From NCBI GenBank assembly GCA_017999435.1, contig JAGNLV010000002.1:372001-436000 (forward strand): a stretch of 64,000 nucleotides of DNA, read 5' to 3'. The translations under genes and the position numbers were made by a program. The notes under the pieces are model-generated. The model had not been told where the DNA came from. It did not search any database and was given only the letters and a program-made list of their open reading frames with translations. Positions within the stretch are counted from its first letter, which is position 1; each line of letters starts with the position of its first letter. Positions 1 through 64,000 of the stretch are shown one piece after another. This DNA comes from Candidatus Zixiibacteriota bacterium (GTDB lineage: Bacteria > Zixibacteria > MSB-5A5 > GN15 > FEB-12).

Positions 1-501
1 GGAAGGGTCGCCGGCGTAAAGGACGGCGGCGAGGCCGGGACGCTCGGCGATCGAGAAGAGGTTGCTGTAGGCAAACGCCACATACGCGAGCAAGAGGAGC
101 GCGGCGGTCAGAAAGGCGGGACGCCGGGGGGAGCCGGGCGCCCCGAAGGCCGCCGCGTAGAGGAGATAGTAGGCAACCATGACGGCGCCGACGATGCCGA
201 GGAAGAACCAGGCGGTCACGATCGCGGCGCTGTACACGGGCACGGGGTACACCAACTGCACGAACAGCAGGGGAGCGACGCCGAGGGTGACGGTGGCGGC
301 CATGGCGGTGGGAAACAGTTTGACGAACTGCGCGACGACGGGGTGGCGCCACTTGTCGGCGAGGCGGCCGAAAACGACGATGAGGAGACCGCCGACCAGG
401 AAGTTCATGGCGGCGAAGTGGAGGGTGAGGGTGAGGAGGTGCAGGACAGTGACCAGCCACAGCGGGGCCGGGAGAAAATTGGGATCGGGCAGCGGGTTCA
501 T
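1..501 (-). CDS. Cytochrome bd-type oxidase second subunit-like membrane protein (partial)
   Basis: An open frame begins at an ATG at 499-501 and runs off the left edge without a stop, giving about 167 visible residues. It is strongly hydrophobic, with at least four membrane segments. The first segment carries His21 and His28 in the context HLLTLTLHFAAMNF, closely resembling the first segment of the upstream gene (His23, His28), so the two subunits look like paralogues of the CydA type. Its ATG overlaps the TGA of the upstream oxidase gene (ATGA), which implies translational coupling and a shared complex. The expected role is the second integral subunit of the oxidase encoded by 498-2039. The C-terminal part, and therefore any further heme motif, lies outside the window. 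Confidence 0.7.
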   Translation of the reverse strand, partial: MNPLPDPNFLPAPLWLVTVLHLLTLTLHFAAMNFLVGGLLIVVFGRLADKWRHPVVAQFVKLFPTAMAATVTLGVAPLLFVQLVYPVPVYSAAIVTAWFFLGIVGAVMVAYYLLYAAAFGAPGSPRRPAFLTAALLLLAYVAFAYSNLFSIAERPGLAAVLYAGDPS

Positions 502-2039
502 CGGGCGCCTCCTCGCGTTGCGGCCGCCGGCGTGCCGGCGGGCGCGCTCAGTGTCTGCAGAAACTGAATGAGCGCGACGCGCTCGGGTTCGCCGCCGGTG
601 AAGGGGGGCATTTCCTCGCCGAGATCATCGGACATGTCCAGGAGTGTCCGATACTCCTCTTCGCTCAGACCGGCCAGCGACTGAGTCTTGTCGTTGAAGC
701 CGCCGAGGACGTGACAGGAACCGCAGCGGACCTCGTAGACGCGGCGGCCGAGGTCGACGCCGGAGAGCCCGCAGACCTCGGCGAAGGGCCGGCGGTCGGT
801 GCGGGCGGCGAGGTGGGCGGCCAGCAGCCGGGCCTCCTCGGGCGTGCCCGTCCAGGGTGGCATGTTGCCGCGCATGGCGCCGATCCCCTGCACCATGGCG
901 GTGATGAACTCCTCATCGGCGCCGTCGAAAAACGGCTTCAGCGCGTTGTAGTTCTCCAGCGAGTGGCAGCTCCGGCAGGCGCGGCGGAAAAGATCGGCGC
1001 CTTCGTCGCCGGTGCGATAAGCCATGTGCGCGAGCATGCCGTCGGCGCGATAGTCGGCCGCCCGGGCGACCTCTACCCCGCTCGCGTACATGTAGCCGGT
1101 GATCACGTAGGGCTTGCGGAGGGCTTCGCGGAACCATTCGTACGAGCCGAACCAGACCAACCCGAGGGCCAGAGCAACCGCCGCGACTTCTGTGCGCCAG
1201 GCCCGGGGAGCGAGGAGTCCGAGGATGGCCAGCAGGGCCGCGATCGCGGCGGTCAGAAGATAGAGGAGATCGAGGGCGGCAAACGGGATGTTCATCGTCT
1301 GGCGGGCGGCCGCCATGAGATCGGCGGGGATGTCGCCGACATACCAGAAGAGGGAGGGGATGACGACCGCGAGCCCGACGAGGCCCCAGACCGCATTGTA
1401 GCGCACCAGGCGCACTCGCGCGCCGGGCGCGGGAAGGCGGGCGGCCACCGCGAGGGCGCAGAGGCCGGCGAGCATGATGCAGATCCCCGTGCGCAGCACG
1501 AGCGAGGACCAGTAGGTCGGGTTGAAGAAACCGTCCCAGAATCGGCCGGTGGCCAGCCAGTCGCCCGGGGTGAGCATGAAGGTCACGATGCCGTTGATGA
1601 TGACCAGGGAGAGCCAGGCGGCGCCGAAATAGATCCACCCAATGATCAGGTGGCGGCGCGGGGTGAGGCAGTCCCAGCCGTAGTAGTAGAGCAGGGCGGC
1701 GAGGATCTCGATGATGAAGAAGCACCACTCGGCGGCCCAGCCCCAGACGAAATTGCGGATGAGGACCGCGGTGGCGGCCGGGTTGAGCAGACCGATGATG
1801 AACCAGATGCCGACCCCGGTGAGGGCGCCGAAGACCACCGTGGTGAGGACGAAGAACCGGCTCAGCCGCCGCAGGAATCCGAGGTGGTCATCGTCGCCGC
1901 GGCGGCGGGCCGCACGCTCGGCCACGACCAGGTACAAGCCGCCGCCGATGGCGAAGTGAGAGACGAAGACGTGGACGACCGCGATCACGGCCATGAGCAC
2001 GCCGTAACCCAGGGTCGTATCCCAGAAGGGATAATTCAT
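498..2039 (-). CDS. CydA-like membrane oxidase subunit fused to a diheme cytochrome c domain
   Basis: 513 residues. The first ~300 form a multi-pass membrane domain related to cytochrome bd subunit I. His23 sits in membrane segment 1 like the high-spin heme ligand of CydA, and the segment WAAEWCFFIIEIL near residues 101-113 keeps two Glu (104, 111) spaced like CydA Glu99/Glu107, which feed protons to the heme site. The C-terminal third is periplasmic-type cytochrome c with two heme motifs, CRSCH (354-358) and CGSCH (438-442), each followed by a Met-Pro-Pro (Met392, Met476) suited as axial ligand. From memory this matches the c-heme-bearing OR-C type branch of the bd superfamily rather than a quinol oxidase. 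GGAGG lies six bases before the ATG. Oxygen reduction fed by cytochrome c is the likely role, but the electron donor is inferred. Confidence 0.85.
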   Translation of the reverse strand: MNYPFWDTTLGYGVLMAVIAVVHVFVSHFAIGGGLYLVVAERAARRRGDDDHLGFLRRLSRFFVLTTVVFGALTGVGIWFIIGLLNPAATAVLIRNFVWGWAAEWCFFIIEILAALLYYYGWDCLTPRRHLIIGWIYFGAAWLSLVIINGIVTFMLTPGDWLATGRFWDGFFNPTYWSSLVLRTGICIMLAGLCALAVAARLPAPGARVRLVRYNAVWGLVGLAVVIPSLFWYVGDIPADLMAAARQTMNIPFAALDLLYLLTAAIAALLAILGLLAPRAWRTEVAAVALALGLVWFGSYEWFREALRKPYVITGYMYASGVEVARAADYRADGMLAHMAYRTGDEGADLFRRACRSCHSLENYNALKPFFDGADEEFITAMVQGIGAMRGNMPPWTGTPEEARLLAAHLAARTDRRPFAEVCGLSGVDLGRRVYEVRCGSCHVLGGFNDKTQSLAGLSEEEYRTLLDMSDDLGEEMPPFTGGEPERVALIQFLQTLSAPAGTPAAATRGGAR

Positions 2040-2070
2040 GCGTTACCTCCGCAAGGGCACCGGACAATCT

Positions 2071-2086
2071 TGTGAAATAAATAACA
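2071..2086. promoter_or_regulatory. Crp-like palindrome in the oxidase promoter
   Basis: TGTGA-N6-TAACA differs at one position from the Crp consensus TGTGA-N6-TCACA. It overlaps the predicted -10 box of the oxidase operon, a position better suited to repression than activation. A Crp/Fnr-family gene is at 9005-9676. Confidence 0.35.
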
Positions 2087-2106
2087 AAACGGACCGGAAG
2101 AATCAA
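2078..2106 (-). promoter_or_regulatory. Sigma70-type promoter of the oxidase operon
   Basis: On the minus strand, -35 TTGATT (2101-2106) and -10 TATTTA (2078-2083) are separated by 17 bases. The predicted start is about 30 bases before the oxidase ATG at 2039. Confidence 0.5.
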
Positions 2107-2147
2107 CTATATTTCCCGCAAGGCCCGGCCAGGGCAGCTCCCCGCGG

Positions 2148-2582
2148 CTAGGTGTCGGCCGATTTCCGTTTCGAAAAATACTCGATATCGGGGGCGTGGT
2201 CATAGCCGAGACGGGCCACGAGCTCCATGGAAGGTTCGTTCCAGTCTTCGATCAGGCAGGCGATGATCTCGGCTCCGCGCTCGTGCAGGAATTCTTCGCA
2301 GGCGCGGACGATCCGGGCGGCCAGACCCTGGCGCCGGAAGTCGGGGTGGACCGCCAGCCGGTTGATCCAGCCCTTGCGGCCGTCGAACGTGGCCAGCCCG
2401 GCGGCGACCAGCCGGTCGCGGTCGAAAACGCCGAAAAACGCGGTGTCGGGGCGGCGCATCTCGATTTCGATTCTTTCGCGGGAGTCGCGGCCGAGAGGCC
2501 GGTAGGGCAGGCCGGCATCCCCCCACAGGTTGATGAGGGCGTCGTAATCGGCGATCGTCAGTTTCACCAGGTGACGGGTCAT
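2148..2582 (-). CDS. GNAT-family N-acetyltransferase
   Basis: 144 residues, the normal size of a single GNAT domain. The acetyl-CoA-binding region is visible as LAVHPDFRRQGLAARIV (about residues 75-92): the Q/RxxGxG/A loop follows the beta4 strand INRLAV. The N-terminal part (YDALINLWGDAGLPYRPLG) resembles GNAT proteins that acetylate small amines or protein N-termini. The substrate cannot be read from the sequence. The gene is a single unit between the oxidase operon and the DUF116 gene, on the same strand. Confidence 0.8.
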   Translation of the reverse strand: MTRHLVKLTIADYDALINLWGDAGLPYRPLGRDSRERIEIEMRRPDTAFFGVFDRDRLVAAGLATFDGRKGWINRLAVHPDFRRQGLAARIVRACEEFLHERGAEIIACLIEDWNEPSMELVARLGYDHAPDIEYFSKRKSADT

Positions 2583-2666
2583 GAGACTTCTCCATCGTGA
2601 CAGGTCAACCGGAGCAAGATAGGCCCGAGGGCGGGAAGGCGAAAGTGAGAATGCGGCCGGGGGCGG

Positions 2667-3344
2667 TTACGGCGACAGCCGGGCGGCCCGCTTTTCCTCG
2701 AGGATCTCTCTCAGCCAGGACATGGGAAAACGGGAGCCGAAGGGGACGTCGTTCCAGTGTTCGCAGCCGGTGAAGCTGAGGAGGACGCCGCGGGCGGGGA
2801 TATCGAGTTCGGCGCAGGTGCGCAGGCCGGAGGTGAGCATGATCATGCAGGCGACGCCGACGACGCCGACGTTGCTCAGCCGCTCGGCGTAGTGTTCGAT
2901 CTGGTTCGAGAGCTTGCGTTTCGAGAACGCCACCCGGGCGCCGTACTCCCCGGCCAGCTCCATCACCCAGTACGACTGGCAGGCCGGCTCGCACTGCTGG
3001 CACGTGTCGCCGTACTCCCCCTCGACCTTCCGGCAGTCGGGGTTGTTCAGCGAGAGACAGTCGGGCACGATGATGAGCGTGTCGCCGGTCCGGTTGAAGG
3101 CTTCACGGTTGAGGTCGTCGTAGAACGAGAAGGCGAGAGCCTCGAGGAGGTACTTCTCCTTGGGCGTGCGGCGGAGGTCCTTTTCGGGAGAGTCCTCCGC
3201 CCAGGCGCGGCAGATGAATTCGTCGAGGCCGGCGAACTCGGCGGCGAATTCGGCGAAACCTTGGTCGACAATGCGGCGGCGAAAGAGGGCCAGTCTTTTT
3301 CGGAAGTCCGGCCCGAGGCGGTAGGTTGGGTAACGGCGCGTCAT
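2667..3344 (-). CDS. DUF116 family protein
   Basis: 225 residues with the Cys-rich core of DUF116: a cysteine after SLNNPD (residue 104), then GDTCQQCEPACQS (about 112-124), then Cys171, Cys182 and Cys198. Such spacing suggests a metal or iron-sulfur site. There is no signal peptide or membrane segment, so the protein should be cytoplasmic. The family is of unknown function, and neighbouring genes give no clue. The ATG at 3344 lies eight bases after a TATATT box on the minus strand with no clear Shine-Dalgarno, so the mRNA may be leaderless, though no good -35 is visible. Confidence 0.75.
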   Translation of the reverse strand: MTRRYPTYRLGPDFRKRLALFRRRIVDQGFAEFAAEFAGLDEFICRAWAEDSPEKDLRRTPKEKYLLEALAFSFYDDLNREAFNRTGDTLIIVPDCLSLNNPDCRKVEGEYGDTCQQCEPACQSYWVMELAGEYGARVAFSKRKLSNQIEHYAERLSNVGVVGVACMIMLTSGLRTCAELDIPARGVLLSFTGCEHWNDVPFGSRFPMSWLREILEEKRAARLSP

Positions 3345-3398
3345 CGCCAGTCAATATACGGACTGACGGCGGCCGGGCGCGAGAAATATGAGGGGGGC

Positions 3399-3938
3399 CT
3401 AGCGGGCCGGGCGCTCCGTCAGCCGGCGGAGACCGTCGCGGGCATCCGACGACTCCGGGTGCAGCGCCAGCGCGGCCCGGTAGCTCTGTTCGGCGCGGCC
3501 GTAGCGGGCCTGGGCTTCGAAATTGCGCGCCCGCGCAAGGTGTATCTGGCTGCGGATGCGGCTGTCGGGGGGCGCCAGGTCGAGGCTCTCGGACAGAAAC
3601 GCCTCGGCCGTGGCGTAGTCCTCGGCCGCGCAGCGGATCAGACCGAGAGCGTAGAACGGTTCCCAGTGGTCGGGATGCCGGGCCACCGCCCGGCGGAGGA
3701 CCGCCACCGCCTCCGGGTAGCGCTGCTGGCGGTAGAGCATGAAACCGTCGCTGACGAGCGACCGAAACTGCTCGTCGGTATCGGCCGGGAGGACGGCGGC
3801 GGAATCGGCGGAATCGGCGGCGGTCGGCGGGCCGTCGACGCGGACGGCCTTGGTCGTGACCATGCCGCCGCTGCAGCCGCCCAGGACCAACACGAGAGTC
3901 GCGGCGGCGTACAAGCGGGTGAGGGCAGGCTGGCGCAT
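3399..3938 (-). CDS. TPR-containing lipoprotein
   Basis: About 179 residues from the ATG at 3936-3938. I chose that start because AGGAGG precedes it by nine bases and because it opens a lipoprotein signal peptide ending LVLGGC; a longer frame upstream would bury the signal. After a low-complexity linker, residues ~60-175 hold about three tetratricopeptide repeats (for example DGFMLYRQQRYPEAVAVL, and PFYALGLIRCAAEDYATAEA), ending in EQSYRAALALHPES. TPRs mediate protein-protein contacts. It is probably a membrane-anchored scaffold, but the partner is unknown. It is transcribed divergently from the TM2 gene at 4087. Confidence 0.75.
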   Translation of the reverse strand: MRQPALTRLYAAATLVLVLGGCSGGMVTTKAVRVDGPPTAADSADSAAVLPADTDEQFRSLVSDGFMLYRQQRYPEAVAVLRRAVARHPDHWEPFYALGLIRCAAEDYATAEAFLSESLDLAPPDSRIRSQIHLARARNFEAQARYGRAEQSYRAALALHPESSDARDGLRRLTERPAR

Positions 3939-4017
3939 TGACTTTGTCCTCCTGGGGAGCATAGGTCGAAATATCGGCGCGGCCGGCGTGACGCCTGAGC
4001 GGGGGCGGGAAAAAGGG

Positions 4018-4047
4018 TTGAATAAACCGCTGGATTGTAGATAATAT
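4018..4047 (+). promoter_or_regulatory. Probable sigma70 promoter of the TM2 gene
   Basis: TTGAAT (4018-4023) and TAATAT (4042-4047) are 18 bases apart. The ATG at 4087 follows about 33 bases after the predicted start. Confidence 0.45.
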
Positions 4048-4086
4048 GGGCAGGAATCCGAGCGGCTGATCAAAGAGAGGACAGGT

Positions 4087-4368
4087 ATGGCGAACGGAAC
4101 AACACCCGTGTTCTACAAGAATCCGGGGCTGGCGGCGGTGCTGTCGTTCTTCTGGATGGGGCTGGGGCAGATCTACAACGGCCAGATCGCCAAGGGCGTG
4201 TTTTTCATCGTCCTGTACGCGGTGTCGGTGCTCATGATGCTGATCCTGATCGGCTTTCTCACCACCCCGGTTCTGTGGATCTGGGGAATGTACGACGCGT
4301 ATTCCTCGGCCGAGAAACTCAACCGGGAGCTGGCGAGCCGTCAGGGAAGCGGGCCGGCCGGGTACTGA
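4087..4368 (+). CDS. TM2 domain-containing membrane protein
   Basis: 93 residues. Two hydrophobic segments (about 14-35 and 40-72) flank the short turn NGQIAKG, and the first contains GLGQIYNGQ, the signature of the TM2 family. An AGAGAGGACAGGT stretch just before the ATG supplies the ribosome binding site. The C-terminus is short and cytoplasmic (AEKLNRELASRQ). TM2 proteins are widespread and mostly uncharacterised. It ends 19 bases before the convergent methyltransferase gene. Confidence 0.8.
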   Translation: MANGTTPVFYKNPGLAAVLSFFWMGLGQIYNGQIAKGVFFIVLYAVSVLMMLILIGFLTTPVLWIWGMYDAYSSAEKLNRELASRQGSGPAGY

Positions 4369-4387
4369 GGGCCCCCGCCCGAGGCGG

Positions 4388-5161
4388 TCAGGTCCGCCTC
4401 CGGGCCACGACACACACGCGCAGGGTCGACCGGTCGGCGGGCGTGAATCGGTAGCAATCGTAGAAGCCGCGGACGGTGAAACCCGCGGAACGCAGGAGCT
4501 GTCGAATCCGGGTGTTGCTGTAGGCGCGTTCGTAGTGGATCTCGTCGAAACGGTCCCAGCGGTCGCCGCGTTTGACGAAGGTGGCGGCGGTGAGGCAGGC
4601 CGTGCGGGACCGGGCCTGGTACTCGCTTTTCCACACCCAGGCAAGTTCTTCGCGGGCATCGGCGAAGACGTGGCCGCTCCAGATGTCGGACAGGGCGGCA
4701 GCCGTGTTCATGTCGAAGATGAACCAGCCGCGGTCGTTGAGGTGGTCGTGGACCGACCGAAATGCCGCGCCGAGGTCGCGTTCGGTCAACAGGTGGTTGA
4801 GCGAATCGTAGAAGCAGGTGATGAAGTCGACGCGAACCGTGCCGCGCGGGCGGTCATCGGGGATGAGGCGGAAAGCGGGGAGAGTTTTCTGGTAGAGACG
4901 GACACCCCGGCCGCGGAGTTTGCGGGCCGCCTGGGCGATCATCTCGGGAGAGCCGTCAAGCCCGGCCATGATGAACCCCCGGTCGAGGAAGCGGGCGAGA
5001 GCGGTGCCGGTGCCGCAACAGAGGTCGAGACCGGTGACGGCCCGGATGCGATGGCGTTTCATGAGCGCCAGGGTGTAGTCGACCATGCGGGCGGAGTGGC
5101 GGTCCTGACCCATCAGATCCCAGACGGCGGCCAGGCCGGCATAGGGGGCCCCGGGCGTCAC
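4388..5161 (-). CDS. Class I SAM-dependent methyltransferase
   Basis: 257 residues with the SAM-binding motif I LDLCCGTGTALARF at about 46-59, followed by the acidic end of strand beta2 (AGLDGSPEMI, ~67-76) and motif IV DFITCFYDSLNHL at about 109-121. This is the layout of the Methyltransf_11/25-type small-molecule methyltransferases. The region after 150 (FDMNTAAALSDIW) continues the Rossmann-like fold. No substrate can be assigned. The gene is convergent with the TM2 gene and divergent from the metallophosphoesterase gene. Confidence 0.8.
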   Translation of the reverse strand: MTPGAPYAGLAAVWDLMGQDRHSARMVDYTLALMKRHRIRAVTGLDLCCGTGTALARFLDRGFIMAGLDGSPEMIAQAARKLRGRGVRLYQKTLPAFRLIPDDRPRGTVRVDFITCFYDSLNHLLTERDLGAAFRSVHDHLNDRGWFIFDMNTAAALSDIWSGHVFADAREELAWVWKSEYQARSRTACLTAATFVKRGDRWDRFDEIHYERAYSNTRIRQLLRSAGFTVRGFYDCYRFTPADRSTLRVCVVARRRT

Positions 5162-5308
5162 TGACGGCTCTCTCGTACAGCGATCATATCAGCGCATGAT
5201 AGCGCGCCGGAGTCGCACCGCCAAGCGGAAAGGCGCGCCCCAGAGGGCGGGCGACCGCCGACAAAAATCACAATCTTCCGCCCGCCGCCCGCCGGGAGAA
5301 ACATGGTA

Positions 5309-5338
5309 TTGACGCATCCGGAGAAGCGGAGTTATTGT
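5309..5338 (+). promoter_or_regulatory. Probable sigma70 promoter of the metallophosphoesterase operon
   Basis: TTGACG (5309-5314) and TATTGT (5333-5338) are 18 bases apart, about 90 bases before the ATG at 5431. Confidence 0.45.
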
Positions 5339-5430
5339 GGGGGGAGAATTCACGGGGATGCGTTCGCGCGGGGGGCCGCCGGTTTTTCCGTCGGTTCCGC
5401 CGCCGCAAACATGACGGATGGAGGTGTGGG

Positions 5431-6807
5431 ATGCGCCTCGCGGTCATTTCCGATGTCCACCTGGGCGACCCGATGTGCCAGGTGGTGGTCAGGGAGGGGG
5501 GGCGCTGCCGGCCGGGGCCGCGGCTCGAGCAATTGCAGGCGGCGCTCGCGCCGGGCCTCACCTATCTCGTCCTGATCGGCGACATCCTGGATTTTTCGCT
5601 CGCGACCTACGAAGAAGTCTACGAGGCGGCGGAGGTGTTTTTCGGCGCCCTGGCCGGGACGGCGGAGTACTTCGTCTACGTGCCGGGCAACCACGACTTC
5701 GACGTCTGGACGACGGTCGAGTACCAGGTGAACATCATCAATCGGCTCGACCGCGGGAAGCCGGTGCGGCCGTTTCGGTGGACGGTGCCGGCGGTGTTCG
5801 ACGACCGGCCCGGGCGGCGCGACCGCCAGGTGTTGCCGACGGTGGACCCGAGTCCGGAGGGTCCGCCCTACGGCGGGCTGTTCCTCGACGCGCTGGGAAC
5901 GGGCGGCGGCGGACGAAGCCGGTTCATTTTCGCCTACCCCAATGCCTACCTGGCGACCGCGGACGGGGAACTCATCATGATGACCCACGGGCACTATTTC
6001 GAGTGGTACTGGAGCGCCCTCTATGAGGCGGTCACGGGGATTGTCGCCGGGCATCCGCCGGGCGCCGGGGAGGCGGAACCGGCGGACCCGACGCTGGAGC
6101 AGATGGTGGCGGTGAACTCGACCGCCTGCCAGTTGTCGTGCTCGGGGATCGGGCAGGCGGGGCTGCTGAGCCGGGTGATCAATGAAGTGGTGGCGGAGGT
6201 CAAAGTGGAGAGCCGCCACCGGTCGCTGGCGGCGACTAGCCGCTACCTGGACAACGCCATCGCCTATGTCGATGCGTATACGCGGATCGGCGGCGACCTG
6301 TTCGACCGGCTCGATCTCGACGAGCGGGTGATGGAGGCGATCAAGGCGCGACTGATGCGGAAGCTGCGGGCGTACGAAGCGGCGCGCCACCGCGTCCCCT
6401 TTCTCCGCAACAAGGGGACGCGGGAGCGGTTCGGGGCGTATTTCGCGGCCGGCGCCAGGGAGATTGCGGCCCTCAACGAGCGGCACGCGTGCGCGCTGCC
6501 GGAGTCGCCGGGCGCCGTGATTTTCGGCCACACCCACCGGCCCCTGCGGTGGGAGCCGACGCGCGTGCCGAACGCGGACTATGACTACCCCTATCGGGGC
6601 CGGACGGTCCGGCTGTTCAACGCCGGAGCGTGGATCAACCGGGAGCGGGAGGGCCGCGGGCAGGTGTTCTCGGGGGCGGAGGTGTTCCTGTACGACTCGG
6701 ACATTCCCGGCGGGATGACCTCGGTGGCGATCGAGGCGGAGGCGGGGCCGGGGCCGGAGATGATTGCGGACGGTCCCGGCGCTTCGGACGGGCCGGAGGG
6801 ATCGTGA
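5431..6807 (+). CDS. Metallophosphoesterase (calcineurin-like)
   Basis: 458 residues from the ATG at 5431. That start has GGAGGTG seven bases upstream and opens directly on the first catalytic motif; the frame is open further upstream but carries no ribosome site. The five metallophosphoesterase motifs are present: ISDVHLGD (D-x-H), GDILD, GNHDF, THGHYFEW, and FGHTHRPLRW near the end. These bind a dinuclear metal centre that hydrolyses phosphoesters. The ~200-residue insertion between the GNHD and GHTH motifs is long for the family. No signal peptide is seen, so a cytoplasmic enzyme is likely. The stop overlaps the GTG of the amidohydrolase gene, so the two are probably co-translated. Confidence 0.85.
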   Translation: MRLAVISDVHLGDPMCQVVVREGGRCRPGPRLEQLQAALAPGLTYLVLIGDILDFSLATYEEVYEAAEVFFGALAGTAEYFVYVPGNHDFDVWTTVEYQVNIINRLDRGKPVRPFRWTVPAVFDDRPGRRDRQVLPTVDPSPEGPPYGGLFLDALGTGGGGRSRFIFAYPNAYLATADGELIMMTHGHYFEWYWSALYEAVTGIVAGHPPGAGEAEPADPTLEQMVAVNSTACQLSCSGIGQAGLLSRVINEVVAEVKVESRHRSLAATSRYLDNAIAYVDAYTRIGGDLFDRLDLDERVMEAIKARLMRKLRAYEAARHRVPFLRNKGTRERFGAYFAAGAREIAALNERHACALPESPGAVIFGHTHRPLRWEPTRVPNADYDYPYRGRTVRLFNAGAWINREREGRGQVFSGAEVFLYDSDIPGGMTSVAIEAEAGPGPEMIADGPGASDGPEGS

Positions 6808-7982
6808 GCGCGAACAGAGTGCCGGACGGCGACGGCGTCATCGACGCCCACGTGCACGTCGGCCTGCGCGACGGCTGGAACGGGTGGGGGCGGATGTCGG
6901 CCGCCTACGCCTCGGAGGCGAACCTGACCTTTCGGATCTTTGCGCTCTATGCGGGATTGGCGGGGGAGGCGATCACCGACGAGCGGCTCGTGGCGGCGGC
7001 GATCGACTACGCCCTGAGCGCGCCGGTGCGAAGCGTAGTGATGCTGGCGCTCGACCATGTGTACGAGCGCGACGGACGGCCCAAGCCGGAGCGTTCCCAC
7101 CTGTGGGTCCACAACGACTACATCCTGTACCTGCGCGCGGAGGTGGCGCGGCGGGGACAGCCGGGAAAAGTGCTGTTCGGGGCCTCCGTGCATCCCTACC
7201 GCACCGATTTCGCCGAGCGGGTGCGGGAGTGCGCCGACAAGGGAGCGGTGCTCCTGAAGTGGGTGCCGTCGGCGCAGGATATCGACCTGGCGAGCGAGAC
7301 GGTGGCGGAGCGGCTGGAGTTCCTCGCGGCGTTTCGCAAGCCCAACGGCAAGCCGCTGCCGCTTCTTTTGCACGTCGGGCCCGAGTATGCGATCCCCCCG
7401 GCCGATCCCGCGGGGACGTCGTATGACTTCCTCACCTGGACGGCGGGCGACCGCTTCTGGAACCGGGTGCTGAGCCGGCTGGGAGTGCGGCCGCGCTGGC
7501 GCGACCGGGACGGGGCGAAGATCCGCCGGCATCTGGCGCGGGCGCTCGACGCGGGGGCGGTGATCATTTTCGCCCACTGCGGTCTCCCCTACTGGTCGCC
7601 GAAGTTCGCGCAGCGGTGGTTCGAAAAGTCGGAGTTCGAAACCGTGAAGGGCTATCTCGCGGAGAACGGCGCGCCCGGGCGCAGGGGGAAAGCATACGCC
7701 GACCTCGCGGCGTTCTGCACGCCCTTTCGGCAGGGGTACTTCGCCCAGGCGGCGCGGCTCCCGCAGGAGTATCTGCTGTTCGGGAGCGACGCGCCGACGC
7801 CGGTATTTGACCTCGGGGCCGATCCCGGGGCGGTGTGGGAGGGGTTCCGGGGGGTGCTCAAGGGGGATTTCGCGAAAGCGGTGGTTCCGGCGGGGAACGC
7901 CAGCGGCGTCAACTACCGGGTGCTGAGGCGGTTCTTTCCGGAGGCGCGGGTGTTCGGGGAGAACTTCGCGCGCCTGATCTGA
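6804..7982 (+). CDS. Amidohydrolase family protein (amidohydrolase 2-like)
   Basis: 392 residues from a GTG at 6804 that overlaps the preceding TGA (GTGA); GGAGGG sits just upstream. Metal-site motifs of the amidohydrolase superfamily are in order: IDAHVHVG near the N-terminus (HxH), LLLHVGPEY around residue 190, IIFAHCGLPYWS around 255, and LFGSDAPTP around 330 (the late Asp). KWVPSAQDID supplies the beta4 Lys typical of the amidohydrolase 2 group. The substrate is unknown. Coupling to a metallophosphoesterase suggests sequential hydrolysis of a phosphorylated amide or ester, which is inference only. Confidence 0.8.
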   Translation: MSANRVPDGDGVIDAHVHVGLRDGWNGWGRMSAAYASEANLTFRIFALYAGLAGEAITDERLVAAAIDYALSAPVRSVVMLALDHVYERDGRPKPERSHLWVHNDYILYLRAEVARRGQPGKVLFGASVHPYRTDFAERVRECADKGAVLLKWVPSAQDIDLASETVAERLEFLAAFRKPNGKPLPLLLHVGPEYAIPPADPAGTSYDFLTWTAGDRFWNRVLSRLGVRPRWRDRDGAKIRRHLARALDAGAVIIFAHCGLPYWSPKFAQRWFEKSEFETVKGYLAENGAPGRRGKAYADLAAFCTPFRQGYFAQAARLPQEYLLFGSDAPTPVFDLGADPGAVWEGFRGVLKGDFAKAVVPAGNASGVNYRVLRRFFPEARVFGENFARLI

Positions 7983-8004
7983 CCGGCGCCGCGCGCGGGG
8001 GTTG

Positions 8005-8034
8005 TTGACAGCGGGGCGGCGAGGCGGCTAATTA
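8005..8034 (+). promoter_or_regulatory. Sigma70-type promoter, apparently leaderless
   Basis: TTGACA (8005-8010) and TAATTA (8029-8034) are 18 bases apart. Transcription would begin about 8041, directly at the ATG at 8042, and no Shine-Dalgarno precedes that ATG. Confidence 0.5.
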
Positions 8035-8041
8035 CCGGCTG

Positions 8042-8983
8042 ATGGCGACCGATACAGACAGACCGCCGACCCCCCGCCGCGGCCTCTTCCACCGTCCCCC
8101 GTGGCTGCCGAGCGGCCGGTCGGTGTGGCAGTGGCTGCGCCACTATTTCGGGGGGTTGTACGATCGCAGCGACAGCCACCACCTCTTCCTTAACGCGAGC
8201 GGGCTGGCCTTCTCGCTCTTCGTCTGCGTGGTGCCGATGGTGCTGATTCTGTTCTACGTGCTGGGGACTGTGCTCGAGCGGAAGCAGGTGGAGCGGGAGC
8301 TGGCGGCCTGGATCGACCGCGTGATTCCATACGAGAAGTATACGGAGGAGCCGAAGCAGTTCATCTTTTCGCGGCTCGACGAGTTCCGGGCGTATCGGAA
8401 GGTGGCGGGGGTGGTGGGCGCGCTGGGGCTGCTGTTTGCGGCGAGCGGGCTGTTCTCTTCGATGCGCACGGTGCTCAACCAGATCTTCCACACGTCGGTG
8501 TCCAAGCACGTGCTGATCGGCAAGCTGCGGGACCTCGGGATGATCGTGCTGGTGATCGGCTATTTTCTCTTGTCGATGCTCACCCTGCCGATTCTGGACG
8601 TGCTGGCCCGGGAGGCGAGCGGTATCGGCATGCTGAAGTCGCTGAACCTGAGCACGCTGGATCAGGTGCTGGTGACGGTGCTGTCGTTTGCGGTGATCTA
8701 TGTGGCTTTCTGGAGCCTCTACCACTTCATCCCGTACGCGCGGATGGAGCGGCGGGTGGTGGCGGTGAGCGCGTTCTGGGCGGCGCTCCTGTGGGAGGTG
8801 GCGAAACAGGCGTTCTCGGTGTATTTGAGCAACGCGGCGACGCTCCCGGTCATTTACGGGACCTACCTGTTCATCATCGTCGCCGCCTTCTGGATTTACT
8901 ACTCCTCAATTGTGTTCATCCTGGGAGCGGAAATCGGGCAGCTCTACCGGGAGCGGCGGGAGGCGAAGACGGGGACCGGGTGA
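8042..8983 (+). CDS. YihY/virulence factor BrkB family inner-membrane protein
   Basis: 313 residues with a soluble N-terminus (~40) and six predicted membrane segments, including LAFSLFVCVVPMVLILFYVL, a segment around VVGALGLLFAASGLFSS, and IIVAAFWIYYSSIVFILGAEI at the end. The final segment with its Ser-Ser/Gly-Ala-Glu pattern is the family hallmark. The old label ribonuclease BN for this family is wrong; the true function is undefined, with transport or lipid movement suggested. A TTGACA promoter ends eight bases before the ATG, which suggests a leaderless mRNA. Confidence 0.85.
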   Translation: MATDTDRPPTPRRGLFHRPPWLPSGRSVWQWLRHYFGGLYDRSDSHHLFLNASGLAFSLFVCVVPMVLILFYVLGTVLERKQVERELAAWIDRVIPYEKYTEEPKQFIFSRLDEFRAYRKVAGVVGALGLLFAASGLFSSMRTVLNQIFHTSVSKHVLIGKLRDLGMIVLVIGYFLLSMLTLPILDVLAREASGIGMLKSLNLSTLDQVLVTVLSFAVIYVAFWSLYHFIPYARMERRVVAVSAFWAALLWEVAKQAFSVYLSNAATLPVIYGTYLFIIVAAFWIYYSSIVFILGAEIGQLYRERREAKTGTG

Positions 8984-9004
8984 CGGGGCGGGCGGGGGCG
9001 CAGC

Positions 9005-9676
9005 CTACTCGAACGTCCCGCGGAGGCGCGAGAGGTCCTTGATGTGGATGCGCGGCCCGTCGACCTCGATTATGCCCTCGCGCGTGAGCTTGGCCAGCGA
9101 TCGGGAGAGCGTCTCGGGGATGGTCCCGAGCTGGGCGGCGAGGACGGCCTTCTTTTCGGGGAGGGTGACGGTGACGGCGTTGGCGCCCGCGCGGTCGGGC
9201 TGTTTTTTCAGGACGCGGTCGGCCTGACGGGCGAGGTAGTGGGCGATCCGGGTGGTGACGTCGGTCAGGGCAAGGCCCTCAACCAGGGTGGCCATTTTCC
9301 GGAGCAGGGCGCACAGGCGGGCGATGAGACTGAACGCGAGGTTCGGGTTGCGGCCGAGCAGCGCGATGAAGCGGTCGCGGTTGACCACCAGCAGCTCGGT
9401 GTCCTCGATCGCCTCGGCGTCGGCCGGGTAGCGGCCGTCGTTGAAGATGGCCGCCTCGGCAAAGGTATCCCCGGGCTTGGCGATCATGAGGATCTGCTCC
9501 TTGCCGTCGGGCGAGAGCTTGAACACCTTGACCTTGCCTTCCCCCACCACGAAAAACGAGGCGGCCGGATCCCCCTCGCTGAAGAGTATTTCCCCCTTGA
9601 CGGCGCGGCGGAGGGAGGTGGCGGTCTCGACCTCGGCCAGCGAGGCGTCGTCGAGACCGGCAAAGAGCTGGGACAT
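9005..9676 (-). CDS. Crp/Fnr family transcriptional regulator
   Basis: About 223 residues from the ATG at 9674-9676. A GTG at 9692-9694 with GGAG six bases upstream is an equally good start and adds six residues. Residues ~10-120 form the cyclic-nucleotide-binding-like beta roll (GEILFSEGDPAASFFVVGEG, then GDTFAEAAIFNDGRYPADA); residues ~150-215 are the Crp-type winged helix (LAAQLGTIPETLSRSLAKL). There is no N-terminal cysteine cluster, so it is not an oxygen-sensing iron-sulfur Fnr; the layout is closer to DNR/Crp types that bind heme or a nucleotide. Recognition-helix residues E-T-x-S-R-x-L resemble Crp, fitting TGTGA half-sites found before two heme-protein genes here. Confidence 0.85.
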   Translation of the reverse strand: MSQLFAGLDDASLAEVETATSLRRAVKGEILFSEGDPAASFFVVGEGKVKVFKLSPDGKEQILMIAKPGDTFAEAAIFNDGRYPADAEAIEDTELLVVNRDRFIALLGRNPNLAFSLIARLCALLRKMATLVEGLALTDVTTRIAHYLARQADRVLKKQPDRAGANAVTVTLPEKKAVLAAQLGTIPETLSRSLAKLTREGIIEVDGPRIHIKDLSRLRGTFE

Positions 9677-9730
9677 TTTCAGTAACGCACGCACGGGCGG
9701 CTCCAATTCTCCACATGAAGGGGCGCAAGC

Positions 9731-9759
9731 AAGGTAGCTAGTGCAGGGGTGTCTGTAAA
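9731..9759 (-). promoter_or_regulatory. Possible promoter of the Crp/Fnr gene
   Basis: On the minus strand TTTACA (9754-9759) and TACCTT (9731-9736) are 17 bases apart. The -10 box is weak. Confidence 0.35.
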
Positions 9760-9795
9760 CCGAAAAGGGCGGGGCCGGGCGGACCCCGTGCGGCC

Positions 9796-9827
9796 AATAA
9801 AAACCCCACACCGAGTGGTGCGGGGCC
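9796..9827 (-). terminator. Intrinsic terminator after the receiver gene
   Basis: On the minus strand the stem CCCCGCACC / GGTGTGGGG (one G-T pair, loop ACTC) is followed at once by TTTTTATT. It lies about 40 bases beyond the stop of the receiver gene and isolates it from the Crp/Fnr gene. Confidence 0.85.
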
Positions 9828-9868
9828 CGGGATTACTAGTGGCGGATGGTATCCAGAATCGCGTGGAT

Positions 9869-10222
9869 CTAAAGCAGGGAATTGATGAGCCGCTCGACAT
9901 CCGACATCATGAACGGTTTGGCCAGAAACCCGTCCGGCCTGGGACCGTCCAAATGGTCGAGCTCGCTCATCGCATAGCCCGAAATCAGCACAACCGGAAG
10001 TTTCGGATACATCTGTTTGATCCGCCCGACAAGTTCGAGTCCGGTCATGTTCGGCATGCGCATGTCGGTGATGACCATGGAAAACGGCTGGGCGGTGAGC
10101 TTGTCCAGCGCCTCTTGCCCATCGCCGGCGCGCTCCGAGGGATAGTCGAAGACTTCGAGCATGTCCGACAGGAGCGATGACATATTCGGGTTGTCATCGA
10201 CAATGAGAATTGGTTTTGCCAT
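9869..10222 (-). CDS. Stand-alone CheY-like response regulator receiver
   Basis: 117 residues, a single receiver domain. The acidic pocket DD (residues 9-10 in LIVDDNP), the phosphorylated Asp in VITDMRMPN (about residue 53), the switch Ser in VLISGYA and the conserved Lys in FLAKPF are all present, so it should be phosphorylatable. No output domain follows, so it must act by binding a partner, as CheY or Spo0F do. AAGGAG lies ten bases before the ATG. No histidine kinase gene is nearby. The gene starts 52 bases after hflX on the same strand and has its own terminator, so it could be co-transcribed with hflX. Confidence 0.9.
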   Translation of the reverse strand: MAKPILIVDDNPNMSSLLSDMLEVFDYPSERAGDGQEALDKLTAQPFSMVITDMRMPNMTGLELVGRIKQMYPKLPVVLISGYAMSELDHLDGPRPDGFLAKPFMMSDVERLINSLL

Positions 10223-10274
10223 ACGGTGCCTACTCCTTAGGCACAGTATCGGCAGGAGTTATGTAAGCCTTGAC

Positions 10275-11387
10275 CTAATCTGTCGAAGATTCGCGGGGGC
10301 GGCCGGAGGAGCGGGCGATGAGTTCGGCCTGCAGGGCGGCCAGCCCGCGGCCTTCCAGAGCGGAGATAAAAAAGGTCCGATCATGGTTGCCGTTGGCGGC
10401 ACAGCTGTCGGGCTTTGCGTCTATCTTGTTGTATACCATAAGGTAAGGAATCTTTTCGGCGCCGATCTCGGCCAGCACCCGCCGGGTGTGCTCAATGTGC
10501 TCGTCCACGTGGGGGTCGGCCACGTCGACCACGTGCAGCAGGAGGTCGGCGGTGGCCACCTCCTCTAGCGTCGACTTGAACGAGGCCACGAGCTGATGCG
10601 GAAGTTTCTTGATGAAGCCGACGGTGTCGGAGAAGACGATGCGGCAGGGATAACCGGCGGACATGACGCGGGTGGTGGAGTCGAGAGTGGTGAAGAGCAT
10701 GTCGGCGGTGCGGACATCGGCCTTGGTCAGCCGGTTGAAGAGAGTCGATTTGCCGGCGTTGGTATAGCCGACCAGAGCCACTTTGAAGAGCTCGCGGCGG
10801 CCCTTGCGCTGTTCGGCGCGCTGGGTGCCGAGTTTCTCGAGGCGCTGTTTGAGGTGGGCGATCTTGGTCCGGATCTGGCGGCGGTCGATCTCGAGCTGGG
10901 TCTCGCCGGGGCCCTTGGCGCCGATCCCGCCGTACTGGCGCGAGAAGTGCACCCAGGCGCCGGTGAGACGCGGGAGGGTGTATTCCAACTGGGCGAGTTC
11001 GACCTGGAGGCGCGCGGCCGCCGTGCGGGCGCGGGTAGCAAACAGGTCGAGGATGAGGATGGGCCGGTCGATGACTTTCGCCTCCAGGCGCTCCTCGAGG
11101 TTGCGCTGCTGCGCCGGCGAGAGAGGTTCATCGAAAATCAGGCAATTGCCGCCGAGGTCGGTAAGGAGGTTCTTGAGCTCCTCGACAAGGCCTTTACCGA
11201 TGTAGGTGGCGGGATCGGGGGCGGGACGGACCTGAATGCGCCGTCCGACAACCCGGGCGCCCGCGGAGACCGTCAAGGCGGCGAGCTCATCGAGCGATTC
11301 CTCAACCGCCACCCGGTCGCGGGAGGTGGCGGCGACCCCGACGAGGACCGCCTTCTCGGAATTATTCTTTGCGACGTCGAATGCCAC
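10275..11387 (-). CDS. hflX: GTPase HflX
   Basis: 370 residues from a GTG. The N-terminal HflX domain (to ~195) contains YIGKGLVEEL and the linker GGIGAKGPGETQLEIDRRQI typical of the family; the GTPase domain follows with G1 GYTNAGKS (207-214), a switch II region DTVGFIKKLPHQLVASF and the G4 motif NKID. HflX binds the 50S subunit and splits stalled ribosomes under stress. Its length fits the short bacterial form. No clear Shine-Dalgarno precedes the GTG, although a good promoter does. Confidence 0.95.
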   Translation of the reverse strand: MAFDVAKNNSEKAVLVGVAATSRDRVAVEESLDELAALTVSAGARVVGRRIQVRPAPDPATYIGKGLVEELKNLLTDLGGNCLIFDEPLSPAQQRNLEERLEAKVIDRPILILDLFATRARTAAARLQVELAQLEYTLPRLTGAWVHFSRQYGGIGAKGPGETQLEIDRRQIRTKIAHLKQRLEKLGTQRAEQRKGRRELFKVALVGYTNAGKSTLFNRLTKADVRTADMLFTTLDSTTRVMSAGYPCRIVFSDTVGFIKKLPHQLVASFKSTLEEVATADLLLHVVDVADPHVDEHIEHTRRVLAEIGAEKIPYLMVYNKIDAKPDSCAANGNHDRTFFISALEGRGLAALQAELIARSSGRPRESSTD

Positions 11388-11438
11388 TAAGGGTTGTTAC
11401 GGTCTCCGGGCGTTGTTGACTGATTTCGTCCTTTATCA

Positions 11439-11466
11439 ATTATATGCGCAACGGCGGATTTGGCAA
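11439..11466 (-). promoter_or_regulatory. Sigma70 promoter of hflX
   Basis: On the minus strand TTGCCA (11461-11466) and a perfect TATAAT (11439-11444) are 16 bases apart. The start would be about 45 bases before the GTG. Confidence 0.6.
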
Positions 11467-11542
11467 CAGAGAAAGCGGGTGGGAGCAGCGCTCGTCCCCC
11501 CCCTGGCCCCTCCGCGACTCGTGGCGGCGGCGTGCGGGACGG

Positions 11543-12151
11543 TCATCCCTCTCCCCCGCCCTCGGCGTGCTCGATTTCCTCCATCGTGCGGCCGGTCTTG
11601 ACCGAGGTGGCATGTTCGGCGACGGGGTCGCGGTCGGGGTCGGCGTGCGCGTCCCTCATCTTGATCAGGAGCCACTGCCCGCGGTCGCGCTCCTTCTTGA
11701 AGCGGCGCAGGGCGTAGCCGCCCCGGAGCCGGGCGCCGTGGAGTTCGATCTCGATCGCGCCCCGCGCGTAGGCCTCGGCGAGGGGAATTTCACCGCCCTC
11801 CCGGTCCTGCGTAAGATTGGCGTACCGGCCGGCGTCCCAGATCATGACCGTGCCGCCGCCATACTCCCCCTCGGGGATGGTCCCTTCGAAGTCGGCGTAC
11901 TCGATCGGGTGGTCCTCGGTTTCGACGGCGAGGCGCTTGTCGGACGGGTTGGCCGAGGGGCCTTTCGGCACCGCCCACGATTTCAGGACGCCGTCGATCT
12001 CGAGGCGGAAGTCAAAATGGAGGTGGGAGGCGCGGTGTTTCTGGATGACGAAAAGGGGTTGGCCGCGGCCGGCGGCCGGGCCGCCCGATGGTTCGGCGGT
12101 CTTGCGAAAATCGCGTTTCTCGCGGTAGGCTTTGAGTTTGTCGTCGGTCAC
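11543..12151 (-). CDS. Stand-alone LigD-type 3'-phosphoesterase (PE) domain protein
   Basis: 202 residues from a GTG with GGAGG five bases upstream. The PE-domain core is clear: FVIQKHRASHLHFDFRLE (His-x-His active-site pair and Arg), SWAVPKGPS, DHPIEYADFEGTIPEGEYGGG and VMIWDAGRY. In LigD this domain trims 3'-phosphates and ribonucleotides at broken ends during non-homologous end joining. Here there is no ligase or polymerase domain and no Ku gene in the window, so it is either a free repair nuclease or partner of genes elsewhere. The C-terminus is polar and probably disordered. Confidence 0.88.
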   Translation of the reverse strand: MTDDKLKAYREKRDFRKTAEPSGGPAAGRGQPLFVIQKHRASHLHFDFRLEIDGVLKSWAVPKGPSANPSDKRLAVETEDHPIEYADFEGTIPEGEYGGGTVMIWDAGRYANLTQDREGGEIPLAEAYARGAIEIELHGARLRGGYALRRFKKERDRGQWLLIKMRDAHADPDRDPVAEHATSVKTGRTMEEIEHAEGGGEG

Positions 12152-12180
12152 AGGTCCTCCGGCTTGCGGCGCCGCTCAGT

Positions 12181-12186
12181 ATTATA
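12181..12186 (-). promoter_or_regulatory. Possible -10 box of the phosphoesterase gene
   Basis: A perfect TATAAT on the minus strand lies about 30 bases before the GTG. The -35 region (TTTCCC) is poor. Confidence 0.35.
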
Positions 12187-12316
12187 GTGAACCGGGGGGC
12201 CCGGGGAAAGTTTCCGCGGGAAAGATTACGGTGGTTCGGGGCGCGGCGGCGCTGCACATTGAGAGGATCCCGAACGTCCCGGAGAAAGTCCAGACGGTCC
12301 AAACGAAGGCGGTGAT

Positions 12317-13252
12317 ATGAACACGACATCCGGCGCGATCGTTCTCGCGGCTGCGCTCCTCCTGGGGGAACCGGCGGCCGAGGCTGCGCCCGACGGCGGC
12401 GGGGATTCCCTGACCATTCCCTTCCGGCTCGAGCATTCCCGGATCATCATTCCCTCGAGCGTCAACGGTTCTCGCCCGCTGGCGCTGATCCTCGATACCG
12501 GGATGCCGATCGAGGGGGCGTACCTGTTCCACGAGGAATTTGTCTCGGAGATCGACACCGCTCGGGCGGCGGTGGTCCGGGTTCCGGGCGCGGGCGCGGG
12601 AGAAGCCTCGACCGCGCTGATGGTCGAGGACGGGGTGATCGCCTGCGGCGGGTACACGGTCACCGGCCAGCGAATCATCGTGTCGCGCAGCGCGCACACG
12701 CAGGGGTTCGGTTCGGACGGAGTGATCGGCCGGAGCCTGTTCGGCCGCCACACGCTCGAGGTTGATTTCGACCGCGAGGTCATCATCCTCCACGACACAG
12801 CGGTCGCCGCGGCCGACAGTTCGTGGTACGCCGTGCCGGTCACCGCCTCGAATGAACTTCCCTTTCTGCAGGGGGAGATCGAGACCGTCCCGGGGGAGGT
12901 CGTTCCGGTCACGGTCTATGTGGATCTCGCGTCGAGGGATGCGCTCGAGCTGCTGATGCGGCCGGGCCAGCGGTGGACGATGCCGGACAGCGCGGAATCC
13001 TCCTACCTCGGGACCGGTCTCAGCGGCGACATCTCCGGCTATCGGGGTCGGGTGGCCAAGCTGCGCATCGGGCCGTATGAGCTGTCGGACGTGGCGGCGG
13101 TGTTCGCGCCGGCCGAGGTGCGATCAAAGCAGAAGAAGGCGGACGGGATCCTGGGCTGCGGCCTGGTGATGCGGTTCAACGTGATATTCGACCTGGCGCA
13201 CGGCGTGCTGTACCTCAAGCCGAGCCGGCACTACGGCGAACCGTTCCGCTGA
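12317..13252 (+). CDS. Exported retropepsin-like aspartic protease homologue
   Basis: 311 residues with an N-terminal signal peptide (ALLLGEPAAEAA). Residues 57-62 read ALILDTG, the active-site triad of retroviral-type aspartic proteases, and GFGSDGVIGRSLFGRHTLEV (~130-149) resembles the C-terminal G-hydrophobic strand of one lobe. A second lobe begins near 195 with VYVDLASRDAL, where the DTG is changed to DLA, and ends in DGILGCGLVMRFNVIFD. So it appears to be a two-lobed protein with one intact and one degenerate site. Whether it cleaves peptides is uncertain. It stands alone between divergent and convergent neighbours. Confidence 0.65.
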   Translation: MNTTSGAIVLAAALLLGEPAAEAAPDGGGDSLTIPFRLEHSRIIIPSSVNGSRPLALILDTGMPIEGAYLFHEEFVSEIDTARAAVVRVPGAGAGEASTALMVEDGVIACGGYTVTGQRIIVSRSAHTQGFGSDGVIGRSLFGRHTLEVDFDREVIILHDTAVAAADSSWYAVPVTASNELPFLQGEIETVPGEVVPVTVYVDLASRDALELLMRPGQRWTMPDSAESSYLGTGLSGDISGYRGRVAKLRIGPYELSDVAAVFAPAEVRSKQKKADGILGCGLVMRFNVIFDLAHGVLYLKPSRHYGEPFR

Positions 13253-13326
13253 GCGCCGCTACCCCGACCGGGTTCGGCCCCGGCGGGCGGGCATCCGCCG
13301 GCCGGGCCGGTTCGAGAGTTCCGCGG

Positions 13327-14532
13327 TCACTCGCCGCCGGCCGCCTTCTCTTCGATCAGCGCGGCGAACTTGCCCACCCACTCGTCGAGACTGGCCATGT
13401 CTTCGGACGACGGCACGAGACGGGCTTTGAAGATCTCGTCGAGGGTCTTGATCTTCATGCCCTCAAGGCGCTGCTGCACGAGTTTGACCCCTTCCCCGCC
13501 CCAGCCGTAGGAGCCGAAAACGGCCGCTTTCAGGCCGCGGGTCGGGACGGTGGAGAGCAGGTTGACGGCGTCCCAGGTCGGCCGGACAGCGTCGCCGGCG
13601 AAGGTCGGGGTGCCGAAGGCGACGGCGCGGGAAGCCTCGAGGGTATCGCGGAGGTCGCCGGGCCGGCAATCGGCGGCGTTGACCATCACCGTCGTGTAGC
13701 CTCTCCCCCGCAGGTTGGCCTCGACGGCGCCGGCGATGCGGGCGGTGTTTCCGTACGAACTGACGTAGACGATGGCGACCTGGTTTTTGCCCTCGGTCTT
13801 GTCGGCCGACCACCGCCGGTACTTGTCGAGGTGGGCGGCGACGTCCCGCCGGATGAGGGGGCCGTGGGACGGGGCGATCATGCGGATGGCGAAGTCGGCC
13901 AGCTTGGGGAGGTTCTTGCGGATATAGGGCGCGAACGGGCGCATGATGGCGTCGTAGTAGTAGTGCATCTCGGAGTCGAAATCGACCGCGCTCTGGTCCG
14001 CCCAGAGATCATCGAACGCGATGTGGGCGGCGAACCCGTCGCACGAAAAGAGAATCCCGTCCTCCGCGAGGAACTCCATCATGGTATCGGGCCAGTGCAT
14101 GTAGGGGGTCAGCTTGAAAATGAGCCGCTTGCCGCCGAGGTCGATTTCGGAGTTGTCCTTGACCGGAGTGATCTTGGCCTCGCGGTTGAGGACGTTCTTC
14201 ACAAAGGGCAGAGCGGCGGTGGCGCAGACGATCTCCAGGTTGGGCAGGCGGTCGAGCAGCGCGTGCATGGCGCCGGAGTGATCGGGTTCGGTATGGTTGA
14301 CGACCAGCAGGTTGACGCGGTCGAGCGGGACGACCGCGGCGATGTTGGCGAAGTACTCCTCGGTGAAGGCGGCCTTGACCGTGTCGATGAGTGCGACGCG
14401 CTCGGTCCCCTTCACCAGGTAGGCGTTGTAGGTGGTCCCGTGCTGGGTGGCCATAATAATGTCAAAAATGCGCAGGTCGCGGTCGCGGACGCCGACCCAC
14501 CAGACGTTGTCGGAAATTTGCGGTGGCTGCAT
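13327..14532 (-). CDS. Flavodiiron protein (A-type flavoprotein)
   Basis: 401 residues, the size of a class A flavodiiron protein. The N-terminal metallo-beta-lactamase-like domain carries the diiron ligands HxExDH (His80, Glu82, Asp84, His85), His146, Asp165 and His223. The flavodoxin domain begins at about 250 with the FMN loop VSSYGNTA. These enzymes reduce O2 to water and/or NO to N2O in the cytoplasm of anaerobes and microaerophiles, usually fed by rubredoxin or NADH:rubredoxin oxidoreductase. No rubredoxin domain is fused and no rubredoxin gene is adjacent. It fits the oxygen-handling theme set by the oxidase at 498-2039. Confidence 0.93.
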   Translation of the reverse strand: MQPPQISDNVWWVGVRDRDLRIFDIIMATQHGTTYNAYLVKGTERVALIDTVKAAFTEEYFANIAAVVPLDRVNLLVVNHTEPDHSGAMHALLDRLPNLEIVCATAALPFVKNVLNREAKITPVKDNSEIDLGGKRLIFKLTPYMHWPDTMMEFLAEDGILFSCDGFAAHIAFDDLWADQSAVDFDSEMHYYYDAIMRPFAPYIRKNLPKLADFAIRMIAPSHGPLIRRDVAAHLDKYRRWSADKTEGKNQVAIVYVSSYGNTARIAGAVEANLRGRGYTTVMVNAADCRPGDLRDTLEASRAVAFGTPTFAGDAVRPTWDAVNLLSTVPTRGLKAAVFGSYGWGGEGVKLVQQRLEGMKIKTLDEIFKARLVPSSEDMASLDEWVGKFAALIEEKAAGGE

Positions 14533-14616
14533 GCTTGTGTCTCGCTGTTAGAACGCGGCCGTCGCCTCCGCCTTCGCCGAGGGGGACGGTTCCGTTCGGG
14601 GTTGGATTCCGGCGGT

Positions 14617-14644
14617 AATATAGGCGGCGGCCGGGCGAAGGCAA
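14617..14644 (-). promoter_or_regulatory. Sigma70 promoter of the flavodiiron gene
   Basis: On the minus strand TTGCCT (14639-14644) and TATATT (14617-14622) are 16 bases apart, about 85 bases before the ATG. Confidence 0.5.
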
Positions 14645-14681
14645 GGACTACGGCGACGGCCGCACCGAATGACGGCGGCCG

Positions 14682-15653
14682 TCAGCGCGCCGGCGAGCTC
14701 TCGGCCGCGGCCGCTCTCAGCCCGTCGACAAAAGCCAGGACCGATTCCAGCAGCTGCCCTTCCGGGGGAGTCGGCCGCACCGTGAGCAGATTCGGTTCGG
14801 ACAGCTCGCGGAGGGCGGCGATTTCCGGGCAGTCGACTGCGTCCGCGGGCAGGAAGACGAGCGCGGGGATCGGAACCGCCTCGAGGTTGTCCAGGCCGCG
14901 GCGCGGGGAGGCGTAACCGGAGCGAATCTTGTACCACCACCACATCGTGGTCTTGAAGAAGGGGAAGTTCCAGAGGCCGCGGGCGTGCCGTTTGACGTCC
15001 CACAGGCGGTCGGTCGAGAGGTACGGTTCGATCGCCACGATGCCGTCGAGGCGCGCCTCCTCGAGCGCCGCGAGGTAGGCAGCCTCGGCGCCGAGGCCGC
15101 GGCCGACGACCGCGACCGGGGGACGGAGGCGGTCGCGGATGTGCAGCCAGGCGAGCACCTCTTCGAGATCATCGGCCTCGAGACGGCCTTCCCCGTGGTA
15201 CTGCCCGCTGGAGAGGCCCGAGGCGCGCTGATCATAGAGCACGACGTTGTAGCCGCGGGCGACGAACTGCCGCGCCCAGGGAAGCAGGGCGGTGCGGTCG
15301 GCGCTCTCCTCGTGCAGCAGGATCACCGTGCCGGCGACCGGCGCGGCCGTGTCGGACGACACCTCGACAAACAACCCGGCCAGGTTGGTCAGCGCGTCGA
15401 CTTCGACGCGAAACGTATCACAGACAAGGTCGGCGCCGAGGCAGGCCGCGGGGTCGTTAACCGGAAGGGAATCGAGATTTCGGAACGCGTCCGGGTTCGG
15501 CCGGCCCATCACCGCCTTGGCCCGAGTGAGCGGGTAGATGGCGTAGACGACCACAAGAATGCCGACGACAATCAGGACGGCTGCGGTCTTAATGACCTCC
15601 CTCGTGGTCTGGGATATTTTTTTCTTTTTTTTCGCCACGGAGTGCGTCCTCAT
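14682..15653 (-). CDS. Membrane-anchored alpha/beta hydrolase fold protein with nucleophile Ser replaced by Gly
   Basis: About 323 residues from the ATG at 15653. A TTG 18 bases upstream and a GTG at 15638 with GAGG nine bases before it are alternative starts. A Lys-rich N-terminus (VAKKKKK) is followed by one membrane anchor (AAVLIVVGILVVVYAIY). The rest is an alpha/beta hydrolase fold: the oxyanion strand TVILLHEES, the YDQRASGLSSG loop, and the nucleophile elbow, which reads VVGRGLGAEAA instead of G-x-S-x-G. The codon at the Ser position is GGC, so the usual nucleophile is absent. It may be non-catalytic or use another residue. The Asp/His end of the triad is unclear. Confidence 0.7.
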   Translation of the reverse strand: MRTHSVAKKKKKISQTTREVIKTAAVLIVVGILVVVYAIYPLTRAKAVMGRPNPDAFRNLDSLPVNDPAACLGADLVCDTFRVEVDALTNLAGLFVEVSSDTAAPVAGTVILLHEESADRTALLPWARQFVARGYNVVLYDQRASGLSSGQYHGEGRLEADDLEEVLAWLHIRDRLRPPVAVVGRGLGAEAAYLAALEEARLDGIVAIEPYLSTDRLWDVKRHARGLWNFPFFKTTMWWWYKIRSGYASPRRGLDNLEAVPIPALVFLPADAVDCPEIAALRELSEPNLLTVRPTPPEGQLLESVLAFVDGLRAAAAESSPAR

Positions 15654-16536
15654 CCGGTAACAGCTTTTCAATCGCGAAAGATCGTCGGGGGGCCCAGGAT
15701 AGTCAACGGGAAAGTTGCCTGTGGGAGGAAGCGAGGACCACGCTGTCCACTATGCGGTCCCGCGGCGGCGCGGCCGCGCAGGCGGGCGCGGCAGTTCGCC
15801 TCGGCGTGGCCGTCGACCGCCGCCGGTGCATGTCGTTGCATAGCGGGCGGCCGAGGCTGAACGGAATTTCACGAGAGCCTTCGAGGGCACGTCCGAAAGA
15901 AACTTAACTGACTAATTTACAATGACTTACGAGTCCGTCGTTCGACCCGCGTCGGGGGCCGCGACTCATGGGGGGCGGCACACGAATTGCTGAGCTTGCA
16001 GGTGCGAAAGAAGTCTCGAACTCGGCCTGACCGCCGGGTCGGGCGCACATGGCGCACATAATGAGGAGTGAAAACATCGGTACAGGAAATTCGCGGCGGC
16101 CTCGGGCGTGCAGCGGCCGGAGGCCGGTCACGAGCGCACCTTGGCCGGTTACCCCGGCGGCGATTTTGTTTGCGATTTCCTGTTGACAAGATTCGCCCTT
16201 AGCCCTATATTAGCCTCGGATGATGGGTAAGTTCTCCACATGAAGATTACACAGCGAGACTTTCGAAGAGTCCGTCCTTCCGAGCAGAACGTCTGATACT
16301 TCCTTCCCTGGACGGTGAGGGAGCCGTCTTACGGGAACACTGACAGGTTACTATTGCAGAACGCTGCTGCAAGCGAACAGCAAAGGTAAGACGAGTTGAA
16401 GCGGATTTCCGAGAAGTACATGATCGGGAGACGCGCGACACGTAACACTTAGTGGTCTGGGGAATGCCTTATCGGATCTAGGCTAAGGGTTGCTTTGCTA
16501 CGGTCGTAACATCGAACCTGGATTAAGGAGGAAGGT
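15654..16536 (+). other. Intergenic region: promoter and 320-base leader before the first surface-protein gene
   Basis: No convincing gene. The first half is GC-rich with no clear structure. After a strong promoter at 16183-16211 about 320 bases of AT-richer leader run to the ATG at 16537. Short minus-strand frames here have no ribosome site and no family resemblance. Confidence 0.6.
16183..16211 (+). promoter_or_regulatory. Strong sigma70 promoter
   Basis: A perfect TTGACA (16183-16188) is followed after 17 bases by TATATT (16206-16211). Confidence 0.75.
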
Positions 16537-17628
16537 ATGACCTTCGGCGCGAAGTCCCCGGGGAACTTTGGTTGGGTGCTCGCATGTGGCGTCATTGTGG
16601 CCGGGGCGGCTCTGTGTCCGTCGGCCTCGGCGCAATTGCCCGATTTGGTGATAGATGTCGGGGACACGACGGCCTCGCCCGGGGCGATGAACACGGTTAT
16701 CCCGGTCTTTTTGAGCAACTATAATGATACGGTGGCGGGATTTAACATCTGGCTGCAGCTCGACCGCCCCGATATCATGATTTTCCAGACCAACACGGAT
16801 ACGGTGGTGGACACACTCCACTGGCGGTGCACGCAGTACAGCGGTTCGGACTGCATCGACTCGGTGGTTGACACGCTGAATTGGGAGTGGGTTACGCTCG
16901 ATTCGTACATAGTGGAGACCGGGAATTTCGACACCAGCGGCACCCTGATTTCGGGGTGGGAGGCGGTGCAGGCGCGGTCCCTCTCCTCCGTCGGCACGGA
17001 CCTGAACATCGTCGGTCTGGCCGACTACTACACGGGCGGGGTGACCCCCGGGATCCCGCCGCAGTCGGAAGGGTTGCTGATCAAGGTGCTGGCCGATGTG
17101 CTGCAGATTCCGGACACGGCGACGGGGACGAACCGGGACGTGAATATTCTCGTGCAGCATCAGTTCATCGACCACTTCAGCTTCTCGCGGCCCGACGGGT
17201 CGGCGATCGGGCTGAAAGACACGGTGGTCCAGGATACGAATTGGTACATTTGCACAGCGTGGGCGGGGGATGTCTGTCTGAACTGGCAGCGGGTGAGTCT
17301 CCCGCCGGCCGATTCCTTCTCTGTCGTCTACGACACGACCGTGGTGATCGACTATTCGAAGGTGTTTATTACCGGCGGGTCGTTGCATGTTCTGGAGGGG
17401 ATCTGCGGGGATGCGAACGGGGACGGGAACCCGGTGGTGCGGATTTCGGACCTGACGTACATGATCCAGTTCCTGTTCCGGGGCGGTCCGGCGCCGGTTC
17501 CGCTGTGGGTGGGCAACGTCGACTGCTCGGCCAATCCGCAGCCGAACGTGGCGGACCTCACCTACATGGTTTCGGCGCTGTTCCGGGGCGGTCCGTTGCC
17601 GTGCCAGGGACCGCTGTGCAGCAAATAG
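16537..17628 (+). CDS. Secreted cohesin-like / dockerin-like protein
   Basis: 363 residues; AAGGAGGAAGGT precedes the ATG. A signal peptide ends near PSASAQ. Residues ~35-285 form a cohesin-like beta-sandwich (LVIDVGDTTASPGAMNTVIP, then VAGFNIWLQLDRPDIMIF) with long insertions. Residues ~287-363 form a dockerin-like pair: first loop GDANGDGNPVVRISDL with helix TYMIQFLFRGGPAP, second loop GNVDCSANPQPNVADL with helix TYMVSALFRGGPLP. The second calcium loop is degenerate (Ser and Asn-Pro replace Asp-Gly), so it may bind calcium poorly. Having both partner-type modules in one chain allows self-association. It is the first gene of the surface-protein locus. Confidence 0.8.
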   Translation: MTFGAKSPGNFGWVLACGVIVAGAALCPSASAQLPDLVIDVGDTTASPGAMNTVIPVFLSNYNDTVAGFNIWLQLDRPDIMIFQTNTDTVVDTLHWRCTQYSGSDCIDSVVDTLNWEWVTLDSYIVETGNFDTSGTLISGWEAVQARSLSSVGTDLNIVGLADYYTGGVTPGIPPQSEGLLIKVLADVLQIPDTATGTNRDVNILVQHQFIDHFSFSRPDGSAIGLKDTVVQDTNWYICTAWAGDVCLNWQRVSLPPADSFSVVYDTTVVIDYSKVFITGGSLHVLEGICGDANGDGNPVVRISDLTYMIQFLFRGGPAPVPLWVGNVDCSANPQPNVADLTYMVSALFRGGPLPCQGPLCSK

Positions 17629-17647
17629 CGCGGTTGGGACAACAACG

Positions 17648-17673
17648 CGGCGGGGCCGCTCGCGGCCCCGCCG
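17648..17673 (+). terminator. Terminator-like hairpin without a U-run
   Basis: CGGCGGGGCCGC and its exact complement are separated by TC, 20 bases after the stop at 17628. No T-run follows, so it may pause or stabilise the 3' end and allow some read-through towards 18052. Confidence 0.5.
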
Positions 17674-17851
17674 ATTGAGACAGGACGCCGAAGACGAAGA
17701 GATGTACTTACCGGTTACTTGCAGAATTGGCGTAGAACACAAGAACTGAACGTTGATTAGGAGAGAACTGCCGGGTCTGCTTCGGCGGGCGCGGCGCAAC
17801 CAACAACCCGAAAATAGATGGGAAGGAGGACGCACGTAAAGAGGTTACGTT

Positions 17852-18055
17852 ATGACACGCGCTCAAATGAATAGAATGAACGGGACGCTCGACCGTTTCC
17901 CCGCGCTTGCCGGAGAGAACGGATTGCGGGTTTGGTGGCTCTCACCTGCGGCCGGTTCCATTACGGTCATTGAGGGGGTTCCGGGAGACGCGTGGAGTGC
18001 ACGTACGTTCTTATCATCAACAACTGTTAACGAAGTAAGTAGGAGTAAAACATGA
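17852..18055 (+). CDS. Possible 67-residue leader ORF upstream of the 862-residue protein
   Basis: The frame has GAGG seven bases before its ATG, and its TGA overlaps the ATG of the next gene (ATGA at 18052-18055), an arrangement typical of translational coupling. The product (begins MTRAQMNRMN) has no recognisable domain, signal peptide or membrane segment. The next gene also has its own AGGAG, so this may be a regulatory leader frame or chance. Confidence 0.25.
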   Translation: MTRAQMNRMNGTLDRFPALAGENGLRVWWLSPAAGSITVIEGVPGDAWSARTFLSSTTVNEVSRSKT

Positions 18056-20640
18056 AACGCATCGCTTTGTTTACCGCTGCGTTGATGATCCTTTCATTTG
18101 GGCTCGCTAGTGCTCAGGATGTCTGTGACTTGGCGGCTCCGCCGGCCGGTTCCTGGGACGGCGGCACAAAGGTCAACACAGGCGTTCCGATCGTGTTCAA
18201 CATCCGGCTGGCCGTCGATGCGGCGAATCCGGACAACATCATGGGCGCCACGAACGGCTGGACGGTCTATATGACCGGTCCGGGCGCGGGCGGCGCGCTG
18301 ACCCTGACGACCGCGGTGGCTGATCTGAGCGCGCTGTGGGACGGCGGTCAGCCGATTACCCCGTTCCTCGATGGCACGAGCCCTGAGATGGTCGGTGTGG
18401 CGGGCTTCAGCTTCTTCAAGGATGGTCTTCCGGAAGGTTTCTCGGTGAATCCTTACGTGACCATCACGACCAGCCCGATGGACGAGGCGTGGGCGGGCGG
18501 ACAGCTCTGTATCGACTCGGCCTTCTACCCGCCGGGTGGTTACTGGCTGTGGGCCGACGCGGCTGACCCGGTCGACCGGGTGCCGGCGTGGGGCGGTCCG
18601 TACTGCTACACGATCGAGAAGATCCCGAACCTGTGCCCGACGATCACGAATCCGCCGGCGGTGCAGCTGGGCGGCAGCCACTGCACGGCGATCAGCTACG
18701 ACTTCAACGCGACCGATCCGGAAGCGGATGCGATCACCTTCCACAAGGTGAGCGGCATCGGCAACATCGACCCGGTCTCGGGCGTGTGGTCGTACTCGCC
18801 GACGATTGCTGATGTCGGCACGGTGTTCACGGTCGAAGTGACGGCGATCGACGGTTTCCACAATGTGGGCGACTGCCCGATCGTGTCGTTCGACGTGGTC
18901 TTCACGAATGCGGCCCCGACCGTGACCTGCCAGGGTCTGAAGCAGGTTGGGAAGGGCAACACGATCACGGTTCAGATCACGAAGAACAATGTCGACTGCG
19001 ATCCGGGCACGTTCTCGATCGTGAGCGTGACGCCGGCTCCGGTGGGCGCGGTTTCGATTGATCCGAACACGGGTCTGTTGACGTTCGTGACCGACATCAC
19101 CGATGGCGGCATCCTGTATGACATCGTGGTCGGTTACAGCGACGGTTTGGAGACGGCGACCTGCACGCAGCAGATCGAAGTTCTGCAGACCGAGCCGTTC
19201 GGCATCTACATCGAGAAGACGCACATGTCGTTCCAGGGTCAGCACGAGTTTGTCGACGTGTCGATGTTCCAGGGTTCCGAGCAGCTCTGGGGCTTTGACC
19301 TGCTGATCGCGTACGACGCCTCGGTGCTGTCGTTCCAGGCGGCGATTCCGGGCGACATCTACGAGGAGTGCGGCTGGGAGTACTTCACGTACCGTTACGG
19401 TGCGAATGGTAACTGCGGGAATGCCTGCCCGAGCGGGCTGCTGCGCGTGGTCGGTTTTGCCGAGACCAACAACGGCGCCAACCACCCGACCTGCTTCGGT
19501 ATGGCGTATCCGTACTCGCTGTTCACGCTGGACTTCCTGGTTTCGGACAACCGGACCTACGAGTGCCAGTATGCGCCGATCCGCTTCTTCTGGCTCGACT
19601 GCGGCGACAACGCCCTGTCGTACCACGAGATTGCGGCTCCGGAGCCCTATAGCCAGGTCCTCGGCATCAGCCGCTTTGTCTATGACAATGCGTTCGATGC
19701 GGCCGGCAATTTCGTTCCGGCGAACGGTATGTTGATTCCGATGGCGCTGACGTTCCCGTCGTGGGGCGGCGCGATCGACGAGTGCGACGACATTTACAAT
19801 CCGGACAAGCCGGCGCCGATCCGCTTTGTGGACTTCTACAACGGCGGTATCGACATCGCCTGCGCTGACTCGATCGACGCGCGCGGCGACATCAACCTCG
19901 ACGGCCAGGCGAACACCATTGCCGACGCAGTGCTCTTCAGCAACTACTTCGTGTATGGTCTGGGCGTGTTCACGGTCAACGTGCAGGGCCAGATTGCCGC
20001 GACCGACGTCAATGCCGATGGTATTGCGCTGAGCGTGGCCGACCTGGTGTACCTGATCCGTGTGGTCGTGGGTGATGCGCTGCCGTATGCGAAGCTGTCG
20101 CCGGTGACGGCGCAGATCAGCAACGTGGGCGGCGTGCTGTCCGTCGACCAGAGCATGGGCGCGGCCTATGTCGTGGTTGAGGGCCAGGCGAACCCGACCC
20201 TGTTGGCTTCGGGCGTTGACATGAAGTATGCCTACGATGCGACCGAGAACGTCACGCGCGTGCTGGTTGTCGGCATGGCGCAGGGCGCGGCCTTCCAGGG
20301 CGACTTCCTCCAGGTCAACGGCACCGTCCGCAGCATCGAGATGGCCACGTACTACGGTGCGCCGGTCACTGCGAAGCTGCCGTCCACCTTCGAGCTGCTC
20401 CAGAACTACCCGAACCCGTTCAACCCGACGACGACGATCAGCTTCACGCTGCCCACGACGTCGGACTACACCATCACGGTGTACAACGTGACGGGCCAGG
20501 TGGTGGCCAGCCACAGCGGCAACGGCCAGGGCCAGATCGACTGGACGTTCGATGCGAGCAAACTGAGCTCGGGGATCTACTTCTACAACGTGGCCGCCGG
20601 TGACAACAGCGCCACCAAGAAGATGGTCCTGATTAAGTAA
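18052..20640 (+). CDS. Secreted multidomain cohesin/dockerin-like protein with C-terminal sorting domain
   Basis: 862 residues; AGGAG six bases before the ATG, signal peptide ending LASAQD. After an N-terminal domain, two putative Ig (He_PIG/cadherin-like) domains lie at ~193-283 and 284-378, a clear cohesin-like domain at ~381-545 (EPFGIYIEKTHMSFQG, then LWGFDLLIAYDASVLSF), an internal dockerin-like pair at ~609-680 (GDINLDGQANTIADA and TDVNADGIALSVADL), and the C-terminal domain at ~776-862 (NYPNPFNPTTTISF ... SSGIYFYN ... KKMVLIK). The last domain is used for type IX-type export and anchoring in FCB bacteria. Codon use favours GGT, GCG, AAC and AAG, unlike its neighbours, suggesting high expression. 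A strong terminator follows. Confidence 0.85.
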   Translation: MKRIALFTAALMILSFGLASAQDVCDLAAPPAGSWDGGTKVNTGVPIVFNIRLAVDAANPDNIMGATNGWTVYMTGPGAGGALTLTTAVADLSALWDGGQPITPFLDGTSPEMVGVAGFSFFKDGLPEGFSVNPYVTITTSPMDEAWAGGQLCIDSAFYPPGGYWLWADAADPVDRVPAWGGPYCYTIEKIPNLCPTITNPPAVQLGGSHCTAISYDFNATDPEADAITFHKVSGIGNIDPVSGVWSYSPTIADVGTVFTVEVTAIDGFHNVGDCPIVSFDVVFTNAAPTVTCQGLKQVGKGNTITVQITKNNVDCDPGTFSIVSVTPAPVGAVSIDPNTGLLTFVTDITDGGILYDIVVGYSDGLETATCTQQIEVLQTEPFGIYIEKTHMSFQGQHEFVDVSMFQGSEQLWGFDLLIAYDASVLSFQAAIPGDIYEECGWEYFTYRYGANGNCGNACPSGLLRVVGFAETNNGANHPTCFGMAYPYSLFTLDFLVSDNRTYECQYAPIRFFWLDCGDNALSYHEIAAPEPYSQVLGISRFVYDNAFDAAGNFVPANGMLIPMALTFPSWGGAIDECDDIYNPDKPAPIRFVDFYNGGIDIACADSIDARGDINLDGQANTIADAVLFSNYFVYGLGVFTVNVQGQIAATDVNADGIALSVADLVYLIRVVVGDALPYAKLSPVTAQISNVGGVLSVDQSMGAAYVVVEGQANPTLLASGVDMKYAYDATENVTRVLVVGMAQGAAFQGDFLQVNGTVRSIEMATYYGAPVTAKLPSTFELLQNYPNPFNPTTTISFTLPTTSDYTITVYNVTGQVVASHSGNGQGQIDWTFDASKLSSGIYFYNVAAGDNSATKKMVLIK

Positions 20641-21441
20641 TCTGAGCATTAGCTTGGATCACATGTCCCCGGGAAGGTTCAAGCCTTCCCGGGGCCTTTT
20701 ACCCGAAAGGAGACGCCACAGCGCACTTGATAGCGAAGCAGCAGTGACAGGGAGCCGAAGGAAAGAGACGAGATGACCGCGCGTATGTGGTGCCTTAGCA
20801 ATGGGGGATCTCCAACATCGGTCATCTTTTTTTGTCCAGGGCTGACAGGTCCTACCCGAAAGGATGATGTGCACGAGGTTGCGGGAGTGCACGCTCATTC
20901 AACCGCCAACGTGGAACTGCGACTTTCCCTCGCCCGAAAACTCGCCCGGAGAATTACAGGGGGCTCCATCGGAGATTAGATACTAAGACCCGGCAGAACG
21001 CCGAGATTTGATGTTAAGTACTTGAGGTGTGGGTTCTTACAGGGAGTTAAGAAGGACCCCCCAAAACGTCTTCATCAGGTCCGCCACCGTCAGGGACAGA
21101 CCCGGTGCGCCGGCAGGTCGGGCCGCTGTTCGGTCCGGAGTTTGCTTAGTGAGGAGCGGTATGTTCCGTCTCGCTACATATATTAATTGTGGTTCACGCG
21201 CACTTTTCGGGATTGTGATGTATATTGGGGTGATCCGGTGGGCGATGGAGTGCCGGTCCGATCGACGCCATGTTCTCGATCTGGGTACGGTTGGCGACCG
21301 CGAACCGAATCCATGTCGGGGCCAGGGTGTTTCTGCTGGTCTCAGAGATCCCGGGAAAACCCGCGGGCGGCAGCCCGCCCGGCGGCCCGGTGCGTACCTG
21401 ATACGGAAAGATAATCGTTTGAGTCCCGTGGAGGATCGTAT
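20641..21441 (+). other. Intergenic region with terminator and long leader; no gene seen
   Basis: 800 bases. The terminator at 20667 comes first. The 12-base word TACCCGAAAGGA occurs at 20700 and again at 20853. A TATATT box at 21221-21226 could be a -10 box, but no -35 lies at the right distance. The last 80 bases hold GC-rich inverted repeats (GCGGGCGGCAGCCCGC near 21362) before the ribosome site GTGGAGGA. No open frame has convincing coding character. Confidence 0.5.
20667..20702 (+). terminator. Intrinsic terminator
   Basis: Stem CCCCGGGAAGG / CCTTCCCGGGG with loop TTCAAG, followed by CCTTTTA, 27 bases after the stop at 20640. Confidence 0.9.
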
Positions 21442-24057
21442 ATGACAAGGCTCTTGACGGTACTGGCGGCGGTCTGTGGCCTGGTGCTGATCGGTGCGGC
21501 CGATCAGGCGAACGCCCAGAGCAGTCCGCTGAGTTGCGCCAATCAGCTGGCCAACATGAACCTGTTCCCCGACAGCATCCGGGTGCTTCCGGCAACCGGA
21601 CGGCCCGGGGATACGATCAACGTGCAGATCGGCATGCGGAACACCAAGAAGGCGGCCGCCTGGGCGCTCTATCTCGATGTGGATACGACCTGGCTGAAGC
21701 CGATTCTGAACCAGTACGACCCGATCGAGGATGCGTACGAGTACAAAATCCTCCCGACGGGCCGGGTGGACACGACCGCCCTTGACCGGTTCACGGCCAA
21801 CAACGAAAAGGACTATCCCTCGATCGCCGATCATCTCCGCCTGAAAATCCTCGGGCTGCCCAAGTCGACGGGGATCCGGGCGGCCATTGACTCCGGGCGC
21901 GGGTCGATCATCAGCATGCCGATGGTGATCACGGAGGGAACGCCCCACAACACGCAGACGTCGCTGACCTGGTACTATGCCGACATCGTCGACCCGATCA
22001 ACCCGACCATCATCTACGGGTGCCAGTATTCGAACTACACCAACGACACCGGGACCTACACGGGCAAGTTGGCGACGATCTCGGGGGCGGTGCGGGTGGA
22101 CACGGCGGCGGTCCAGGGGCCGGTCATCAACTCGTTCGCGGCCAATCCGACCTCGCTGCCGTCGGGCGGCGGATCGACGACCCTGTCGTGGACGGTGACC
22201 AACGCCGACACGATCTATATCAGCCCCGGAAACATCACCCGGAGCGGATCCGCGGCCCTCTCCGGATCGGTGCTGGTCGGCCTCAGTTCCACGACCACGT
22301 ATACGCTGACGGCGGCGAAGATTGCCAGCTCGCAGCGGCCCACTGCGCAGGCGACGGTGACGGTGGAGGGGACGGTGAGCAACAACAACCCGGTGGTGAG
22401 TCCGATCTCCCCCTCGAGCTACACGATCACGCAGGGGGAGAACGTGTCGTTCTCGGTGACCGCGACCGACGTGGACGACGACTTCATCACCCTGTCCGCG
22501 CAGAATCTCCCCGCCAACGCGACTTTCGGGACAGGCGGCCAGGTGACGGGGACGGGGACGGCGACGGGGAATTTCAGTTTCACGCCGAACACGACGCAGG
22601 AGGGGACTTTCGTGGTCGGTTTTCGGGCGACTGACGACCGGGGCGGGGCCTCGACCGTGGTGAACGTGAGCATCACGGTGGAGAAGATCCAGTTCGACAT
22701 CCTCTTCTCGAAATCGCGGGAGGGCGGATCGCCGGTCGGCGGACTGCCGGGGAAGCGCTCGATCCTCTTCCCCATCGACCTGGTCACCTCGCAGGATGTC
22801 TATGGCGTCCAGTTCGATTTCTTCTATGACGACATGTTTTTCGAGATCGATTCGATATTCACGACGACCCGGACCGAGGGCTGGGTGATTTACGACAACA
22901 TCGGCCAGCCGGGCACTCCCGCGGGCGAGATCCGGATCATGACGTTCGGAATGGAGACGAACCCGCTGGCGATCGATTCGACGAACAGCACGACCATTCT
23001 CTTCATTGCCATGTCGATCGACTCCTCGGCGACCTGGGGAGACTACCCGATCTATCTGGAGAACGGGTGGGAGTCGAACAATCCCGATCCGGCCTACCCC
23101 TCGCTGCAGCTGGTCACCGATTCGGCGATCATTCAGGTCGACCGGCGCGGCGATGTCAACCTGGACAAGCGGATCGACGTCGCCGACGCGGTGAATATCG
23201 TGGCGGCCATCCTCGGGAATATCACCCTGGTGGAACGCCAGTTCGACGTGGCTGATATCGTGATCGACGGCACGGTCGATGTGTTCGACCTGGTCGGCGT
23301 GATCAACACAGCGTTCGGGCTGCCGGTCGAGCAGCCGCAGCCGGTCGCGCCGAGCGGAGGCGAGCTGTTTGCGACAGTCAGCCTGGAGTACCACGACATG
23401 TTCGCGGGCTCGATCGACGAGCTGGTGGTCAGCTCCGAGCTTCCGGAAGAGATTGCCGGAGTCCAGTTGAACATCACCTACGATCCCGCGGCGGTGGTGC
23501 TCGGGCAGCCGAAGGCGGCCGACGACGCCTCGGGCCTGAAACTCCTGTACAAGAATACCGGACCCGGCGAAATGCTTGTGCTGATGCATTTCACGCGGCC
23601 GGGGGATCAGCAGCAGCTCATTCAGCGCGGTCTGGCGGATCTGGTGCAGATCCCGATCACGGCGCAGAATGACGTCGAGTACGGCAACCCCGCCCAGTTG
23701 AAACTGACGTCGGTGAAACTGGCGACGCCGACCGCTAAGGCTTTGGAAGTCAAGGGGTTCGGCCCGACACTGCCGGCGGCGTTCACCCTCTACCAGAACT
23801 ACCCGAACCCGTTCAACCCGATGACGACAATCCGGTTCGAGTTGTCCGGGACCAGCCGGCGGGTGCAGCTGGATGTCTTCAACGTCCTCGGCCAGCAGGT
23901 TCGCCGGCTGCTGGACGAGACGGTGGCGCCCGGAGAACACAGTGTGGTCTGGGATGCCACAACCGATAATGGAAGTAAAGTAGCTACGGGCGTCTACCTC
24001 TATCGTTTGCAGGTGGGCGACCAATCGGATACAAAGAAAATGCTCCTGCTGAAGTAG
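21442..24057 (+). CDS. Secreted multidomain protein: cohesin-like, Ig, cadherin-like, dockerin-like and C-terminal sorting domains
   Basis: 871 residues; signal peptide ending NAQS. A cohesin-like sandwich (SIRVLPATGRPGDTINVQIG) covers ~45-190; an Ig-like domain ~228-312; a cadherin-like domain (NPVVSPISPSSYTITQGENV) ~315-413; a second cohesin-like domain ~414-565; an internal dockerin-like pair ~568-630 (GDVNLDKRIDVADAV and VIDGTVDVFDLVGVI); a third cohesin-like domain ~640-770; and the sorting domain ~778-871 (NYPNPFNPMTTIRF ... GVYLYRL ... KKMLLLK). Three cohesin-like domains make it the best scaffold candidate of the locus. It is followed after 21 bases by the 3135-residue gene on the same strand, with no terminator between, so the two form an operon. 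Confidence 0.85.
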   Translation: MTRLLTVLAAVCGLVLIGAADQANAQSSPLSCANQLANMNLFPDSIRVLPATGRPGDTINVQIGMRNTKKAAAWALYLDVDTTWLKPILNQYDPIEDAYEYKILPTGRVDTTALDRFTANNEKDYPSIADHLRLKILGLPKSTGIRAAIDSGRGSIISMPMVITEGTPHNTQTSLTWYYADIVDPINPTIIYGCQYSNYTNDTGTYTGKLATISGAVRVDTAAVQGPVINSFAANPTSLPSGGGSTTLSWTVTNADTIYISPGNITRSGSAALSGSVLVGLSSTTTYTLTAAKIASSQRPTAQATVTVEGTVSNNNPVVSPISPSSYTITQGENVSFSVTATDVDDDFITLSAQNLPANATFGTGGQVTGTGTATGNFSFTPNTTQEGTFVVGFRATDDRGGASTVVNVSITVEKIQFDILFSKSREGGSPVGGLPGKRSILFPIDLVTSQDVYGVQFDFFYDDMFFEIDSIFTTTRTEGWVIYDNIGQPGTPAGEIRIMTFGMETNPLAIDSTNSTTILFIAMSIDSSATWGDYPIYLENGWESNNPDPAYPSLQLVTDSAIIQVDRRGDVNLDKRIDVADAVNIVAAILGNITLVERQFDVADIVIDGTVDVFDLVGVINTAFGLPVEQPQPVAPSGGELFATVSLEYHDMFAGSIDELVVSSELPEEIAGVQLNITYDPAAVVLGQPKAADDASGLKLLYKNTGPGEMLVLMHFTRPGDQQQLIQRGLADLVQIPITAQNDVEYGNPAQLKLTSVKLATPTAKALEVKGFGPTLPAAFTLYQNYPNPFNPMTTIRFELSGTSRRVQLDVFNVLGQQVRRLLDETVAPGEHSVVWDATTDNGSKVATGVYLYRLQVGDQSDTKKMLLLK

Positions 24058-24078
24058 CATCAGGGAGGAAGAAGGTAG

Positions 24079-27000
24079 ATGTCCAGAATACATGCACTGA
24101 TCCTCACGGGAGTTCTCCTGCTGGCCGCCGGCGCGGCGGCCCAGACGGCGCCGCCGGTGCTCGATCCGATCGGCGCCCAGTCGGTCAACGAGAACGTGAG
24201 TCTGAATTTCGGCGTCTCCGCGAGCGATGCCGATGCCACTATCCCCGTCCTGAGCACTTCGGCGCTTCCGACGGGGGCAACCTTCACGGACAACCTCGAC
24301 GGCACCGGGAGTTTCGCGTGGACCCCGGATTTCACGCAGGCCAGCGAATACTCCGTGACGTTCTATGCGGCCGATGCGGTCACCGCCGATATCGACTCGG
24401 AGATCGTGTCAATTACTGTCAACAATGTCAACCAGGAGCCGGTGCTGGCGGCGATCGGGCCAAGAAGTGTGGCCGAGAATGCGAACCTGAATTTCGGGGT
24501 GTCGGCCAGTGATGCCGATGGCCAGGCGCTGACTCTGACTACGTCCACTCTGCCTCTCGGAGCGACGTTTACCGATAACGGCAACGGGACCGGGACGCTT
24601 GACTGGACGCCGGATTTCACTCAGTCCGGCGTGCATAACGTGACATTCCGGGCCTCGGATGGCACCGCGATCGACAGCGAGATAGTGGCGATCACGGTCA
24701 CGAATGTCAACCAGGAGCCGGTGCTGGCGGCGATCGGGCCAAGAGGTGTGGCCGAGAACGCGAACCTGAATTTCGGGGTGTCGGCCAGCGACGCCGATGG
24801 GCAGGCGCTGACTCTGACTACGTCCACTCTGCCTCTCGGAGCGACGTTTACCGATAACGGCAACGGGACGGGGACGTTTGACTGGACGCCCGACTACACT
24901 CAGTCCGGCGTGTACAACGTGACATTCCGGGCCTCGGATGGGACCGCGATCGACAGCGAGATCGTGGCGATCACGGTCACGAATGTCAACCAGGAGCCGG
25001 TGCTGGCGGCGATCGGGCCCAAGAGCGTAGCCGAGAACGCGAACCTCAATTTCGGGGTGTCGGCCAGCGATGCCGATGGCCAGGCGCTGACTCTGACTAC
25101 GTCCACTCTGCCTCTCGGAGCGACGTTTACCGATAACGGCAACGGGACCGGGACGCTTGACTGGACGCCGGATTTCACTCAGTCCGGCGTGCATAACGTG
25201 ACATTCCGGGCCTCGGATGGGACCGCGATCGACAGCGAGATCGTGGCGATCACGGTCACGAATGTCAACCAGGAGCCGGTGCTGGCGGCGATCGGGCCAA
25301 GAAGTGTGGCCGAGAACGCGAACCTGAATTTCGGGGTGTCGGCCAGCGACGCCGATGGGCAGGCGCTAACTCTGACCACCTCGGCTCTTCCGAGCGGAGC
25401 CACATTCACCGACAACGGCAACGGGACCGGGACGTTTGACTGGACGCCCGATTTCACTCAGTCCGGCGTGCATAACGTGACATTCCGGGCCTCGGACGGC
25501 ACCGCGATCGACAGCGAGATTGTGGCGATCACGGTCACAGATGTCAACCAGGAGCCGGTGTTGGCGGCGATCGGGCCAAGAAGTGTGGCCGAGAACGCGA
25601 ACCTGAATTTCGGGGTGTCGGCCAGCGATGCCGATGGCCAGGCGCTGACTCTGACCACCTCGGCTCTTCCGAGCGGAGCGACGTTCACCGATAACGGCAA
25701 CGGTACCGGGACGTTTGACTGGACGCCCGATTACACTCAGTCCGGCGTGTACAACGTGACATTCCGGGCCTCGGATGGGACCGCGATCGACAGCGAGATC
25801 GTGGCGATCACGGTCACGAATGTCAACCAGGAGCCGGTGCTGGCGGCGATCGGGCCAAGAAGCGTAGCCGAGAACGCGAACCTGAATTTCGGGGTGTCGG
25901 CCAGCGATGCCGATGGCCAGGCGCTGACTCTGACAACGTCCACGCTGCCTTTGGGAGCGACGTTTACCGATAACGGCAACGGGACCGGGACGTTTGACTG
26001 GACGCCGGATTACACTCAGTCCGGCGTGTACAACGTGACATTCCGGGCCTCGGATGGGACCGCGATCGACAGCGAAATCGTCGCGATCACGGTCAATGAG
26101 GTCGGCAACCAGCAGCCGGTGCTGGCGGCGATCGGCAACAAGAGCATCACGGAAGGGATTCCGCTGAATTTCGGAGTCTCGGCGACCGACGCGGAGAGCA
26201 CGCCGGTGCTGACAACGTCGTTGTTGCCGACCGGGGCTGCGTTCACGGACAACGGCAACGGCACCGGGGCGTTCAGCTGGACGCCGGGTTATACGCAGTC
26301 GGGCACCTACCTTGTGATGTTCTACGCGCGTGATGATTCTCTCGCGGTGGACAGCGAGCTGGTACAGGTTTTCGTCCTCGAGGCCGGAAATCAGGCGCCG
26401 GTGCTGGCGGCGATCGGTCCGAAGACGACAACAGAGGACGTTAATCTGAATTTCGCCGTGAGCGCGAGCGATCCCGACGGAACCACTCCGAATCTCACGG
26501 CGACGGGCCTTCCGACCGGGGCGACGTTTACGAACCACGGCGACGGAACCGGGACGTTTGACTGGACGCCGGGATTCACCGATGCGGGAGTCTACAACGT
26601 GACGTTCCGGGCCTCGGACGGGACGCTGATCGACGACGAGGTGGTGGCGATCACGGTGCTCGAATCGGGCAACCAGGCCCCGGTGCTGGCGGCGATCGGT
26701 CCGAAGAGCACGACGGAGAATATCCTGCTGACGTTCGGTGTGAGCGCCGGCGATCCGGACGGCCAAACGCCGGTACTGACGACCTCGACGCTCCCCACCG
26801 GGGCGACGTTTGTCGACAACGGGAACGGGACCGGGACGTTTAGCTGGACGCCGACGTTTACCCAGGCGGGTGCCCACAACGTGACTTTCTACGCTGCCGA
26901 CGGTGCGCTGCTGGACAGCGAGGTGGTGGCGATTACAGTCATCGACGCAGGCAACCAGGCGCCGGTGCTGGCGGCGATCGGCCCGAAAAGCACAACTGAA

Positions 27001-30000
27001 AATATCCTTCTCACGTTCGGGGTGAGCGCGAGCGACCCGGACGAGACGACGCCTGCCCTCTCGGCGGCCAATCTCCCCACCGGGGCGAGCTTCACCGATA
27101 ACGGGGACGGGACCGGGACGTTCACCTGGACGCCGACGTTCGCCCAGGCCGGCGCCTACGACGTGACGTTCACCGCCTCCGACGGCTCGCTGACCGATCA
27201 GGAGATCGTGAACATCACGGTCACCGAGGCGGGCAACCAGGCGCCGGTGCTGGCGGCGATCGGTCCGAAGAGCACCACTGAAGATGTCCTCCTGACGTTC
27301 GGGGTAAGCGCAAGCGATCCCGACGGGACGACCCCCGCCCTCACGGCGACTGGTCTCCCCACCGGGGCGAGCTTCACCGACAACGGGGACGGGACGGGAA
27401 CGTTCTCCTGGACGCCCTCTTTCACCCAGGCCGGGGTTTACAGCGTGACGTTTGCGGCCTCCGACGGCTCGCTGACCGACCAGGAGATCGTGAGCATCAC
27501 GGTCAGCGAATCGGGCAACCAGGCCCCGATTCTGGCGGCGATCGGTCCGCAGACGACGACCGAGCAGGTGCGGCTGCTGTTTGTGGTGTCGGCCTCCGAC
27601 CCGGATCTGACGACCCCGACCCTGACGGCCACCGGACTGCCGAGCGGCGCGACATTCACCGACAACGGGAACGGGACCGGGACGTTCGACTGGACGCCGA
27701 CGTACACGCAGGCGGGGGCCTACAACGTGACGTTCACGGCGTCCGACGGTTCGCTGACCGATGACGAGGTTGTAGCCATAACGGTCAATGACGCGGGCAA
27801 CCAGGCACCGGTGCTGGCGGCGATCGGTCCAAAGAGCACCACTGAAGATGTCCTCTTGACGTTCGGGGTAAGCGCGAGCGACCCGGACGAGACGACGCCT
27901 TCGCTGTCGGCAACCAATCTCCCCGCCGGGGCGAGCTTCACCGACAACGGGGACGGGACCGGGACGTTCACCTGGACGCCGACGTTCGCCCAGGCCGGGG
28001 TCTACAACGTGACATTCACGGCCTCCGACGGCTCGCTGACCGACCAGGAGATCGTGACCATCACGGTGAACGAATCCGGCAACCAGGCGCCGGTGCTGGC
28101 GGCGATCGGGCCGCAGAGCACTACTGAAAATATCCTCCTCACGTTCGCGGTCAACGCGAGCGATCCGGACGGGACAACCCCCGCCCTCTCGGCGACCGGA
28201 CTCCCCACCGGGGCGAGCTTCACCGACAACGGGAACGGGACGGGAACGTTTACCTGGACGCCCTCGTTCGCCCAGGCCGGAGTCTACAACGTGACATTCA
28301 CGGCGTCGGACGGTGTTCTGGTCGACCAGGAGGAGGTCGCGATAACGGTCAATGAGGCCGGCAACCAGGCCCCGATTTTGGCGGCGATCGGTCCGCAGAG
28401 CACGACCGAGAATGTCCTGCTCACGTTCGGGGTGAGCGCGAGCGACCCGGACGGGACGACCCCTGTCCTGTCGGCGACCAATCTCCCCGCCGGCGCGAGC
28501 TTCACCGACAACGGCAACGGGACCGGCACATTCAGTTGGACGCCGACGTTCACCGAGGCCGGATCGTACAACGTGACGTTTACGGCGTCCGACGGTTCGC
28601 TGACCGATGAGGAGATCGTCGCGATCACCGTGAACGAGGCGGGGAACCAGCCGCCGGTGCTGGCGGAGATCGGGCCGAAAGCGACGGCCGAAGAAGCGCT
28701 CCTGACGTTCGGGGTGTCGGCGACGGATGCGGACGGCACGACGCCCGCCCTGTCGGCGACGGATCTCCCAAGCGGGGCGAATTTCACGGATAACGGCAAC
28801 GGCACGGGGACGTTCACCTGGACGCCGACGTTTGCCCAGGCCGGCATCTACAACGTGACATTCACCGCGTCCGACGGTCTGCTGACCGATGAGGAGATCG
28901 TGGAGATTACGGTTGTCGACGCGGGCAACCAGGCGCCGGTGCTGGCGGCGATCGGCCCCAAGAGCACGACCGAAGCGGTGCCGCTGCTCTTTGACGTGAG
29001 CGCGGCCGACGCCGACGGCACGACACCGACATTCACGACCTCGACGCTGCCGGCGGGGGCGACCTTTATCGACAACGGCGACGGGACGGGGTCGTTCGAC
29101 TGGACGCCGGATTATACCCAGGCGGGCGTTTACAACGTGACGTTCCGGGCGACCGACGGGGTGGCGACCGACAGCGAGACGGTGGCGATCACGGTGCTCG
29201 ACGCCGGGAATCAGAGCCCGGTGCTGGCCGCGATCGGATCGAAGAGCACGACCGAGAATGTGCTGCTGCAGTTCACAGTGTCGGCCGGCGACCCGGATGG
29301 GACGACACCCGCCCTGACCGCGACCGGCCTGCCGAGCGGCGCGGTATTCACCGACAACGGGGACGGGACCGGAACGTTTGACTGGACGCCCACGTACACG
29401 CAGGCGGGGGCCTACAACGTGACGTTTACGGCGTCCGACGGTTCGCTGACCGATGAGGAGGTCGTCGCGATCACGGTCCTCGAGGCCGGCAACCAGCCGC
29501 CGGTGCTGGCGGCGATCGGGCCGAAAGCGACCACGGAGGGGGTCCAACTGCTGTTCGCGGTGAGCGCCTCCGATCCGGACGGCACAACCCCGACTCTGAC
29601 GACGTCGGACCTGCCGACGGGGGCGACGTTCACGGACCACGGGGACGGTACCGGGACATTCGACTGGACGCCGGGATTTGCGGACGCGGGCGCGTACAGC
29701 GTCACGTTCCGGGCGATTGACGGTCTCGTGGTGGACAGCGAAGTTGTCGCGATCACGGTGGTGGAGTCGGGCAACCAGGCGCCGGTGCTCGACCCGATCG
29801 GGGCGCAGGCCGGGACGGAGGCGGTCCTCCTGACGTTTGCGGTGTCCGCGAGCGATCCGGACGGCACCACGCCGTCGCTGCTGGCCGGGAGCCTCCCGAC
29901 GGGAGCGGTGTTCACCGACCACGCCAACGGGACGGGGACGTTCAGTTGGACGCCGACGTTTGCCCAGGCCGGCATCTACAACGTGGTATTCACCGCGTCC

Positions 30001-33000
30001 GACGGTTCGCTGACGGACGACGAGATAGTGACGATAACGATCGCCGACGCGGGCAACCAGGCGCCGATCCTGGCCCCCATCGGCCCGCAGGATACGCAGG
30101 AGGGGATCCAGCTGCTCTTTGCGGTGACGGCGAGCGACGCGGACGGGACAATCCCGACGCTGACGAGCTCGGCGCTGCCGGGGGGAGCGCTGTTTACGGA
30201 CCACGGCGACGGGACGGGGACGTTCGACTGGACGCCCGGGCCGACCGCCGCCGGATCCTACGCGGTGACGTTCTACGCCTCCGACGGAGCGGCAATCGAC
30301 AGCGAGGCGGTGGCCATCACGGTCTTCGCCGTCAACCAGCCGCCGGTTCTCAGTCCGATCGGGGCGCACACCGTCAACGAGGGAGTGATCCTTAACCTGC
30401 CGGTGTCGGCAAGCGACCCTGACGGGGATTTCCCCCTCCTCTCCACGAGCGTGCTTCCGACCGGAGCCGTGTTCGCGGACAACGGCGACGGCACGGGGGC
30501 GCTGACCTGGACGCCGACGTACGTGCAGGCGGGCGTGTACACGGTGACGTTCTACGCGACCGACGCCCTGCTCTCGACGGCGGTGGATTCGGAAATGGTG
30601 ACCATCAACGTTCTCAACGTCAACCGCCCGCCGGTGCTTCAGCCGATAGGGACGCGGGCGATTGCCGAGGGTTCGACCTTGTCGTTCCTGGTCACGGCGG
30701 CCGATCCCGACGGGGCTTTCCCCCTGCTGACCACTTCGGTGCTGCCCGGCACGGCGGCGTTTACGGATAACGGCAACGGCACGGCGCTCTTCCTGTGGGC
30801 GACCACGTTCGCCGACGCCGGGACCTACACGGTGACGTTCTACGCGACCGATGCGTTCTACCCGGCGGAAGTGGACTCCGAGGTGGTGACGATCATAGTG
30901 GGCGAGGCGGGGAATCAGCCCCCGCAGTGGACGGAGATCAACGACACCACGGTCGCGGAAGGTGCGACGCTGGTGCTCACGGTGAGTGCGGCCGACTTCG
31001 AAGGGAACCTCATCGCGCTGACGGTCAGCGCGACGCTGGACGCGGCCAACTACACGTTTGTCGACAACGGCGACGGGACCGGCGTGCTTACCTACACGCC
31101 GGACTATCTCGACGCCGGGCTGGATTCAATCCGGTTCATCGCGACCGACAATGCGGCGCCGCCGCTCTCGAGCGTGATGCGGGTGGCGGTGACGACGCTC
31201 GATCGGAACCAGCCGCCGCAGTTCCTCCCGGCCGGCCCGTACGCGGTCGACGCGCTCGACACGCTCCAGTTCACGATCACGGCCTACGATTCGACCGACG
31301 CCCAGGACGGGCGGATCTTCCTCTCGGTGGTCGACCTGCCCGCAAACGCCCGCTTCACGGACAACGGCAACAACACCGGACGGTTCTGGTTTGCCCCGAC
31401 GCTGGCCCAGGTCGGGGTCGATACCATCCACTTCATCGGGGTCGATGACGACGTGCCGGCGCAGACCGGCTACCTGAGCGTGGTGGTGACGGTGCGCCAG
31501 GTGAACCAGGCGCCGGTGCTCAGCCCGATCGGCACCCGGAAGGTGGCCGAGGGCGGCACGCTCATCATCGATCTCGCCGCGACCGATCCGGAAGGGGCGG
31601 TGCCGGCCTTCTCGGTCAAGAATGCGCCCCCGAACTCGGCCCTGGTCGATCACGGGGACGGCACGGCGTCCTGGACGTTCACGCCGAGCTTCACTCAGGC
31701 CGGGCTGTATTATGTCGAGTTCCGCGCCTCCGACGGCCAGTCGTTCGACAAGGAAGTCGTGCTCATCCAGGTGACGGAAGCGGGCGATCAGGCCCCCTAC
31801 TTCACCTATGTGCCGACGCCGAGCGTGGTCGAAGGGGAGACGCTGACCGACTCGATTCGGGCGACTGATCCGGATCTCGACCCGGTGACGCTGAGCGTGG
31901 TCGAGGGCACCACGCCGGCGCACTTCACGTTCACGAACGTGGGCGGCGGACTCGGCACCTACACCTTCGCACCGGACTTCACCCAGTCCGGGATCCACGT
32001 GATCCAGGTGGTGGCGACAGCCAACGAGCGGGCCGACACGACCGACCTCCTGATCGAGGTGATCGAGTTCGGGAACCATCCCCCGGCGCTCGCCTTCATC
32101 CAGAACCAGTTTACGACCGAACTGCGGCTGCTGACGTTCTCGGTCCAGGGCGGGGACATCGACGGCGATATCCCGATCCTGTCCACCAGTCCGCTCCCGG
32201 GCGCGGCAACCTTTGTCGACAGCCTCAACGGCAAGGGGGGGTTCCGCTGGCTGCCGTCGGACCAGGACGCCGGGGTCTACGAGATCACGTTCTATGCGGC
32301 CGACGGGAATCCGGCGTACCCGGACGACATCGATTCGCAGAAGGTGACGATCACGGTGGCCGACACGAACCGGGTGCCGCTGACGCTGGTTCAGCCGGCG
32401 GCGCCCACGGACGTGAACGAGGGGCTGTTGATCACGCGCTGGTTCCAGGCGACCGATCCCGACGGGACCACACCGGTTTTGTCGGCGCATCTGAGCGGCG
32501 CGGACACGCTGGCGCGCAACATGACCTTCGTCGACTCGGGCAACGGGCACGGGGCGATCTTCTTCACGCCCGACTACGCCCAGGGCAACAGCAACCCGAG
32601 TTTCTACTACTTCGTGTTCCGGGCCACGGATGCGGACAATCCGGCGCTCCAGGTGGAGTCGGCAACCCAGACATTCCGGGTCTTCAACGTGCCCCAGCCT
32701 CCGGTCATGTCGTTCACGCCGAGTACGGGGCCATTCACGGTCAACGAAGGGGATTCGGTGCGCTTCTCGGTGCTGTCGATGGATCCGGACGGTCTCCAAC
32801 CGGTGATGCGGGCGGAGAATGTGCCGGTGAATGCCACGGTCGTGGTGTCGCCGCCCAACAGCCTCCGCTTCACCTTCCGGCCCAATTACGCCCAGGCCGG
32901 CACCTACGAGGTGCGGATCATCGCCGACGATGCGACGGCGGCGGTCCCGCGGCTGTCCGACACCGAGATCGTGACGATCACGGTGGTGGACATGGGCAAC

Positions 33001-33486
33001 CAGGCGCCGTACTGGAGCGGGACGTATCCGGCGACGGTCGACGTGTACCCGGATATTCAGCATACGACGACGGTGACGGCGGTTGACCCGGACGGGTTGC
33101 CGCTGGTGCTGACGGCGGGGCCGCTGATTGCCGGGGCCAACTTCGTGGACGACAACAACGGGACGGGCCGGTACATTATCCTGGCCGATGCACTGCAGGT
33201 CGGGACGGTGTCGACGGTGACATTCACGGTGACCGATTCCGGCGGGCTAACCGACGAGATGCAAATAACATACAGAGTGCTGTCGTTCCTCCGCGGAGAC
33301 GCGGATGCGAACAGCCAGTACTCGCTGAACGACGTGGTCTTCCTGGCGAATTACCTCTTCCGGGGCGGCCAGGCGCCGGCGCCGTTGGAGTCGGGTGACG
33401 TTGACATGAACGGGCGGATTGAGGTGGCCGATCTGGTGTACATGATCAATTTCCTGTACAAGTCGGGACCGCGTCCGCCGCAATAA
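24079..33486 (+). CDS. Giant secreted repeat protein: about 32 cadherin/Ig-like domains plus C-terminal dockerin-like module
   Basis: 3135 residues. GGAGGAAG precedes the ATG and a signal peptide ends AAGAAAQ. From residue ~18 to ~3070 I count 32 tandem units of about 93-100 residues, each built as N-Q-x-P-V-L-x-x-I-G ... E-x-x-x-L-x-F ... D-x-D-G ... LPxGAxF-x-DNGxGTGxFxWTP ... G-x-Y-x-V-T-F-x-A-x-DG ... D-x-E-x-V-x-I-T-V. This is the putative-Ig/cadherin-like family that makes extended, often calcium-stiffened stalks. Units 2-7 are almost identical at DNA level; units from 25 on are divergent. Residues ~3072-3135 are a dockerin-like pair (GDADANSQYSLNDVVFLANY and GDVDMNGRIEVADLVYMI). There is no C-terminal sorting domain, so surface attachment probably depends on the dockerin-like module. 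Confidence 0.9.
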   Translation: MSRIHALILTGVLLLAAGAAAQTAPPVLDPIGAQSVNENVSLNFGVSASDADATIPVLSTSALPTGATFTDNLDGTGSFAWTPDFTQASEYSVTFYAADAVTADIDSEIVSITVNNVNQEPVLAAIGPRSVAENANLNFGVSASDADGQALTLTTSTLPLGATFTDNGNGTGTLDWTPDFTQSGVHNVTFRASDGTAIDSEIVAITVTNVNQEPVLAAIGPRGVAENANLNFGVSASDADGQALTLTTSTLPLGATFTDNGNGTGTFDWTPDYTQSGVYNVTFRASDGTAIDSEIVAITVTNVNQEPVLAAIGPKSVAENANLNFGVSASDADGQALTLTTSTLPLGATFTDNGNGTGTLDWTPDFTQSGVHNVTFRASDGTAIDSEIVAITVTNVNQEPVLAAIGPRSVAENANLNFGVSASDADGQALTLTTSALPSGATFTDNGNGTGTFDWTPDFTQSGVHNVTFRASDGTAIDSEIVAITVTDVNQEPVLAAIGPRSVAENANLNFGVSASDADGQALTLTTSALPSGATFTDNGNGTGTFDWTPDYTQSGVYNVTFRASDGTAIDSEIVAITVTNVNQEPVLAAIGPRSVAENANLNFGVSASDADGQALTLTTSTLPLGATFTDNGNGTGTFDWTPDYTQSGVYNVTFRASDGTAIDSEIVAITVNEVGNQQPVLAAIGNKSITEGIPLNFGVSATDAESTPVLTTSLLPTGAAFTDNGNGTGAFSWTPGYTQSGTYLVMFYARDDSLAVDSELVQVFVLEAGNQAPVLAAIGPKTTTEDVNLNFAVSASDPDGTTPNLTATGLPTGATFTNHGDGTGTFDWTPGFTDAGVYNVTFRASDGTLIDDEVVAITVLESGNQAPVLAAIGPKSTTENILLTFGVSAGDPDGQTPVLTTSTLPTGATFVDNGNGTGTFSWTPTFTQAGAHNVTFYAADGALLDSEVVAITVIDAGNQAPVLAAIGPKSTTENILLTFGVSASDPDETTPALSAANLPTGASFTDNGDGTGTFTWTPTFAQAGAYDVTFTASDGSLTDQEIVNITVTEAGNQAPVLAAIGPKSTTEDVLLTFGVSASDPDGTTPALTATGLPTGASFTDNGDGTGTFSWTPSFTQAGVYSVTFAASDGSLTDQEIVSITVSESGNQAPILAAIGPQTTTEQVRLLFVVSASDPDLTTPTLTATGLPSGATFTDNGNGTGTFDWTPTYTQAGAYNVTFTASDGSLTDDEVVAITVNDAGNQAPVLAAIGPKSTTEDVLLTFGVSASDPDETTPSLSATNLPAGASFTDNGDGTGTFTWTPTFAQAGVYNVTFTASDGSLTDQEIVTITVNESGNQAPVLAAIGPQSTTENILLTFAVNASDPDGTTPALSATGLPTGASFTDNGNGTGTFTWTPSFAQAGVYNVTFTASDGVLVDQEEVAITVNEAGNQAPILAAIGPQSTTENVLLTFGVSASDPDGTTPVLSATNLPAGASFTDNGNGTGTFSWTPTFTEAGSYNVTFTASDGSLTDEEIVAITVNEAGNQPPVLAEIGPKATAEEALLTFGVSATDADGTTPALSATDLPSGANFTDNGNGTGTFTWTPTFAQAGIYNVTFTASDGLLTDEEIVEITVVDAGNQAPVLAAIGPKSTTEAVPLLFDVSAADADGTTPTFTTSTLPAGATFIDNGDGTGSFDWTPDYTQAGVYNVTFRATDGVATDSETVAITVLDAGNQSPVLAAIGSKSTTENVLLQFTVSAGDPDGTTPALTATGLPSGAVFTDNGDGTGTFDWTPTYTQAGAYNVTFTASDGSLTDEEVVAITVLEAGNQPPVLAAIGPKATTEGVQLLFAVSASDPDGTTPTLTTSDLPTGATFTDHGDGTGTFDWTPGFADAGAYSVTFRAIDGLVVDSEVVAITVVESGNQAPVLDPIGAQAGTEAVLLTFAVSASDPDGTTPSLLAGSLPTGAVFTDHANGTGTFSWTPTFAQAGIYNVVFTASDGSLTDDEIVTITIADAGNQAPILAPIGPQDTQEGIQLLFAVTASDADGTIPTLTSSALPGGALFTDHGDGTGTFDWTPGPTAAGSYAVTFYASDGAAIDSEAVAITVFAVNQPPVLSPIGAHTVNEGVILNLPVSASDPDGDFPLLSTSVLPTGAVFADNGDGTGALTWTPTYVQAGVYTVTFYATDALLSTAVDSEMVTINVLNVNRPPVLQPIGTRAIAEGSTLSFLVTAADPDGAFPLLTTSVLPGTAAFTDNGNGTALFLWATTFADAGTYTVTFYATDAFYPAEVDSEVVTIIVGEAGNQPPQWTEINDTTVAEGATLVLTVSAADFEGNLIALTVSATLDAANYTFVDNGDGTGVLTYTPDYLDAGLDSIRFIATDNAAPPLSSVMRVAVTTLDRNQPPQFLPAGPYAVDALDTLQFTITAYDSTDAQDGRIFLSVVDLPANARFTDNGNNTGRFWFAPTLAQVGVDTIHFIGVDDDVPAQTGYLSVVVTVRQVNQAPVLSPIGTRKVAEGGTLIIDLAATDPEGAVPAFSVKNAPPNSALVDHGDGTASWTFTPSFTQAGLYYVEFRASDGQSFDKEVVLIQVTEAGDQAPYFTYVPTPSVVEGETLTDSIRATDPDLDPVTLSVVEGTTPAHFTFTNVGGGLGTYTFAPDFTQSGIHVIQVVATANERADTTDLLIEVIEFGNHPPALAFIQNQFTTELRLLTFSVQGGDIDGDIPILSTSPLPGAATFVDSLNGKGGFRWLPSDQDAGVYEITFYAADGNPAYPDDIDSQKVTITVADTNRVPLTLVQPAAPTDVNEGLLITRWFQATDPDGTTPVLSAHLSGADTLARNMTFVDSGNGHGAIFFTPDYAQGNSNPSFYYFVFRATDADNPALQVESATQTFRVFNVPQPPVMSFTPSTGPFTVNEGDSVRFSVLSMDPDGLQPVMRAENVPVNATVVVSPPNSLRFTFRPNYAQAGTYEVRIIADDATAAVPRLSDTEIVTITVVDMGNQAPYWSGTYPATVDVYPDIQHTTTVTAVDPDGLPLVLTAGPLIAGANFVDDNNGTGRYIILADALQVGTVSTVTFTVTDSGGLTDEMQITYRVLSFLRGDADANSQYSLNDVVFLANYLFRGGQAPAPLESGDVDMNGRIEVADLVYMINFLYKSGPRPPQ
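24430..26106 (+). repeat. Six near-identical 279-base tandem units
   Basis: Units start at 24430, 24709, 24988, 25267, 25546 and 25825; the last is 282 bases. They differ mainly in a few variant patches (STLPLG versus SALPSG; LDWTPDF versus FDWTPDY) shuffled between copies, as expected from recent unequal crossing-over or gene conversion. Confidence 0.9.
26107..33290 (+). repeat. Diverged part of the tandem domain array
   Basis: About 25 further units of roughly 282-300 bases in phase with the reading frame. Their DNA has drifted, but the protein pattern persists, so they are older than the 24430-26106 block. Confidence 0.85.
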
Positions 33487-33519
33487 CTGCGTTGTCGGCA
33501 GCGACTTTTGCCACAAAGA

Positions 33520-33547
33520 GCCGCCCTCTCGGGCGGCTTTTTGTTGT
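33520..33547 (+). terminator. Intrinsic terminator
   Basis: GCCGCCC / GGGCGGC with loop TCTC, followed by TTTTTGTTGT. Confidence 0.92.
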
Positions 33548-33602
33548 CGTTTTTATGCTTGCGAAGGGGGGGTGATTTTAGTATGTGAAGCGGGAAAAAC
33601 GC

Positions 33603-33631
33603 TTGACAGGAACCTATTATAACCTTATATA
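33603..33631 (+). promoter_or_regulatory. Strong sigma70 promoter
   Basis: Perfect TTGACA (33603-33608), 17-base spacer, TATATA (33626-33631). Confidence 0.75.
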
Positions 33632-34050
33632 TGTGATAGCTTTCGCGGAAGTGGTATGGTTGGCAAAACAGGAAGGTCTTGCTGAATTCTCTCTTGACGC
33701 ATTGCCGTTATTCTCGAAGGCTAACAGACTTTCAGTTCAGTTTTTGATTCGCCATGCTGCTTGGATACGTAGAACTTTGCCGTAGACGTACGCTTGCTTC
33801 AGAATTTCGTGGGACGAATGAACCTTTGGTGAGCGCTGCGGGCGATGTCTGCTTGCGGGGCAGTTGCCCGGGTGCACAGGAAGGGAGGTGGATCCACACA
33901 GAGAGTCAATAGCTTTTGCGCTTGCAACCGGAGGCGCACGCCCGGGGTCTCGCTCCGGCCCGCGTCTTCGGGTCCTGAGTGGTTAACCATGTATTTGGTG
34001 ACGTAGAGGAATAAGTTGGGAACACTCTCAAACTCTCGAAAGGAGTTGCG

Positions 34051-37000
34051 ATGACAAGGAAGATTACCTCAGTAGCAATCCTCTCCTTGCTTCTGGTTGC
34101 GTTTCTCGGGGTAACGGTGTTTGCCGCCAGCGCGCCGCAACAGACGAAGCGGACGGTGGACAAACAGATCAATGCCTCGATGCAGTATGCCTTCCCGTAT
34201 CCGGACGAGCAGTCGATTCCGGGTTCGGTGCGGGTACAACCCGGCCAGCAGCTGGGGATTGCCTCTCCGACCGCGTCCCCGGGCTTGGCCGTGGGTAACA
34301 CGTTCTACGACTACCAGCACAACGGCCGCGTCGGTCGTATGAACGAGACCCGGACGGGCGGTAAGACCATTGCTCACTTCTCGTGGATGTTCCTGCCGAG
34401 CGCGGCCCTCGTTGACCGGGCGGCGGCGTACACGCAGTACGACTTCTCGACGCAGCAGTTGTACTCGCCGTTTGCGACGCTGCAGGCGACGGGCGACTAT
34501 GCCGGCTACGTCAACCTGGATGTGACCAATGACAACCGGGCGGTCGTGACCTGCCACAACCAGGAAGCGGTCGACGCTCACTACGACATCGAAGTCTACT
34601 GGGACTTCATGGAAGGGTTCGTGACCTTCGGGTACCGCGACTCCGTCCCGGCGGCGCTCTCGCAGTATGCGAAGCAGCCGCAGGTCGGCACGGACTACAA
34701 CGAAGTGAACTGGCCCTCGATGGCGTATGTGGAAGGCCCGACCCCGGGCGACACCGTGACCCATGTGTTCGGCCAGGCTTCGCTGCCGGAAGCCGGCGAC
34801 CCCCAGGCGATCTACTACTTCCGTCGCGTGGGCGCGATGGACGACCCGGCCGCGACCTGGGACTTCCCGCCGAAGGTGGTCGACACGGTGCATGACATCG
34901 CGCAGACGGTCGACGGGAATGACGCTGGGAAGACGGCTCTGGTGTGGATTGCGAACGTACCCTGCACCGACGCCGATCCGGACACCGCCTCCTGCGATGA
35001 AATCGCCGGGGCGACCCAGTGGAACAACGACCTCTATTATCAGATCTCGCTGGACTACGGCGTCACTTGGCAGCCGCGGGTGAACGTGACCAAGAGCCGG
35101 ATCGCCCAGGCCGCCGACATCCCGCACTTCCAGCCGTACACCGACCTCGGGATTCTGCTGGACACCCAGGGCGACCTCCACATCATCTGGGGCGCGGCCT
35201 ACTGGCCGACCGGTTCGACGCTGTACGTGTTCAGCCGCAGCGCCATTCTCCACTGGTCGCAGGACGTGCCGTACATTCGGACGGTGGTCGATGCGACCTG
35301 GGAGCCGGGCGACTGCTTCCCGGGCGTGTGGAACCTGACGGTTGCGAAGATGTCGATCTCCGAGTGCCGCAACAAGTTCTATGTGCTGTTCAGCCAGTTT
35401 AACGACCGGCCGAACGGCGTGTTGACGGACTGCGCCACCGAGTCGAACCCGGGTTATCCGGACGGCGCGGCGAACGCCGATCTGTACGTCAGCATTTCGA
35501 ACGACAGCGGTCTGACTTGGGACCGTGCCCGCAACCTGACCAACTCGCGCACGCCGGGCTGTGACTCGGCGAACGGCGCGGGCGGTCCGTGCGACAACGA
35601 CATGTGGGCGACCATGGCTCGCTTCGGCGACACCCACAATGCCGGCGCGGGCGTGCCGGTGGTTCTCCCGGCCGGCGCCTCGGGCGGTTCCGGCTTCTAC
35701 CTCGATGTGCAGTACATCAACGACCACTCCGCGGGCGGTATTGTCCAGGACGAAGGTACCTGGCAGAACTCCGACGTGAAGTGGTTCCGGATGCAGTGTA
35801 TCGACCCGGTGGTGGCCCCGAACCCGGTCTGGAGCCCGCCTGAAATCGGCTTCCCGGCCTGGACGAAGGCTGGTGTGATCTTTGATTCGGTCGTGACCCT
35901 CACGAACATTGGTAACACCGCATACTCCTTCACCATCACCCCCATCATGGATGCTGGTCCGCTCTCCGGCTGGTTGAGCTACACCGGTTTCACCAGCCCG
36001 GTGAACTCCGGTCTGAACAACACGACCACCGGTACGGTGATTGTCACCCCGACCGGGGCGGTGGCCGGCCAGATCTACCATCTGACCGGGCGTCTGCGGT
36101 TCGTCAATGCCCAGATCGGCAACCGGGACTACGAGATCGACTTCATCGTGGCCGACACGGTTGTGCCGCCGGTGTTTGATACGATCGCGACGGCCTGCAC
36201 GCCGCTGGCGCTGATGGTTCGCAGCGACGGTCTCTTCGGCGGTTCGGATGAGAATATCCAGTGGTACAAGGGCATGGGCCTGGACTACTACGGGGTGGAC
36301 TGCGACACGACTGCCGGTCCGTACATTTACAGCGGCTCGCCGGTCGTCATGTGGCTGGATGGCTCCGACACGGTGGCCAACTGGACCGCGTTTGACAACG
36401 ACTATGTCACGCCGTTCGGTTTCTACCCGGTCAGCCATGTCGCCGCACATGCCGCCGGCGACTCCGGCCAGGTGTTCACGAGCACGTTCCTCGTCCGCGA
36501 CTCCTCGATCGCCATCGAGAAGACGTGGTTTGCGCCGCAGGTTGCCGACAGCTGCAACTTTGTGGTCCAGCGCCTGAAAATCTACTCGAATGACGGCCTG
36601 GCTCACAATGACCTGCTGATCGGCGAGGCGGTGGACTGGGATATCCCGTCCGATACCGGCTCGCGGAACGCCTCCGACTTCAACTCGACGTTGAAGCTGA
36701 TCTGGCAGCAGGGTGCGGAGTACAACGATACGCTGGAGTGCCAGAACAACGACGCGCGGTTCGGCGCGATGAAGTTCCTCGGCATGGCGTACGTGAACGG
36801 CCCGACCACCACCGTGCTCAACTCGACGGCCCCGTTCGGCGCCTACACGAAGGACAATCCGACCTACGTGTACGGCAACACCTACGGGTTCAACAAGAGC
36901 CAGTTGTGGGAGAACATGAAGGCCGGCGGTTGGTCGAAGTACACGTCGACGGCTCCTGAGTCGCTGTATACCGACCTCCACATGGCCATGACGTTCGACG

Positions 37001-37353
37001 ACGACTACGATCTGGCCGCGACCGGCGCCCTGTACATCTACACGGCGTACATGACGGTCCAGAACGGGACGCTGGCCAACCTCACCACTGTCGCCAACAA
37101 GGCGCAGAAGTGGGCGGAAGGCCACGTGATGATCCCGATGGGTTGCTGCAAGCTGCGCGGCGACTTCAACAATGACGGTGCGGTGAAGGTGGCTGACCTG
37201 ACGGCCCTGATCAACTACCTGTTCCGTGGCGGCGCGGCCCCGAGCTGTCTCGCCCACGGCGACACGAATGGTGACGGGACGATCAAGGTGGCCGACCTGA
37301 CGCTCCTGATCAACTACCTGTTCCGCGGCGGTCCTGCGCCGGCGGCCTGCTAA
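34051..37353 (+). CDS. Secreted 1100-residue protein with BNR-like motifs and C-terminal dockerin-like module
   Basis: GAAAGGAG precedes the ATG; the signal peptide ends VFAAS. The central part contains Asp-box-like motifs of beta-propeller proteins (SLDYGVTWQPRVN near residue 333, SISNDSGLTWDRARN near 490), so residues ~240-590 may form a sialidase-type propeller, without proof of enzyme activity. An Ig/choice-of-anchor-like region follows (~605-710), then a domain with GGSDENIQWYKG. The C-terminus (1035-1100) is a good dockerin-like pair, GDFNNDGAVKVADLTALINY and GDTNGDGTIKVADLTLLINY, each followed by LFRGG, and is bracketed by cysteines (CCK, SCL, AAC). Codon use resembles the 862-residue protein, suggesting strong expression. 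No sorting domain. Confidence 0.8.
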   Translation: MTRKITSVAILSLLLVAFLGVTVFAASAPQQTKRTVDKQINASMQYAFPYPDEQSIPGSVRVQPGQQLGIASPTASPGLAVGNTFYDYQHNGRVGRMNETRTGGKTIAHFSWMFLPSAALVDRAAAYTQYDFSTQQLYSPFATLQATGDYAGYVNLDVTNDNRAVVTCHNQEAVDAHYDIEVYWDFMEGFVTFGYRDSVPAALSQYAKQPQVGTDYNEVNWPSMAYVEGPTPGDTVTHVFGQASLPEAGDPQAIYYFRRVGAMDDPAATWDFPPKVVDTVHDIAQTVDGNDAGKTALVWIANVPCTDADPDTASCDEIAGATQWNNDLYYQISLDYGVTWQPRVNVTKSRIAQAADIPHFQPYTDLGILLDTQGDLHIIWGAAYWPTGSTLYVFSRSAILHWSQDVPYIRTVVDATWEPGDCFPGVWNLTVAKMSISECRNKFYVLFSQFNDRPNGVLTDCATESNPGYPDGAANADLYVSISNDSGLTWDRARNLTNSRTPGCDSANGAGGPCDNDMWATMARFGDTHNAGAGVPVVLPAGASGGSGFYLDVQYINDHSAGGIVQDEGTWQNSDVKWFRMQCIDPVVAPNPVWSPPEIGFPAWTKAGVIFDSVVTLTNIGNTAYSFTITPIMDAGPLSGWLSYTGFTSPVNSGLNNTTTGTVIVTPTGAVAGQIYHLTGRLRFVNAQIGNRDYEIDFIVADTVVPPVFDTIATACTPLALMVRSDGLFGGSDENIQWYKGMGLDYYGVDCDTTAGPYIYSGSPVVMWLDGSDTVANWTAFDNDYVTPFGFYPVSHVAAHAAGDSGQVFTSTFLVRDSSIAIEKTWFAPQVADSCNFVVQRLKIYSNDGLAHNDLLIGEAVDWDIPSDTGSRNASDFNSTLKLIWQQGAEYNDTLECQNNDARFGAMKFLGMAYVNGPTTTVLNSTAPFGAYTKDNPTYVYGNTYGFNKSQLWENMKAGGWSKYTSTAPESLYTDLHMAMTFDDDYDLAATGALYIYTAYMTVQNGTLANLTTVANKAQKWAEGHVMIPMGCCKLRGDFNNDGAVKVADLTALINYLFRGGAAPSCLAHGDTNGDGTIKVADLTLLINYLFRGGPAPAAC

Positions 37354-37399
37354 GGCCTGAGGGAACAGCAGTAGAGCAACGCATCTACTGACCATATGA

Positions 37400-37432
37400 G
37401 GCCGCCCCGCCTGTGCGGGGCGGCCTTTTTTG
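37400..37432 (+). terminator. Intrinsic terminator
   Basis: GGCCGCCCCGC / GCGGGGCGGCC with loop CTGT and TTTTTTGT after it. Confidence 0.93.
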
Positions 37433-37434
37433 TC

Positions 37435-37462
37435 TTGTCAGAACGGGAGGATGCCGTATATT
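37435..37462 (+). promoter_or_regulatory. Sigma70-type promoter of the subtilase gene
   Basis: TTGTCA (37435-37440), 16-base spacer, TATATT (37457-37462); it begins right at the U-run of the preceding terminator. Confidence 0.6.
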
Positions 37463-37708
37463 GTAGGTGGCGATATGTGTCCGCCGGAGATTCGAGTCAT
37501 ACCAGTACTGTGACCGCAAATATCCTCACCGATGCCCGATGGAACCGTACTGGGGCAGGCGATCCAGATGGTCGATAGAGATAGCGTGGCAACGAGTTCG
37601 GTTCGCGCCGCCGGCGGCTGCCGGTCGACGGGCGGGCAGGCGCGGCGGCCGGGCTGTGTTCCGGATTATGCTTGAAGTTCTAACATAGAGTGATGGGAGT
37701 CCTGTAAG

Positions 37709-40081
37709 ATGATGCGAAAGGTAAGTCTGCTTCCGCTGCTGGTGCTGATTTCGGTTGGCGCGCTTACGGTTACGGCGCCGGCGGTAACGGTACCGGGCGG
37801 CGAGCCCCCGAAACCGCTGCTCGTGCCGGGCCGGGTCACGGTGCAGTTCGAGGACAACGTGGCGGTGACGGCGGCGGCCAAGTCGTTCGGCCGCGTGTCG
37901 TTCGGCATCCCGAGCCTCGATGCTGTCCTGGCCGACCTGCGCGTGAGCGATTACCGCGCGATTTTCCCGTGGCGGACGGAAAAACCGCCGGTCAATTCCG
38001 GTATGCACGACCTCACCCGATTCTACGAGTTCTTCTTCCCGGAGAATGTCGACGTTCGCGATGTGGTCGCGGCCCTGCTGCAGAACCCGAATGTCCGCAC
38101 AGCCTACCCGGTCTGGGACATGCCGCTGCGGGCGACCCCCAACGATCCGATGTGGTCCAACCAGTGGGCCATGGAACCGGGCCCCCCTGATCCGAATTTC
38201 TACACCGCCTGGGATATCGAGACCGGGTCCGATTCGGTGCTTTTCGGGTGTGTCGATTCCGGCGTGAACTACACCCATACCGACCTGGCGCCGAACATCT
38301 GGGTGAATCCGGGCGAGGATCTGGACGGCGACGAGGCGGTGTACGACGCGGATGACCTCAACGGGGTGGACGACGACGGCAACGGGATTGTCGACGACCT
38401 GATCGGATACGACTTCCTCACCTACGCCGGATCAGTCCCGGCGGGAGAGGACGGCTCGGTCCGGGATCCCAACCCGAACGATTTCACCGGGCACGGGACG
38501 CACGTGGCGGGCATCGCGGCGGCCGCCAACAATAACGGCATCGCCGTAACCGGGGCGGCCGGCGGCTGGTTCGGCGGCAATCGCGCCTTCCGGGGCGCCC
38601 GGATCATGTGCCTCCGGGCCGGGTACACTTCTACCGACGGCAACGGGTACGTGAATTCCAACGACTGCGCAGCCGCCATTGACTACGCCGTGATGATGGG
38701 GGCCGATGTGATCAACGCCAGCTGGGGCGGCGCCAGCATCACCGCGACGGCGGCGGCGAATGCGATCGCGGCCGGGGTGACGTTCTGCCACGCGGCCGGC
38801 AACGACGGTTTGGACAACCCGGACGAAATCGATTATCAGACGGGAGTGCTTTCGGTGGCCAACGTCGGGCCGAGTTCGGACATTAAGGCGTCCAGCTCCA
38901 ACTATGGGTACTGGATCGACGTCTGCGCTCCGGGCGAGCAGATCCTCTCCACCTATTCGGACGAGTACACCGCGACAACCGCTTACCTGTGGGGGACCTC
39001 GATGGCCTCGCCGATGGTGGCGGGTCAGGCGCTGCTGATTCGGTCGGCCATGCCGTCGCTGAGCAAGGCGCAGGTGGACTCGCTGATCATCGGCACCGCC
39101 GACCCGGTGGAGTACGCCAACCAGCCCCAGTACCACTTCAAGCTCGGATCGGGGCGGATCAACGCGTGGAAGGCGCTCCGCGGCTTGGCAAGCGCGAAGT
39201 TCACCGCCGACGTGACCAGCGCCAACGTGCCCTTCACCGTGCAGTTCACCGATTTGTCCCCCTACTCGCCGACCTCGTGGCTGTGGAAATTCGGCACCGG
39301 CGACCAGTCGACCGAGCAGAACCCGGCCTATGAGTACACCGCCCCGGGATTCTACGACGTGTCGCTCATTGTCGACGACTCCTCATCGATAGGGCCGGGC
39401 GAGGAACACCTTCGCAAGTACATCTGGGCGCGGGCCGACAGCCTGAAGATGGATTCGGTGCAGGTCGGCCTGGGCGAACAGGTCGTGATCCCGGTTTACC
39501 TGCACAACACCGGCTACATCAGCGACATCAAGTTCGCTTTCCAGTTGGAGAATCACGACGAGCGGAAGGTGGAGTACGATTCGTTCTCGGTGGCCGGGCT
39601 GCGCACCTCCTATTTCGCCTACAAGAGCCTGGTGGGTGAAAACCGGAACACCCAGCAGTTCGCCATCTCGTTGCGGCCGACGCTGGTGGGCACGCCCGAC
39701 TATCTTCCGCCGGACACCGGGGCGATCGTGAAGCTGTATCTCACCGTGCACACCACGGCGACCCCCAACCAGTTGGTGACGATCGACACGGCGACCGCCG
39801 CCGGCCACTCGCCGGTGATCGTGACCCCCTACGGCAACTACTGGCCGGTCCTTACGGTCGGGAAAGTGGCGGTCCGGGCGTGTCTGCGCGGGGACGCCAA
39901 CTGCGACGGCCAGATCAAGATTTCGGACCTGACCGTTATTATTGCGTACCTCTTCCAGGGAGGGCCCGAACCCGATCCGCGGGGCGGGGATGTGAACGGG
40001 GACGGGACGATCGCGATCGCCGATGTCACCTACCTCGTGAACTACCTGTTCCGAGGGGGTCCGCCGCCGATCGAGGACTGA
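37709..40081 (+). CDS. Secreted subtilisin-family (S8) protease with PKD, cohesin-like and dockerin-like domains
   Basis: 790 residues with signal peptide and a propeptide of ~140 residues. The catalytic domain has Asp183 (CVDSGVNYTH), His262 (GHGTHVAG), oxyanion Asn365 (AAGNDG) and Ser431 (GTSMASP), so it should be active. The loop DDLNGVDDDGNGIVDDLIGYDF (~216-237, acidic) probably binds calcium. A PKD domain (SWLWKFGTGDQSTEQNP) lies at ~494-575, a cohesin-like sandwich at ~578-720, and the dockerin-like pair at ~727-790 (GDANCDGQIKISDL and GDVNGDGTIAIADV). The dockerin-like module suggests docking to the same surface complex, for maturation of its parts or for nutrient proteolysis. It has its own promoter and terminator. 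Confidence 0.92.
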   Translation: MMRKVSLLPLLVLISVGALTVTAPAVTVPGGEPPKPLLVPGRVTVQFEDNVAVTAAAKSFGRVSFGIPSLDAVLADLRVSDYRAIFPWRTEKPPVNSGMHDLTRFYEFFFPENVDVRDVVAALLQNPNVRTAYPVWDMPLRATPNDPMWSNQWAMEPGPPDPNFYTAWDIETGSDSVLFGCVDSGVNYTHTDLAPNIWVNPGEDLDGDEAVYDADDLNGVDDDGNGIVDDLIGYDFLTYAGSVPAGEDGSVRDPNPNDFTGHGTHVAGIAAAANNNGIAVTGAAGGWFGGNRAFRGARIMCLRAGYTSTDGNGYVNSNDCAAAIDYAVMMGADVINASWGGASITATAAANAIAAGVTFCHAAGNDGLDNPDEIDYQTGVLSVANVGPSSDIKASSSNYGYWIDVCAPGEQILSTYSDEYTATTAYLWGTSMASPMVAGQALLIRSAMPSLSKAQVDSLIIGTADPVEYANQPQYHFKLGSGRINAWKALRGLASAKFTADVTSANVPFTVQFTDLSPYSPTSWLWKFGTGDQSTEQNPAYEYTAPGFYDVSLIVDDSSSIGPGEEHLRKYIWARADSLKMDSVQVGLGEQVVIPVYLHNTGYISDIKFAFQLENHDERKVEYDSFSVAGLRTSYFAYKSLVGENRNTQQFAISLRPTLVGTPDYLPPDTGAIVKLYLTVHTTATPNQLVTIDTATAAGHSPVIVTPYGNYWPVLTVGKVAVRACLRGDANCDGQIKISDLTVIIAYLFQGGPEPDPRGGDVNGDGTIAIADVTYLVNYLFRGGPPPIED

Positions 40082-40103
40082 CCTGGGACGACTGCAACTG
40101 TAT

Positions 40104-40139
40104 GCGGCGGGCGGCCTTGAGCGCCCGCCGCTTTCTTTT
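40104..40139 (+). terminator. Intrinsic terminator
   Basis: GCGGCGGGCG / CGCCCGCCGC with loop GCCTTGAG, followed by TTTCTTTT. Confidence 0.9.
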
Positions 40140-40169
40140 GGGCAAATCTTGACGGATCGACATTTTTTA

Positions 40170-40198
40170 TTGACGCCCCTTCGGCCGGGGCCTATCTT
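40170..40198 (+). promoter_or_regulatory. Strong sigma70 promoter
   Basis: TTGACG (40170-40175), 17-base spacer, TATCTT (40193-40198). A leader of about 165 bases follows before the ATG at 40371. Confidence 0.7.
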
Positions 40199-40370
40199 GT
40201 CGGACAGTGAGAAAGGCGAAATACGTGTAGCGAAAAGCGAAGCGTGGAGAAACAGGAGTTCATGCTCCAGGAGGTGTGCGATCTAAGAGGAATCGATAAC
40301 GACGGATATTGTCCTAGATAGCGATAAGTTGAGAGTTTCGACAACAGCAGCTACGCATGGAGGCTGATAT

Positions 40371-41210
40371 ATGAAGGCGAGATTACTGATTCTTTCCCTG
40401 CTGATCGGGATGTTGGTCGCCGGTTCGGCGTGGGCGCGCCCGGACCCGCAGGATCCGTTTGGCTTAATGGACACGGTGATCCTGGTGCCGCAAGGCGACC
40501 CGGCATCCGGTCATTTCCAAGTGGAGCTGTGGGTGTACTCGGATGAAGGTCTCTCCGGGGTCACGATCGGTTTCGTCTGGAACAACCCGAAGGTGCAAAT
40601 GGACAGCGCCAAGGCGTCGGCGCTGACAAGCGGGGCGTTCACGCTCGGGACGTTCTTCTATGAGCAGGCCAACATCACCCTGACGAACACGAATCTGCGC
40701 TTCCTTTTCGGCGGTCTGGCCTTCACGTCACCACTGGCCGGAGACGGCTCGGGGCGCCGCCTGTGGGCGACGTACTACTTCAACACCACGGGCTGGACCG
40801 ATGTCGATGCGGTCACGTTTGATGAAACGGCCTGGGGGCTCGGTACCGATTACTCCTTCGTGGAATTCGACCTCAATACTGAGTTTTACCCGGCGTTCCT
40901 GGGAGCGCTCACGGATGTGACGGGCACGGTCCAGGAAAACCTACCGGTGTCGTTCGCGCTGAAGCAGAACTACCCTAACCCGTTCAACCCGGCGACGACG
41001 ATTTCGTTTGATTTGCCGAGCAAATCGAATGTCCGGTTGACGGTGTACAACGTCCTCGGTCAGGAGGTGATAACCCTGATCGACCGGGAGATGGATGCTG
41101 ATCAGCATTCGGTGAGCTGGGATGCCTCAAAGCAGGCCTCGGGGGTGTATTTCTATCGGCTCGAGGCGGGCAGTTTCACCGAGACCCGTAAGATGTTGCT
41201 GCTGAAGTGA
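40371..41210 (+). CDS. Small secreted cohesin-like protein with C-terminal sorting domain
   Basis: 279 residues. GGAGG precedes the ATG; the signal peptide ends GSAWAR. Residues ~30-185 form one cohesin-like sandwich (HFQVELWVYSDEGLSGVTIG). Residues ~191-279 form the sorting domain (LKQNYPNPFNPATTISFDLP ... TVYNVLGQEV ... SGVYFYRLEAG ... RKMLLLK). With one cohesin-like module and a surface-sorting tail it could be the cell-surface receptor for dockerin-bearing partners at 16537, 24079, 34051 and 37709, which lack this tail. Own promoter and terminator. Confidence 0.82.
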   Translation: MKARLLILSLLIGMLVAGSAWARPDPQDPFGLMDTVILVPQGDPASGHFQVELWVYSDEGLSGVTIGFVWNNPKVQMDSAKASALTSGAFTLGTFFYEQANITLTNTNLRFLFGGLAFTSPLAGDGSGRRLWATYYFNTTGWTDVDAVTFDETAWGLGTDYSFVEFDLNTEFYPAFLGALTDVTGTVQENLPVSFALKQNYPNPFNPATTISFDLPSKSNVRLTVYNVLGQEVITLIDREMDADQHSVSWDASKQASGVYFYRLEAGSFTETRKMLLLK

Positions 41211-41245
41211 CCTCTGACGGTCCATAGCTTCACAAGGCTACTTGA

Positions 41246-41274
41246 AGCCCCCGTTTCGACGGGGGCTTTTTCTT
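41246..41274 (+). terminator. Intrinsic terminator
   Basis: AGCCCCCGT / ACGGGGGCT with loop TTCG, followed by TTTTCTT. Confidence 0.93.
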
Positions 41275-41351
41275 GGCAAAATGGCCCGACCTGTCAGTTT
41301 TTGCCACCTCTCGTTTAAGTTATTGTTGTGCAATCAGTTAAATCTTTCATG

Positions 41352-41380
41352 TTGACTTTGTCTCAGGCATGTGATATTTT
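41352..41380 (+). promoter_or_regulatory. Sigma70-type promoter of the GH35-like/ggt pair
   Basis: TTGACT (41352-41357), 17-base spacer, TATTTT (41375-41380); the ATG at 41438 follows about 50 bases later. Confidence 0.6.
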
Positions 41381-41437
41381 GCTTTTTTGCGGTAGCTGGA
41401 AAATTCACGTTAAGCTGTTGATATATAAGGCGTTACA

Positions 41438-43627
41438 ATGTTAGGAGTAATCGGGAATCGTTTCTCAATTGGTAAAGAAACTTATCCGCCGTTCTCGGCC
41501 GAGCTCCATTATTTCCGAATTGACAAGCGACACTGGTCCATCTGTTTTGAGCGGATCAAGCGGGCGGGATTCCGCATTATCGCAACCGCCGTGCCCTGGA
41601 ATATCCACCAGGACCAGACCAAGGCGTTTGATTTTGCGGGGATGACGGATCCGCGGAAGGATCTGATCGTTTTCCTGGAGCTGGCCCGGGAGTTTGGGTT
41701 CAAGGTGATTCTTCGACCGGGGCCGTGGGTGGCGGGCCAGTTGCCCTATGGCGGTCTGCCCAAGCACCTGTTCAATGATCTGAAAGTGTTTGCGCGTGAC
41801 GCACAGGGGCAGGAGCGGGAGTTGCCGGCCGACCACGGGGTCAAGGCGGGTTATCTCCCGAGCTACCTGCACCCGAATTTTCAGTTTCATCTGAAGACGT
41901 ATTTCAAGGCCCTGATCGAGACGACGAAAAACTATGTCCACCCGCGCGGGCCGGTGTTCATGGTGGAGCTTGATTACGAAACCTCGTTCGGCCGCCTGCT
42001 GGACCCGGCGAGCGCCGACTACAATCCGGATGTGCTGGCGGCCCACTACCCCCGGTTTCTGCGGGAGCTGTATCAGGACGACATCAAGAAGCTCAACGCC
42101 CAGTACCGGACGAAGTACGCGGAGTTCGAGGCGGTCGAGCCGCCGCGGAAGTTCGCCGAGCTGGAGATGAAGGACTACCCGCCGGTGCTCGACTGGCTCC
42201 GGTTCCGGGAGTACATCCTGCGGACGTATTTGCAGACGGTGGAGGACTTGTTCACGGCGTACACGGTCGAGCCGCTGATTTTCCGTTCGCTCTATATCCG
42301 GCCGGGGGATCTCCTCCCCGCCTACAATCTCGTGCCCGAGGAGATGGCGCCGTTTCTGGGGAGCAATGTTTTTCCCGAGGGGAACTACTTCGATCTGGTG
42401 ATCAAGGCGCGTTTTCTGAAAGAGGAGTACGGTTTCGCATTCGCCTCGTCGTTCGTCTCGGGGCGGGCGGCGGCCGATCCGGAGCGGGAGCAGCGCATCG
42501 CCCCGGTGTGCAACAACGAACGGCGGTTCTACCTCGCGGCCGGGTTCGCAGCCGGGTTCAAGGGCATGAACCACTACATGTTCGTGGACCGCGAACACTG
42601 GTACGGCGCGCCGCTCCACCACGACGGCACGGTCTCGGACGGATACCGGGTGATCCAGCGGTTCAACACGGCGATCACCGAGATCGGTCTGGAGGAAATG
42701 GAATCCCGGCCCCAGATCGCGGTCGTCGGCAACCGCCTGTATTCCTGGCTGCAACTGACCGATACGTCGAAATCGTTCGCCTATCTCCCCCGCCTGCTCA
42801 ACGAGTCGACGGTTGGTTTTTGCCGGGACCTGACCCGGCTGAAGCTGAATTTCGGCGTGCGCGAAAACAGAGACTGGTCGACGATGAGGGACTATAAGGT
42901 ACTCTTCATTCCCTCGGCCGAGGTCATGGCGCAGCGGGACCAGGAAGCGATTGTCGAGCTGGTGAAAAACGGCCAGACGGTCATCATGTGCGGGCTGATG
43001 CCGAAGTACGACGAGCATTTCCGGGACTGCAAAATCTTGTCGAATCATTTCCGAATCAAGACGACCGTGGACACGCGGATCGGGACGATCACCTGCAAAG
43101 ACGGCGCGGAGTTCCCGGCGTACCTCTACGGGAGCATCGCGGCCGGGGACGACGCCAAGACGCGCAAGACGGCCAAGTGCGGGGCGAAGGTCGTGGGGGT
43201 GACCTCGGCCCGGTCGAAAGGGAACTTCATCTTCTTCGCTTTCGACATCGCCTCGGGCGGCAACCACAAGAAGCTGGCCTTTATCGAGGCGGTGCTCGAG
43301 TCGGAAAAGCAGGTGTCGCACCTGTACTGCTCCGATCCCTCGGTCGACGTGGCGTTCCACCTGGGGTCGAAGAAGTCGCTGCTGTACGTGGTGGCGCCGC
43401 CGGCCGGGGAGCTGTCGGACGGGTTTGAGGCGAAGACGAAGGAGGTCATAATCCGGGCGGACCTGAAGGGGCTGGGGTTCGGTGCGGTGAAAGTCAAGCT
43501 CACCGACCTGTTCGGCGATCCGGAGAATCCGACGGTTCTGAAGTCGTCGGCCAAGGAACTGCAGGAGGGACTGCCGCTCCGCCTCAGTTTTCCGGACGGG
43601 CTGGTGTTCCTGGTCGAGAAACGATAG
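41438..43627 (+). CDS. GH35-like (clan GH-A) glycoside hydrolase homologue, cytoplasmic
   Basis: 729 residues without a signal peptide. The start is GH35-like: FSAELHYFRIDKRHWSICFE, then GFRIIATAVPWNIHQ and ILRPGPWVAGQLPYGGLP, the usual barrel strands 1-3. At the position of the acid/base motif VENEYG the sequence reads VELDYET, so Glu appears replaced by Asp. At the nucleophile motif TEFxxG it reads SSFVSG, so Glu appears replaced by Ser. The later motif NHYMFVDREHWYGAPL matches the NxYMFxGGTxxG...YDYDAPL region. These by-eye alignments suggest an altered or lost retaining mechanism. The last third contains a GATase-like region (EAIVELVKNGQTVIMCGLMP). It is followed after 13 bases by ggt. 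Confidence 0.7.
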   Translation: MLGVIGNRFSIGKETYPPFSAELHYFRIDKRHWSICFERIKRAGFRIIATAVPWNIHQDQTKAFDFAGMTDPRKDLIVFLELAREFGFKVILRPGPWVAGQLPYGGLPKHLFNDLKVFARDAQGQERELPADHGVKAGYLPSYLHPNFQFHLKTYFKALIETTKNYVHPRGPVFMVELDYETSFGRLLDPASADYNPDVLAAHYPRFLRELYQDDIKKLNAQYRTKYAEFEAVEPPRKFAELEMKDYPPVLDWLRFREYILRTYLQTVEDLFTAYTVEPLIFRSLYIRPGDLLPAYNLVPEEMAPFLGSNVFPEGNYFDLVIKARFLKEEYGFAFASSFVSGRAAADPEREQRIAPVCNNERRFYLAAGFAAGFKGMNHYMFVDREHWYGAPLHHDGTVSDGYRVIQRFNTAITEIGLEEMESRPQIAVVGNRLYSWLQLTDTSKSFAYLPRLLNESTVGFCRDLTRLKLNFGVRENRDWSTMRDYKVLFIPSAEVMAQRDQEAIVELVKNGQTVIMCGLMPKYDEHFRDCKILSNHFRIKTTVDTRIGTITCKDGAEFPAYLYGSIAAGDDAKTRKTAKCGAKVVGVTSARSKGNFIFFAFDIASGGNHKKLAFIEAVLESEKQVSHLYCSDPSVDVAFHLGSKKSLLYVVAPPAGELSDGFEAKTKEVIIRADLKGLGFGAVKVKLTDLFGDPENPTVLKSSAKELQEGLPLRLSFPDGLVFLVEKR

Positions 43628-43640
43628 CGGGGAATCACTC

Positions 43641-45344
43641 ATGCGGCGAGGTGGAATGCGGCGCCGGCTCGGGCTCGCGGCGGTGCTGCTCTTCGGGGTT
43701 GTCGGTCCGGCCTGCGACGGTATCCGGGTGACCCGCCTGTATCAGGAGGGGGCGGCCGTGACCGCGGCGCCTCTGGCGACGCAGGTGGGGGAGGAGATTT
43801 TCCGCCGGGGGGGGAATGCGTTCGACGCGGCGGTAGCGATCGGGTTCGCTCTCGCGGTCGTCCACCCACAGGCGGGGAATCTCGGCGGCGGCGGTTTTGC
43901 CGTGATCCGGTCGGCGCAGGCGGATACGGTGCGGACGCTTGATTTTCGCGAGACGGCGCCCCGGGCGGCCACCGGCGGCATGTACCTGGCCGACAGCGTG
44001 ACGGTGATCGCGGAAGCGTCGACCGTCGGGGCGCTCGCCGCGGGCGTGCCCGGCACGGTCGCCGGGCTCTACGCGCTGTGGCAGGCCTACGGCTCGATGC
44101 CCTGGGAAGAGCTCGTGCGGCCGGCGGCCCTGCTGGCGGACAAGGGGTTCCCGGTCGATGCGTTTCTGGCGAATTCGCTGCGCGCCTACGAACACCAGTT
44201 GTCCCGGTTCGACGAGACGCGGGAGGTGTTCTTCTCCGACGGGCGGCTCCCGGCGGCCGGCGACACGCTGGTCCAGCCGGATCTCGCCCAGACCCTCTAC
44301 CTCATCGCGGCCCAGGGGCCGGAAGGTTTCTACGCGGGACAGGTGGCGGACAGCATCGCGGCGACGATGCAGAAGTACGGCGGCCTGATCACGCGCGAGG
44401 ATCTCGCGGAGTACCGGGCGGCGTGGCGGGACCCGGTGTACTTTCGTTTCGACTCGCTGGACTGCTATTCGATGGCTCCGCCCTCCTCGGGCGGGCTGAT
44501 GGTCGGGCAGATTCTGAAGCTTCTGGAGCCGCACTCATTTTCCGGTTGGAGGCCGGACTCGCCGGCCTACATGCACCTGTTCGCTGAGGCGGCCCGGCTG
44601 GCCTACGCCGACCGGGCGGAGTATCTCGGCGATCCGGCGTTTACCAAGGCGCCGGGGAATCTGCTCGACCCGGGCTATCTGGCGCAGCGGCGGCTGCAGA
44701 TCGACACACTCCACGCGACGCCCTCGGAGTCGGTCTCCCCCGGCCTGGCGCCGGCCCCGGAGTCGGACCAGACGACGCACTACAGCGTCTGCGATGCCGA
44801 GGGGAACATGGTGGCGGTCACCTACACGATCAACACGTCGTACGGTTCGGCGCTGGTGGTGGGCGGGGCGGGGTTTCTGCTGAACAACGAGATGGATGAT
44901 TTCGCGATCGCCCCGGGCGTGCCGAACACCTACGGGCTGGTCGGGGGGGCGGCCAACCGGATCGAGCCGGGGAAGCGGATGCTGTCGTCGATGGCCCCGC
45001 TGCTCGTGCTTGTCGATGGGCGGCCGTTTCTCATTCTCGGGTCGCCGGGCGGCTCGCGGATCATCACGACCGTGGCGCAGACGCTTCTCAACTTCACTCG
45101 GTTCAAGTTCCCCCTGACGGAGGCGTTGGCGCAGGCGCGGTTTCACCACCAGTGGCTGCCGGACACGCTATATGTGGAAACGGGAGGGTATGATGCGGCC
45201 ACGGTGCGGGCGCTGGCCGGTTACGGGCACGCCGTGAAGGAGCGGGAGGCGTTCGGCGACGTGCAGGCGATATTTATCGACGACCGCGGATATATGAGCG
45301 GGGCGTCCGACCCGCGGGGCCGGGGAACAGCCGGGGGGCTTTAA
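43641..45344 (+). CDS. ggt: Gamma-glutamyltranspeptidase
   Basis: 567 residues; an internal ATG at 43656 with GAGG just upstream is an equally likely start. A signal peptide or lipoprotein signal ends near GPAC. The family core is complete: GGNAFDAAVA, LGGGGFAVI, DFRETAP, the autoprocessing site DQ-TTHYSV (nucleophile Thr378), the late glycine motif LGSPGGSRIIT and the lid-loop MLSSMAP. It should be cleaved before Thr378 into large and small subunits and act outside the cytoplasm on glutathione or gamma-glutamyl peptides. It is probably co-transcribed with the GH35-like gene. Confidence 0.95.
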   Translation: MRRGGMRRRLGLAAVLLFGVVGPACDGIRVTRLYQEGAAVTAAPLATQVGEEIFRRGGNAFDAAVAIGFALAVVHPQAGNLGGGGFAVIRSAQADTVRTLDFRETAPRAATGGMYLADSVTVIAEASTVGALAAGVPGTVAGLYALWQAYGSMPWEELVRPAALLADKGFPVDAFLANSLRAYEHQLSRFDETREVFFSDGRLPAAGDTLVQPDLAQTLYLIAAQGPEGFYAGQVADSIAATMQKYGGLITREDLAEYRAAWRDPVYFRFDSLDCYSMAPPSSGGLMVGQILKLLEPHSFSGWRPDSPAYMHLFAEAARLAYADRAEYLGDPAFTKAPGNLLDPGYLAQRRLQIDTLHATPSESVSPGLAPAPESDQTTHYSVCDAEGNMVAVTYTINTSYGSALVVGGAGFLLNNEMDDFAIAPGVPNTYGLVGGAANRIEPGKRMLSSMAPLLVLVDGRPFLILGSPGGSRIITTVAQTLLNFTRFKFPLTEALAQARFHHQWLPDTLYVETGGYDAATVRALAGYGHAVKEREAFGDVQAIFIDDRGYMSGASDPRGRGTAGGL

Positions 45345-45376
45345 GCAGCGGCACACCGACAGCGGGCCGGCGCGAA

Positions 45377-46705
45377 TCAGGCGGGATAACTCGGCGGCGG
45401 CGGCGGAGGGGTCGGCGGAGGCGGATACGACGGGGCCGCGGGGGCGGGCGATTCGACCGGGCGGCGGCAGTTGCGCACGCCCAGGGCGATGGCGCCGGCG
45501 CCGGTCACGCCGACCAGCAGGTACACGAGATTCCCCAGGTAGGGCACCTCGAAGATCACGAACAACAGCACCAATCCCAGCAGGAGGTTCCACCAGCTCA
45601 GGAGAGCCGGGCGCGCCCGTTTCAGCAGCAGCGCCCCCGCCAGGTATGCGACCACGATCTTGCCGGAATAGAGCATGATGGCGGCAGAGACGGAGGCGAA
45701 GCTGGCGATGGGCAGGGCGAGCGTGGAGAAAATCACCAAAAAAGCGCCGAGGACGACTCCCTGGCCCGAGACCAGGATCAGGCCGGTGATGACGAGGACC
45801 AGGGCGATGATGAATGTCAGAGCGGCCAGGGTAAAGCCGATGAGCACGAGGAAGCCGACGGCGATGGAGACGACCAGGCGCGCGCGCAGCTGGTTGAGCG
45901 ACTCCTCGGCATGGCGCCGGAAGACGGCGACGAGGATGATGCCGAAGAGGAACGCGGCGAGCAGTTTCGCGACGCAGAGAATCGGCCCGGCGGTCCACGG
46001 CGACGGCTCTCCGTCTTTCGCCTCTTCCGCCGGCGGCACCCAGGTCACGGTGCCGGCGACAGTCGCCCCGTCGGCAATGACGAGATCCCCCTCGGAGGGA
46101 GACCGGTAGGTGAGATTGCCGGTGATGACGGCGGTGGAGGCGATCTCGGCGCGTTTGGCGGCGCGCAGATCGAGATCCCCCTCGATCGTCCCTTCGATGA
46201 TGAGGGACGACCCGGAGACGTAGGTGTTGCCGGTGATGGTGCCGTAGAGGCGCACATTGTTGCCGTAGATGCGGGCGTCGCGCCCGACCACCGCCGCGCG
46301 GTTGATAGTCACTTCGTTAGCGGCGAGCAGCAGCGACCGGCCTACGGAGCCGTCGATGATGACGGTGCTGGCGAACCCGCGGAGGCTCCGCTCGATGTGT
46401 CCGCGGTGGGTCAGTTGGTAGGCCAGGACGTTGGCCGACCCGGTCACATCGCCGTTGATCTGGAGGCTGTAGACGAACGCGGTCAGCTCGCCGTCGACGA
46501 ACCCGTCGACCGTCATGTTCTGGGAGTAGGCGTAGACGTCTTCCTCGATGCGGTGCAGGTTGGAGATGTGGAGGTTTTCCTGGCGGAGGAAGACCATGCC
46601 GGAGGCGGCGCCGGCCAGGGACACGGTCAGGAGGACGATAGTGAAGACGGCACGCAGCAGGAGGCGCGTCGCCCGGCCGGGTGTATGGTGGGCGGTTCTC
46701 GGCAT
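45377..46705 (-). CDS. Membrane protein with bactofilin-like (polymer-forming) domain and Pro-rich tail
   Basis: About 442 residues from the ATG at 46703-46705, which opens a signal-anchor (LLLRAVFTIVLLTVSL). Residues ~45-215 are a series of short hydrophobic beta repeats such as GDVTGSANVLAYQLTHRGHI, IIDGSVGRSLLLAANEVTI and YGTITGNTYVSGSSLIIEG, like bactofilins and DUF583 right-handed beta-helices. Then follow about five membrane segments (~235-410) and a tail of alternating Pro stretches. The helix domain lies on the non-cytoplasmic side if the anchor is a signal peptide, unlike classical cytoplasmic bactofilins. Function unknown; a structural envelope role is plausible. The longer frame upstream has no ribosome site. 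Confidence 0.7.
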   Translation of the reverse strand: MPRTAHHTPGRATRLLLRAVFTIVLLTVSLAGAASGMVFLRQENLHISNLHRIEEDVYAYSQNMTVDGFVDGELTAFVYSLQINGDVTGSANVLAYQLTHRGHIERSLRGFASTVIIDGSVGRSLLLAANEVTINRAAVVGRDARIYGNNVRLYGTITGNTYVSGSSLIIEGTIEGDLDLRAAKRAEIASTAVITGNLTYRSPSEGDLVIADGATVAGTVTWVPPAEEAKDGEPSPWTAGPILCVAKLLAAFLFGIILVAVFRRHAEESLNQLRARLVVSIAVGFLVLIGFTLAALTFIIALVLVITGLILVSGQGVVLGAFLVIFSTLALPIASFASVSAAIMLYSGKIVVAYLAGALLLKRARPALLSWWNLLLGLVLLFVIFEVPYLGNLVYLLVGVTGAGAIALGVRNCRRPVESPAPAAPSYPPPPTPPPPPPSYPA

Positions 46706-46918
46706 ACCACTGTGTCTACGCCGGGAGGCGGCGTAAGTTGCTGAATGTATAGGAAACGGCGGGGGGCAATAAAAGCAAAAAAAGCGGCCAATGGGCAGGG
46801 GCGCGAGTGCTCGGCGCCGAAAAATGAGGCCTTGCGGGAGAGGAAAAAACCGGCATATTGCGGTCAGAGCCGCTGCCCGGCCCGACCCGCGCGCCGGGGG
46901 CGGCGCGAGGGAGCGTAC

Positions 46919-48670
46919 ATGAACGTACTGGTCTATCTGTTCGGGGCAATCCTTCTCTACATGCTGGCGTTTCGATACTACGGGCGGTACCTTGGGCGGC
47001 AGGTGGGGCTGCAGCCGGAGCGGCCGACGCCCGCGGTGGAGTTCAACGACGGCCGGGATTTCGTGCCGACCCGGCCCTCGGTGCTGTTCGCCCACCACTA
47101 CTCGGCGATCGCCGGGGCGGGGCCGATCATCGGCCCGACCCTCGGCATCCTGTACGGGGTCGGCCCGGTGTGGCTGTGGGTGGTGCTCGGGGCCATATTC
47201 TTCGGAGCGGTCCATGATTTCGCGTCGCTGTTCGCCTCCATTCGCGAGCGGGGATCGTCGATGGCGGAGATCGCCCGGAGGGCGCTGGGGCCGACCGGAT
47301 TTCTGCTGTTCATTCTGTTCACCGTCGTCTTGATCGTCCTGGTCACCTCGGCTTTCCTCTCGCTGACGGCGGTGTCTCTGACGTCGCTCTGGCCGCTGGA
47401 TAGCCTCGGGCTCGATGAGAGCCAGACGCTGCTGCGGGTGCGGCATGAGAACGGGGTGGCGATGGGCGTGATCGGGGGGATTGCGTCGACCTCCGTGATC
47501 GTGATCACCCTCGCAGCGCCGGTGCTCGGTTACCTGGTGACCCGGAAGCAGATCGCGACCTGGCTGGCCTACCTGATCGCGCTGGCGGTGGGGGCGCTCT
47601 CGGTCTGGGTGGGGTTCCGCATCCCGGTCGGTTTCGCGCCGACCACGTGGATGTACGTGATCGCAGTCTACACGCTTTTCGCCTGCGGTCTGCCGGTGTG
47701 GCTGATCCTACAGCCGAGGGATTTCGTCAACGTGCAGATCCTCTACGCGGGGATGGGGGCGATGATGCTGGGGGTGCTGGTCATGGGACTGCAGGGTCTC
47801 GCGGTGAGCGCACCGGCGCTCAACCTCGCGGAGGGGAGCGCGAAGCTCGGGCCGGTATGGCCGTTCCTTTTCATCACGATCGCCTGCGGGGCGATCTCGG
47901 GTTTTCACGCGCTCGTCTGCGGCGGGACCTCGTCGAAACAGATCGCCCGCGAGGGTCAGGTGCGGACCATCGGCTACGGCGGGATGCTGCTGGAGGGATT
48001 GCTTGCGGTCCTCGTGCTCATCACGATCGGCTCATCGCTGTCGTTTCCCGAATACATGCGGGTAACGTGGCCCGAGGTCGGGGCGGGCAATCCGATCCTG
48101 GCCTTCTCGTTGTCGATGGGGCATCTTCTGGAGGGGGCGTTCGGGATTCCCTTGGCCTACGGGGTGGTGTTCGGGATTCTGACGGTGGAGGGGTTCCTGA
48201 TCACGACGCTGGATGTGGCGGTGAGGTTGAACCGGTACCTGTTGGAGGAGTTTTGGCGCACGGTTATTCCCAATCCTCCCAAGCTCTTAACAGAATTTTG
48301 GTTCAACTCGGCGGTGGCCGTGGTGCTGATGCTTGCGCTTGCTATGTCCAATGGATACAAGCTGATATGGCCTTTGTTCGGGTCGACGAACCAGCTTCTG
48401 GCCGCTTTGACCTTGATTGCGGTCACGGTCTGGTTACATCGGGCCGGTCGGAGCAGTTGGTACACGCTCATCCCGGCGGCTGTAATGATCTGCACAACAA
48501 TAGCTTCGTTAAGTTACTACCTGGTGACCACCTACCTTCCGACGGGGAACGTGGTGCTCGCGGGGACCGATATCGTTTTGCTGCTTTTGGCGCTGGGCGT
48601 GCTGGGGCTGTCGCTTCGCGAATTCGCACGGGAGCGATTGGCCGCCGCCGGCCGCGCGGCGCCGTCATAA
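46919..48670 (+). CDS. cstA: Carbon starvation protein A family transporter
   Basis: 583 residues from the ATG at 46919, chosen because GAGGGAG lies seven bases upstream and the first membrane segment follows at once. It has about 15-16 hydrophobic segments and the CstA signatures FAHHYSAIAGAGPIIGP near residue 60, GAVHDFASLF, GFHALVCGGTSSKQI and LFGSTNQLLAALTL. CstA-type proteins import pyruvate and/or peptides in nutrient limitation. Its length matches the compact form of the family (YjiY/BtsT-like rather than the longer E. coli CstA). Confidence 0.93.
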   Translation: MNVLVYLFGAILLYMLAFRYYGRYLGRQVGLQPERPTPAVEFNDGRDFVPTRPSVLFAHHYSAIAGAGPIIGPTLGILYGVGPVWLWVVLGAIFFGAVHDFASLFASIRERGSSMAEIARRALGPTGFLLFILFTVVLIVLVTSAFLSLTAVSLTSLWPLDSLGLDESQTLLRVRHENGVAMGVIGGIASTSVIVITLAAPVLGYLVTRKQIATWLAYLIALAVGALSVWVGFRIPVGFAPTTWMYVIAVYTLFACGLPVWLILQPRDFVNVQILYAGMGAMMLGVLVMGLQGLAVSAPALNLAEGSAKLGPVWPFLFITIACGAISGFHALVCGGTSSKQIAREGQVRTIGYGGMLLEGLLAVLVLITIGSSLSFPEYMRVTWPEVGAGNPILAFSLSMGHLLEGAFGIPLAYGVVFGILTVEGFLITTLDVAVRLNRYLLEEFWRTVIPNPPKLLTEFWFNSAVAVVLMLALAMSNGYKLIWPLFGSTNQLLAALTLIAVTVWLHRAGRSSWYTLIPAAVMICTTIASLSYYLVTTYLPTGNVVLAGTDIVLLLLALGVLGLSLREFARERLAAAGRAAPS

Positions 48671-48735
48671 GCTGTTCGGGCGCATTAACGTTCATCCGAT
48701 TCAGCCGATATAACGGAAGAAGCGGATGGAAATAA

Positions 48736-50295
48736 ATGCGCGTATTCCTCTACCAGAACAAAACCATTCTGCCGCGGCTGGATGCTTTCTACCTGGCCAC
48801 CCGACTGGGCGTGATGCTGGCGGTCGGCTGGTTCGGGTGGACCGAGCATTTCTTCCACACCGACACGCTGCTGGCGTGGGGGGTCCTCGGCACATATGTC
48901 GCGCACCTGGCGGTGTTCTACGGGGGAATCCGGGGACGGCTGGATCTGAAGCTCGGCTACCTCTCGTCGATCGCTTATGATCTCCTCGTCATTCCGATCG
49001 TCATCCTGTACACCGGCGGGCTGCAGAGCAGCTTCTATCTTCTGTTTTTCCTGACGATTTCGGTAGCCGCGTACATGCTTCGGTTCTGGATCGCCGCCAC
49101 GGTGGTCGCCCTGGTGAGCCTTCTGTATCTGGCGGCGATCCGGGGGGATCTCACGCTGCAGTCGCTCCACGACGTGGTGATCCGGATCGGGTTCTTCGTC
49201 GTGTACTACCTGGCGCTCTCCTACGTGTCGCAGCACATGCGGCGTTCGGAGAGGCGCCTGCTCAGCCTGTTCGACACCCTCAACATGCGGACGTCGGAGC
49301 TGGAGAAGTCGCAGGCGCAGCTGGAGATGATCTACGAGAACTCCCGCAACCTGGCCTCGATTCTCGACCGGGACGGGGTGGTGAAAGAGGTGGTGCGGAT
49401 CCTCGGCACGGTCATGGGTTATTCCAGCTACGGCATCATCCTGCGGGACCGCAAGGACCAGTACGTCTACCGGGCGCGGTCGGTGGCCGGGCAGGTGGTA
49501 TTCCAGCCGCTGGCGATCGACGCGGAGCGCATGCCGCTGGTCAAGAAAGTGTGCGATCTCGACGAGCCGATCCGGGTGAAGGATATCCGGGGTCGGCACA
49601 CGTTCGAGCCGCTGTCGGCCGGCACGCGGTCGGTGATGGTGGTGCCGATGAATTCGCACGGGTGGGTGAACGGGGCGCTCACGGTGGAGGCGTCGCAGGC
49701 CGACCAGTTCCAGGAGCGGGACCTCCAGATGGCGTCGATCGTGGCGCGCTCGGCGGCGCTGGCGCTGGAGAACGCTGAGCTGCACAAGCGGACTGAGGAG
49801 CTGACGATCATTGACGGGCTGACGGGCGCGTACAACTACCGGTACTTCGTGCAGAAGCTGCAGGAGGAGAAGCGGCGGGCGAGCCGGTACGATCTGCCGC
49901 TGTCGCTGATCATGGTCGATATCGACTGGTTCAAGCGGCTGAACGACACCTACGGGCACGAGGCGGGGAACCGGGTGCTGGCGACGCTGGCGAAAGTCAT
50001 TGCGGGGTGCATCCGCGATGTCGATATTTTCGCACGGTACGGCGGCGAGGAGTTCGCCATCATTCTGCCGCAAACCACGCGGAGCGAGGCGCTGGTGCTC
50101 GGGGAGCGCATCCGGGAACGGGTCGAGAAGACCGGGATGGATGCCGGCAACTGGGGAGAGGTGCAGATCACCGTCTCGGTCGGGGTGAGTTCGTATCCCG
50201 AGAACGGGCGGTCGCAGGAAGAATTGGTGTCGGTAGCCGACCAGGCGCTCTACCGGGCGAAAGGGGAAGGGCGCAACCAGGTGTGCGTGTTGTGA
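48736..50295 (+). CDS. Membrane diguanylate cyclase with GAF domain
   Basis: 519 residues. Six hydrophobic segments fill residues ~15-165, a coiled linker follows (~165-200), then a GAF domain (~205-345; LASILDRDGVVKEVVRIL) and a GGDEF domain (~355-519). The active-site loop reads GGEEF at about 436 and the upstream RDVD five residues before it is the RxxD product-inhibition site, so an active, feedback-inhibited c-di-GMP synthase is expected. The input signal is unknown. It is on the same strand as cstA, 65 bases after it. Confidence 0.92.
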   Translation: MRVFLYQNKTILPRLDAFYLATRLGVMLAVGWFGWTEHFFHTDTLLAWGVLGTYVAHLAVFYGGIRGRLDLKLGYLSSIAYDLLVIPIVILYTGGLQSSFYLLFFLTISVAAYMLRFWIAATVVALVSLLYLAAIRGDLTLQSLHDVVIRIGFFVVYYLALSYVSQHMRRSERRLLSLFDTLNMRTSELEKSQAQLEMIYENSRNLASILDRDGVVKEVVRILGTVMGYSSYGIILRDRKDQYVYRARSVAGQVVFQPLAIDAERMPLVKKVCDLDEPIRVKDIRGRHTFEPLSAGTRSVMVVPMNSHGWVNGALTVEASQADQFQERDLQMASIVARSAALALENAELHKRTEELTIIDGLTGAYNYRYFVQKLQEEKRRASRYDLPLSLIMVDIDWFKRLNDTYGHEAGNRVLATLAKVIAGCIRDVDIFARYGGEEFAIILPQTTRSEALVLGERIRERVEKTGMDAGNWGEVQITVSVGVSSYPENGRSQEELVSVADQALYRAKGEGRNQVCVL

Positions 50296-50341
50296 GAGGA
50301 AACGGAAACAAGGAACCAATGACCGATAGCAGGGATGAGCC

Positions 50342-51340
50342 ATGGCGGATTTGTCAAAGCAGTTGGGCCAGTTGTTCGTGATCGGATACCCCGGGCCGGA
50401 GCCGCCCCGCCCGTTCATGAGCTTTCTCGCGACAGAGCGGATCGGGGGGGTGATCCTGTTCGAGGAGAACTGTCCCGTGCACAGCGTGGCGCGCGATGCG
50501 ATTCACCGCATCCGCGAGGCCTGCGGCGGAAGGTCGCCGTTCGTGGCGATCGACCAGGAAGGCGGCCGGGTCAGCCGCCTCCGCGGCGCGCCGGCGGAGT
50601 TCCGGGCCGCCGCCGAGTACGGCCGCGAGAGGTCGGTGGAGCGGTTCGCCGAAGAGTACCGCCGATCGGTGGTGTTCATGGAATCGCTCGGGATCAATCT
50701 CAACCTCGCCCCGGTGTGCGATCTCTTCCTTGATCCGAACAACGCGTGCCTGGCCGGGCGCTGCTTCGGGCGGACGCCCCAGGAGGTGGTGCCGTTTGTC
50801 GAGACGGCGGTGCTGACGGCCCGGGGGGCGGGTCTGCTCAGTTGTCTGAAACACTTCCCCGGCCTCGGGGCGACGGCCGCGGATCCGCACCGCAAGACGC
50901 CGGTGATCGCGTGGGACGAGGTCGTGTGGGAGCAGCGGGAACGTCTCCCCTTCGCCGCCGGCGTGGCCGCGGGGGCGGACATGGTCATGACCACCCATGT
51001 GCGGCTGAGAGGGGCCGATGAGACGATCGCGACGGGGTCGTCGCGGGTGGTGGAGGATCTGCTGCGGAAGCGGCTGGGGTTCGACGGACCGGTGATCACG
51101 GACGACCTGCTGATGGCCGGGGCGGCGGAGCTCGGCGAGGCGGGCGAGCGGGCGACAGCGGCCTTCAACGCCGGCCACGATCTGCTCCTGTTCGGGCGGG
51201 ACTACGAGGCGGCCATGGGGGCCTACGAGCGGTTTGTCGACGCCTACCGGCGCGGGGAGATCGCGAATGAGCGGGTGCACTCGGCGCTCGGCCGGGTTGC
51301 CGGCGTGAAGTTCAAACTGGACACCTGGGTGCAGCCGTGA
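50342..51340 (+). CDS. nagZ: Beta-N-acetylhexosaminidase, GH3 (NagZ-type)
   Basis: 332 residues, no signal peptide. GH3 NagZ features: GGVILFEENC, FVAIDQEGGRVSRL, LNLAPVCDL, the signature KHFPGLG with the following D-P-H (catalytic Asp/His dyad loop) and VITDDLLM, in which the first or second Asp is the nucleophile. NagZ removes GlcNAc from GlcNAc-anhydroMurNAc peptides in the cytoplasm. The next gene is anmK, which acts on the product, so the recycling function is well supported. Confidence 0.92.
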   Translation: MADLSKQLGQLFVIGYPGPEPPRPFMSFLATERIGGVILFEENCPVHSVARDAIHRIREACGGRSPFVAIDQEGGRVSRLRGAPAEFRAAAEYGRERSVERFAEEYRRSVVFMESLGINLNLAPVCDLFLDPNNACLAGRCFGRTPQEVVPFVETAVLTARGAGLLSCLKHFPGLGATAADPHRKTPVIAWDEVVWEQRERLPFAAGVAAGADMVMTTHVRLRGADETIATGSSRVVEDLLRKRLGFDGPVITDDLLMAGAAELGEAGERATAAFNAGHDLLLFGRDYEAAMGAYERFVDAYRRGEIANERVHSALGRVAGVKFKLDTWVQP

Positions 51341-51353
51341 CTTTCTTGAAGGG

Positions 51354-52535
51354 ATGTCGCTGCGGCGCCTCATATCGCGAGCGCGGCTGACCGTGCTCGG
51401 ATTGAACTCGGGCACCTCGGCCGACGGACTGGATCTGGCGGTGGTGCAGGTGGGCCGCGGCCGGGAGAAGATCCTCATGCGGGGCGGCGGGGCCGTGCGG
51501 TTCCCGCGGCCGCTGCGGGCCGCGATCCTGGCGACCGCCGACAGCCGCACGGTGGAACCGGCCGAGCTGGTTCGCTTGGACAACTACCTGGGACAGGTCA
51601 TGGGGAGAGCGGCCGCCGGGTTTCTGAAGACGCTTTCGCGCCGGGGGATCGCGGTCGATCTGATCGGTTCGCACGGGCAGACGGTGCGGCATGTCCCGGA
51701 GCCGGTGCGCATGGGGGGAATGGCGGTGCGCGGGACGCTGCAGATCGGATCGCCCGACCAGGTGGCGGCGGCGACCGGGTGCGTGACGGTGGGGGACTTC
51801 CGCCAGGCGGAGGTCGCGCTCGGCGGCGAAGGGGCGCCGATCACCACGGGGGCGATGCACTGGCTCTTCGCATCGCCGCGCGAGCCGCGCCTGATCGTGA
51901 ACATCGGGGGGATAGCCAATTATTTCTATCTCCCGCCGACGGCGTCGGGCGAGGCGCCCACGGCGCGCGACTGCGGTCCGGGCAACAGCCTCTCCGATGC
52001 GCTCATGGCGCGGTCGTTCGGGCGGCAGTTCGACCGGGACGGGCGCATGGCCAGGCGGGGGCGGATCGACCCGCGCCTGCTGGCGGCGCTGATGGAAAGT
52101 CTGGGGTTTGCACGGCGCCGCCGGTCGACCGGGAGAGAGCTCTTCGGGGCGGATCTCGCCGATGAGGTGGTCCGGCTGGGGCGGCGGCGCCGGCTTCGGC
52201 CGGAGGATCTGCTGGCCACGGCGGGGGAGTTGACGGCCCTCGGGATCGCCCGCGCCCTGCACCGCCTTCCCGCCTCCGATCCGCCGCCGCGGCGGGTGTA
52301 TCTCATGGGCGGGGGACGGCACAACCAGTTCATGGTCGAACGCCTGGGGGAGCATCTCCCCGGGTGGTCAGTTGAGGCGATAGATCAGTTGGGAGTGGAC
52401 GGCGACTTGGTGGAGGCGGCGGCCTATGCGGTGATGGCGGCGGCGTGCGTACGCGGGGAGCCTCTCTCCGGAGCGAGGACATTCGGTGTCGCTCGGGCAA
52501 TCGCGGGGCGCATCGTGCAGCCGCCGGCGGGGTGA
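51354..52535 (+). CDS. anmK: Anhydro-N-acetylmuramic acid kinase
   Basis: 393 residues starting 13 bases after nagZ. The sugar-kinase ATPase fold shows LGLNSGTSADGLDLAVV near residue 15, IGSHGQTVRH, GDFRQAEVALGGEGAP, a VNIGGIANY motif and DCGPGNSLSDAL, all typical of AnmK. The enzyme opens the 1,6-anhydro ring of anhydroMurNAc and phosphorylates it to MurNAc-6-P. MurQ (the next enzyme) is not in the window. Confidence 0.95.
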   Translation: MSLRRLISRARLTVLGLNSGTSADGLDLAVVQVGRGREKILMRGGGAVRFPRPLRAAILATADSRTVEPAELVRLDNYLGQVMGRAAAGFLKTLSRRGIAVDLIGSHGQTVRHVPEPVRMGGMAVRGTLQIGSPDQVAAATGCVTVGDFRQAEVALGGEGAPITTGAMHWLFASPREPRLIVNIGGIANYFYLPPTASGEAPTARDCGPGNSLSDALMARSFGRQFDRDGRMARRGRIDPRLLAALMESLGFARRRRSTGRELFGADLADEVVRLGRRRRLRPEDLLATAGELTALGIARALHRLPASDPPPRRVYLMGGGRHNQFMVERLGEHLPGWSVEAIDQLGVDGDLVEAAAYAVMAAACVRGEPLSGARTFGVARAIAGRIVQPPAG

Positions 52536-52538
52536 CGA

Positions 52539-53822
52539 ATGATTGACCGGGACAACCTCAGGATCAAAAGACTCATCCGCCTCACGGCCCGCGTCGGGAC
52601 CGCTCTCTGCCTCATGGTGCTCGTGTGGAGCTGCGGACGGGTGCCGGGGCTCAAGGATGAGGAGCCGGGCTCATTTATCCGCGTTCCCTTTGTCCGGGTG
52701 CTGCTGGGGGAGGACCGCCCGGAGGCAACGGTTTCGGCGGACCACGCTTTCGCTATCGAGTGCCTCACGGCCGGGGAGCAGCATGTCTTTTACTCCTCGC
52801 GTCCGGTGAGGATACAGAGCCTGGGCCGCGAGGTGCGGGTGCTGACGCGGGACGGGCAGATAATCCAGGACCGCGCGGGGGAAGTGAACATCATTCCGCG
52901 CGGGACGGGGAATCGGACGATGGTCGACGGTCGGCCGTACCGGGGAATCATCCACCTACTCCCCTACGCCAACAACCTGCGCATCATCAACATCGTGTAC
53001 GTCGAGGACTACCTCCGGGGGGTGGTGCCGCCGGAGCTGGGAGAGCGGGCGGACGGGGAGATCGAGGCGGTGAAAGCGCAGGCGGTGGCGGCCCGGACCT
53101 ACGCCATGTCCCACCTCGAGCAGTACGGCGGGGAGCCGTACGATCTGAAAGCCAGCGTCTATGACCAGGTGTACGAGGGCTACGGCGTGGAGAACCGGCT
53201 GGTGAACCGGGCGGTCGACGCGACGGCGGGTGTCGTGGCCACTTTCGAGGGCAAGATGATCAACGCCTACTACCATTCGACGTGCGGCGGAATGACCGAC
53301 GACATCGCCCACATCTGGGACCGCCCGAGCATTCCCTACCTGCGGGCGGTGGCCGACAGCGGGGCGTGCGGGTGGTCGAAGTACTACCGGTGGCGCGAGG
53401 TGTACACGGAGGGGCAACTGCGCGGCCGGGTGGAGCAGTACCTCTCGGGGGACCGCGGCCGGGACCTTCGGGTCGGAGAAATCCGGAACGTGGCGGTGGC
53501 GGAGCGGACACCGGGGGGGCGGGTCTCGACCCTGGTGATCGAGACGGAGATGGACACGTACCGTTTCCACAAGGACCGGATCCGCTGGGTGATCGGGCGC
53601 ACCTCGAATCCCGATTTGATCTTGCCGTCGGATCGCTTCGACGTTATACTCGAGCGGACCGGGGAGGGCCGAATCAGCCGGATCAATTTCGAGGGCAGCG
53701 GCTACGGCCATGGGGTCGGCATGTGCCAATGCGGGGCGATCGGCATGTCCCGCACAGGGTATACGTACGAACAGATTCTCAAGCGCTACTATGCCGGTTG
53801 TGAACTCAAGCAGTTGTACTGA
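52539..53822 (+). CDS. SpoIID/LytB domain lipoprotein (peptidoglycan lytic enzyme)
   Basis: 427 residues; GGGGTGA precedes the ATG by three bases after the anmK stop. The N-terminus holds a membrane segment and possible lipobox (VWSCG). The SpoIID domain runs from ~135 (EDYLRGVVPPELGERADGEI) through AVKAQAVAARTYAM, the Glu-rich active region, and ends with GYGHGVGMCQCGAIGMSRTGYTYEQIL. In Bacillus SpoIID is a lytic transglycosylase that yields anhydroMurNAc ends, the substrates of NagZ and AnmK. This organism shows no other spore gene here; a vegetative cell-wall role is likely. Confidence 0.9.
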   Translation: MIDRDNLRIKRLIRLTARVGTALCLMVLVWSCGRVPGLKDEEPGSFIRVPFVRVLLGEDRPEATVSADHAFAIECLTAGEQHVFYSSRPVRIQSLGREVRVLTRDGQIIQDRAGEVNIIPRGTGNRTMVDGRPYRGIIHLLPYANNLRIINIVYVEDYLRGVVPPELGERADGEIEAVKAQAVAARTYAMSHLEQYGGEPYDLKASVYDQVYEGYGVENRLVNRAVDATAGVVATFEGKMINAYYHSTCGGMTDDIAHIWDRPSIPYLRAVADSGACGWSKYYRWREVYTEGQLRGRVEQYLSGDRGRDLRVGEIRNVAVAERTPGGRVSTLVIETEMDTYRFHKDRIRWVIGRTSNPDLILPSDRFDVILERTGEGRISRINFEGSGYGHGVGMCQCGAIGMSRTGYTYEQILKRYYAGCELKQLY

Positions 53823-55282
53823 TGACGAGCGGACTTGACCAGAGGGCGCGGCCGCGGCGAACGCGGTGGCTGGTGACGATGCTTTTGCTGGCGCTGCCGG
53901 CAGCCGGGGCGGCGCGGCCGTATTTCATCGGGGCCCGGGGGGAGCTGGCGACGCTCACAGGCGGACACGCGCCGCACTTCTACGTGCGCGGGGCGTACGG
54001 CCTCGAGGCGGGCCTGGACCTGTCGCCGCGCTGGTCGCTGGAGGCAAGTCTCAGCCGCTACGACCTCTACAACGACACGACGATCGCGGGGAGCGTAACC
54101 CTGAACGGCGACCGGGAGGCTGCGACAGCGCGGTTCTCGGGCACGCGGCTGGGCGTGGATGCGGTGGCGACCCTGTTCGCGCCCGCCTCCTGGCTGAGCG
54201 TCCGGGGCGGCCCCGGTGGGGGCCTGCTCATCTGGAAGATGCGCGATCCGGACGGCGACACCGTTTTGAAGGCGGTCGGCGGGCGGGGCGAGACGATCGA
54301 TTTCGCCTCGACCGAAATCTTCGTATCGGGGCGGCTGGGGATCGAAGTGCAGCTGGCGGCCCATCTGTCGACGGCGATCACGGCGCATGTCGACTACCTG
54401 ACCGGGGCGGGAACGGATTTCGCCGATGCGGTGAACGCGCGCCGGGACCGCTGGCTGGGGGGAGTCGGGGCGAGCCTGCGGCTGACGTTCGGGGGAGAAC
54501 GCAAGGCATGGGCGTCGCACGAGCCGTGGTCCGCGGCGGCGGCGCCCGCACCGCCCCGGGATCTCGACAGCGATGGCGACGGAATTCCCGACCGGGAAGA
54601 CCGCTGCGCGGGCACGCCGGCAAAGGTGGCGGTGGATCCGTACGGCTGTCCGCTGGACACCGACGGGGATGGGGTGGTGGACAGCGAGGATGACTGTCCC
54701 GGCACCGAGGCGCGGGCCCGGGGGCGGGTGGATATCCACGGCTGCGCGGTCGATGCGGATTTTGACGGGGTGGCGGACTTCCTGGACGAATGCCCCGGCA
54801 ACCGGGTGGGGGCGGAGGTCGACCGCCGGGGGTGTCCGGTGGATGATGACGGGGACGGAGTGCCGAACGGCCTCGACGACTGCCCGCACACGCTCTACGG
54901 AGTACCGGTGGACAAATTCGGCTGTCTCGACCTGGCGCTGTTCGATGAGCCGATGGTGTTGAATATCGATTATCCCTCGGGGTCGTTTGAGATCGATCCT
55001 TCGAGCCAGGAGCGGCTGCGGAGCCTCGCCCGGGCACTCCTGGTGGCGCCGAATGTCCGGCTGGAGATCAACGGGTACACGGACAACATCGGAACCGACG
55101 AGGCGAACCGGAGCCTGTCGGAGAAGCGGGCCAACCGGGTGCGGGATTTTCTCGCGGCCCAGGGGGTGGCGGAGAGTCGCATGAGCGTCAACGGCCGGGG
55201 GGAGACCGGCTTTGTCGCCTCGAACGAGACGGCCGAGGGGCGGGCGTTGAACCGGAGAATTGAGATTGTCTTCTACAAGTAG
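53822..55282 (+). CDS. OmpA family protein with thrombospondin type 3 repeats
   Basis: 486 residues; its ATG shares a base with the spoIID stop (TGATG). After a signal peptide, residues ~35-225 look like an outer-membrane beta-barrel. Four calcium-binding TSP3-type repeats follow (~245-360; SDGDGIPDREDRC, TDGDGVVDSEDDC, ADFDGVADFLDEC, DDGDGVPNGLDDC). The OmpA peptidoglycan-binding domain is at ~375-486 (INGYTDNIGTDEANRSLSEK with the conserved Asp and Arg). It links outer membrane and wall, consistent with the neighbouring wall-metabolism genes and with a diderm envelope. Confidence 0.93.
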   Translation: MTSGLDQRARPRRTRWLVTMLLLALPAAGAARPYFIGARGELATLTGGHAPHFYVRGAYGLEAGLDLSPRWSLEASLSRYDLYNDTTIAGSVTLNGDREAATARFSGTRLGVDAVATLFAPASWLSVRGGPGGGLLIWKMRDPDGDTVLKAVGGRGETIDFASTEIFVSGRLGIEVQLAAHLSTAITAHVDYLTGAGTDFADAVNARRDRWLGGVGASLRLTFGGERKAWASHEPWSAAAAPAPPRDLDSDGDGIPDREDRCAGTPAKVAVDPYGCPLDTDGDGVVDSEDDCPGTEARARGRVDIHGCAVDADFDGVADFLDECPGNRVGAEVDRRGCPVDDDGDGVPNGLDDCPHTLYGVPVDKFGCLDLALFDEPMVLNIDYPSGSFEIDPSSQERLRSLARALLVAPNVRLEINGYTDNIGTDEANRSLSEKRANRVRDFLAAQGVAESRMSVNGRGETGFVASNETAEGRALNRRIEIVFYK

Positions 55283-55287
55283 ACGGT

Positions 55288-55842
55288 ATGTACGATCATT
55301 ACCTTGAGCAGAACATCGAAGACCGACGCAGCGCGCGGTTCGCCCTGGTCGTGTTCCTCCCCCCGGAGCTGGACGACCATCTCGCCCCGCTGCGGGAGCG
55401 GTACGATCCGCTGTGGAGCCTGATCCCCGCGCACGCGACGATCGTCTTTCCGTTCGAGTCGCGCCACTCGCTGGACGGACTGACCGGCTTGATCCAGGAG
55501 GAGCTGGCGCACGAGCCGGTGATTCCGATCCGGCTGGGGACGATCCACGATTTCTACCCGCGGTATCCGGTGATCTGCTGGAAGATCCAGAAGAACGAGC
55601 AGCTCACCGGCATTTACTACCGCATGTACGCGCGGCTGGGGATGCCGATTCCGTTCAAAGAGTATCAGCCGCACGTGACGGTGGCGCGGGAAATCTCGGA
55701 TCACCGGGTGATGCTGGTGAAGGAGAAGATCGTGCCGTACCTGTCGGAGGAGCAGTTCGTCGCCCGGAGTATCGAGCTGGTGACGCCGCTGCCGGGGAAC
55801 CGGTGGGTCTCGGTGCGGACTTTTCCGCTGGCCGGGGCGTGA
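55288..55842 (+). CDS. 2'-5' RNA ligase / cyclic phosphodiesterase-like (2H) protein
   Basis: 184 residues. Two 2H-superfamily motifs are present, His49-Ala-Thr51 (HATIVFPF) and His129-Val-Thr131 (HVTVAREI), about 80 residues apart as in LigT. The enzyme class hydrolyses or forms 2'-5' bonds or opens 2',3'-cyclic phosphates; the physiological substrate is uncertain. It begins five bases after the OmpA gene, so it is the last gene of the nagZ-anmK-spoIID operon, without obvious functional link. Confidence 0.8.
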   Translation: MYDHYLEQNIEDRRSARFALVVFLPPELDDHLAPLRERYDPLWSLIPAHATIVFPFESRHSLDGLTGLIQEELAHEPVIPIRLGTIHDFYPRYPVICWKIQKNEQLTGIYYRMYARLGMPIPFKEYQPHVTVAREISDHRVMLVKEKIVPYLSEEQFVARSIELVTPLPGNRWVSVRTFPLAGA

Positions 55843-55876
55843 GGCGCCGGGGCGAGGCCCGGGAGAAAGGCAATGA

Positions 55877-55908
55877 GAAGGCGACTCGCCGGGGGGCGAG
55901 TCGCCTTC
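55877..55908. terminator. Bidirectional terminator-like hairpin
   Basis: GAAGGCGACTCGCC and its exact complement (14 pairs) flank GGGG, between the convergent 2H-protein and cytochrome genes. T-rich flanks are short on both strands. Confidence 0.7.
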
Positions 55909-55939
55909 ATCGTTAACTCAACAGCCGATCGGAAGCGGA

Positions 55940-56464
55940 TTACTTCTTCTCTTCAGCCGGCGTGGCGGCCACCGGGTGAACCAGCTTGGACATCTTATCC
56001 CAGCTGAACGGCTTGAAGTTCGGGTTGCCTTCCTTCTTGTGACACTTGGTGGCGCAGAGGGCGGAGTCCGGGTAGACGAGGCCGGCTTCGATCGCCTTGG
56101 CCTTATAGGTGGCCGGGTCCTCGCTCCACTTCTTGGTCATGATGGTCGGTTTGGAGTAGGCCGAGCCCGGGCCGTGGCAGGACTCGCAGGTGACGTTTTC
56201 GATCGCCTCGCCCTTGGCGTTGGCGCCGGTCATGTGGCAGACGTTGCACTCGGCCTTCTTCTGCTCCTCAGCGGAGAGGGAGGCAAAGGCTTTGGCGTGG
56301 GCGGTCGTTTCCCAGGCGGCGTGGACGTCCTTGTGGCACATCTTGCACTTGGCCGGGCCGATGTACTCGAAGGCTTTCTTTTCGGCGGTTTCCTGGGCAT
56401 AGGCCAGGAAGGCGAGCATCATGAAAGACACCAGGATCAGAGCGCTAACAGAGACCTTACGCAT
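55940..56464 (-). CDS. Tetraheme cytochrome c (c554-like), exported
   Basis: 174 residues; a signal peptide ends AYAQE. Heme motifs are CKMCH (40-44), CNVCH (73-77), CESCH (93-97) and an unusual CATKCH with three residues between cysteines (137-142). Extra His residues (His47, His56) can serve as distal ligands. The layout (GPAKCKMCH, then CESCHGPGSAY) matches the cytochrome c554 family of periplasmic electron carriers. It is a candidate electron donor for the c-heme oxidase at 498-2039, which is inference. A promoter and Crp-like site precede it. Confidence 0.9.
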   Translation of the reverse strand: MRKVSVSALILVSFMMLAFLAYAQETAEKKAFEYIGPAKCKMCHKDVHAAWETTAHAKAFASLSAEEQKKAECNVCHMTGANAKGEAIENVTCESCHGPGSAYSKPTIMTKKWSEDPATYKAKAIEAGLVYPDSALCATKCHKKEGNPNFKPFSWDKMSKLVHPVAATPAEEKK

Positions 56465-56499
56465 TTGTGCTTCTCCCTTGGTTGGGTTCCGTTTCCCAG

Positions 56500-56505
56500 T
56501 TTATA
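56500..56505 (-). promoter_or_regulatory. Possible second -10 box of the cytochrome gene
   Basis: TATAAA on the minus strand gives a start near 56493, which would place the Crp-like site (centre 56535.5) at about -42, the class II activator position. No -35 box of its own is visible, as expected for an activator-dependent promoter. Confidence 0.35.
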
Positions 56506-56527
56506 CACCAATCAATACTATTCGGAT

Positions 56528-56543
56528 CGTGATTTTTGTCACA
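56528..56543. promoter_or_regulatory. Crp/Fnr-like operator upstream of the cytochrome gene
   Basis: On the minus strand TGTGA-N6-TCACG, one mismatch from the Crp palindrome. It lies just downstream of one promoter and 42 bases upstream of a second possible start. Confidence 0.45.
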
Positions 56544-56549
56544 TGGGCG

Positions 56550-56578
56550 AAAATATCATGTGAATGTCATGCTGTCAA
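56550..56578 (-). promoter_or_regulatory. Strong sigma70 promoter of the cytochrome gene
   Basis: On the minus strand a perfect TTGACA (56573-56578), 17-base spacer and TATTTT (56550-56555). Confidence 0.65.
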
Positions 56579-56687
56579 GTTTTTCGGATGAATTTGGTCG
56601 GGGAATTTCCGATACATGACGGGGGCGGCGGCCGGGGTTGGAGGGGGGTTCCTGTGCCGAAGGGCCAAGCTGGTGGAGAAAAAAAAC

Positions 56688-56716
56688 TTGCCAGGTTCTC
56701 CAAAAAGCTGTAGACT
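56688..56716 (+). promoter_or_regulatory. Sigma70-type promoter of the glycosyltransferase gene
   Basis: TTGCCA (56688-56693), 17-base spacer, TAGACT (56711-56716). The ATG at 56732 follows about nine bases after the predicted start, with no Shine-Dalgarno, so the mRNA is nearly leaderless. Confidence 0.5.
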
Positions 56717-56731
56717 GCGCCGGGTTAGTCT

Positions 56732-57946
56732 ATGAAAGTCCTGATTGTCACACAACACTATCCGCCCGAACGCGGGGCTGTGCGACGGTTGGCGGAGTTT
56801 GCCCGGCAGTTTGTCAAGGCGGGGATGGACGTGTCCGTGCTCACGGCCGTCCCGAATTATCCGGACGGCATCGTCCCCGAGAAGTACCGGGGGAAGTTTT
56901 TCTACCGGGAGACCGTCGACGGGGTCAAGGTCTACCGGAGCTACGTGATGCCGGCCTCAAACCGGTTTCCGGGCCGGCGGATGGTGGGATTTGTCATTTT
57001 CCTCATCACCGCCCTGATCAACAGCTTCCGGATCAAGGGGAATTTCGACCTGATCCTGGCCTCGACGCCGCCTGTGACCACGCCGGTGATCGGGTGGGTG
57101 CTCTCGCGGGTGCGGCGGGCGAAACTGATCATCGAGATCCGGGACCTGCAGCCGGAGTCGAGCGAGGAGTTCGGCAATCTGCGGCCGTCGCTCTTCACGC
57201 GGATGCTCAAGAAGTTCATGCATATGCTCTACCGTCGGGCGGACCATGTGGTGACGGCCACGGACGGGATTGCCAACTACCTGACCGGGCTGGGTTTTGC
57301 CAAAGAGCGGGTGACCACGATCAAGTCGGGGGTTGGGCGCGAGTTCCTGAGCAGCGACTCGAACGGTATCCGGCGGAAGTTCGGGTGGGATGAGAAGTTT
57401 CTTGTGCTCTACGCGGGGACGCTGGGCTGGGCGCATTCGCTGGAGACGGTGATCGAGGCGGCCCGGCACCTGGTCGACCAGCCCGACATTCATTTCGTGT
57501 TCGCCGGGGAGGGGCAGAAGCGGCAGGCGCTCGAGGGGATGGTGCGGGACTACGGCTTGAAGAACGTGACCTTTATCGGTTTGCAGTCGCTGGAGACGAT
57601 CCCCTATTTCCTGCGGGCCTCGGACGTGCTCGTGGAGAGCCTCAAGGAGGTGCCGATCACGAAGGGGACGTTCCCGTGCAAGCTGTTCGAATACATGGCG
57701 TCGGGCCGCCCGATCATTTTCGGCTCGAGCGGGGGGGAGGCGGTGTCGGAGCTGGAGAAGGCGGGCGGGGCGCTCTGGTTCTCCACGGATCGTCCGGAGC
57801 GGTTGTCCGAGTTGATCCTCCAGATCAAGGGGGGGGAGATCGACGGCGGCCGGCTCGGGGCGGCCTACCAGGCCCATGTCGACCGGTATCACCGCCGCGA
57901 GGTGTGGGCGGACCGCTACCTTGAGGTGATCCGCAGTCTCTCCTGA
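56732..57946 (+). CDS. Glycosyltransferase family 4 (WbuB-like)
   Basis: 404 residues with GT-B fold features: N-terminal TQHYPPERGAVRRLAEF, the EIRDLQPES loop, and in the C-terminal half the donor-binding block GTFPCKLFEYMASGRPIIFGS with acidic residues of the E-x7-E type. WbuB-type enzymes transfer amino-sugars to polysaccharide or O-antigen intermediates at the inner face of the membrane. A hydrophobic patch around FVIFLITALINSF may touch the membrane. It stands alone, not in a visible polysaccharide cluster. Confidence 0.87.
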   Translation: MKVLIVTQHYPPERGAVRRLAEFARQFVKAGMDVSVLTAVPNYPDGIVPEKYRGKFFYRETVDGVKVYRSYVMPASNRFPGRRMVGFVIFLITALINSFRIKGNFDLILASTPPVTTPVIGWVLSRVRRAKLIIEIRDLQPESSEEFGNLRPSLFTRMLKKFMHMLYRRADHVVTATDGIANYLTGLGFAKERVTTIKSGVGREFLSSDSNGIRRKFGWDEKFLVLYAGTLGWAHSLETVIEAARHLVDQPDIHFVFAGEGQKRQALEGMVRDYGLKNVTFIGLQSLETIPYFLRASDVLVESLKEVPITKGTFPCKLFEYMASGRPIIFGSSGGEAVSELEKAGGALWFSTDRPERLSELILQIKGGEIDGGRLGAAYQAHVDRYHRREVWADRYLEVIRSLS

Positions 57947-57989
57947 CATTTCCCGTCCGGTAGCGAATTCTCTCCCCGTTCCGTCGCGG

Positions 57990-57995
57990 TATAAT
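57990..57995 (+). promoter_or_regulatory. Possible -10 box of the aminotransferase gene
   Basis: Perfect TATAAT; the -35 region is poor. The start would be about 30 bases before the coding start. Confidence 0.35.
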
Positions 57996-58033
57996 GAACT
58001 AATCGGACCTATTTTTATCAGAGGATGCACACC

Positions 58034-59464
58034 ATGGGGCTTAGTTCCCGTCCGGCGGCCGCGCCGGCGCAACGGCTGACGGTCGCCGACCTTCCCGGGC
58101 TGTTGATCGGGGGGGAGACGGTCGCGCCGACTTTGCGGGGGCCGCAGCGGTATGTCAATTTCGACAACGCGGCCTCAACGCCGACGTTTCGGCCGGTGGC
58201 CGAGGCGGTGATGGAGTTTCTGCAGTGGTACGCCAACGTGCACCGGGGCACGGGGTTCAAATCGCAATTGGCGAGCTGGGCGTTCGAGGAAGCGCGGGAC
58301 ATCATCGCAGGCTTCATCCGGGCCGACCTGCAGCGGCAGGTGGTCATTTTCACCAAGAACACGACCGAGGCGATCAACAAACTGGCCCGACGGCTGTCGA
58401 CGAGCAAGCACGACGTCATCCTCACCACCCTCATGGAGCACCACTCCAACGAGCTGCCGTGGCGGCGGGTGGGGACGGTAGTGCATGTGGGGCTGAACGC
58501 CGACGGGACGATCAGCCGGGAGGATTTCCTGGCCAAGCTGGGGCAGTTCGGCGACCGGGTGCGGATCGTGGCGATCAGCGGGGCGTCGAACGTGACGGGG
58601 TACATCAACGACCTGGATTTCTTTGCGCGCGAGACGCACCGGGCGGGGGCCTCGATTTTGGTCGATGCCGCGCAGCTCGCCCCGCACCGCCCGCTCGACA
58701 TGAAGCCAGGCGATCCGGCGTGCGCGCTGGACTACGCGGTGTTTTCGGCGCACAAGATGTATGCGCCGTTCGGGATCGGAGTGCTGGTGGGGCACCGCGA
58801 CGTGTTCGAGCGCGGCGACCCCGACACGGTCGGCGGCGGCATGGTCGACATCGTGACACTCGAGGAGGCCTACTGGACTGACCTTCCGGAAAAGGAGGAG
58901 GCGGGGACGCCGAACATCGTTGGCGTGGTGGCGCTGGCGAAAGCGATCCGGATGTACGAGGCGCTGGGGTGGGAAGCGATCATTGCGCACGAGGCCGAGC
59001 TGACGGCCCATGCCCTGCGCCGGCTCGGGGCGATTCCGGGAGTGGTGCTCTACGGCGACCGGGAGCCGGAGCGGGCGCGGGCGCGGCTCGGGGTGGTGTC
59101 GTTCAACGTGCAGGGCGTCCCCCACGCGCTGACCGCGGCCATTCTCGGTTCGGAGGCGGGGATCGGGGTGCGCTCCGGGTGCTTCTGCGCGCACACGTAT
59201 GTCAAGGAGCTCCTCCACGTGTCGCCGGAGGCGGCCCGGGAGCTGGAGTACCAGATCCTGGCGCGGGACCGGTCGCAGCTGCCGGGGGCGGTGCGGGTGT
59301 CGTTCGGGCTGTACAACACGACCGCCGAGGTGGACCGGCTGGCGGAGGCGGTGGCGCGGATCGCGCGGGGGGAGTACGCCGCGGGGTACGTGCTCAACCG
59401 GGAGAAGGGGGAGTACGCGCATCCGGACCTGGCGCCGGAGTTCGCGCGCTATTTCGATTTGTGA
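58034..59464 (+). CDS. Class V aminotransferase, SufS/Csd-type cysteine desulfurase-like
   Basis: 476 residues from the ATG at 58034, preferred over the ATG at 58025 because GAGG lies nine bases before it. PLP-site features: FTKNTTEAIN, MEHHSNELPW, DAAQLAPH, SAHKMYAPFG (PLP Lys) and SGCFCAH, a Cys at the place of the SufS/IscS catalytic cysteine. The C-terminus (ARGEYAAGYVLNREKGEY) is not usual in SufS, so a related activity is possible. No suf or isc genes are adjacent. Confidence 0.8.
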   Translation: MGLSSRPAAAPAQRLTVADLPGLLIGGETVAPTLRGPQRYVNFDNAASTPTFRPVAEAVMEFLQWYANVHRGTGFKSQLASWAFEEARDIIAGFIRADLQRQVVIFTKNTTEAINKLARRLSTSKHDVILTTLMEHHSNELPWRRVGTVVHVGLNADGTISREDFLAKLGQFGDRVRIVAISGASNVTGYINDLDFFARETHRAGASILVDAAQLAPHRPLDMKPGDPACALDYAVFSAHKMYAPFGIGVLVGHRDVFERGDPDTVGGGMVDIVTLEEAYWTDLPEKEEAGTPNIVGVVALAKAIRMYEALGWEAIIAHEAELTAHALRRLGAIPGVVLYGDREPERARARLGVVSFNVQGVPHALTAAILGSEAGIGVRSGCFCAHTYVKELLHVSPEAARELEYQILARDRSQLPGAVRVSFGLYNTTAEVDRLAEAVARIARGEYAAGYVLNREKGEYAHPDLAPEFARYFDL

Positions 59465-59489
59465 GCCGACGGTGCGGGGCGGCGCGAGG

Positions 59490-59517
59490 GCCGGTTTTCG
59501 AAATTTCGAAAACCGGC
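59490..59517. repeat. TTCGAA-type palindrome 1 (perfect, 28 bases)
   Basis: Left arm GCCGGTTTTCGAAA is followed directly by its exact complement. It begins 25 bases after the aminotransferase stop and may double as its terminator, although only three T follow. Confidence 0.85.
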
Positions 59518-59532
59518 TTTGGCGGGAAAGGG

Positions 59533-59554
59533 CGTTTTCGAAAATTCGAAAGCG
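59533..59554. repeat. TTCGAA-type palindrome 2
   Basis: Arms CGTTTTCGAA and TTCGAAAGCG around AA, one mismatch. Confidence 0.8.
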
Positions 59555-59562
59555 GCGGGGGT

Positions 59563-59583
59563 GTTTTTCGAAAATTGGAAAAC
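59563..59583. repeat. TTCGAA-type palindrome 3
   Basis: Arms GTTTTTCGAA and TTGGAAAAC around AA, with one mismatch and one arm a base longer. Confidence 0.75.
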
Positions 59584-59764
59584 GGGGGTTGGCGCGGTCG
59601 ATGATCCGTTTCGCCTAGAGCCGCGCGGCGAAACGCGGGGCGGTTGTTCGACATCGCCCGTTCGGTCCAGCAGCGCGGCGGGCGGCTGAGGGGGCATTCT
59701 CTTCGGCGAAAACTCTCACGACGAATCCTCGGGTCGATGGGGAGCGTGCAGGGGCGTCTTTCGC

Positions 59765-59786
59765 TTTTTCGAAAATGAGGTTTTCG
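59765..59786. repeat. Degenerate TTCGAA-type element 4
   Basis: TTTTTCGAAAA, then TGAGG, then TTTTCG; only the half-site CGAAAA/TTTTCG is inverted. Confidence 0.45.
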
Positions 59787-59791
59787 GGACA

Positions 59792-59813
59792 GGGCGGACC
59801 TCGAAGTCCGCCC
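59792..59813 (-). terminator. Hairpin after the sigma-factor operon
   Basis: GGGCGGAC / GTCCGCCC with loop CTCGAA (plus-strand reading), about 50 bases beyond the stop of the minus-strand operon. No T-run. Confidence 0.4.
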
Positions 59814-59863
59814 CGTTCTGCTGCGCGGACGGCGCTGTCGAACTCTCGGCGGCGGTGCTTGAC

Positions 59864-60580
59864 CTACTGGGTATCGATGTCGATGCTGATGTCGATGCGG
59901 CCGTCGGGACCGCGGTTGATGGTTACCTGTTTGACCTCGCCTCCCTGGGCGGCGATCTGGGCCGCGATTTCAGCGGCGATCTCCTCATCGGACTTGCCGT
60001 CGGCAGCCACCTCGACCCGGAAGAGCCTCTGGATCGCCTGGGCATAGAGCGTGCCCGACGTGCGCTGGACGATGGGGATGACGGCGTAGTCGGGGTCGGC
60101 GCCGGTCAGCTCCGTGTAGGTGCGGGCGGCGGCCCGGGCGTCGCTTTCCGACGAGAGGCCGGCGATCGTGTATTTTGCCGCAGCGTCGTCGATGGTGACG
60201 TTCACTGAGGGATTCGCGATGCCGGCGGCATGCAGAGCGTCGGCGTAGGCCTGCGGGGCGAGGTTGATGTCCGCAGGCGCGGTGATGCGGACGGAGTAGC
60301 CGATCACGCTGCTGTAGGGCAGCGGGACAAGGGCGCCGAAGAGGATGAAAGCAAGCCCAACCGCGACGCCGAAACTGAGTCTCGGGTGAGCGCCGAGGGT
60401 ATGCAGAGTCCGAGCCATGAGTGTCTCCTTGCGGGAATCGGCCAGACGCGCCTCGACCCGTGTCCGCACAAAAGCGAGCGGCGTCGGCAAACCGTCGGGC
60501 GCCTCCCGCCGGGCGGCGAGCGCCCGGTCGAGGATTCGCTCGGCAGAGTCGGCGTCAATCCTGGTCTTGCGATAACGCAT
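59864..60580 (-). CDS. Membrane protein, putative anti-sigma partner of the ECF factor
   Basis: 238 residues from the ATG at 60578-60580, preceded by AGGAAAGG and overlapping the sigma-factor gene by 26 bases. The first ~70 residues are charged and cytoplasmic (SAERILDRALAARREAPDG), one membrane helix follows (FGVAVGLAFILFGALVPL, ~72-92), and the rest is a periplasmic domain (ARTYTELTGADPDYAVIPIV) ending IDISIDIDTQ. The genetic arrangement is that of an ECF sigma factor with its anti-sigma factor, but no zinc-binding anti-sigma (HxxxCxxC) motif is present, so the role is inferred. Confidence 0.7.
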   Translation of the reverse strand: MRYRKTRIDADSAERILDRALAARREAPDGLPTPLAFVRTRVEARLADSRKETLMARTLHTLGAHPRLSFGVAVGLAFILFGALVPLPYSSVIGYSVRITAPADINLAPQAYADALHAAGIANPSVNVTIDDAAAKYTIAGLSSESDARAAARTYTELTGADPDYAVIPIVQRTSGTLYAQAIQRLFRVEVAADGKSDEEIAAEIAAQIAAQGGEVKQVTINRGPDGRIDISIDIDTQ

Positions 60581-61106
60581 ATCCGGCCTTTCCTGGTAAC
60601 GGGTTGGTCGTTTTCGGCGGGAGGTACGTCTGGATTCGCCGGCGCATCTTCCGCCGCGCACGGGCGAGCCGGGCCTTGATGGTACCTTCGGGTCGGCCCA
60701 GGTTCGCCGCGAGTTCAGTGATGGTCCAGCCCTCGAGCTCGAAGAGCACGACAAGGGCGCGTTCCTCGGGTCGGAGGGCGGCCAGCGCGCGATCCAGCCA
60801 GCGCCGCGCGGCGAGTTCGCCGGCGGGATCGTGTGCGGGCCCGGTCATGACCTCGTCATCGAGCGCCTCGGTCCGCTGCCGCCGCCGCCAGCGGTGGCGG
60901 TTGCGGTAGCGGTTGACCAGGATCCGGTACAGCCAAGCTCGGAAGGCGCCGGGGTCGCGCAGCGAATCGAACCGGCGCAGGGCGGCCAGGAGGCCGTCCT
61001 GGTACAGGTCGTCGCCGTCGTCAATCGAGCCGGTCAACCGTCGGCAAAAGCGCTGGGCTTTGGCGTGTTCCGGTTCCAGCAGCTGCCAGAAGCGTTCGTG
61101 TTCCAT
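60555..61106 (-). CDS. ECF-type RNA polymerase sigma factor
   Basis: 183 residues from the ATG at 61104-61106 (a longer frame upstream has no start signal). Region 2 is at ~20-85 (DDGDDLYQDGLLAALRRFDSLRDP, FRAWLYRILVNRYRNRHR) and region 4 at ~120-165 (LRPEERALVVLFELEGWTITELAANLGRPEGTIKARLARARRK), with region 3 absent as in ECF factors. No Shine-Dalgarno is obvious. It is co-transcribed with the membrane protein that follows. Confidence 0.92.
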   Translation of the reverse strand: MEHERFWQLLEPEHAKAQRFCRRLTGSIDDGDDLYQDGLLAALRRFDSLRDPGAFRAWLYRILVNRYRNRHRWRRRQRTEALDDEVMTGPAHDPAGELAARRWLDRALAALRPEERALVVLFELEGWTITELAANLGRPEGTIKARLARARRKMRRRIQTYLPPKTTNPLPGKAGYALSQDQD

Positions 61107-61184
61107 GGTTCTGCCGTTACGACACCGCTCGGCGCGGTTCGGTTGCATACGGCGGAAATATACACGGTTTTGGCGAAGAGCGGG

Positions 61185-61200
61185 TTTCGAATATTCGAAA
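61185..61200. repeat. TTCGAA-type palindrome 5 (perfect core)
   Basis: TTTCGAATATTCGAAA is an exact 16-base palindrome; the flanks (GG/AC) do not pair. Confidence 0.8.
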
Positions 61201-61250
61201 ACGGGGTCGGGGCGCGCCGGCCGGGCTGTTCAACGTTTGCACAGCAGGGC

Positions 61251-61272
61251 CGTTTTCGAAAATTAGAAAACG
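61251..61272. repeat. TTCGAA-type palindrome 6
   Basis: Arms CGTTTTCGAA and TTAGAAAACG around AA, one mismatch. Confidence 0.8.
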
Positions 61273-61430
61273 CGAATTGATTTTCGACGGGGGCTGTTTT
61301 CCCTTGTGCGGCGCGGGCAAACGGGCGGCCGACATTTGCGAAAAGGTTGAAGACTCAGCAAGTCCACGAGCCGCGGGTGGCCGGCCGCGGGGCGCCGGGC
61401 GGGGGGCGCGCGGGCGGCGGGGCGAAGGGC

Positions 61431-61454
61431 GCGCTTTCGAAAATTCGAAAGCGC
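61431..61454. repeat. TTCGAA-type palindrome 7 (perfect arms)
   Basis: Arms GCGCTTTCGAA and TTCGAAAGCGC (11 pairs) around AA. Confidence 0.85.
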
Positions 61455-61625
61455 CGGTTTTCGGACGGGAGGGCGCTCAAACCGCTGCGGGACGCGGGCT
61501 CGCGGCCGGGGCCGGATTAAGAACAGATCAATTCAATCCATTATTCGAGGCGGCCGGGAAGGCAGGCGCGGGGGCCGCGGAGGGCGGCGGCGCCGGGCGA
61601 AAGCGCCGCGCGGGTCGGCCGGGGG

Positions 61626-61648
61626 CGTTTTCGACAATTGGAAAACCG
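61626..61648. repeat. TTCGAA-type palindrome 8
   Basis: CGTTTTCGAC / AATTGGAAAACCG; the outer arms GTTTTC and GAAAAC pair, the centre is degenerate. Confidence 0.65.
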
Positions 61649-61832
61649 AGTTTTTCCGTGGGAAGCGCCTCCCTCGCCGCGCCGGGCAAGGGAAAGCGGC
61701 GGGGGGCGACGCGGCGGACAGCGGCGACGGCCGCGCATGTTTGCGGTGGCGCAACGGGCGAGGGCGTGCTATCTTACGGCAGACCGGGGCCACCGGATCG
61801 AGGGGTGTCCGGTCTCCAACGCCGGAGGCCAC

Positions 61833-62177
61833 ATGAAGTACCACGAAGCCGCGTACTGCGGCGATTTCTGCGGCGGCTGCGAGCAGTACCTGAAGACCTG
61901 CTCGGGCTGCGATCCGAAGTACAAAGAGGAGTGTCCGTTCATCGCCTGCTGCCGGCAGCACCAAGCGGTGCACTGCGGGGTGTGCGCGGAGTTTCCGTGC
62001 ACGAGACTGTCGGCGTTTGTGCCGGATGACCGGCCGGGACATCCGCGCGGGTACCACATCGAGAACCTGCGGTGCCGGGCGATCGTGGGGACGGCGGACT
62101 GGCTGGCGGTGCAGCGGGCGAAACACGGGTTGCCCGCGGAGGGAGTCGCGGAGGCGGACGAGGGGGGCGGGGAGTAG
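61833..62177 (+). CDS. DUF3795 family cysteine-rich protein
   Basis: 114 residues from the ATG at 61833 (GGAGG five bases upstream); a longer frame in front is repeat-derived. The N-terminal half is a cysteine-rich zinc- or metal-binding region: YCGDFCGGCEQYLKTCSGC, then CPFIACCRQHQAVHCGVCAE and FPC, the DUF3795 pattern. Cytoplasmic, function unknown. The C-terminus is acidic and Gly-rich. Confidence 0.8.
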   Translation: MKYHEAAYCGDFCGGCEQYLKTCSGCDPKYKEECPFIACCRQHQAVHCGVCAEFPCTRLSAFVPDDRPGHPRGYHIENLRCRAIVGTADWLAVQRAKHGLPAEGVAEADEGGGE

Positions 62178-62248
62178 GGGGGGCTTCTGTTCCATCAAGA
62201 GGGCGGAGCACGCTTAAAGATGCAATCTGCCCGGGGAGGAGGACGGGT

Positions 62249-63025
62249 GTGCCGACATCAAAGCGGGAACGCTGGTCCAGAGATCAGCTGTTGATTGCGT
62301 TTAATCTTTACTGCCGCCTGCCGTTCGGGCGGCTTCACAGCAGACACCCGGATGTGATACGCGCCGCCGAATTGATCGGTCGGTCCCCCGACGCGCTTGC
62401 GATGAAACTGGTCAACTTCGCAAGTCTTGATCCGCAGCATGTAGCACGCGGGGTCCGGGGACTGAACAACGTCAGCCGGGCCGATCGGGATATGTGGCGG
62501 GAGTTTTCGGGAAACTGGGAGGCGCTTGCGTATGAGAGCGAGACAGCCTGGCGAGCGCTGCTGACCGGGCAGGATCACGGGCGGGAAGGTGAAGAGTGGG
62601 AAGCGCCGGAGGGAGTGACCGAGAAGGTCATGTCCACCCGGGTACGGGTGGTGCAGGGGTTTTTCCGACGAACGGTTCTTGCGGCTTATGAGTACCGATG
62701 CGCCTGTTGTAGATTGTCCATTCAGCAGATGCTGAATGCAAGCCACATCATTCCGTGGCGGGTTGACAAACAACGGCGGGCCGACCCGACCAACGGCATT
62801 GCCATGTGCGCGTTTCACGATCGGGCGTTCGACAGAGGGTTGATCACCCTCGACGGCGATAGGCGCATCGTGGTATCGAGAGAAGTGCCGACGAAGTCGC
62901 GGGTCGCTATGCACAGAGTTGGCTTGATCGAACTAGCCGGCGCTCGGGCCGCAGCGCCGTCGAGATTCGCGCCGGATGAAGCGGCGCTGGAGTACCACCG
63001 AGAGAACATTTTCACCGGCGGATAG
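62249..63025 (+). CDS. HNH endonuclease domain protein (restriction-endonuclease-like)
   Basis: 258 residues from a GTG with GGAGGA seven bases upstream. The HNH core near 150-200 reads CACCRLSIQQMLNASHIIPW, then DPTNGIAMCAFHDRAFDRG, with the zinc-type cysteines, the catalytic SHI and the Asn and His of HNH. The N-terminal half is a helical domain (LLIAFNLYCRLPFG) found in restriction-system HNH proteins. No methyltransferase gene lies beside it. Codon use is less GC-rich than neighbours, suggesting acquisition by transfer. Role in defence is inferred. Confidence 0.8.
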   Translation: MPTSKRERWSRDQLLIAFNLYCRLPFGRLHSRHPDVIRAAELIGRSPDALAMKLVNFASLDPQHVARGVRGLNNVSRADRDMWREFSGNWEALAYESETAWRALLTGQDHGREGEEWEAPEGVTEKVMSTRVRVVQGFFRRTVLAAYEYRCACCRLSIQQMLNASHIIPWRVDKQRRADPTNGIAMCAFHDRAFDRGLITLDGDRRIVVSREVPTKSRVAMHRVGLIELAGARAAAPSRFAPDEAALEYHRENIFTGG

Positions 63026-63035
63026 GAGGGAAAAG

Positions 63036-63293
63036 ATGTACCGGACGTTCAGGTTAACGCTTCTGGAGGCTGATGCACGGCGGGTGCTGGACGCTCTTCG
63101 GATGCAGGAGGAGTTGTGGGAGCGAACCGCTCGATATCTGCGAGAAGACTACCTCGATTCGGACGAAGGCTGCGTGGCTGATTGCGGGGATGAGTGGGAG
63201 GCTGCAGAAATCCATCGGCACTACGCCGGAATCATCACGGCTCTGGAAGGGCAGATCGACGAACAGCGGGCGCCTAGTTCCCCTCGCCGATGA
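63036..63293 (+). CDS. Hypothetical protein, 85 residues, linked to the HNH gene
   Basis: GGAGGGAAAAG immediately precedes the ATG ten bases after the HNH stop, so it is a translated gene co-transcribed with the endonuclease. It is acidic and helical (LEADARRVLDALRMQEELWE, YLREDYLDSDEG) with no signal peptide, membrane segment or recognised domain. An accessory or inhibitor role for the endonuclease is possible but unsupported. Its last 20 bases overlap the convergent coaX gene. Confidence 0.65.
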   Translation: MYRTFRLTLLEADARRVLDALRMQEELWERTARYLREDYLDSDEGCVADCGDEWEAAEIHRHYAGIITALEGQIDEQRAPSSPRR

Positions 63294-64000
63294 TTCGCAA
63301 GCCCTCGAGCGTGAGCGAGGGGACCACCTCGGTGATGTGGCGGGAGTGGCCCTCGATCTCGAAGGCCAGGCCGCCGGTCGCGGCCACCTTGCAGCGGTCG
63401 AAGCCGCACTCCTCGATGATGCGGTCGATGATAAAATCGACCTGGCCGATCAGGCCGTAGAAGGCGCCGGATTTGAGCGCGCCGGCGGTCGATTTCCCCA
63501 CGACCGTGTCGGGCTTCTCGATGCGGACCTCGAAGAGGCGGGCGGCGCGGCGCGCCAGCTCCGCCATCGCCGCCTCCGGACCGGCGATGATGACGCCGCC
63601 GATGTAGGCCTGGGCGGCGTCGAGGACGTCGAAGGTGGTCGCGGTTCCCAGGTCGACGACGATGGCGGGGCCGCCCCAGCGGGCGAGGGCGGCGACAGCG
63701 TTGGCGATGCGGTCGGCGCCGACCTGGTCGGGGGACTCGATGCGGATCGCGATGGGCAGTTTCAGGCGGCAGGAGACGGTGAGCGGCTCGCGGCTGAGGT
63801 AGCGGCGGCTGGTGCGCTCGAACACGGGGGTCAGGTGCGGGACGACCGAGGCGATCACGACTTTCTCCACCCTGGCGGGCTCGATGCGGTGGCGCATGAG
63901 GAAATGGGTGATCGACAGGCCGGCCTCATCGGGCGTGCTGCGGGGCGGGGTGGCGATGCGGTAGTCGCCGACCAGGTCGGCGCCGCGGAAGAGGCCGAAA
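63274..64000 (-). CDS. coaX: Type III pantothenate kinase (N-terminus cut by window edge)
   Basis: The frame continues to base 64000 without a start; about 241 residues are visible. The first visible residues FGLFRGADLVGDYRIAT fit the start region of CoaX just after its DxGN motif. Further signatures are GADRIANAVAA, VVDLGTATTFDVL, YIGGVIIAGPE and KSTAGALKSGAFYG, then VAATGGLA. The enzyme makes 4'-phosphopantothenate, first step of CoA synthesis, and differs from CoaA in using no acetyl-CoA feedback and needing monovalent cations. Confidence 0.95.
   Translation of the reverse strand, partial: FGLFRGADLVGDYRIATPPRSTPDEAGLSITHFLMRHRIEPARVEKVVIASVVPHLTPVFERTSRRYLSREPLTVSCRLKLPIAIRIESPDQVGADRIANAVAALARWGGPAIVVDLGTATTFDVLDAAQAYIGGVIIAGPEAAMAELARRAARLFEVRIEKPDTVVGKSTAGALKSGAFYGLIGQVDFIIDRIIEECGFDRCKVAATGGLAFEIEGHSRHITEVVPSLTLEGLRIIGEGN

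Follow-up and report, generated by a model that had tools for sequence, protein, structure and literature searches.

A conserved Zixibacteria locus as the probable scaffold of a non-cellulolytic, type IX-anchored cohesin–dockerin display system

The surface cellulosomes of Clostridium and Acetivibrio are held by a Gram-positive cell-wall anchor, and the dockerins of cellulosomal enzymes are typically C-terminal. Two further systems are known from proposals that are both genome-based inferences (PMC6461901; PMC8542988). In freshwater Planctomycetes (Nemodlikiaceae), a peptidase complex, the planctosome, has been proposed to comprise a cohesin anchor, an adaptor with dockerin, HYR and cohesin domains, and M12B and M14 peptidases (PMC6461901). 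In Candidatus Stygibacter (Cloacimonadota), dockerin enzymes, including an S8 peptidase as well as GH18 and GH57 enzymes, have been proposed to assemble on a single 3,755-aa scaffoldin with repeated cohesins, CBMs and a T9SS-type C-terminal domain (PMC8542988). Cohesins and dockerins outside cellulose breakdown, the subject of a 2009 report as far as it is cited in PMC8542988, appear to fall in the same general class. No conserved operon of such composition is described in the literature we found, and a limited literature search recovered no paper on Zixibacteria with dockerins, cohesins or T9SS.

The locus described here lies in a 64,000-nucleotide stretch (the window) of the 3.5-Mb, 7-contig genome of a Candidatus Zixiibacteriota bacterium, a member of an uncultured phylum. 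Seven successive plus-strand ORFs, labeled A to G in order of their starts (Table 1), adjoin one another, and each opens with a segment that a heuristic scores as signal-peptide-like, in agreement with an original prediction of seven consecutive exported proteins; X denotes an additional tail protein sitting between B and C in relatives. Among the seven, Pfam places C-terminal Por_Secre_tail domains on B, C and G and on no others, exactly the three for which sorting domains had been predicted. It also recognizes dockerins above cut-off in E and F, a Cohesin match in C (28.7 bits for the entire protein, cut-off 24.1), a subtilase with PKD in F (Peptidase_S8, E 4.2e-39, with S8 motifs present), and Ig/cadherin-like repeats in D. 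By itself, Pfam misses most cohesins and finds no match at all in A. No cellulose-binding module, tandem cohesin scaffoldin or lamin-tail domain was matched by Pfam among the window proteins. The genome encodes T9SS machinery, with PorU at 638 bits over cut-off and a SprA_N match, so that B, C and G, each with a Sec-type signal peptide and a C-terminal sorting domain, have the features of T9SS cargo.

Table 1. Proteins and modules of the locus, with positions in the window
Feature	Positions	Strand	Content or evidence
A, 363 aa	16537..17628	+	signal peptide, large cohesin with insertions aa ~35-286, Cys-flanked C-terminal dockerin aa ~289-356
A terminal dockerin-like pair	17401..17604	+	orthologue profile vs PDB dockerins
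B, 862 aa	18052..20640	+	cohesin aa ~383-606, internal dockerin aa ~612-680, T9SS tail aa 786-859
B cohesin	19198..19869	+	A7 profile 134.7 bits
B T9SS sorting domain	20407..20628	+	Por_Secre_tail 54.1 bits, E 2e-14
C, 871 aa	21442..24057	+	N-terminal cohesin-like domain (moderate support), Ig/Big_9, cohesin 2, internal dockerin, cohesin 3, T9SS tail
C cohesin 2	22687..23142	+	A7 profile 142.7 bits; Foldseek; combined profile vs PDB
C internal dockerin	23146..23331	+	Dockerin_1 23.7 bits (genome search); HHalign 94% to A's dockerin
C cohesin 3	23359..23766	+	Pfam Cohesin best stretch aa 665-751; PDB cohesin 5g5d E 0.0046
C T9SS sorting domain	23800..24045	+	Por_Secre_tail 30.4 bits; TIGR04183 31.9 bits; solved PorU E 8.6e-5
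D, 3135 aa	24079..33486	+	~30 Big_9/He_PIG/cadherin-like repeats, C-terminal dockerin, no tail
D terminal dockerin	33295..33456	+	E 6.7e-4 (genome search); conserved in orthologues
E, 1100 aa	34051..37353	+	unclassified body, terminal dockerin 44.1 bits (Pfam, above cut-off)
E terminal dockerin	37159..37320	+	49.2 bits, E 2.3e-12; top-scoring dockerin of the genome
F, 790 aa	37709..40081	+	subtilase aa 177-482, PKD, possible cohesin-like domain, terminal dockerin
F terminal dockerin	39890..40048	+	36.4 bits, E 2.2e-8 (genome search); Pfam scan 38.2 bits
G, 279 aa	40371..41210	+	unclassified beta-rich domain, T9SS tail
G T9SS sorting domain	40971..41195	+	Por_Secre_tail 43 bits

The jelly-roll cohesin fold is recovered in A and C by structure and in B by profile. 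An AlphaFold model of A (pLDDT 86.0) has solved cohesins as all 44 of its best 44 PDB fold matches; a model of aa 414-871 of C (pLDDT 86.7) returns solved cohesins in Foldseek at TM 0.6-0.81 (normalized to target length), which dominate its single-domain matches. A combined profile of the B, X and C cohesins (A7) finds cohesins in 37 of its 38 PDB matches at E <= 1, the best at E 1.1e-10. Three cohesins had been predicted in C; cohesins 2 and 3 are well supported, and the N-terminal domain moderately so, with HHalign matching it at 81% to cohesin 3 and to the cohesin of A. The cohesin-like sandwich also predicted in G found no support in the tests used. A candidate domain in F is ambiguous, matching cohesins at E 0.1 alongside antibodies.

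Dockerins close A, D, E and F and lie within B and C, as predicted; direct searches detect those of E and F, and orthologues reveal those of A and D. Six solved dockerins rank first (E 0.015-0.26) when the A orthologue profile is compared with the PDB, the same element closes A in 18 of 18 orthologues, and its flanking cysteines are invariant in 17 aligned sequences. The D dockerin is sub-threshold in Pfam (15.6 bits) and is present at the C-terminus of all six D orthologues read to the end. The internal dockerins score weakly in Pfam scans of the proteins (14 bits in B, 17.5 in C), and HHalign matches them to the dockerin profile of A at 91% (B) and 94% (C) probability.

The genome as a whole, window included, holds 60 Dockerin_1 and 45 T9SS-tail matches, and only two of the 60 dockerins share a reading frame with a tail. 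The dockerin lies <=17 residues from the C-terminus in 52 of 56 proteins outside the window; a rough heuristic finds a signal-peptide-like start in 49 of the 56 and a possible lipobox in about four. Type I dockerins are characterized by helices and a pair of F-hand calcium loops, D-x-(N/D)-x-D...D, and these features are present here: terminal dockerins keep both loops, and in both repeats aspartate stands at position 1 in 44 of 46 and at position 12 in 46 of 46. Identity between the repeats averages 12.5 of 22 positions. There is a strong LFRGGPAP consensus, and cysteines flank the module in 31 of 46 aligned cases, possibly forming a disulfide clasp that closes it. Cohesins are fewer: the A7 profile gives 14 matches in 13 ORFs, of which eight carry tails (B, C and six more), three carry terminal dockerins, one is lipoprotein-like and one is a 441-aa ORF. 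The split anticipated in the original prediction, between tail-less proteins ending in dockerins and tail proteins bearing cohesins, extends genome-wide for the two C-terminal modules and is borne out by the cohesins of B and C; for G it is not demonstrable, and in many T9SS-tail proteins elsewhere in the genome no cohesin was detected.

A cohesin and a terminal dockerin are combined in A and three other proteins, one with two adjacent cohesins and one with HYR domains; A and proteins of loci L249 and L245 are of this adaptor type. The L245 protein (2480-5137, plus strand) has five HYR domains besides its cohesin, and Pfam overlooks its terminal dockerin. At L243 (2001-3620, minus strand), a cohesin and an internal dockerin occur without a tail in a protein with a possible lipobox, perhaps a lipoprotein anchor. 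L250 (2174-5904, plus strand) encodes three successive T9SS-tail proteins, the first of which is the sole Pfam Cohesin match of the genome search.

The dockerin proteins are rich in peptidases. Fourteen outside the window match peptidase families (one only C39-like), in addition to F inside it, and the families span S8, M28, M14, M12B, M6, M4, M1, trypsin-like and C39-like; propellers and PKD/Ig proteins are also represented. No GH, PL or CE family was matched at E <= 1e-6 in the 49 dockerin proteins scanned. An ordinary cellulosome, which the original prediction had set aside for want of a cellulase, is rejected on this absence of GH from the proteins scanned; none of the seven locus proteins is a cellulase either.

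Conservation of gene order had been suggested as a check, and it is extensive. Among 20 loci from the family and order of the host, 18 keep A-B-[X]-C; D comes next in 16 of these, and in two the contig ends. Of the remaining two loci, one has no A and the other neither A nor B in the stretch read. X is found in 17 of the 20 and is missing from the window itself. Ten loci sampled from further families of the class, with some A and B assigned on modest profile scores, keep A-B-[X]-C-D whole or mostly in nine cases, the tenth (G106) having X and C only. A orthologues hold the same position in most relatives. Matches to the core of C (aa 414-871) at E <= ~1e-70 occur in 90 of the 132 genomes representing the phylum and span 16 of 19 families; many dockerin-bearing genomes have no C orthologue, and therefore C itself is not required. 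Assemblies that are fragmented frequently break immediately 3′ of C, as is expected from the 279-282-bp tandem repeats of D. That E, F and G might be lineage-specific, as loci ending early had implied, was dropped, because they recur where contigs extend beyond D: G028 and G055 have all three, G087 (read as far as F) has E and F, G041 has E and G, and G015, from the host's own family, has only G. E also follows D in G019. F orthologues are 43-46% identical in G028, G055 and G087, and G orthologues are found in G015, G028 and G041, with that of G055 matched through the tail region.

Across the phylum, cohesins and dockerins tend to be present or absent together. Dockerins occur in 125 of 129 genomes. 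The four genomes without them (G119, G120, G121 and G067) have no cohesin match and keep T9SS-tail matches, as does G122, with one weak dockerin match. The same profile, run on 24 dockerin-bearing genomes, gave one or more cohesin matches in 23, in two of these only marginally. A hypergeometric probability calculated by hand is 5e-5, in a sample that the authors chose and in which the dockerin-less genomes represent two families; the co-absence is suggestive only. Families f17 and f6 apparently lack the whole cohesin–dockerin system and retain T9SS tails. The genus g30 (G074, G075, G076 and G029) has 20-41 dockerins, 0-1 cohesin matches and no C orthologue, and perhaps uses another cohesin type.

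We consider it probable that the locus encodes the conserved scaffold of a non-cellulolytic, T9SS-anchored cohesin–dockerin protein-display system, which apparently mounts some sixty secreted proteins, many of them peptidases, on the cell surface. The proposal that proteins with cohesins and tails hold those with dockerins and no tail is supported in outline, because only two of the 60 dockerins overlap with tails, most cohesin proteins are tailed, and the two modules are largely co-present or co-absent. B reads as an anchor and C as the main conserved anchor, and A looks like an adaptor. In such a system, Sec would take all seven proteins across the inner membrane; the type IX system would then move B and C (X in relatives and, less certainly, G) over the outer membrane by means of their C-terminal domains, with PorU fixing them to the surface. 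In the presence of calcium, anchor cohesins would bind A, D, E and F by their C-terminal dockerins, along with more than 50 further dockerin proteins from other parts of the genome. A and the other proteins with a cohesin plus a terminal dockerin would act as adaptors, perhaps F too; D, with its long run of Ig repeats, would serve as a stalk or adhesin; and extracellular proteolysis would fall to F and the other dockerin-borne peptidases. The domains, the gene order, the genome-wide division between the modules and the presence of T9SS are observed; from these we infer the binding, the surface location, the proteolytic role and the substrate. The locus would not be self-contained, as the dockerin proteins encoded elsewhere would compete for the same cohesins. 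The internal dockerins of B and C adjoin cohesins, and may pair inside one anchor or link one anchor to another.

Some observations count against the display model. B, C and X each have a dockerin beside a cohesin, which allows for intra-chain pairing; dockerins (60 or more) far exceed the 14 detected cohesin matches; and genus g30 has almost no detected cohesins. The presence of cohesin and internal dockerin on every anchor would also suit a structural coat, in which A, B, X, C and D polymerize through cohesin–dockerin contacts, both inside and among these proteins, into a constitutive surface layer or fiber and other dockerins are secondary. Conservation and synteny of the A-B-[X]-C-D core across the phylum are what an envelope component would show, and D is a giant repeat protein, dockerin-ended wherever its end is seen. 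Such a coat leaves unexplained the more than 50 other exported proteins with the same terminal dockerin, and the recurrent peptidases among them; we regard it as rather unlikely on its own, and it is compatible with the display model, not exclusive of it.

The regular placement of the terminal dockerin at the extreme C-terminus, with its LFRGGPAP consensus, frequent flanking cysteines and near exclusion of T9SS tails, could instead mark a different kind of C-terminal signal, for export or sorting, or a calcium-stabilized cap, in either case with no cohesin binding. However, the domains are recognized as dockerins with both calcium loops retained, they vanish along with cohesins while T9SS tails stay, and cellulosomal enzymes carry theirs at the C-terminus as well; we find this explanation improbable. 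Far less credible is that two unrelated facts have been joined, with T9SS proteins sharing cohesin-fold sandwiches by chance and periplasmic dockerin proteins having other partners. The dockerin proteins do show only a Sec signal, no T2SS marker (GspG) was found, and the sandwich of G is not a cohesin by the tests used; yet anchors and dockerin proteins are adjacent, that adjacency is conserved, and both modules are absent together.

The route of the dockerin proteins bears on the display model directly. No export signal beyond Sec is seen in those without tails. A search for one T2SS marker, the GspG-type component, was negative with positive controls in place; this single-marker result counts against type II secretion as the route and also weighs against display. 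Transport of proteins in the folded state is reported for T9SS (PMC9251779), and it is therefore conceivable that dockerin proteins hitch-hike: pairing with B, C or X, dockerin to cohesin, would take place in the periplasm, and the two folded partners would leave together through the T9SS pore. We hold this idea to be doubtful, and found nothing direct on T9SS piggyback export in the literature. If true, cohesin–dockerin pairing would extend T9SS transport to about sixty proteins. The split between tails and terminal dockerins makes both the surface route of tail-less dockerin proteins and T9SS transport with a bound passenger open to experiment.

Compared with the Clostridium and Acetivibrio cellulosomes, whose cohesins are the best structural matches of A and C, the present system has the same cohesin fold, C-terminal dockerin pairs and apparent division into anchor, adaptor and cargo, and its genome likewise combines a cohesin scaffoldin with dockerin-bearing proteins. 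It differs in lacking a cellulase and a tandem cohesin array in the locus, in having dockerins inside the anchors, in a putative cargo of peptidases, propellers and PKD/Ig proteins, and in the T9SS tail that replaces the cell-wall anchor. A dockerin-borne S8 peptidase and a T9SS-type tail on a cohesin anchor are shared with Stygibacter; unlike the single scaffoldin proposed there, the anchors are several, smaller and encoded together in a conserved order, and the proteins scanned gave no CBM or GH match. Like the planctosome, the host has a cohesin anchor, cohesin/dockerin adaptors (including the cohesin-HYR-dockerin protein of L245) and dockerin-bearing peptidases, M12B and M14 among them; the planctosome anchor is a lamin-tail-domain protein (PMC6461901), whereas B and C use T9SS tails. 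The best reading is a phylum-wide variant of these two proposals. What is new is the conserved multi-gene locus across the phylum, the near-exclusion of tails and dockerins, and the co-absence of the two modules. If the display model is correct, cellulosome-style assembly would be a core surface trait shared throughout an uncultured phylum, and would serve, together with type IX secretion, a purpose other than cellulose breakdown, probably proteolysis.

The block 3′ of G (41438-55282 of the window) is likewise syntenic in relatives. It encodes a GH35-like protein without a signal peptide, gamma-glutamyltranspeptidase, bactofilin, CstA, a GGDEF protein, GH3 (NagZ-like), AnmK, SpoIID and OmpA family proteins, a composition that suggests peptide and peptidoglycan salvage near the locus. 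The GH35-like gene follows the conserved row in G028, G055, G041 and G015; the stretch read in G087 ends at F.
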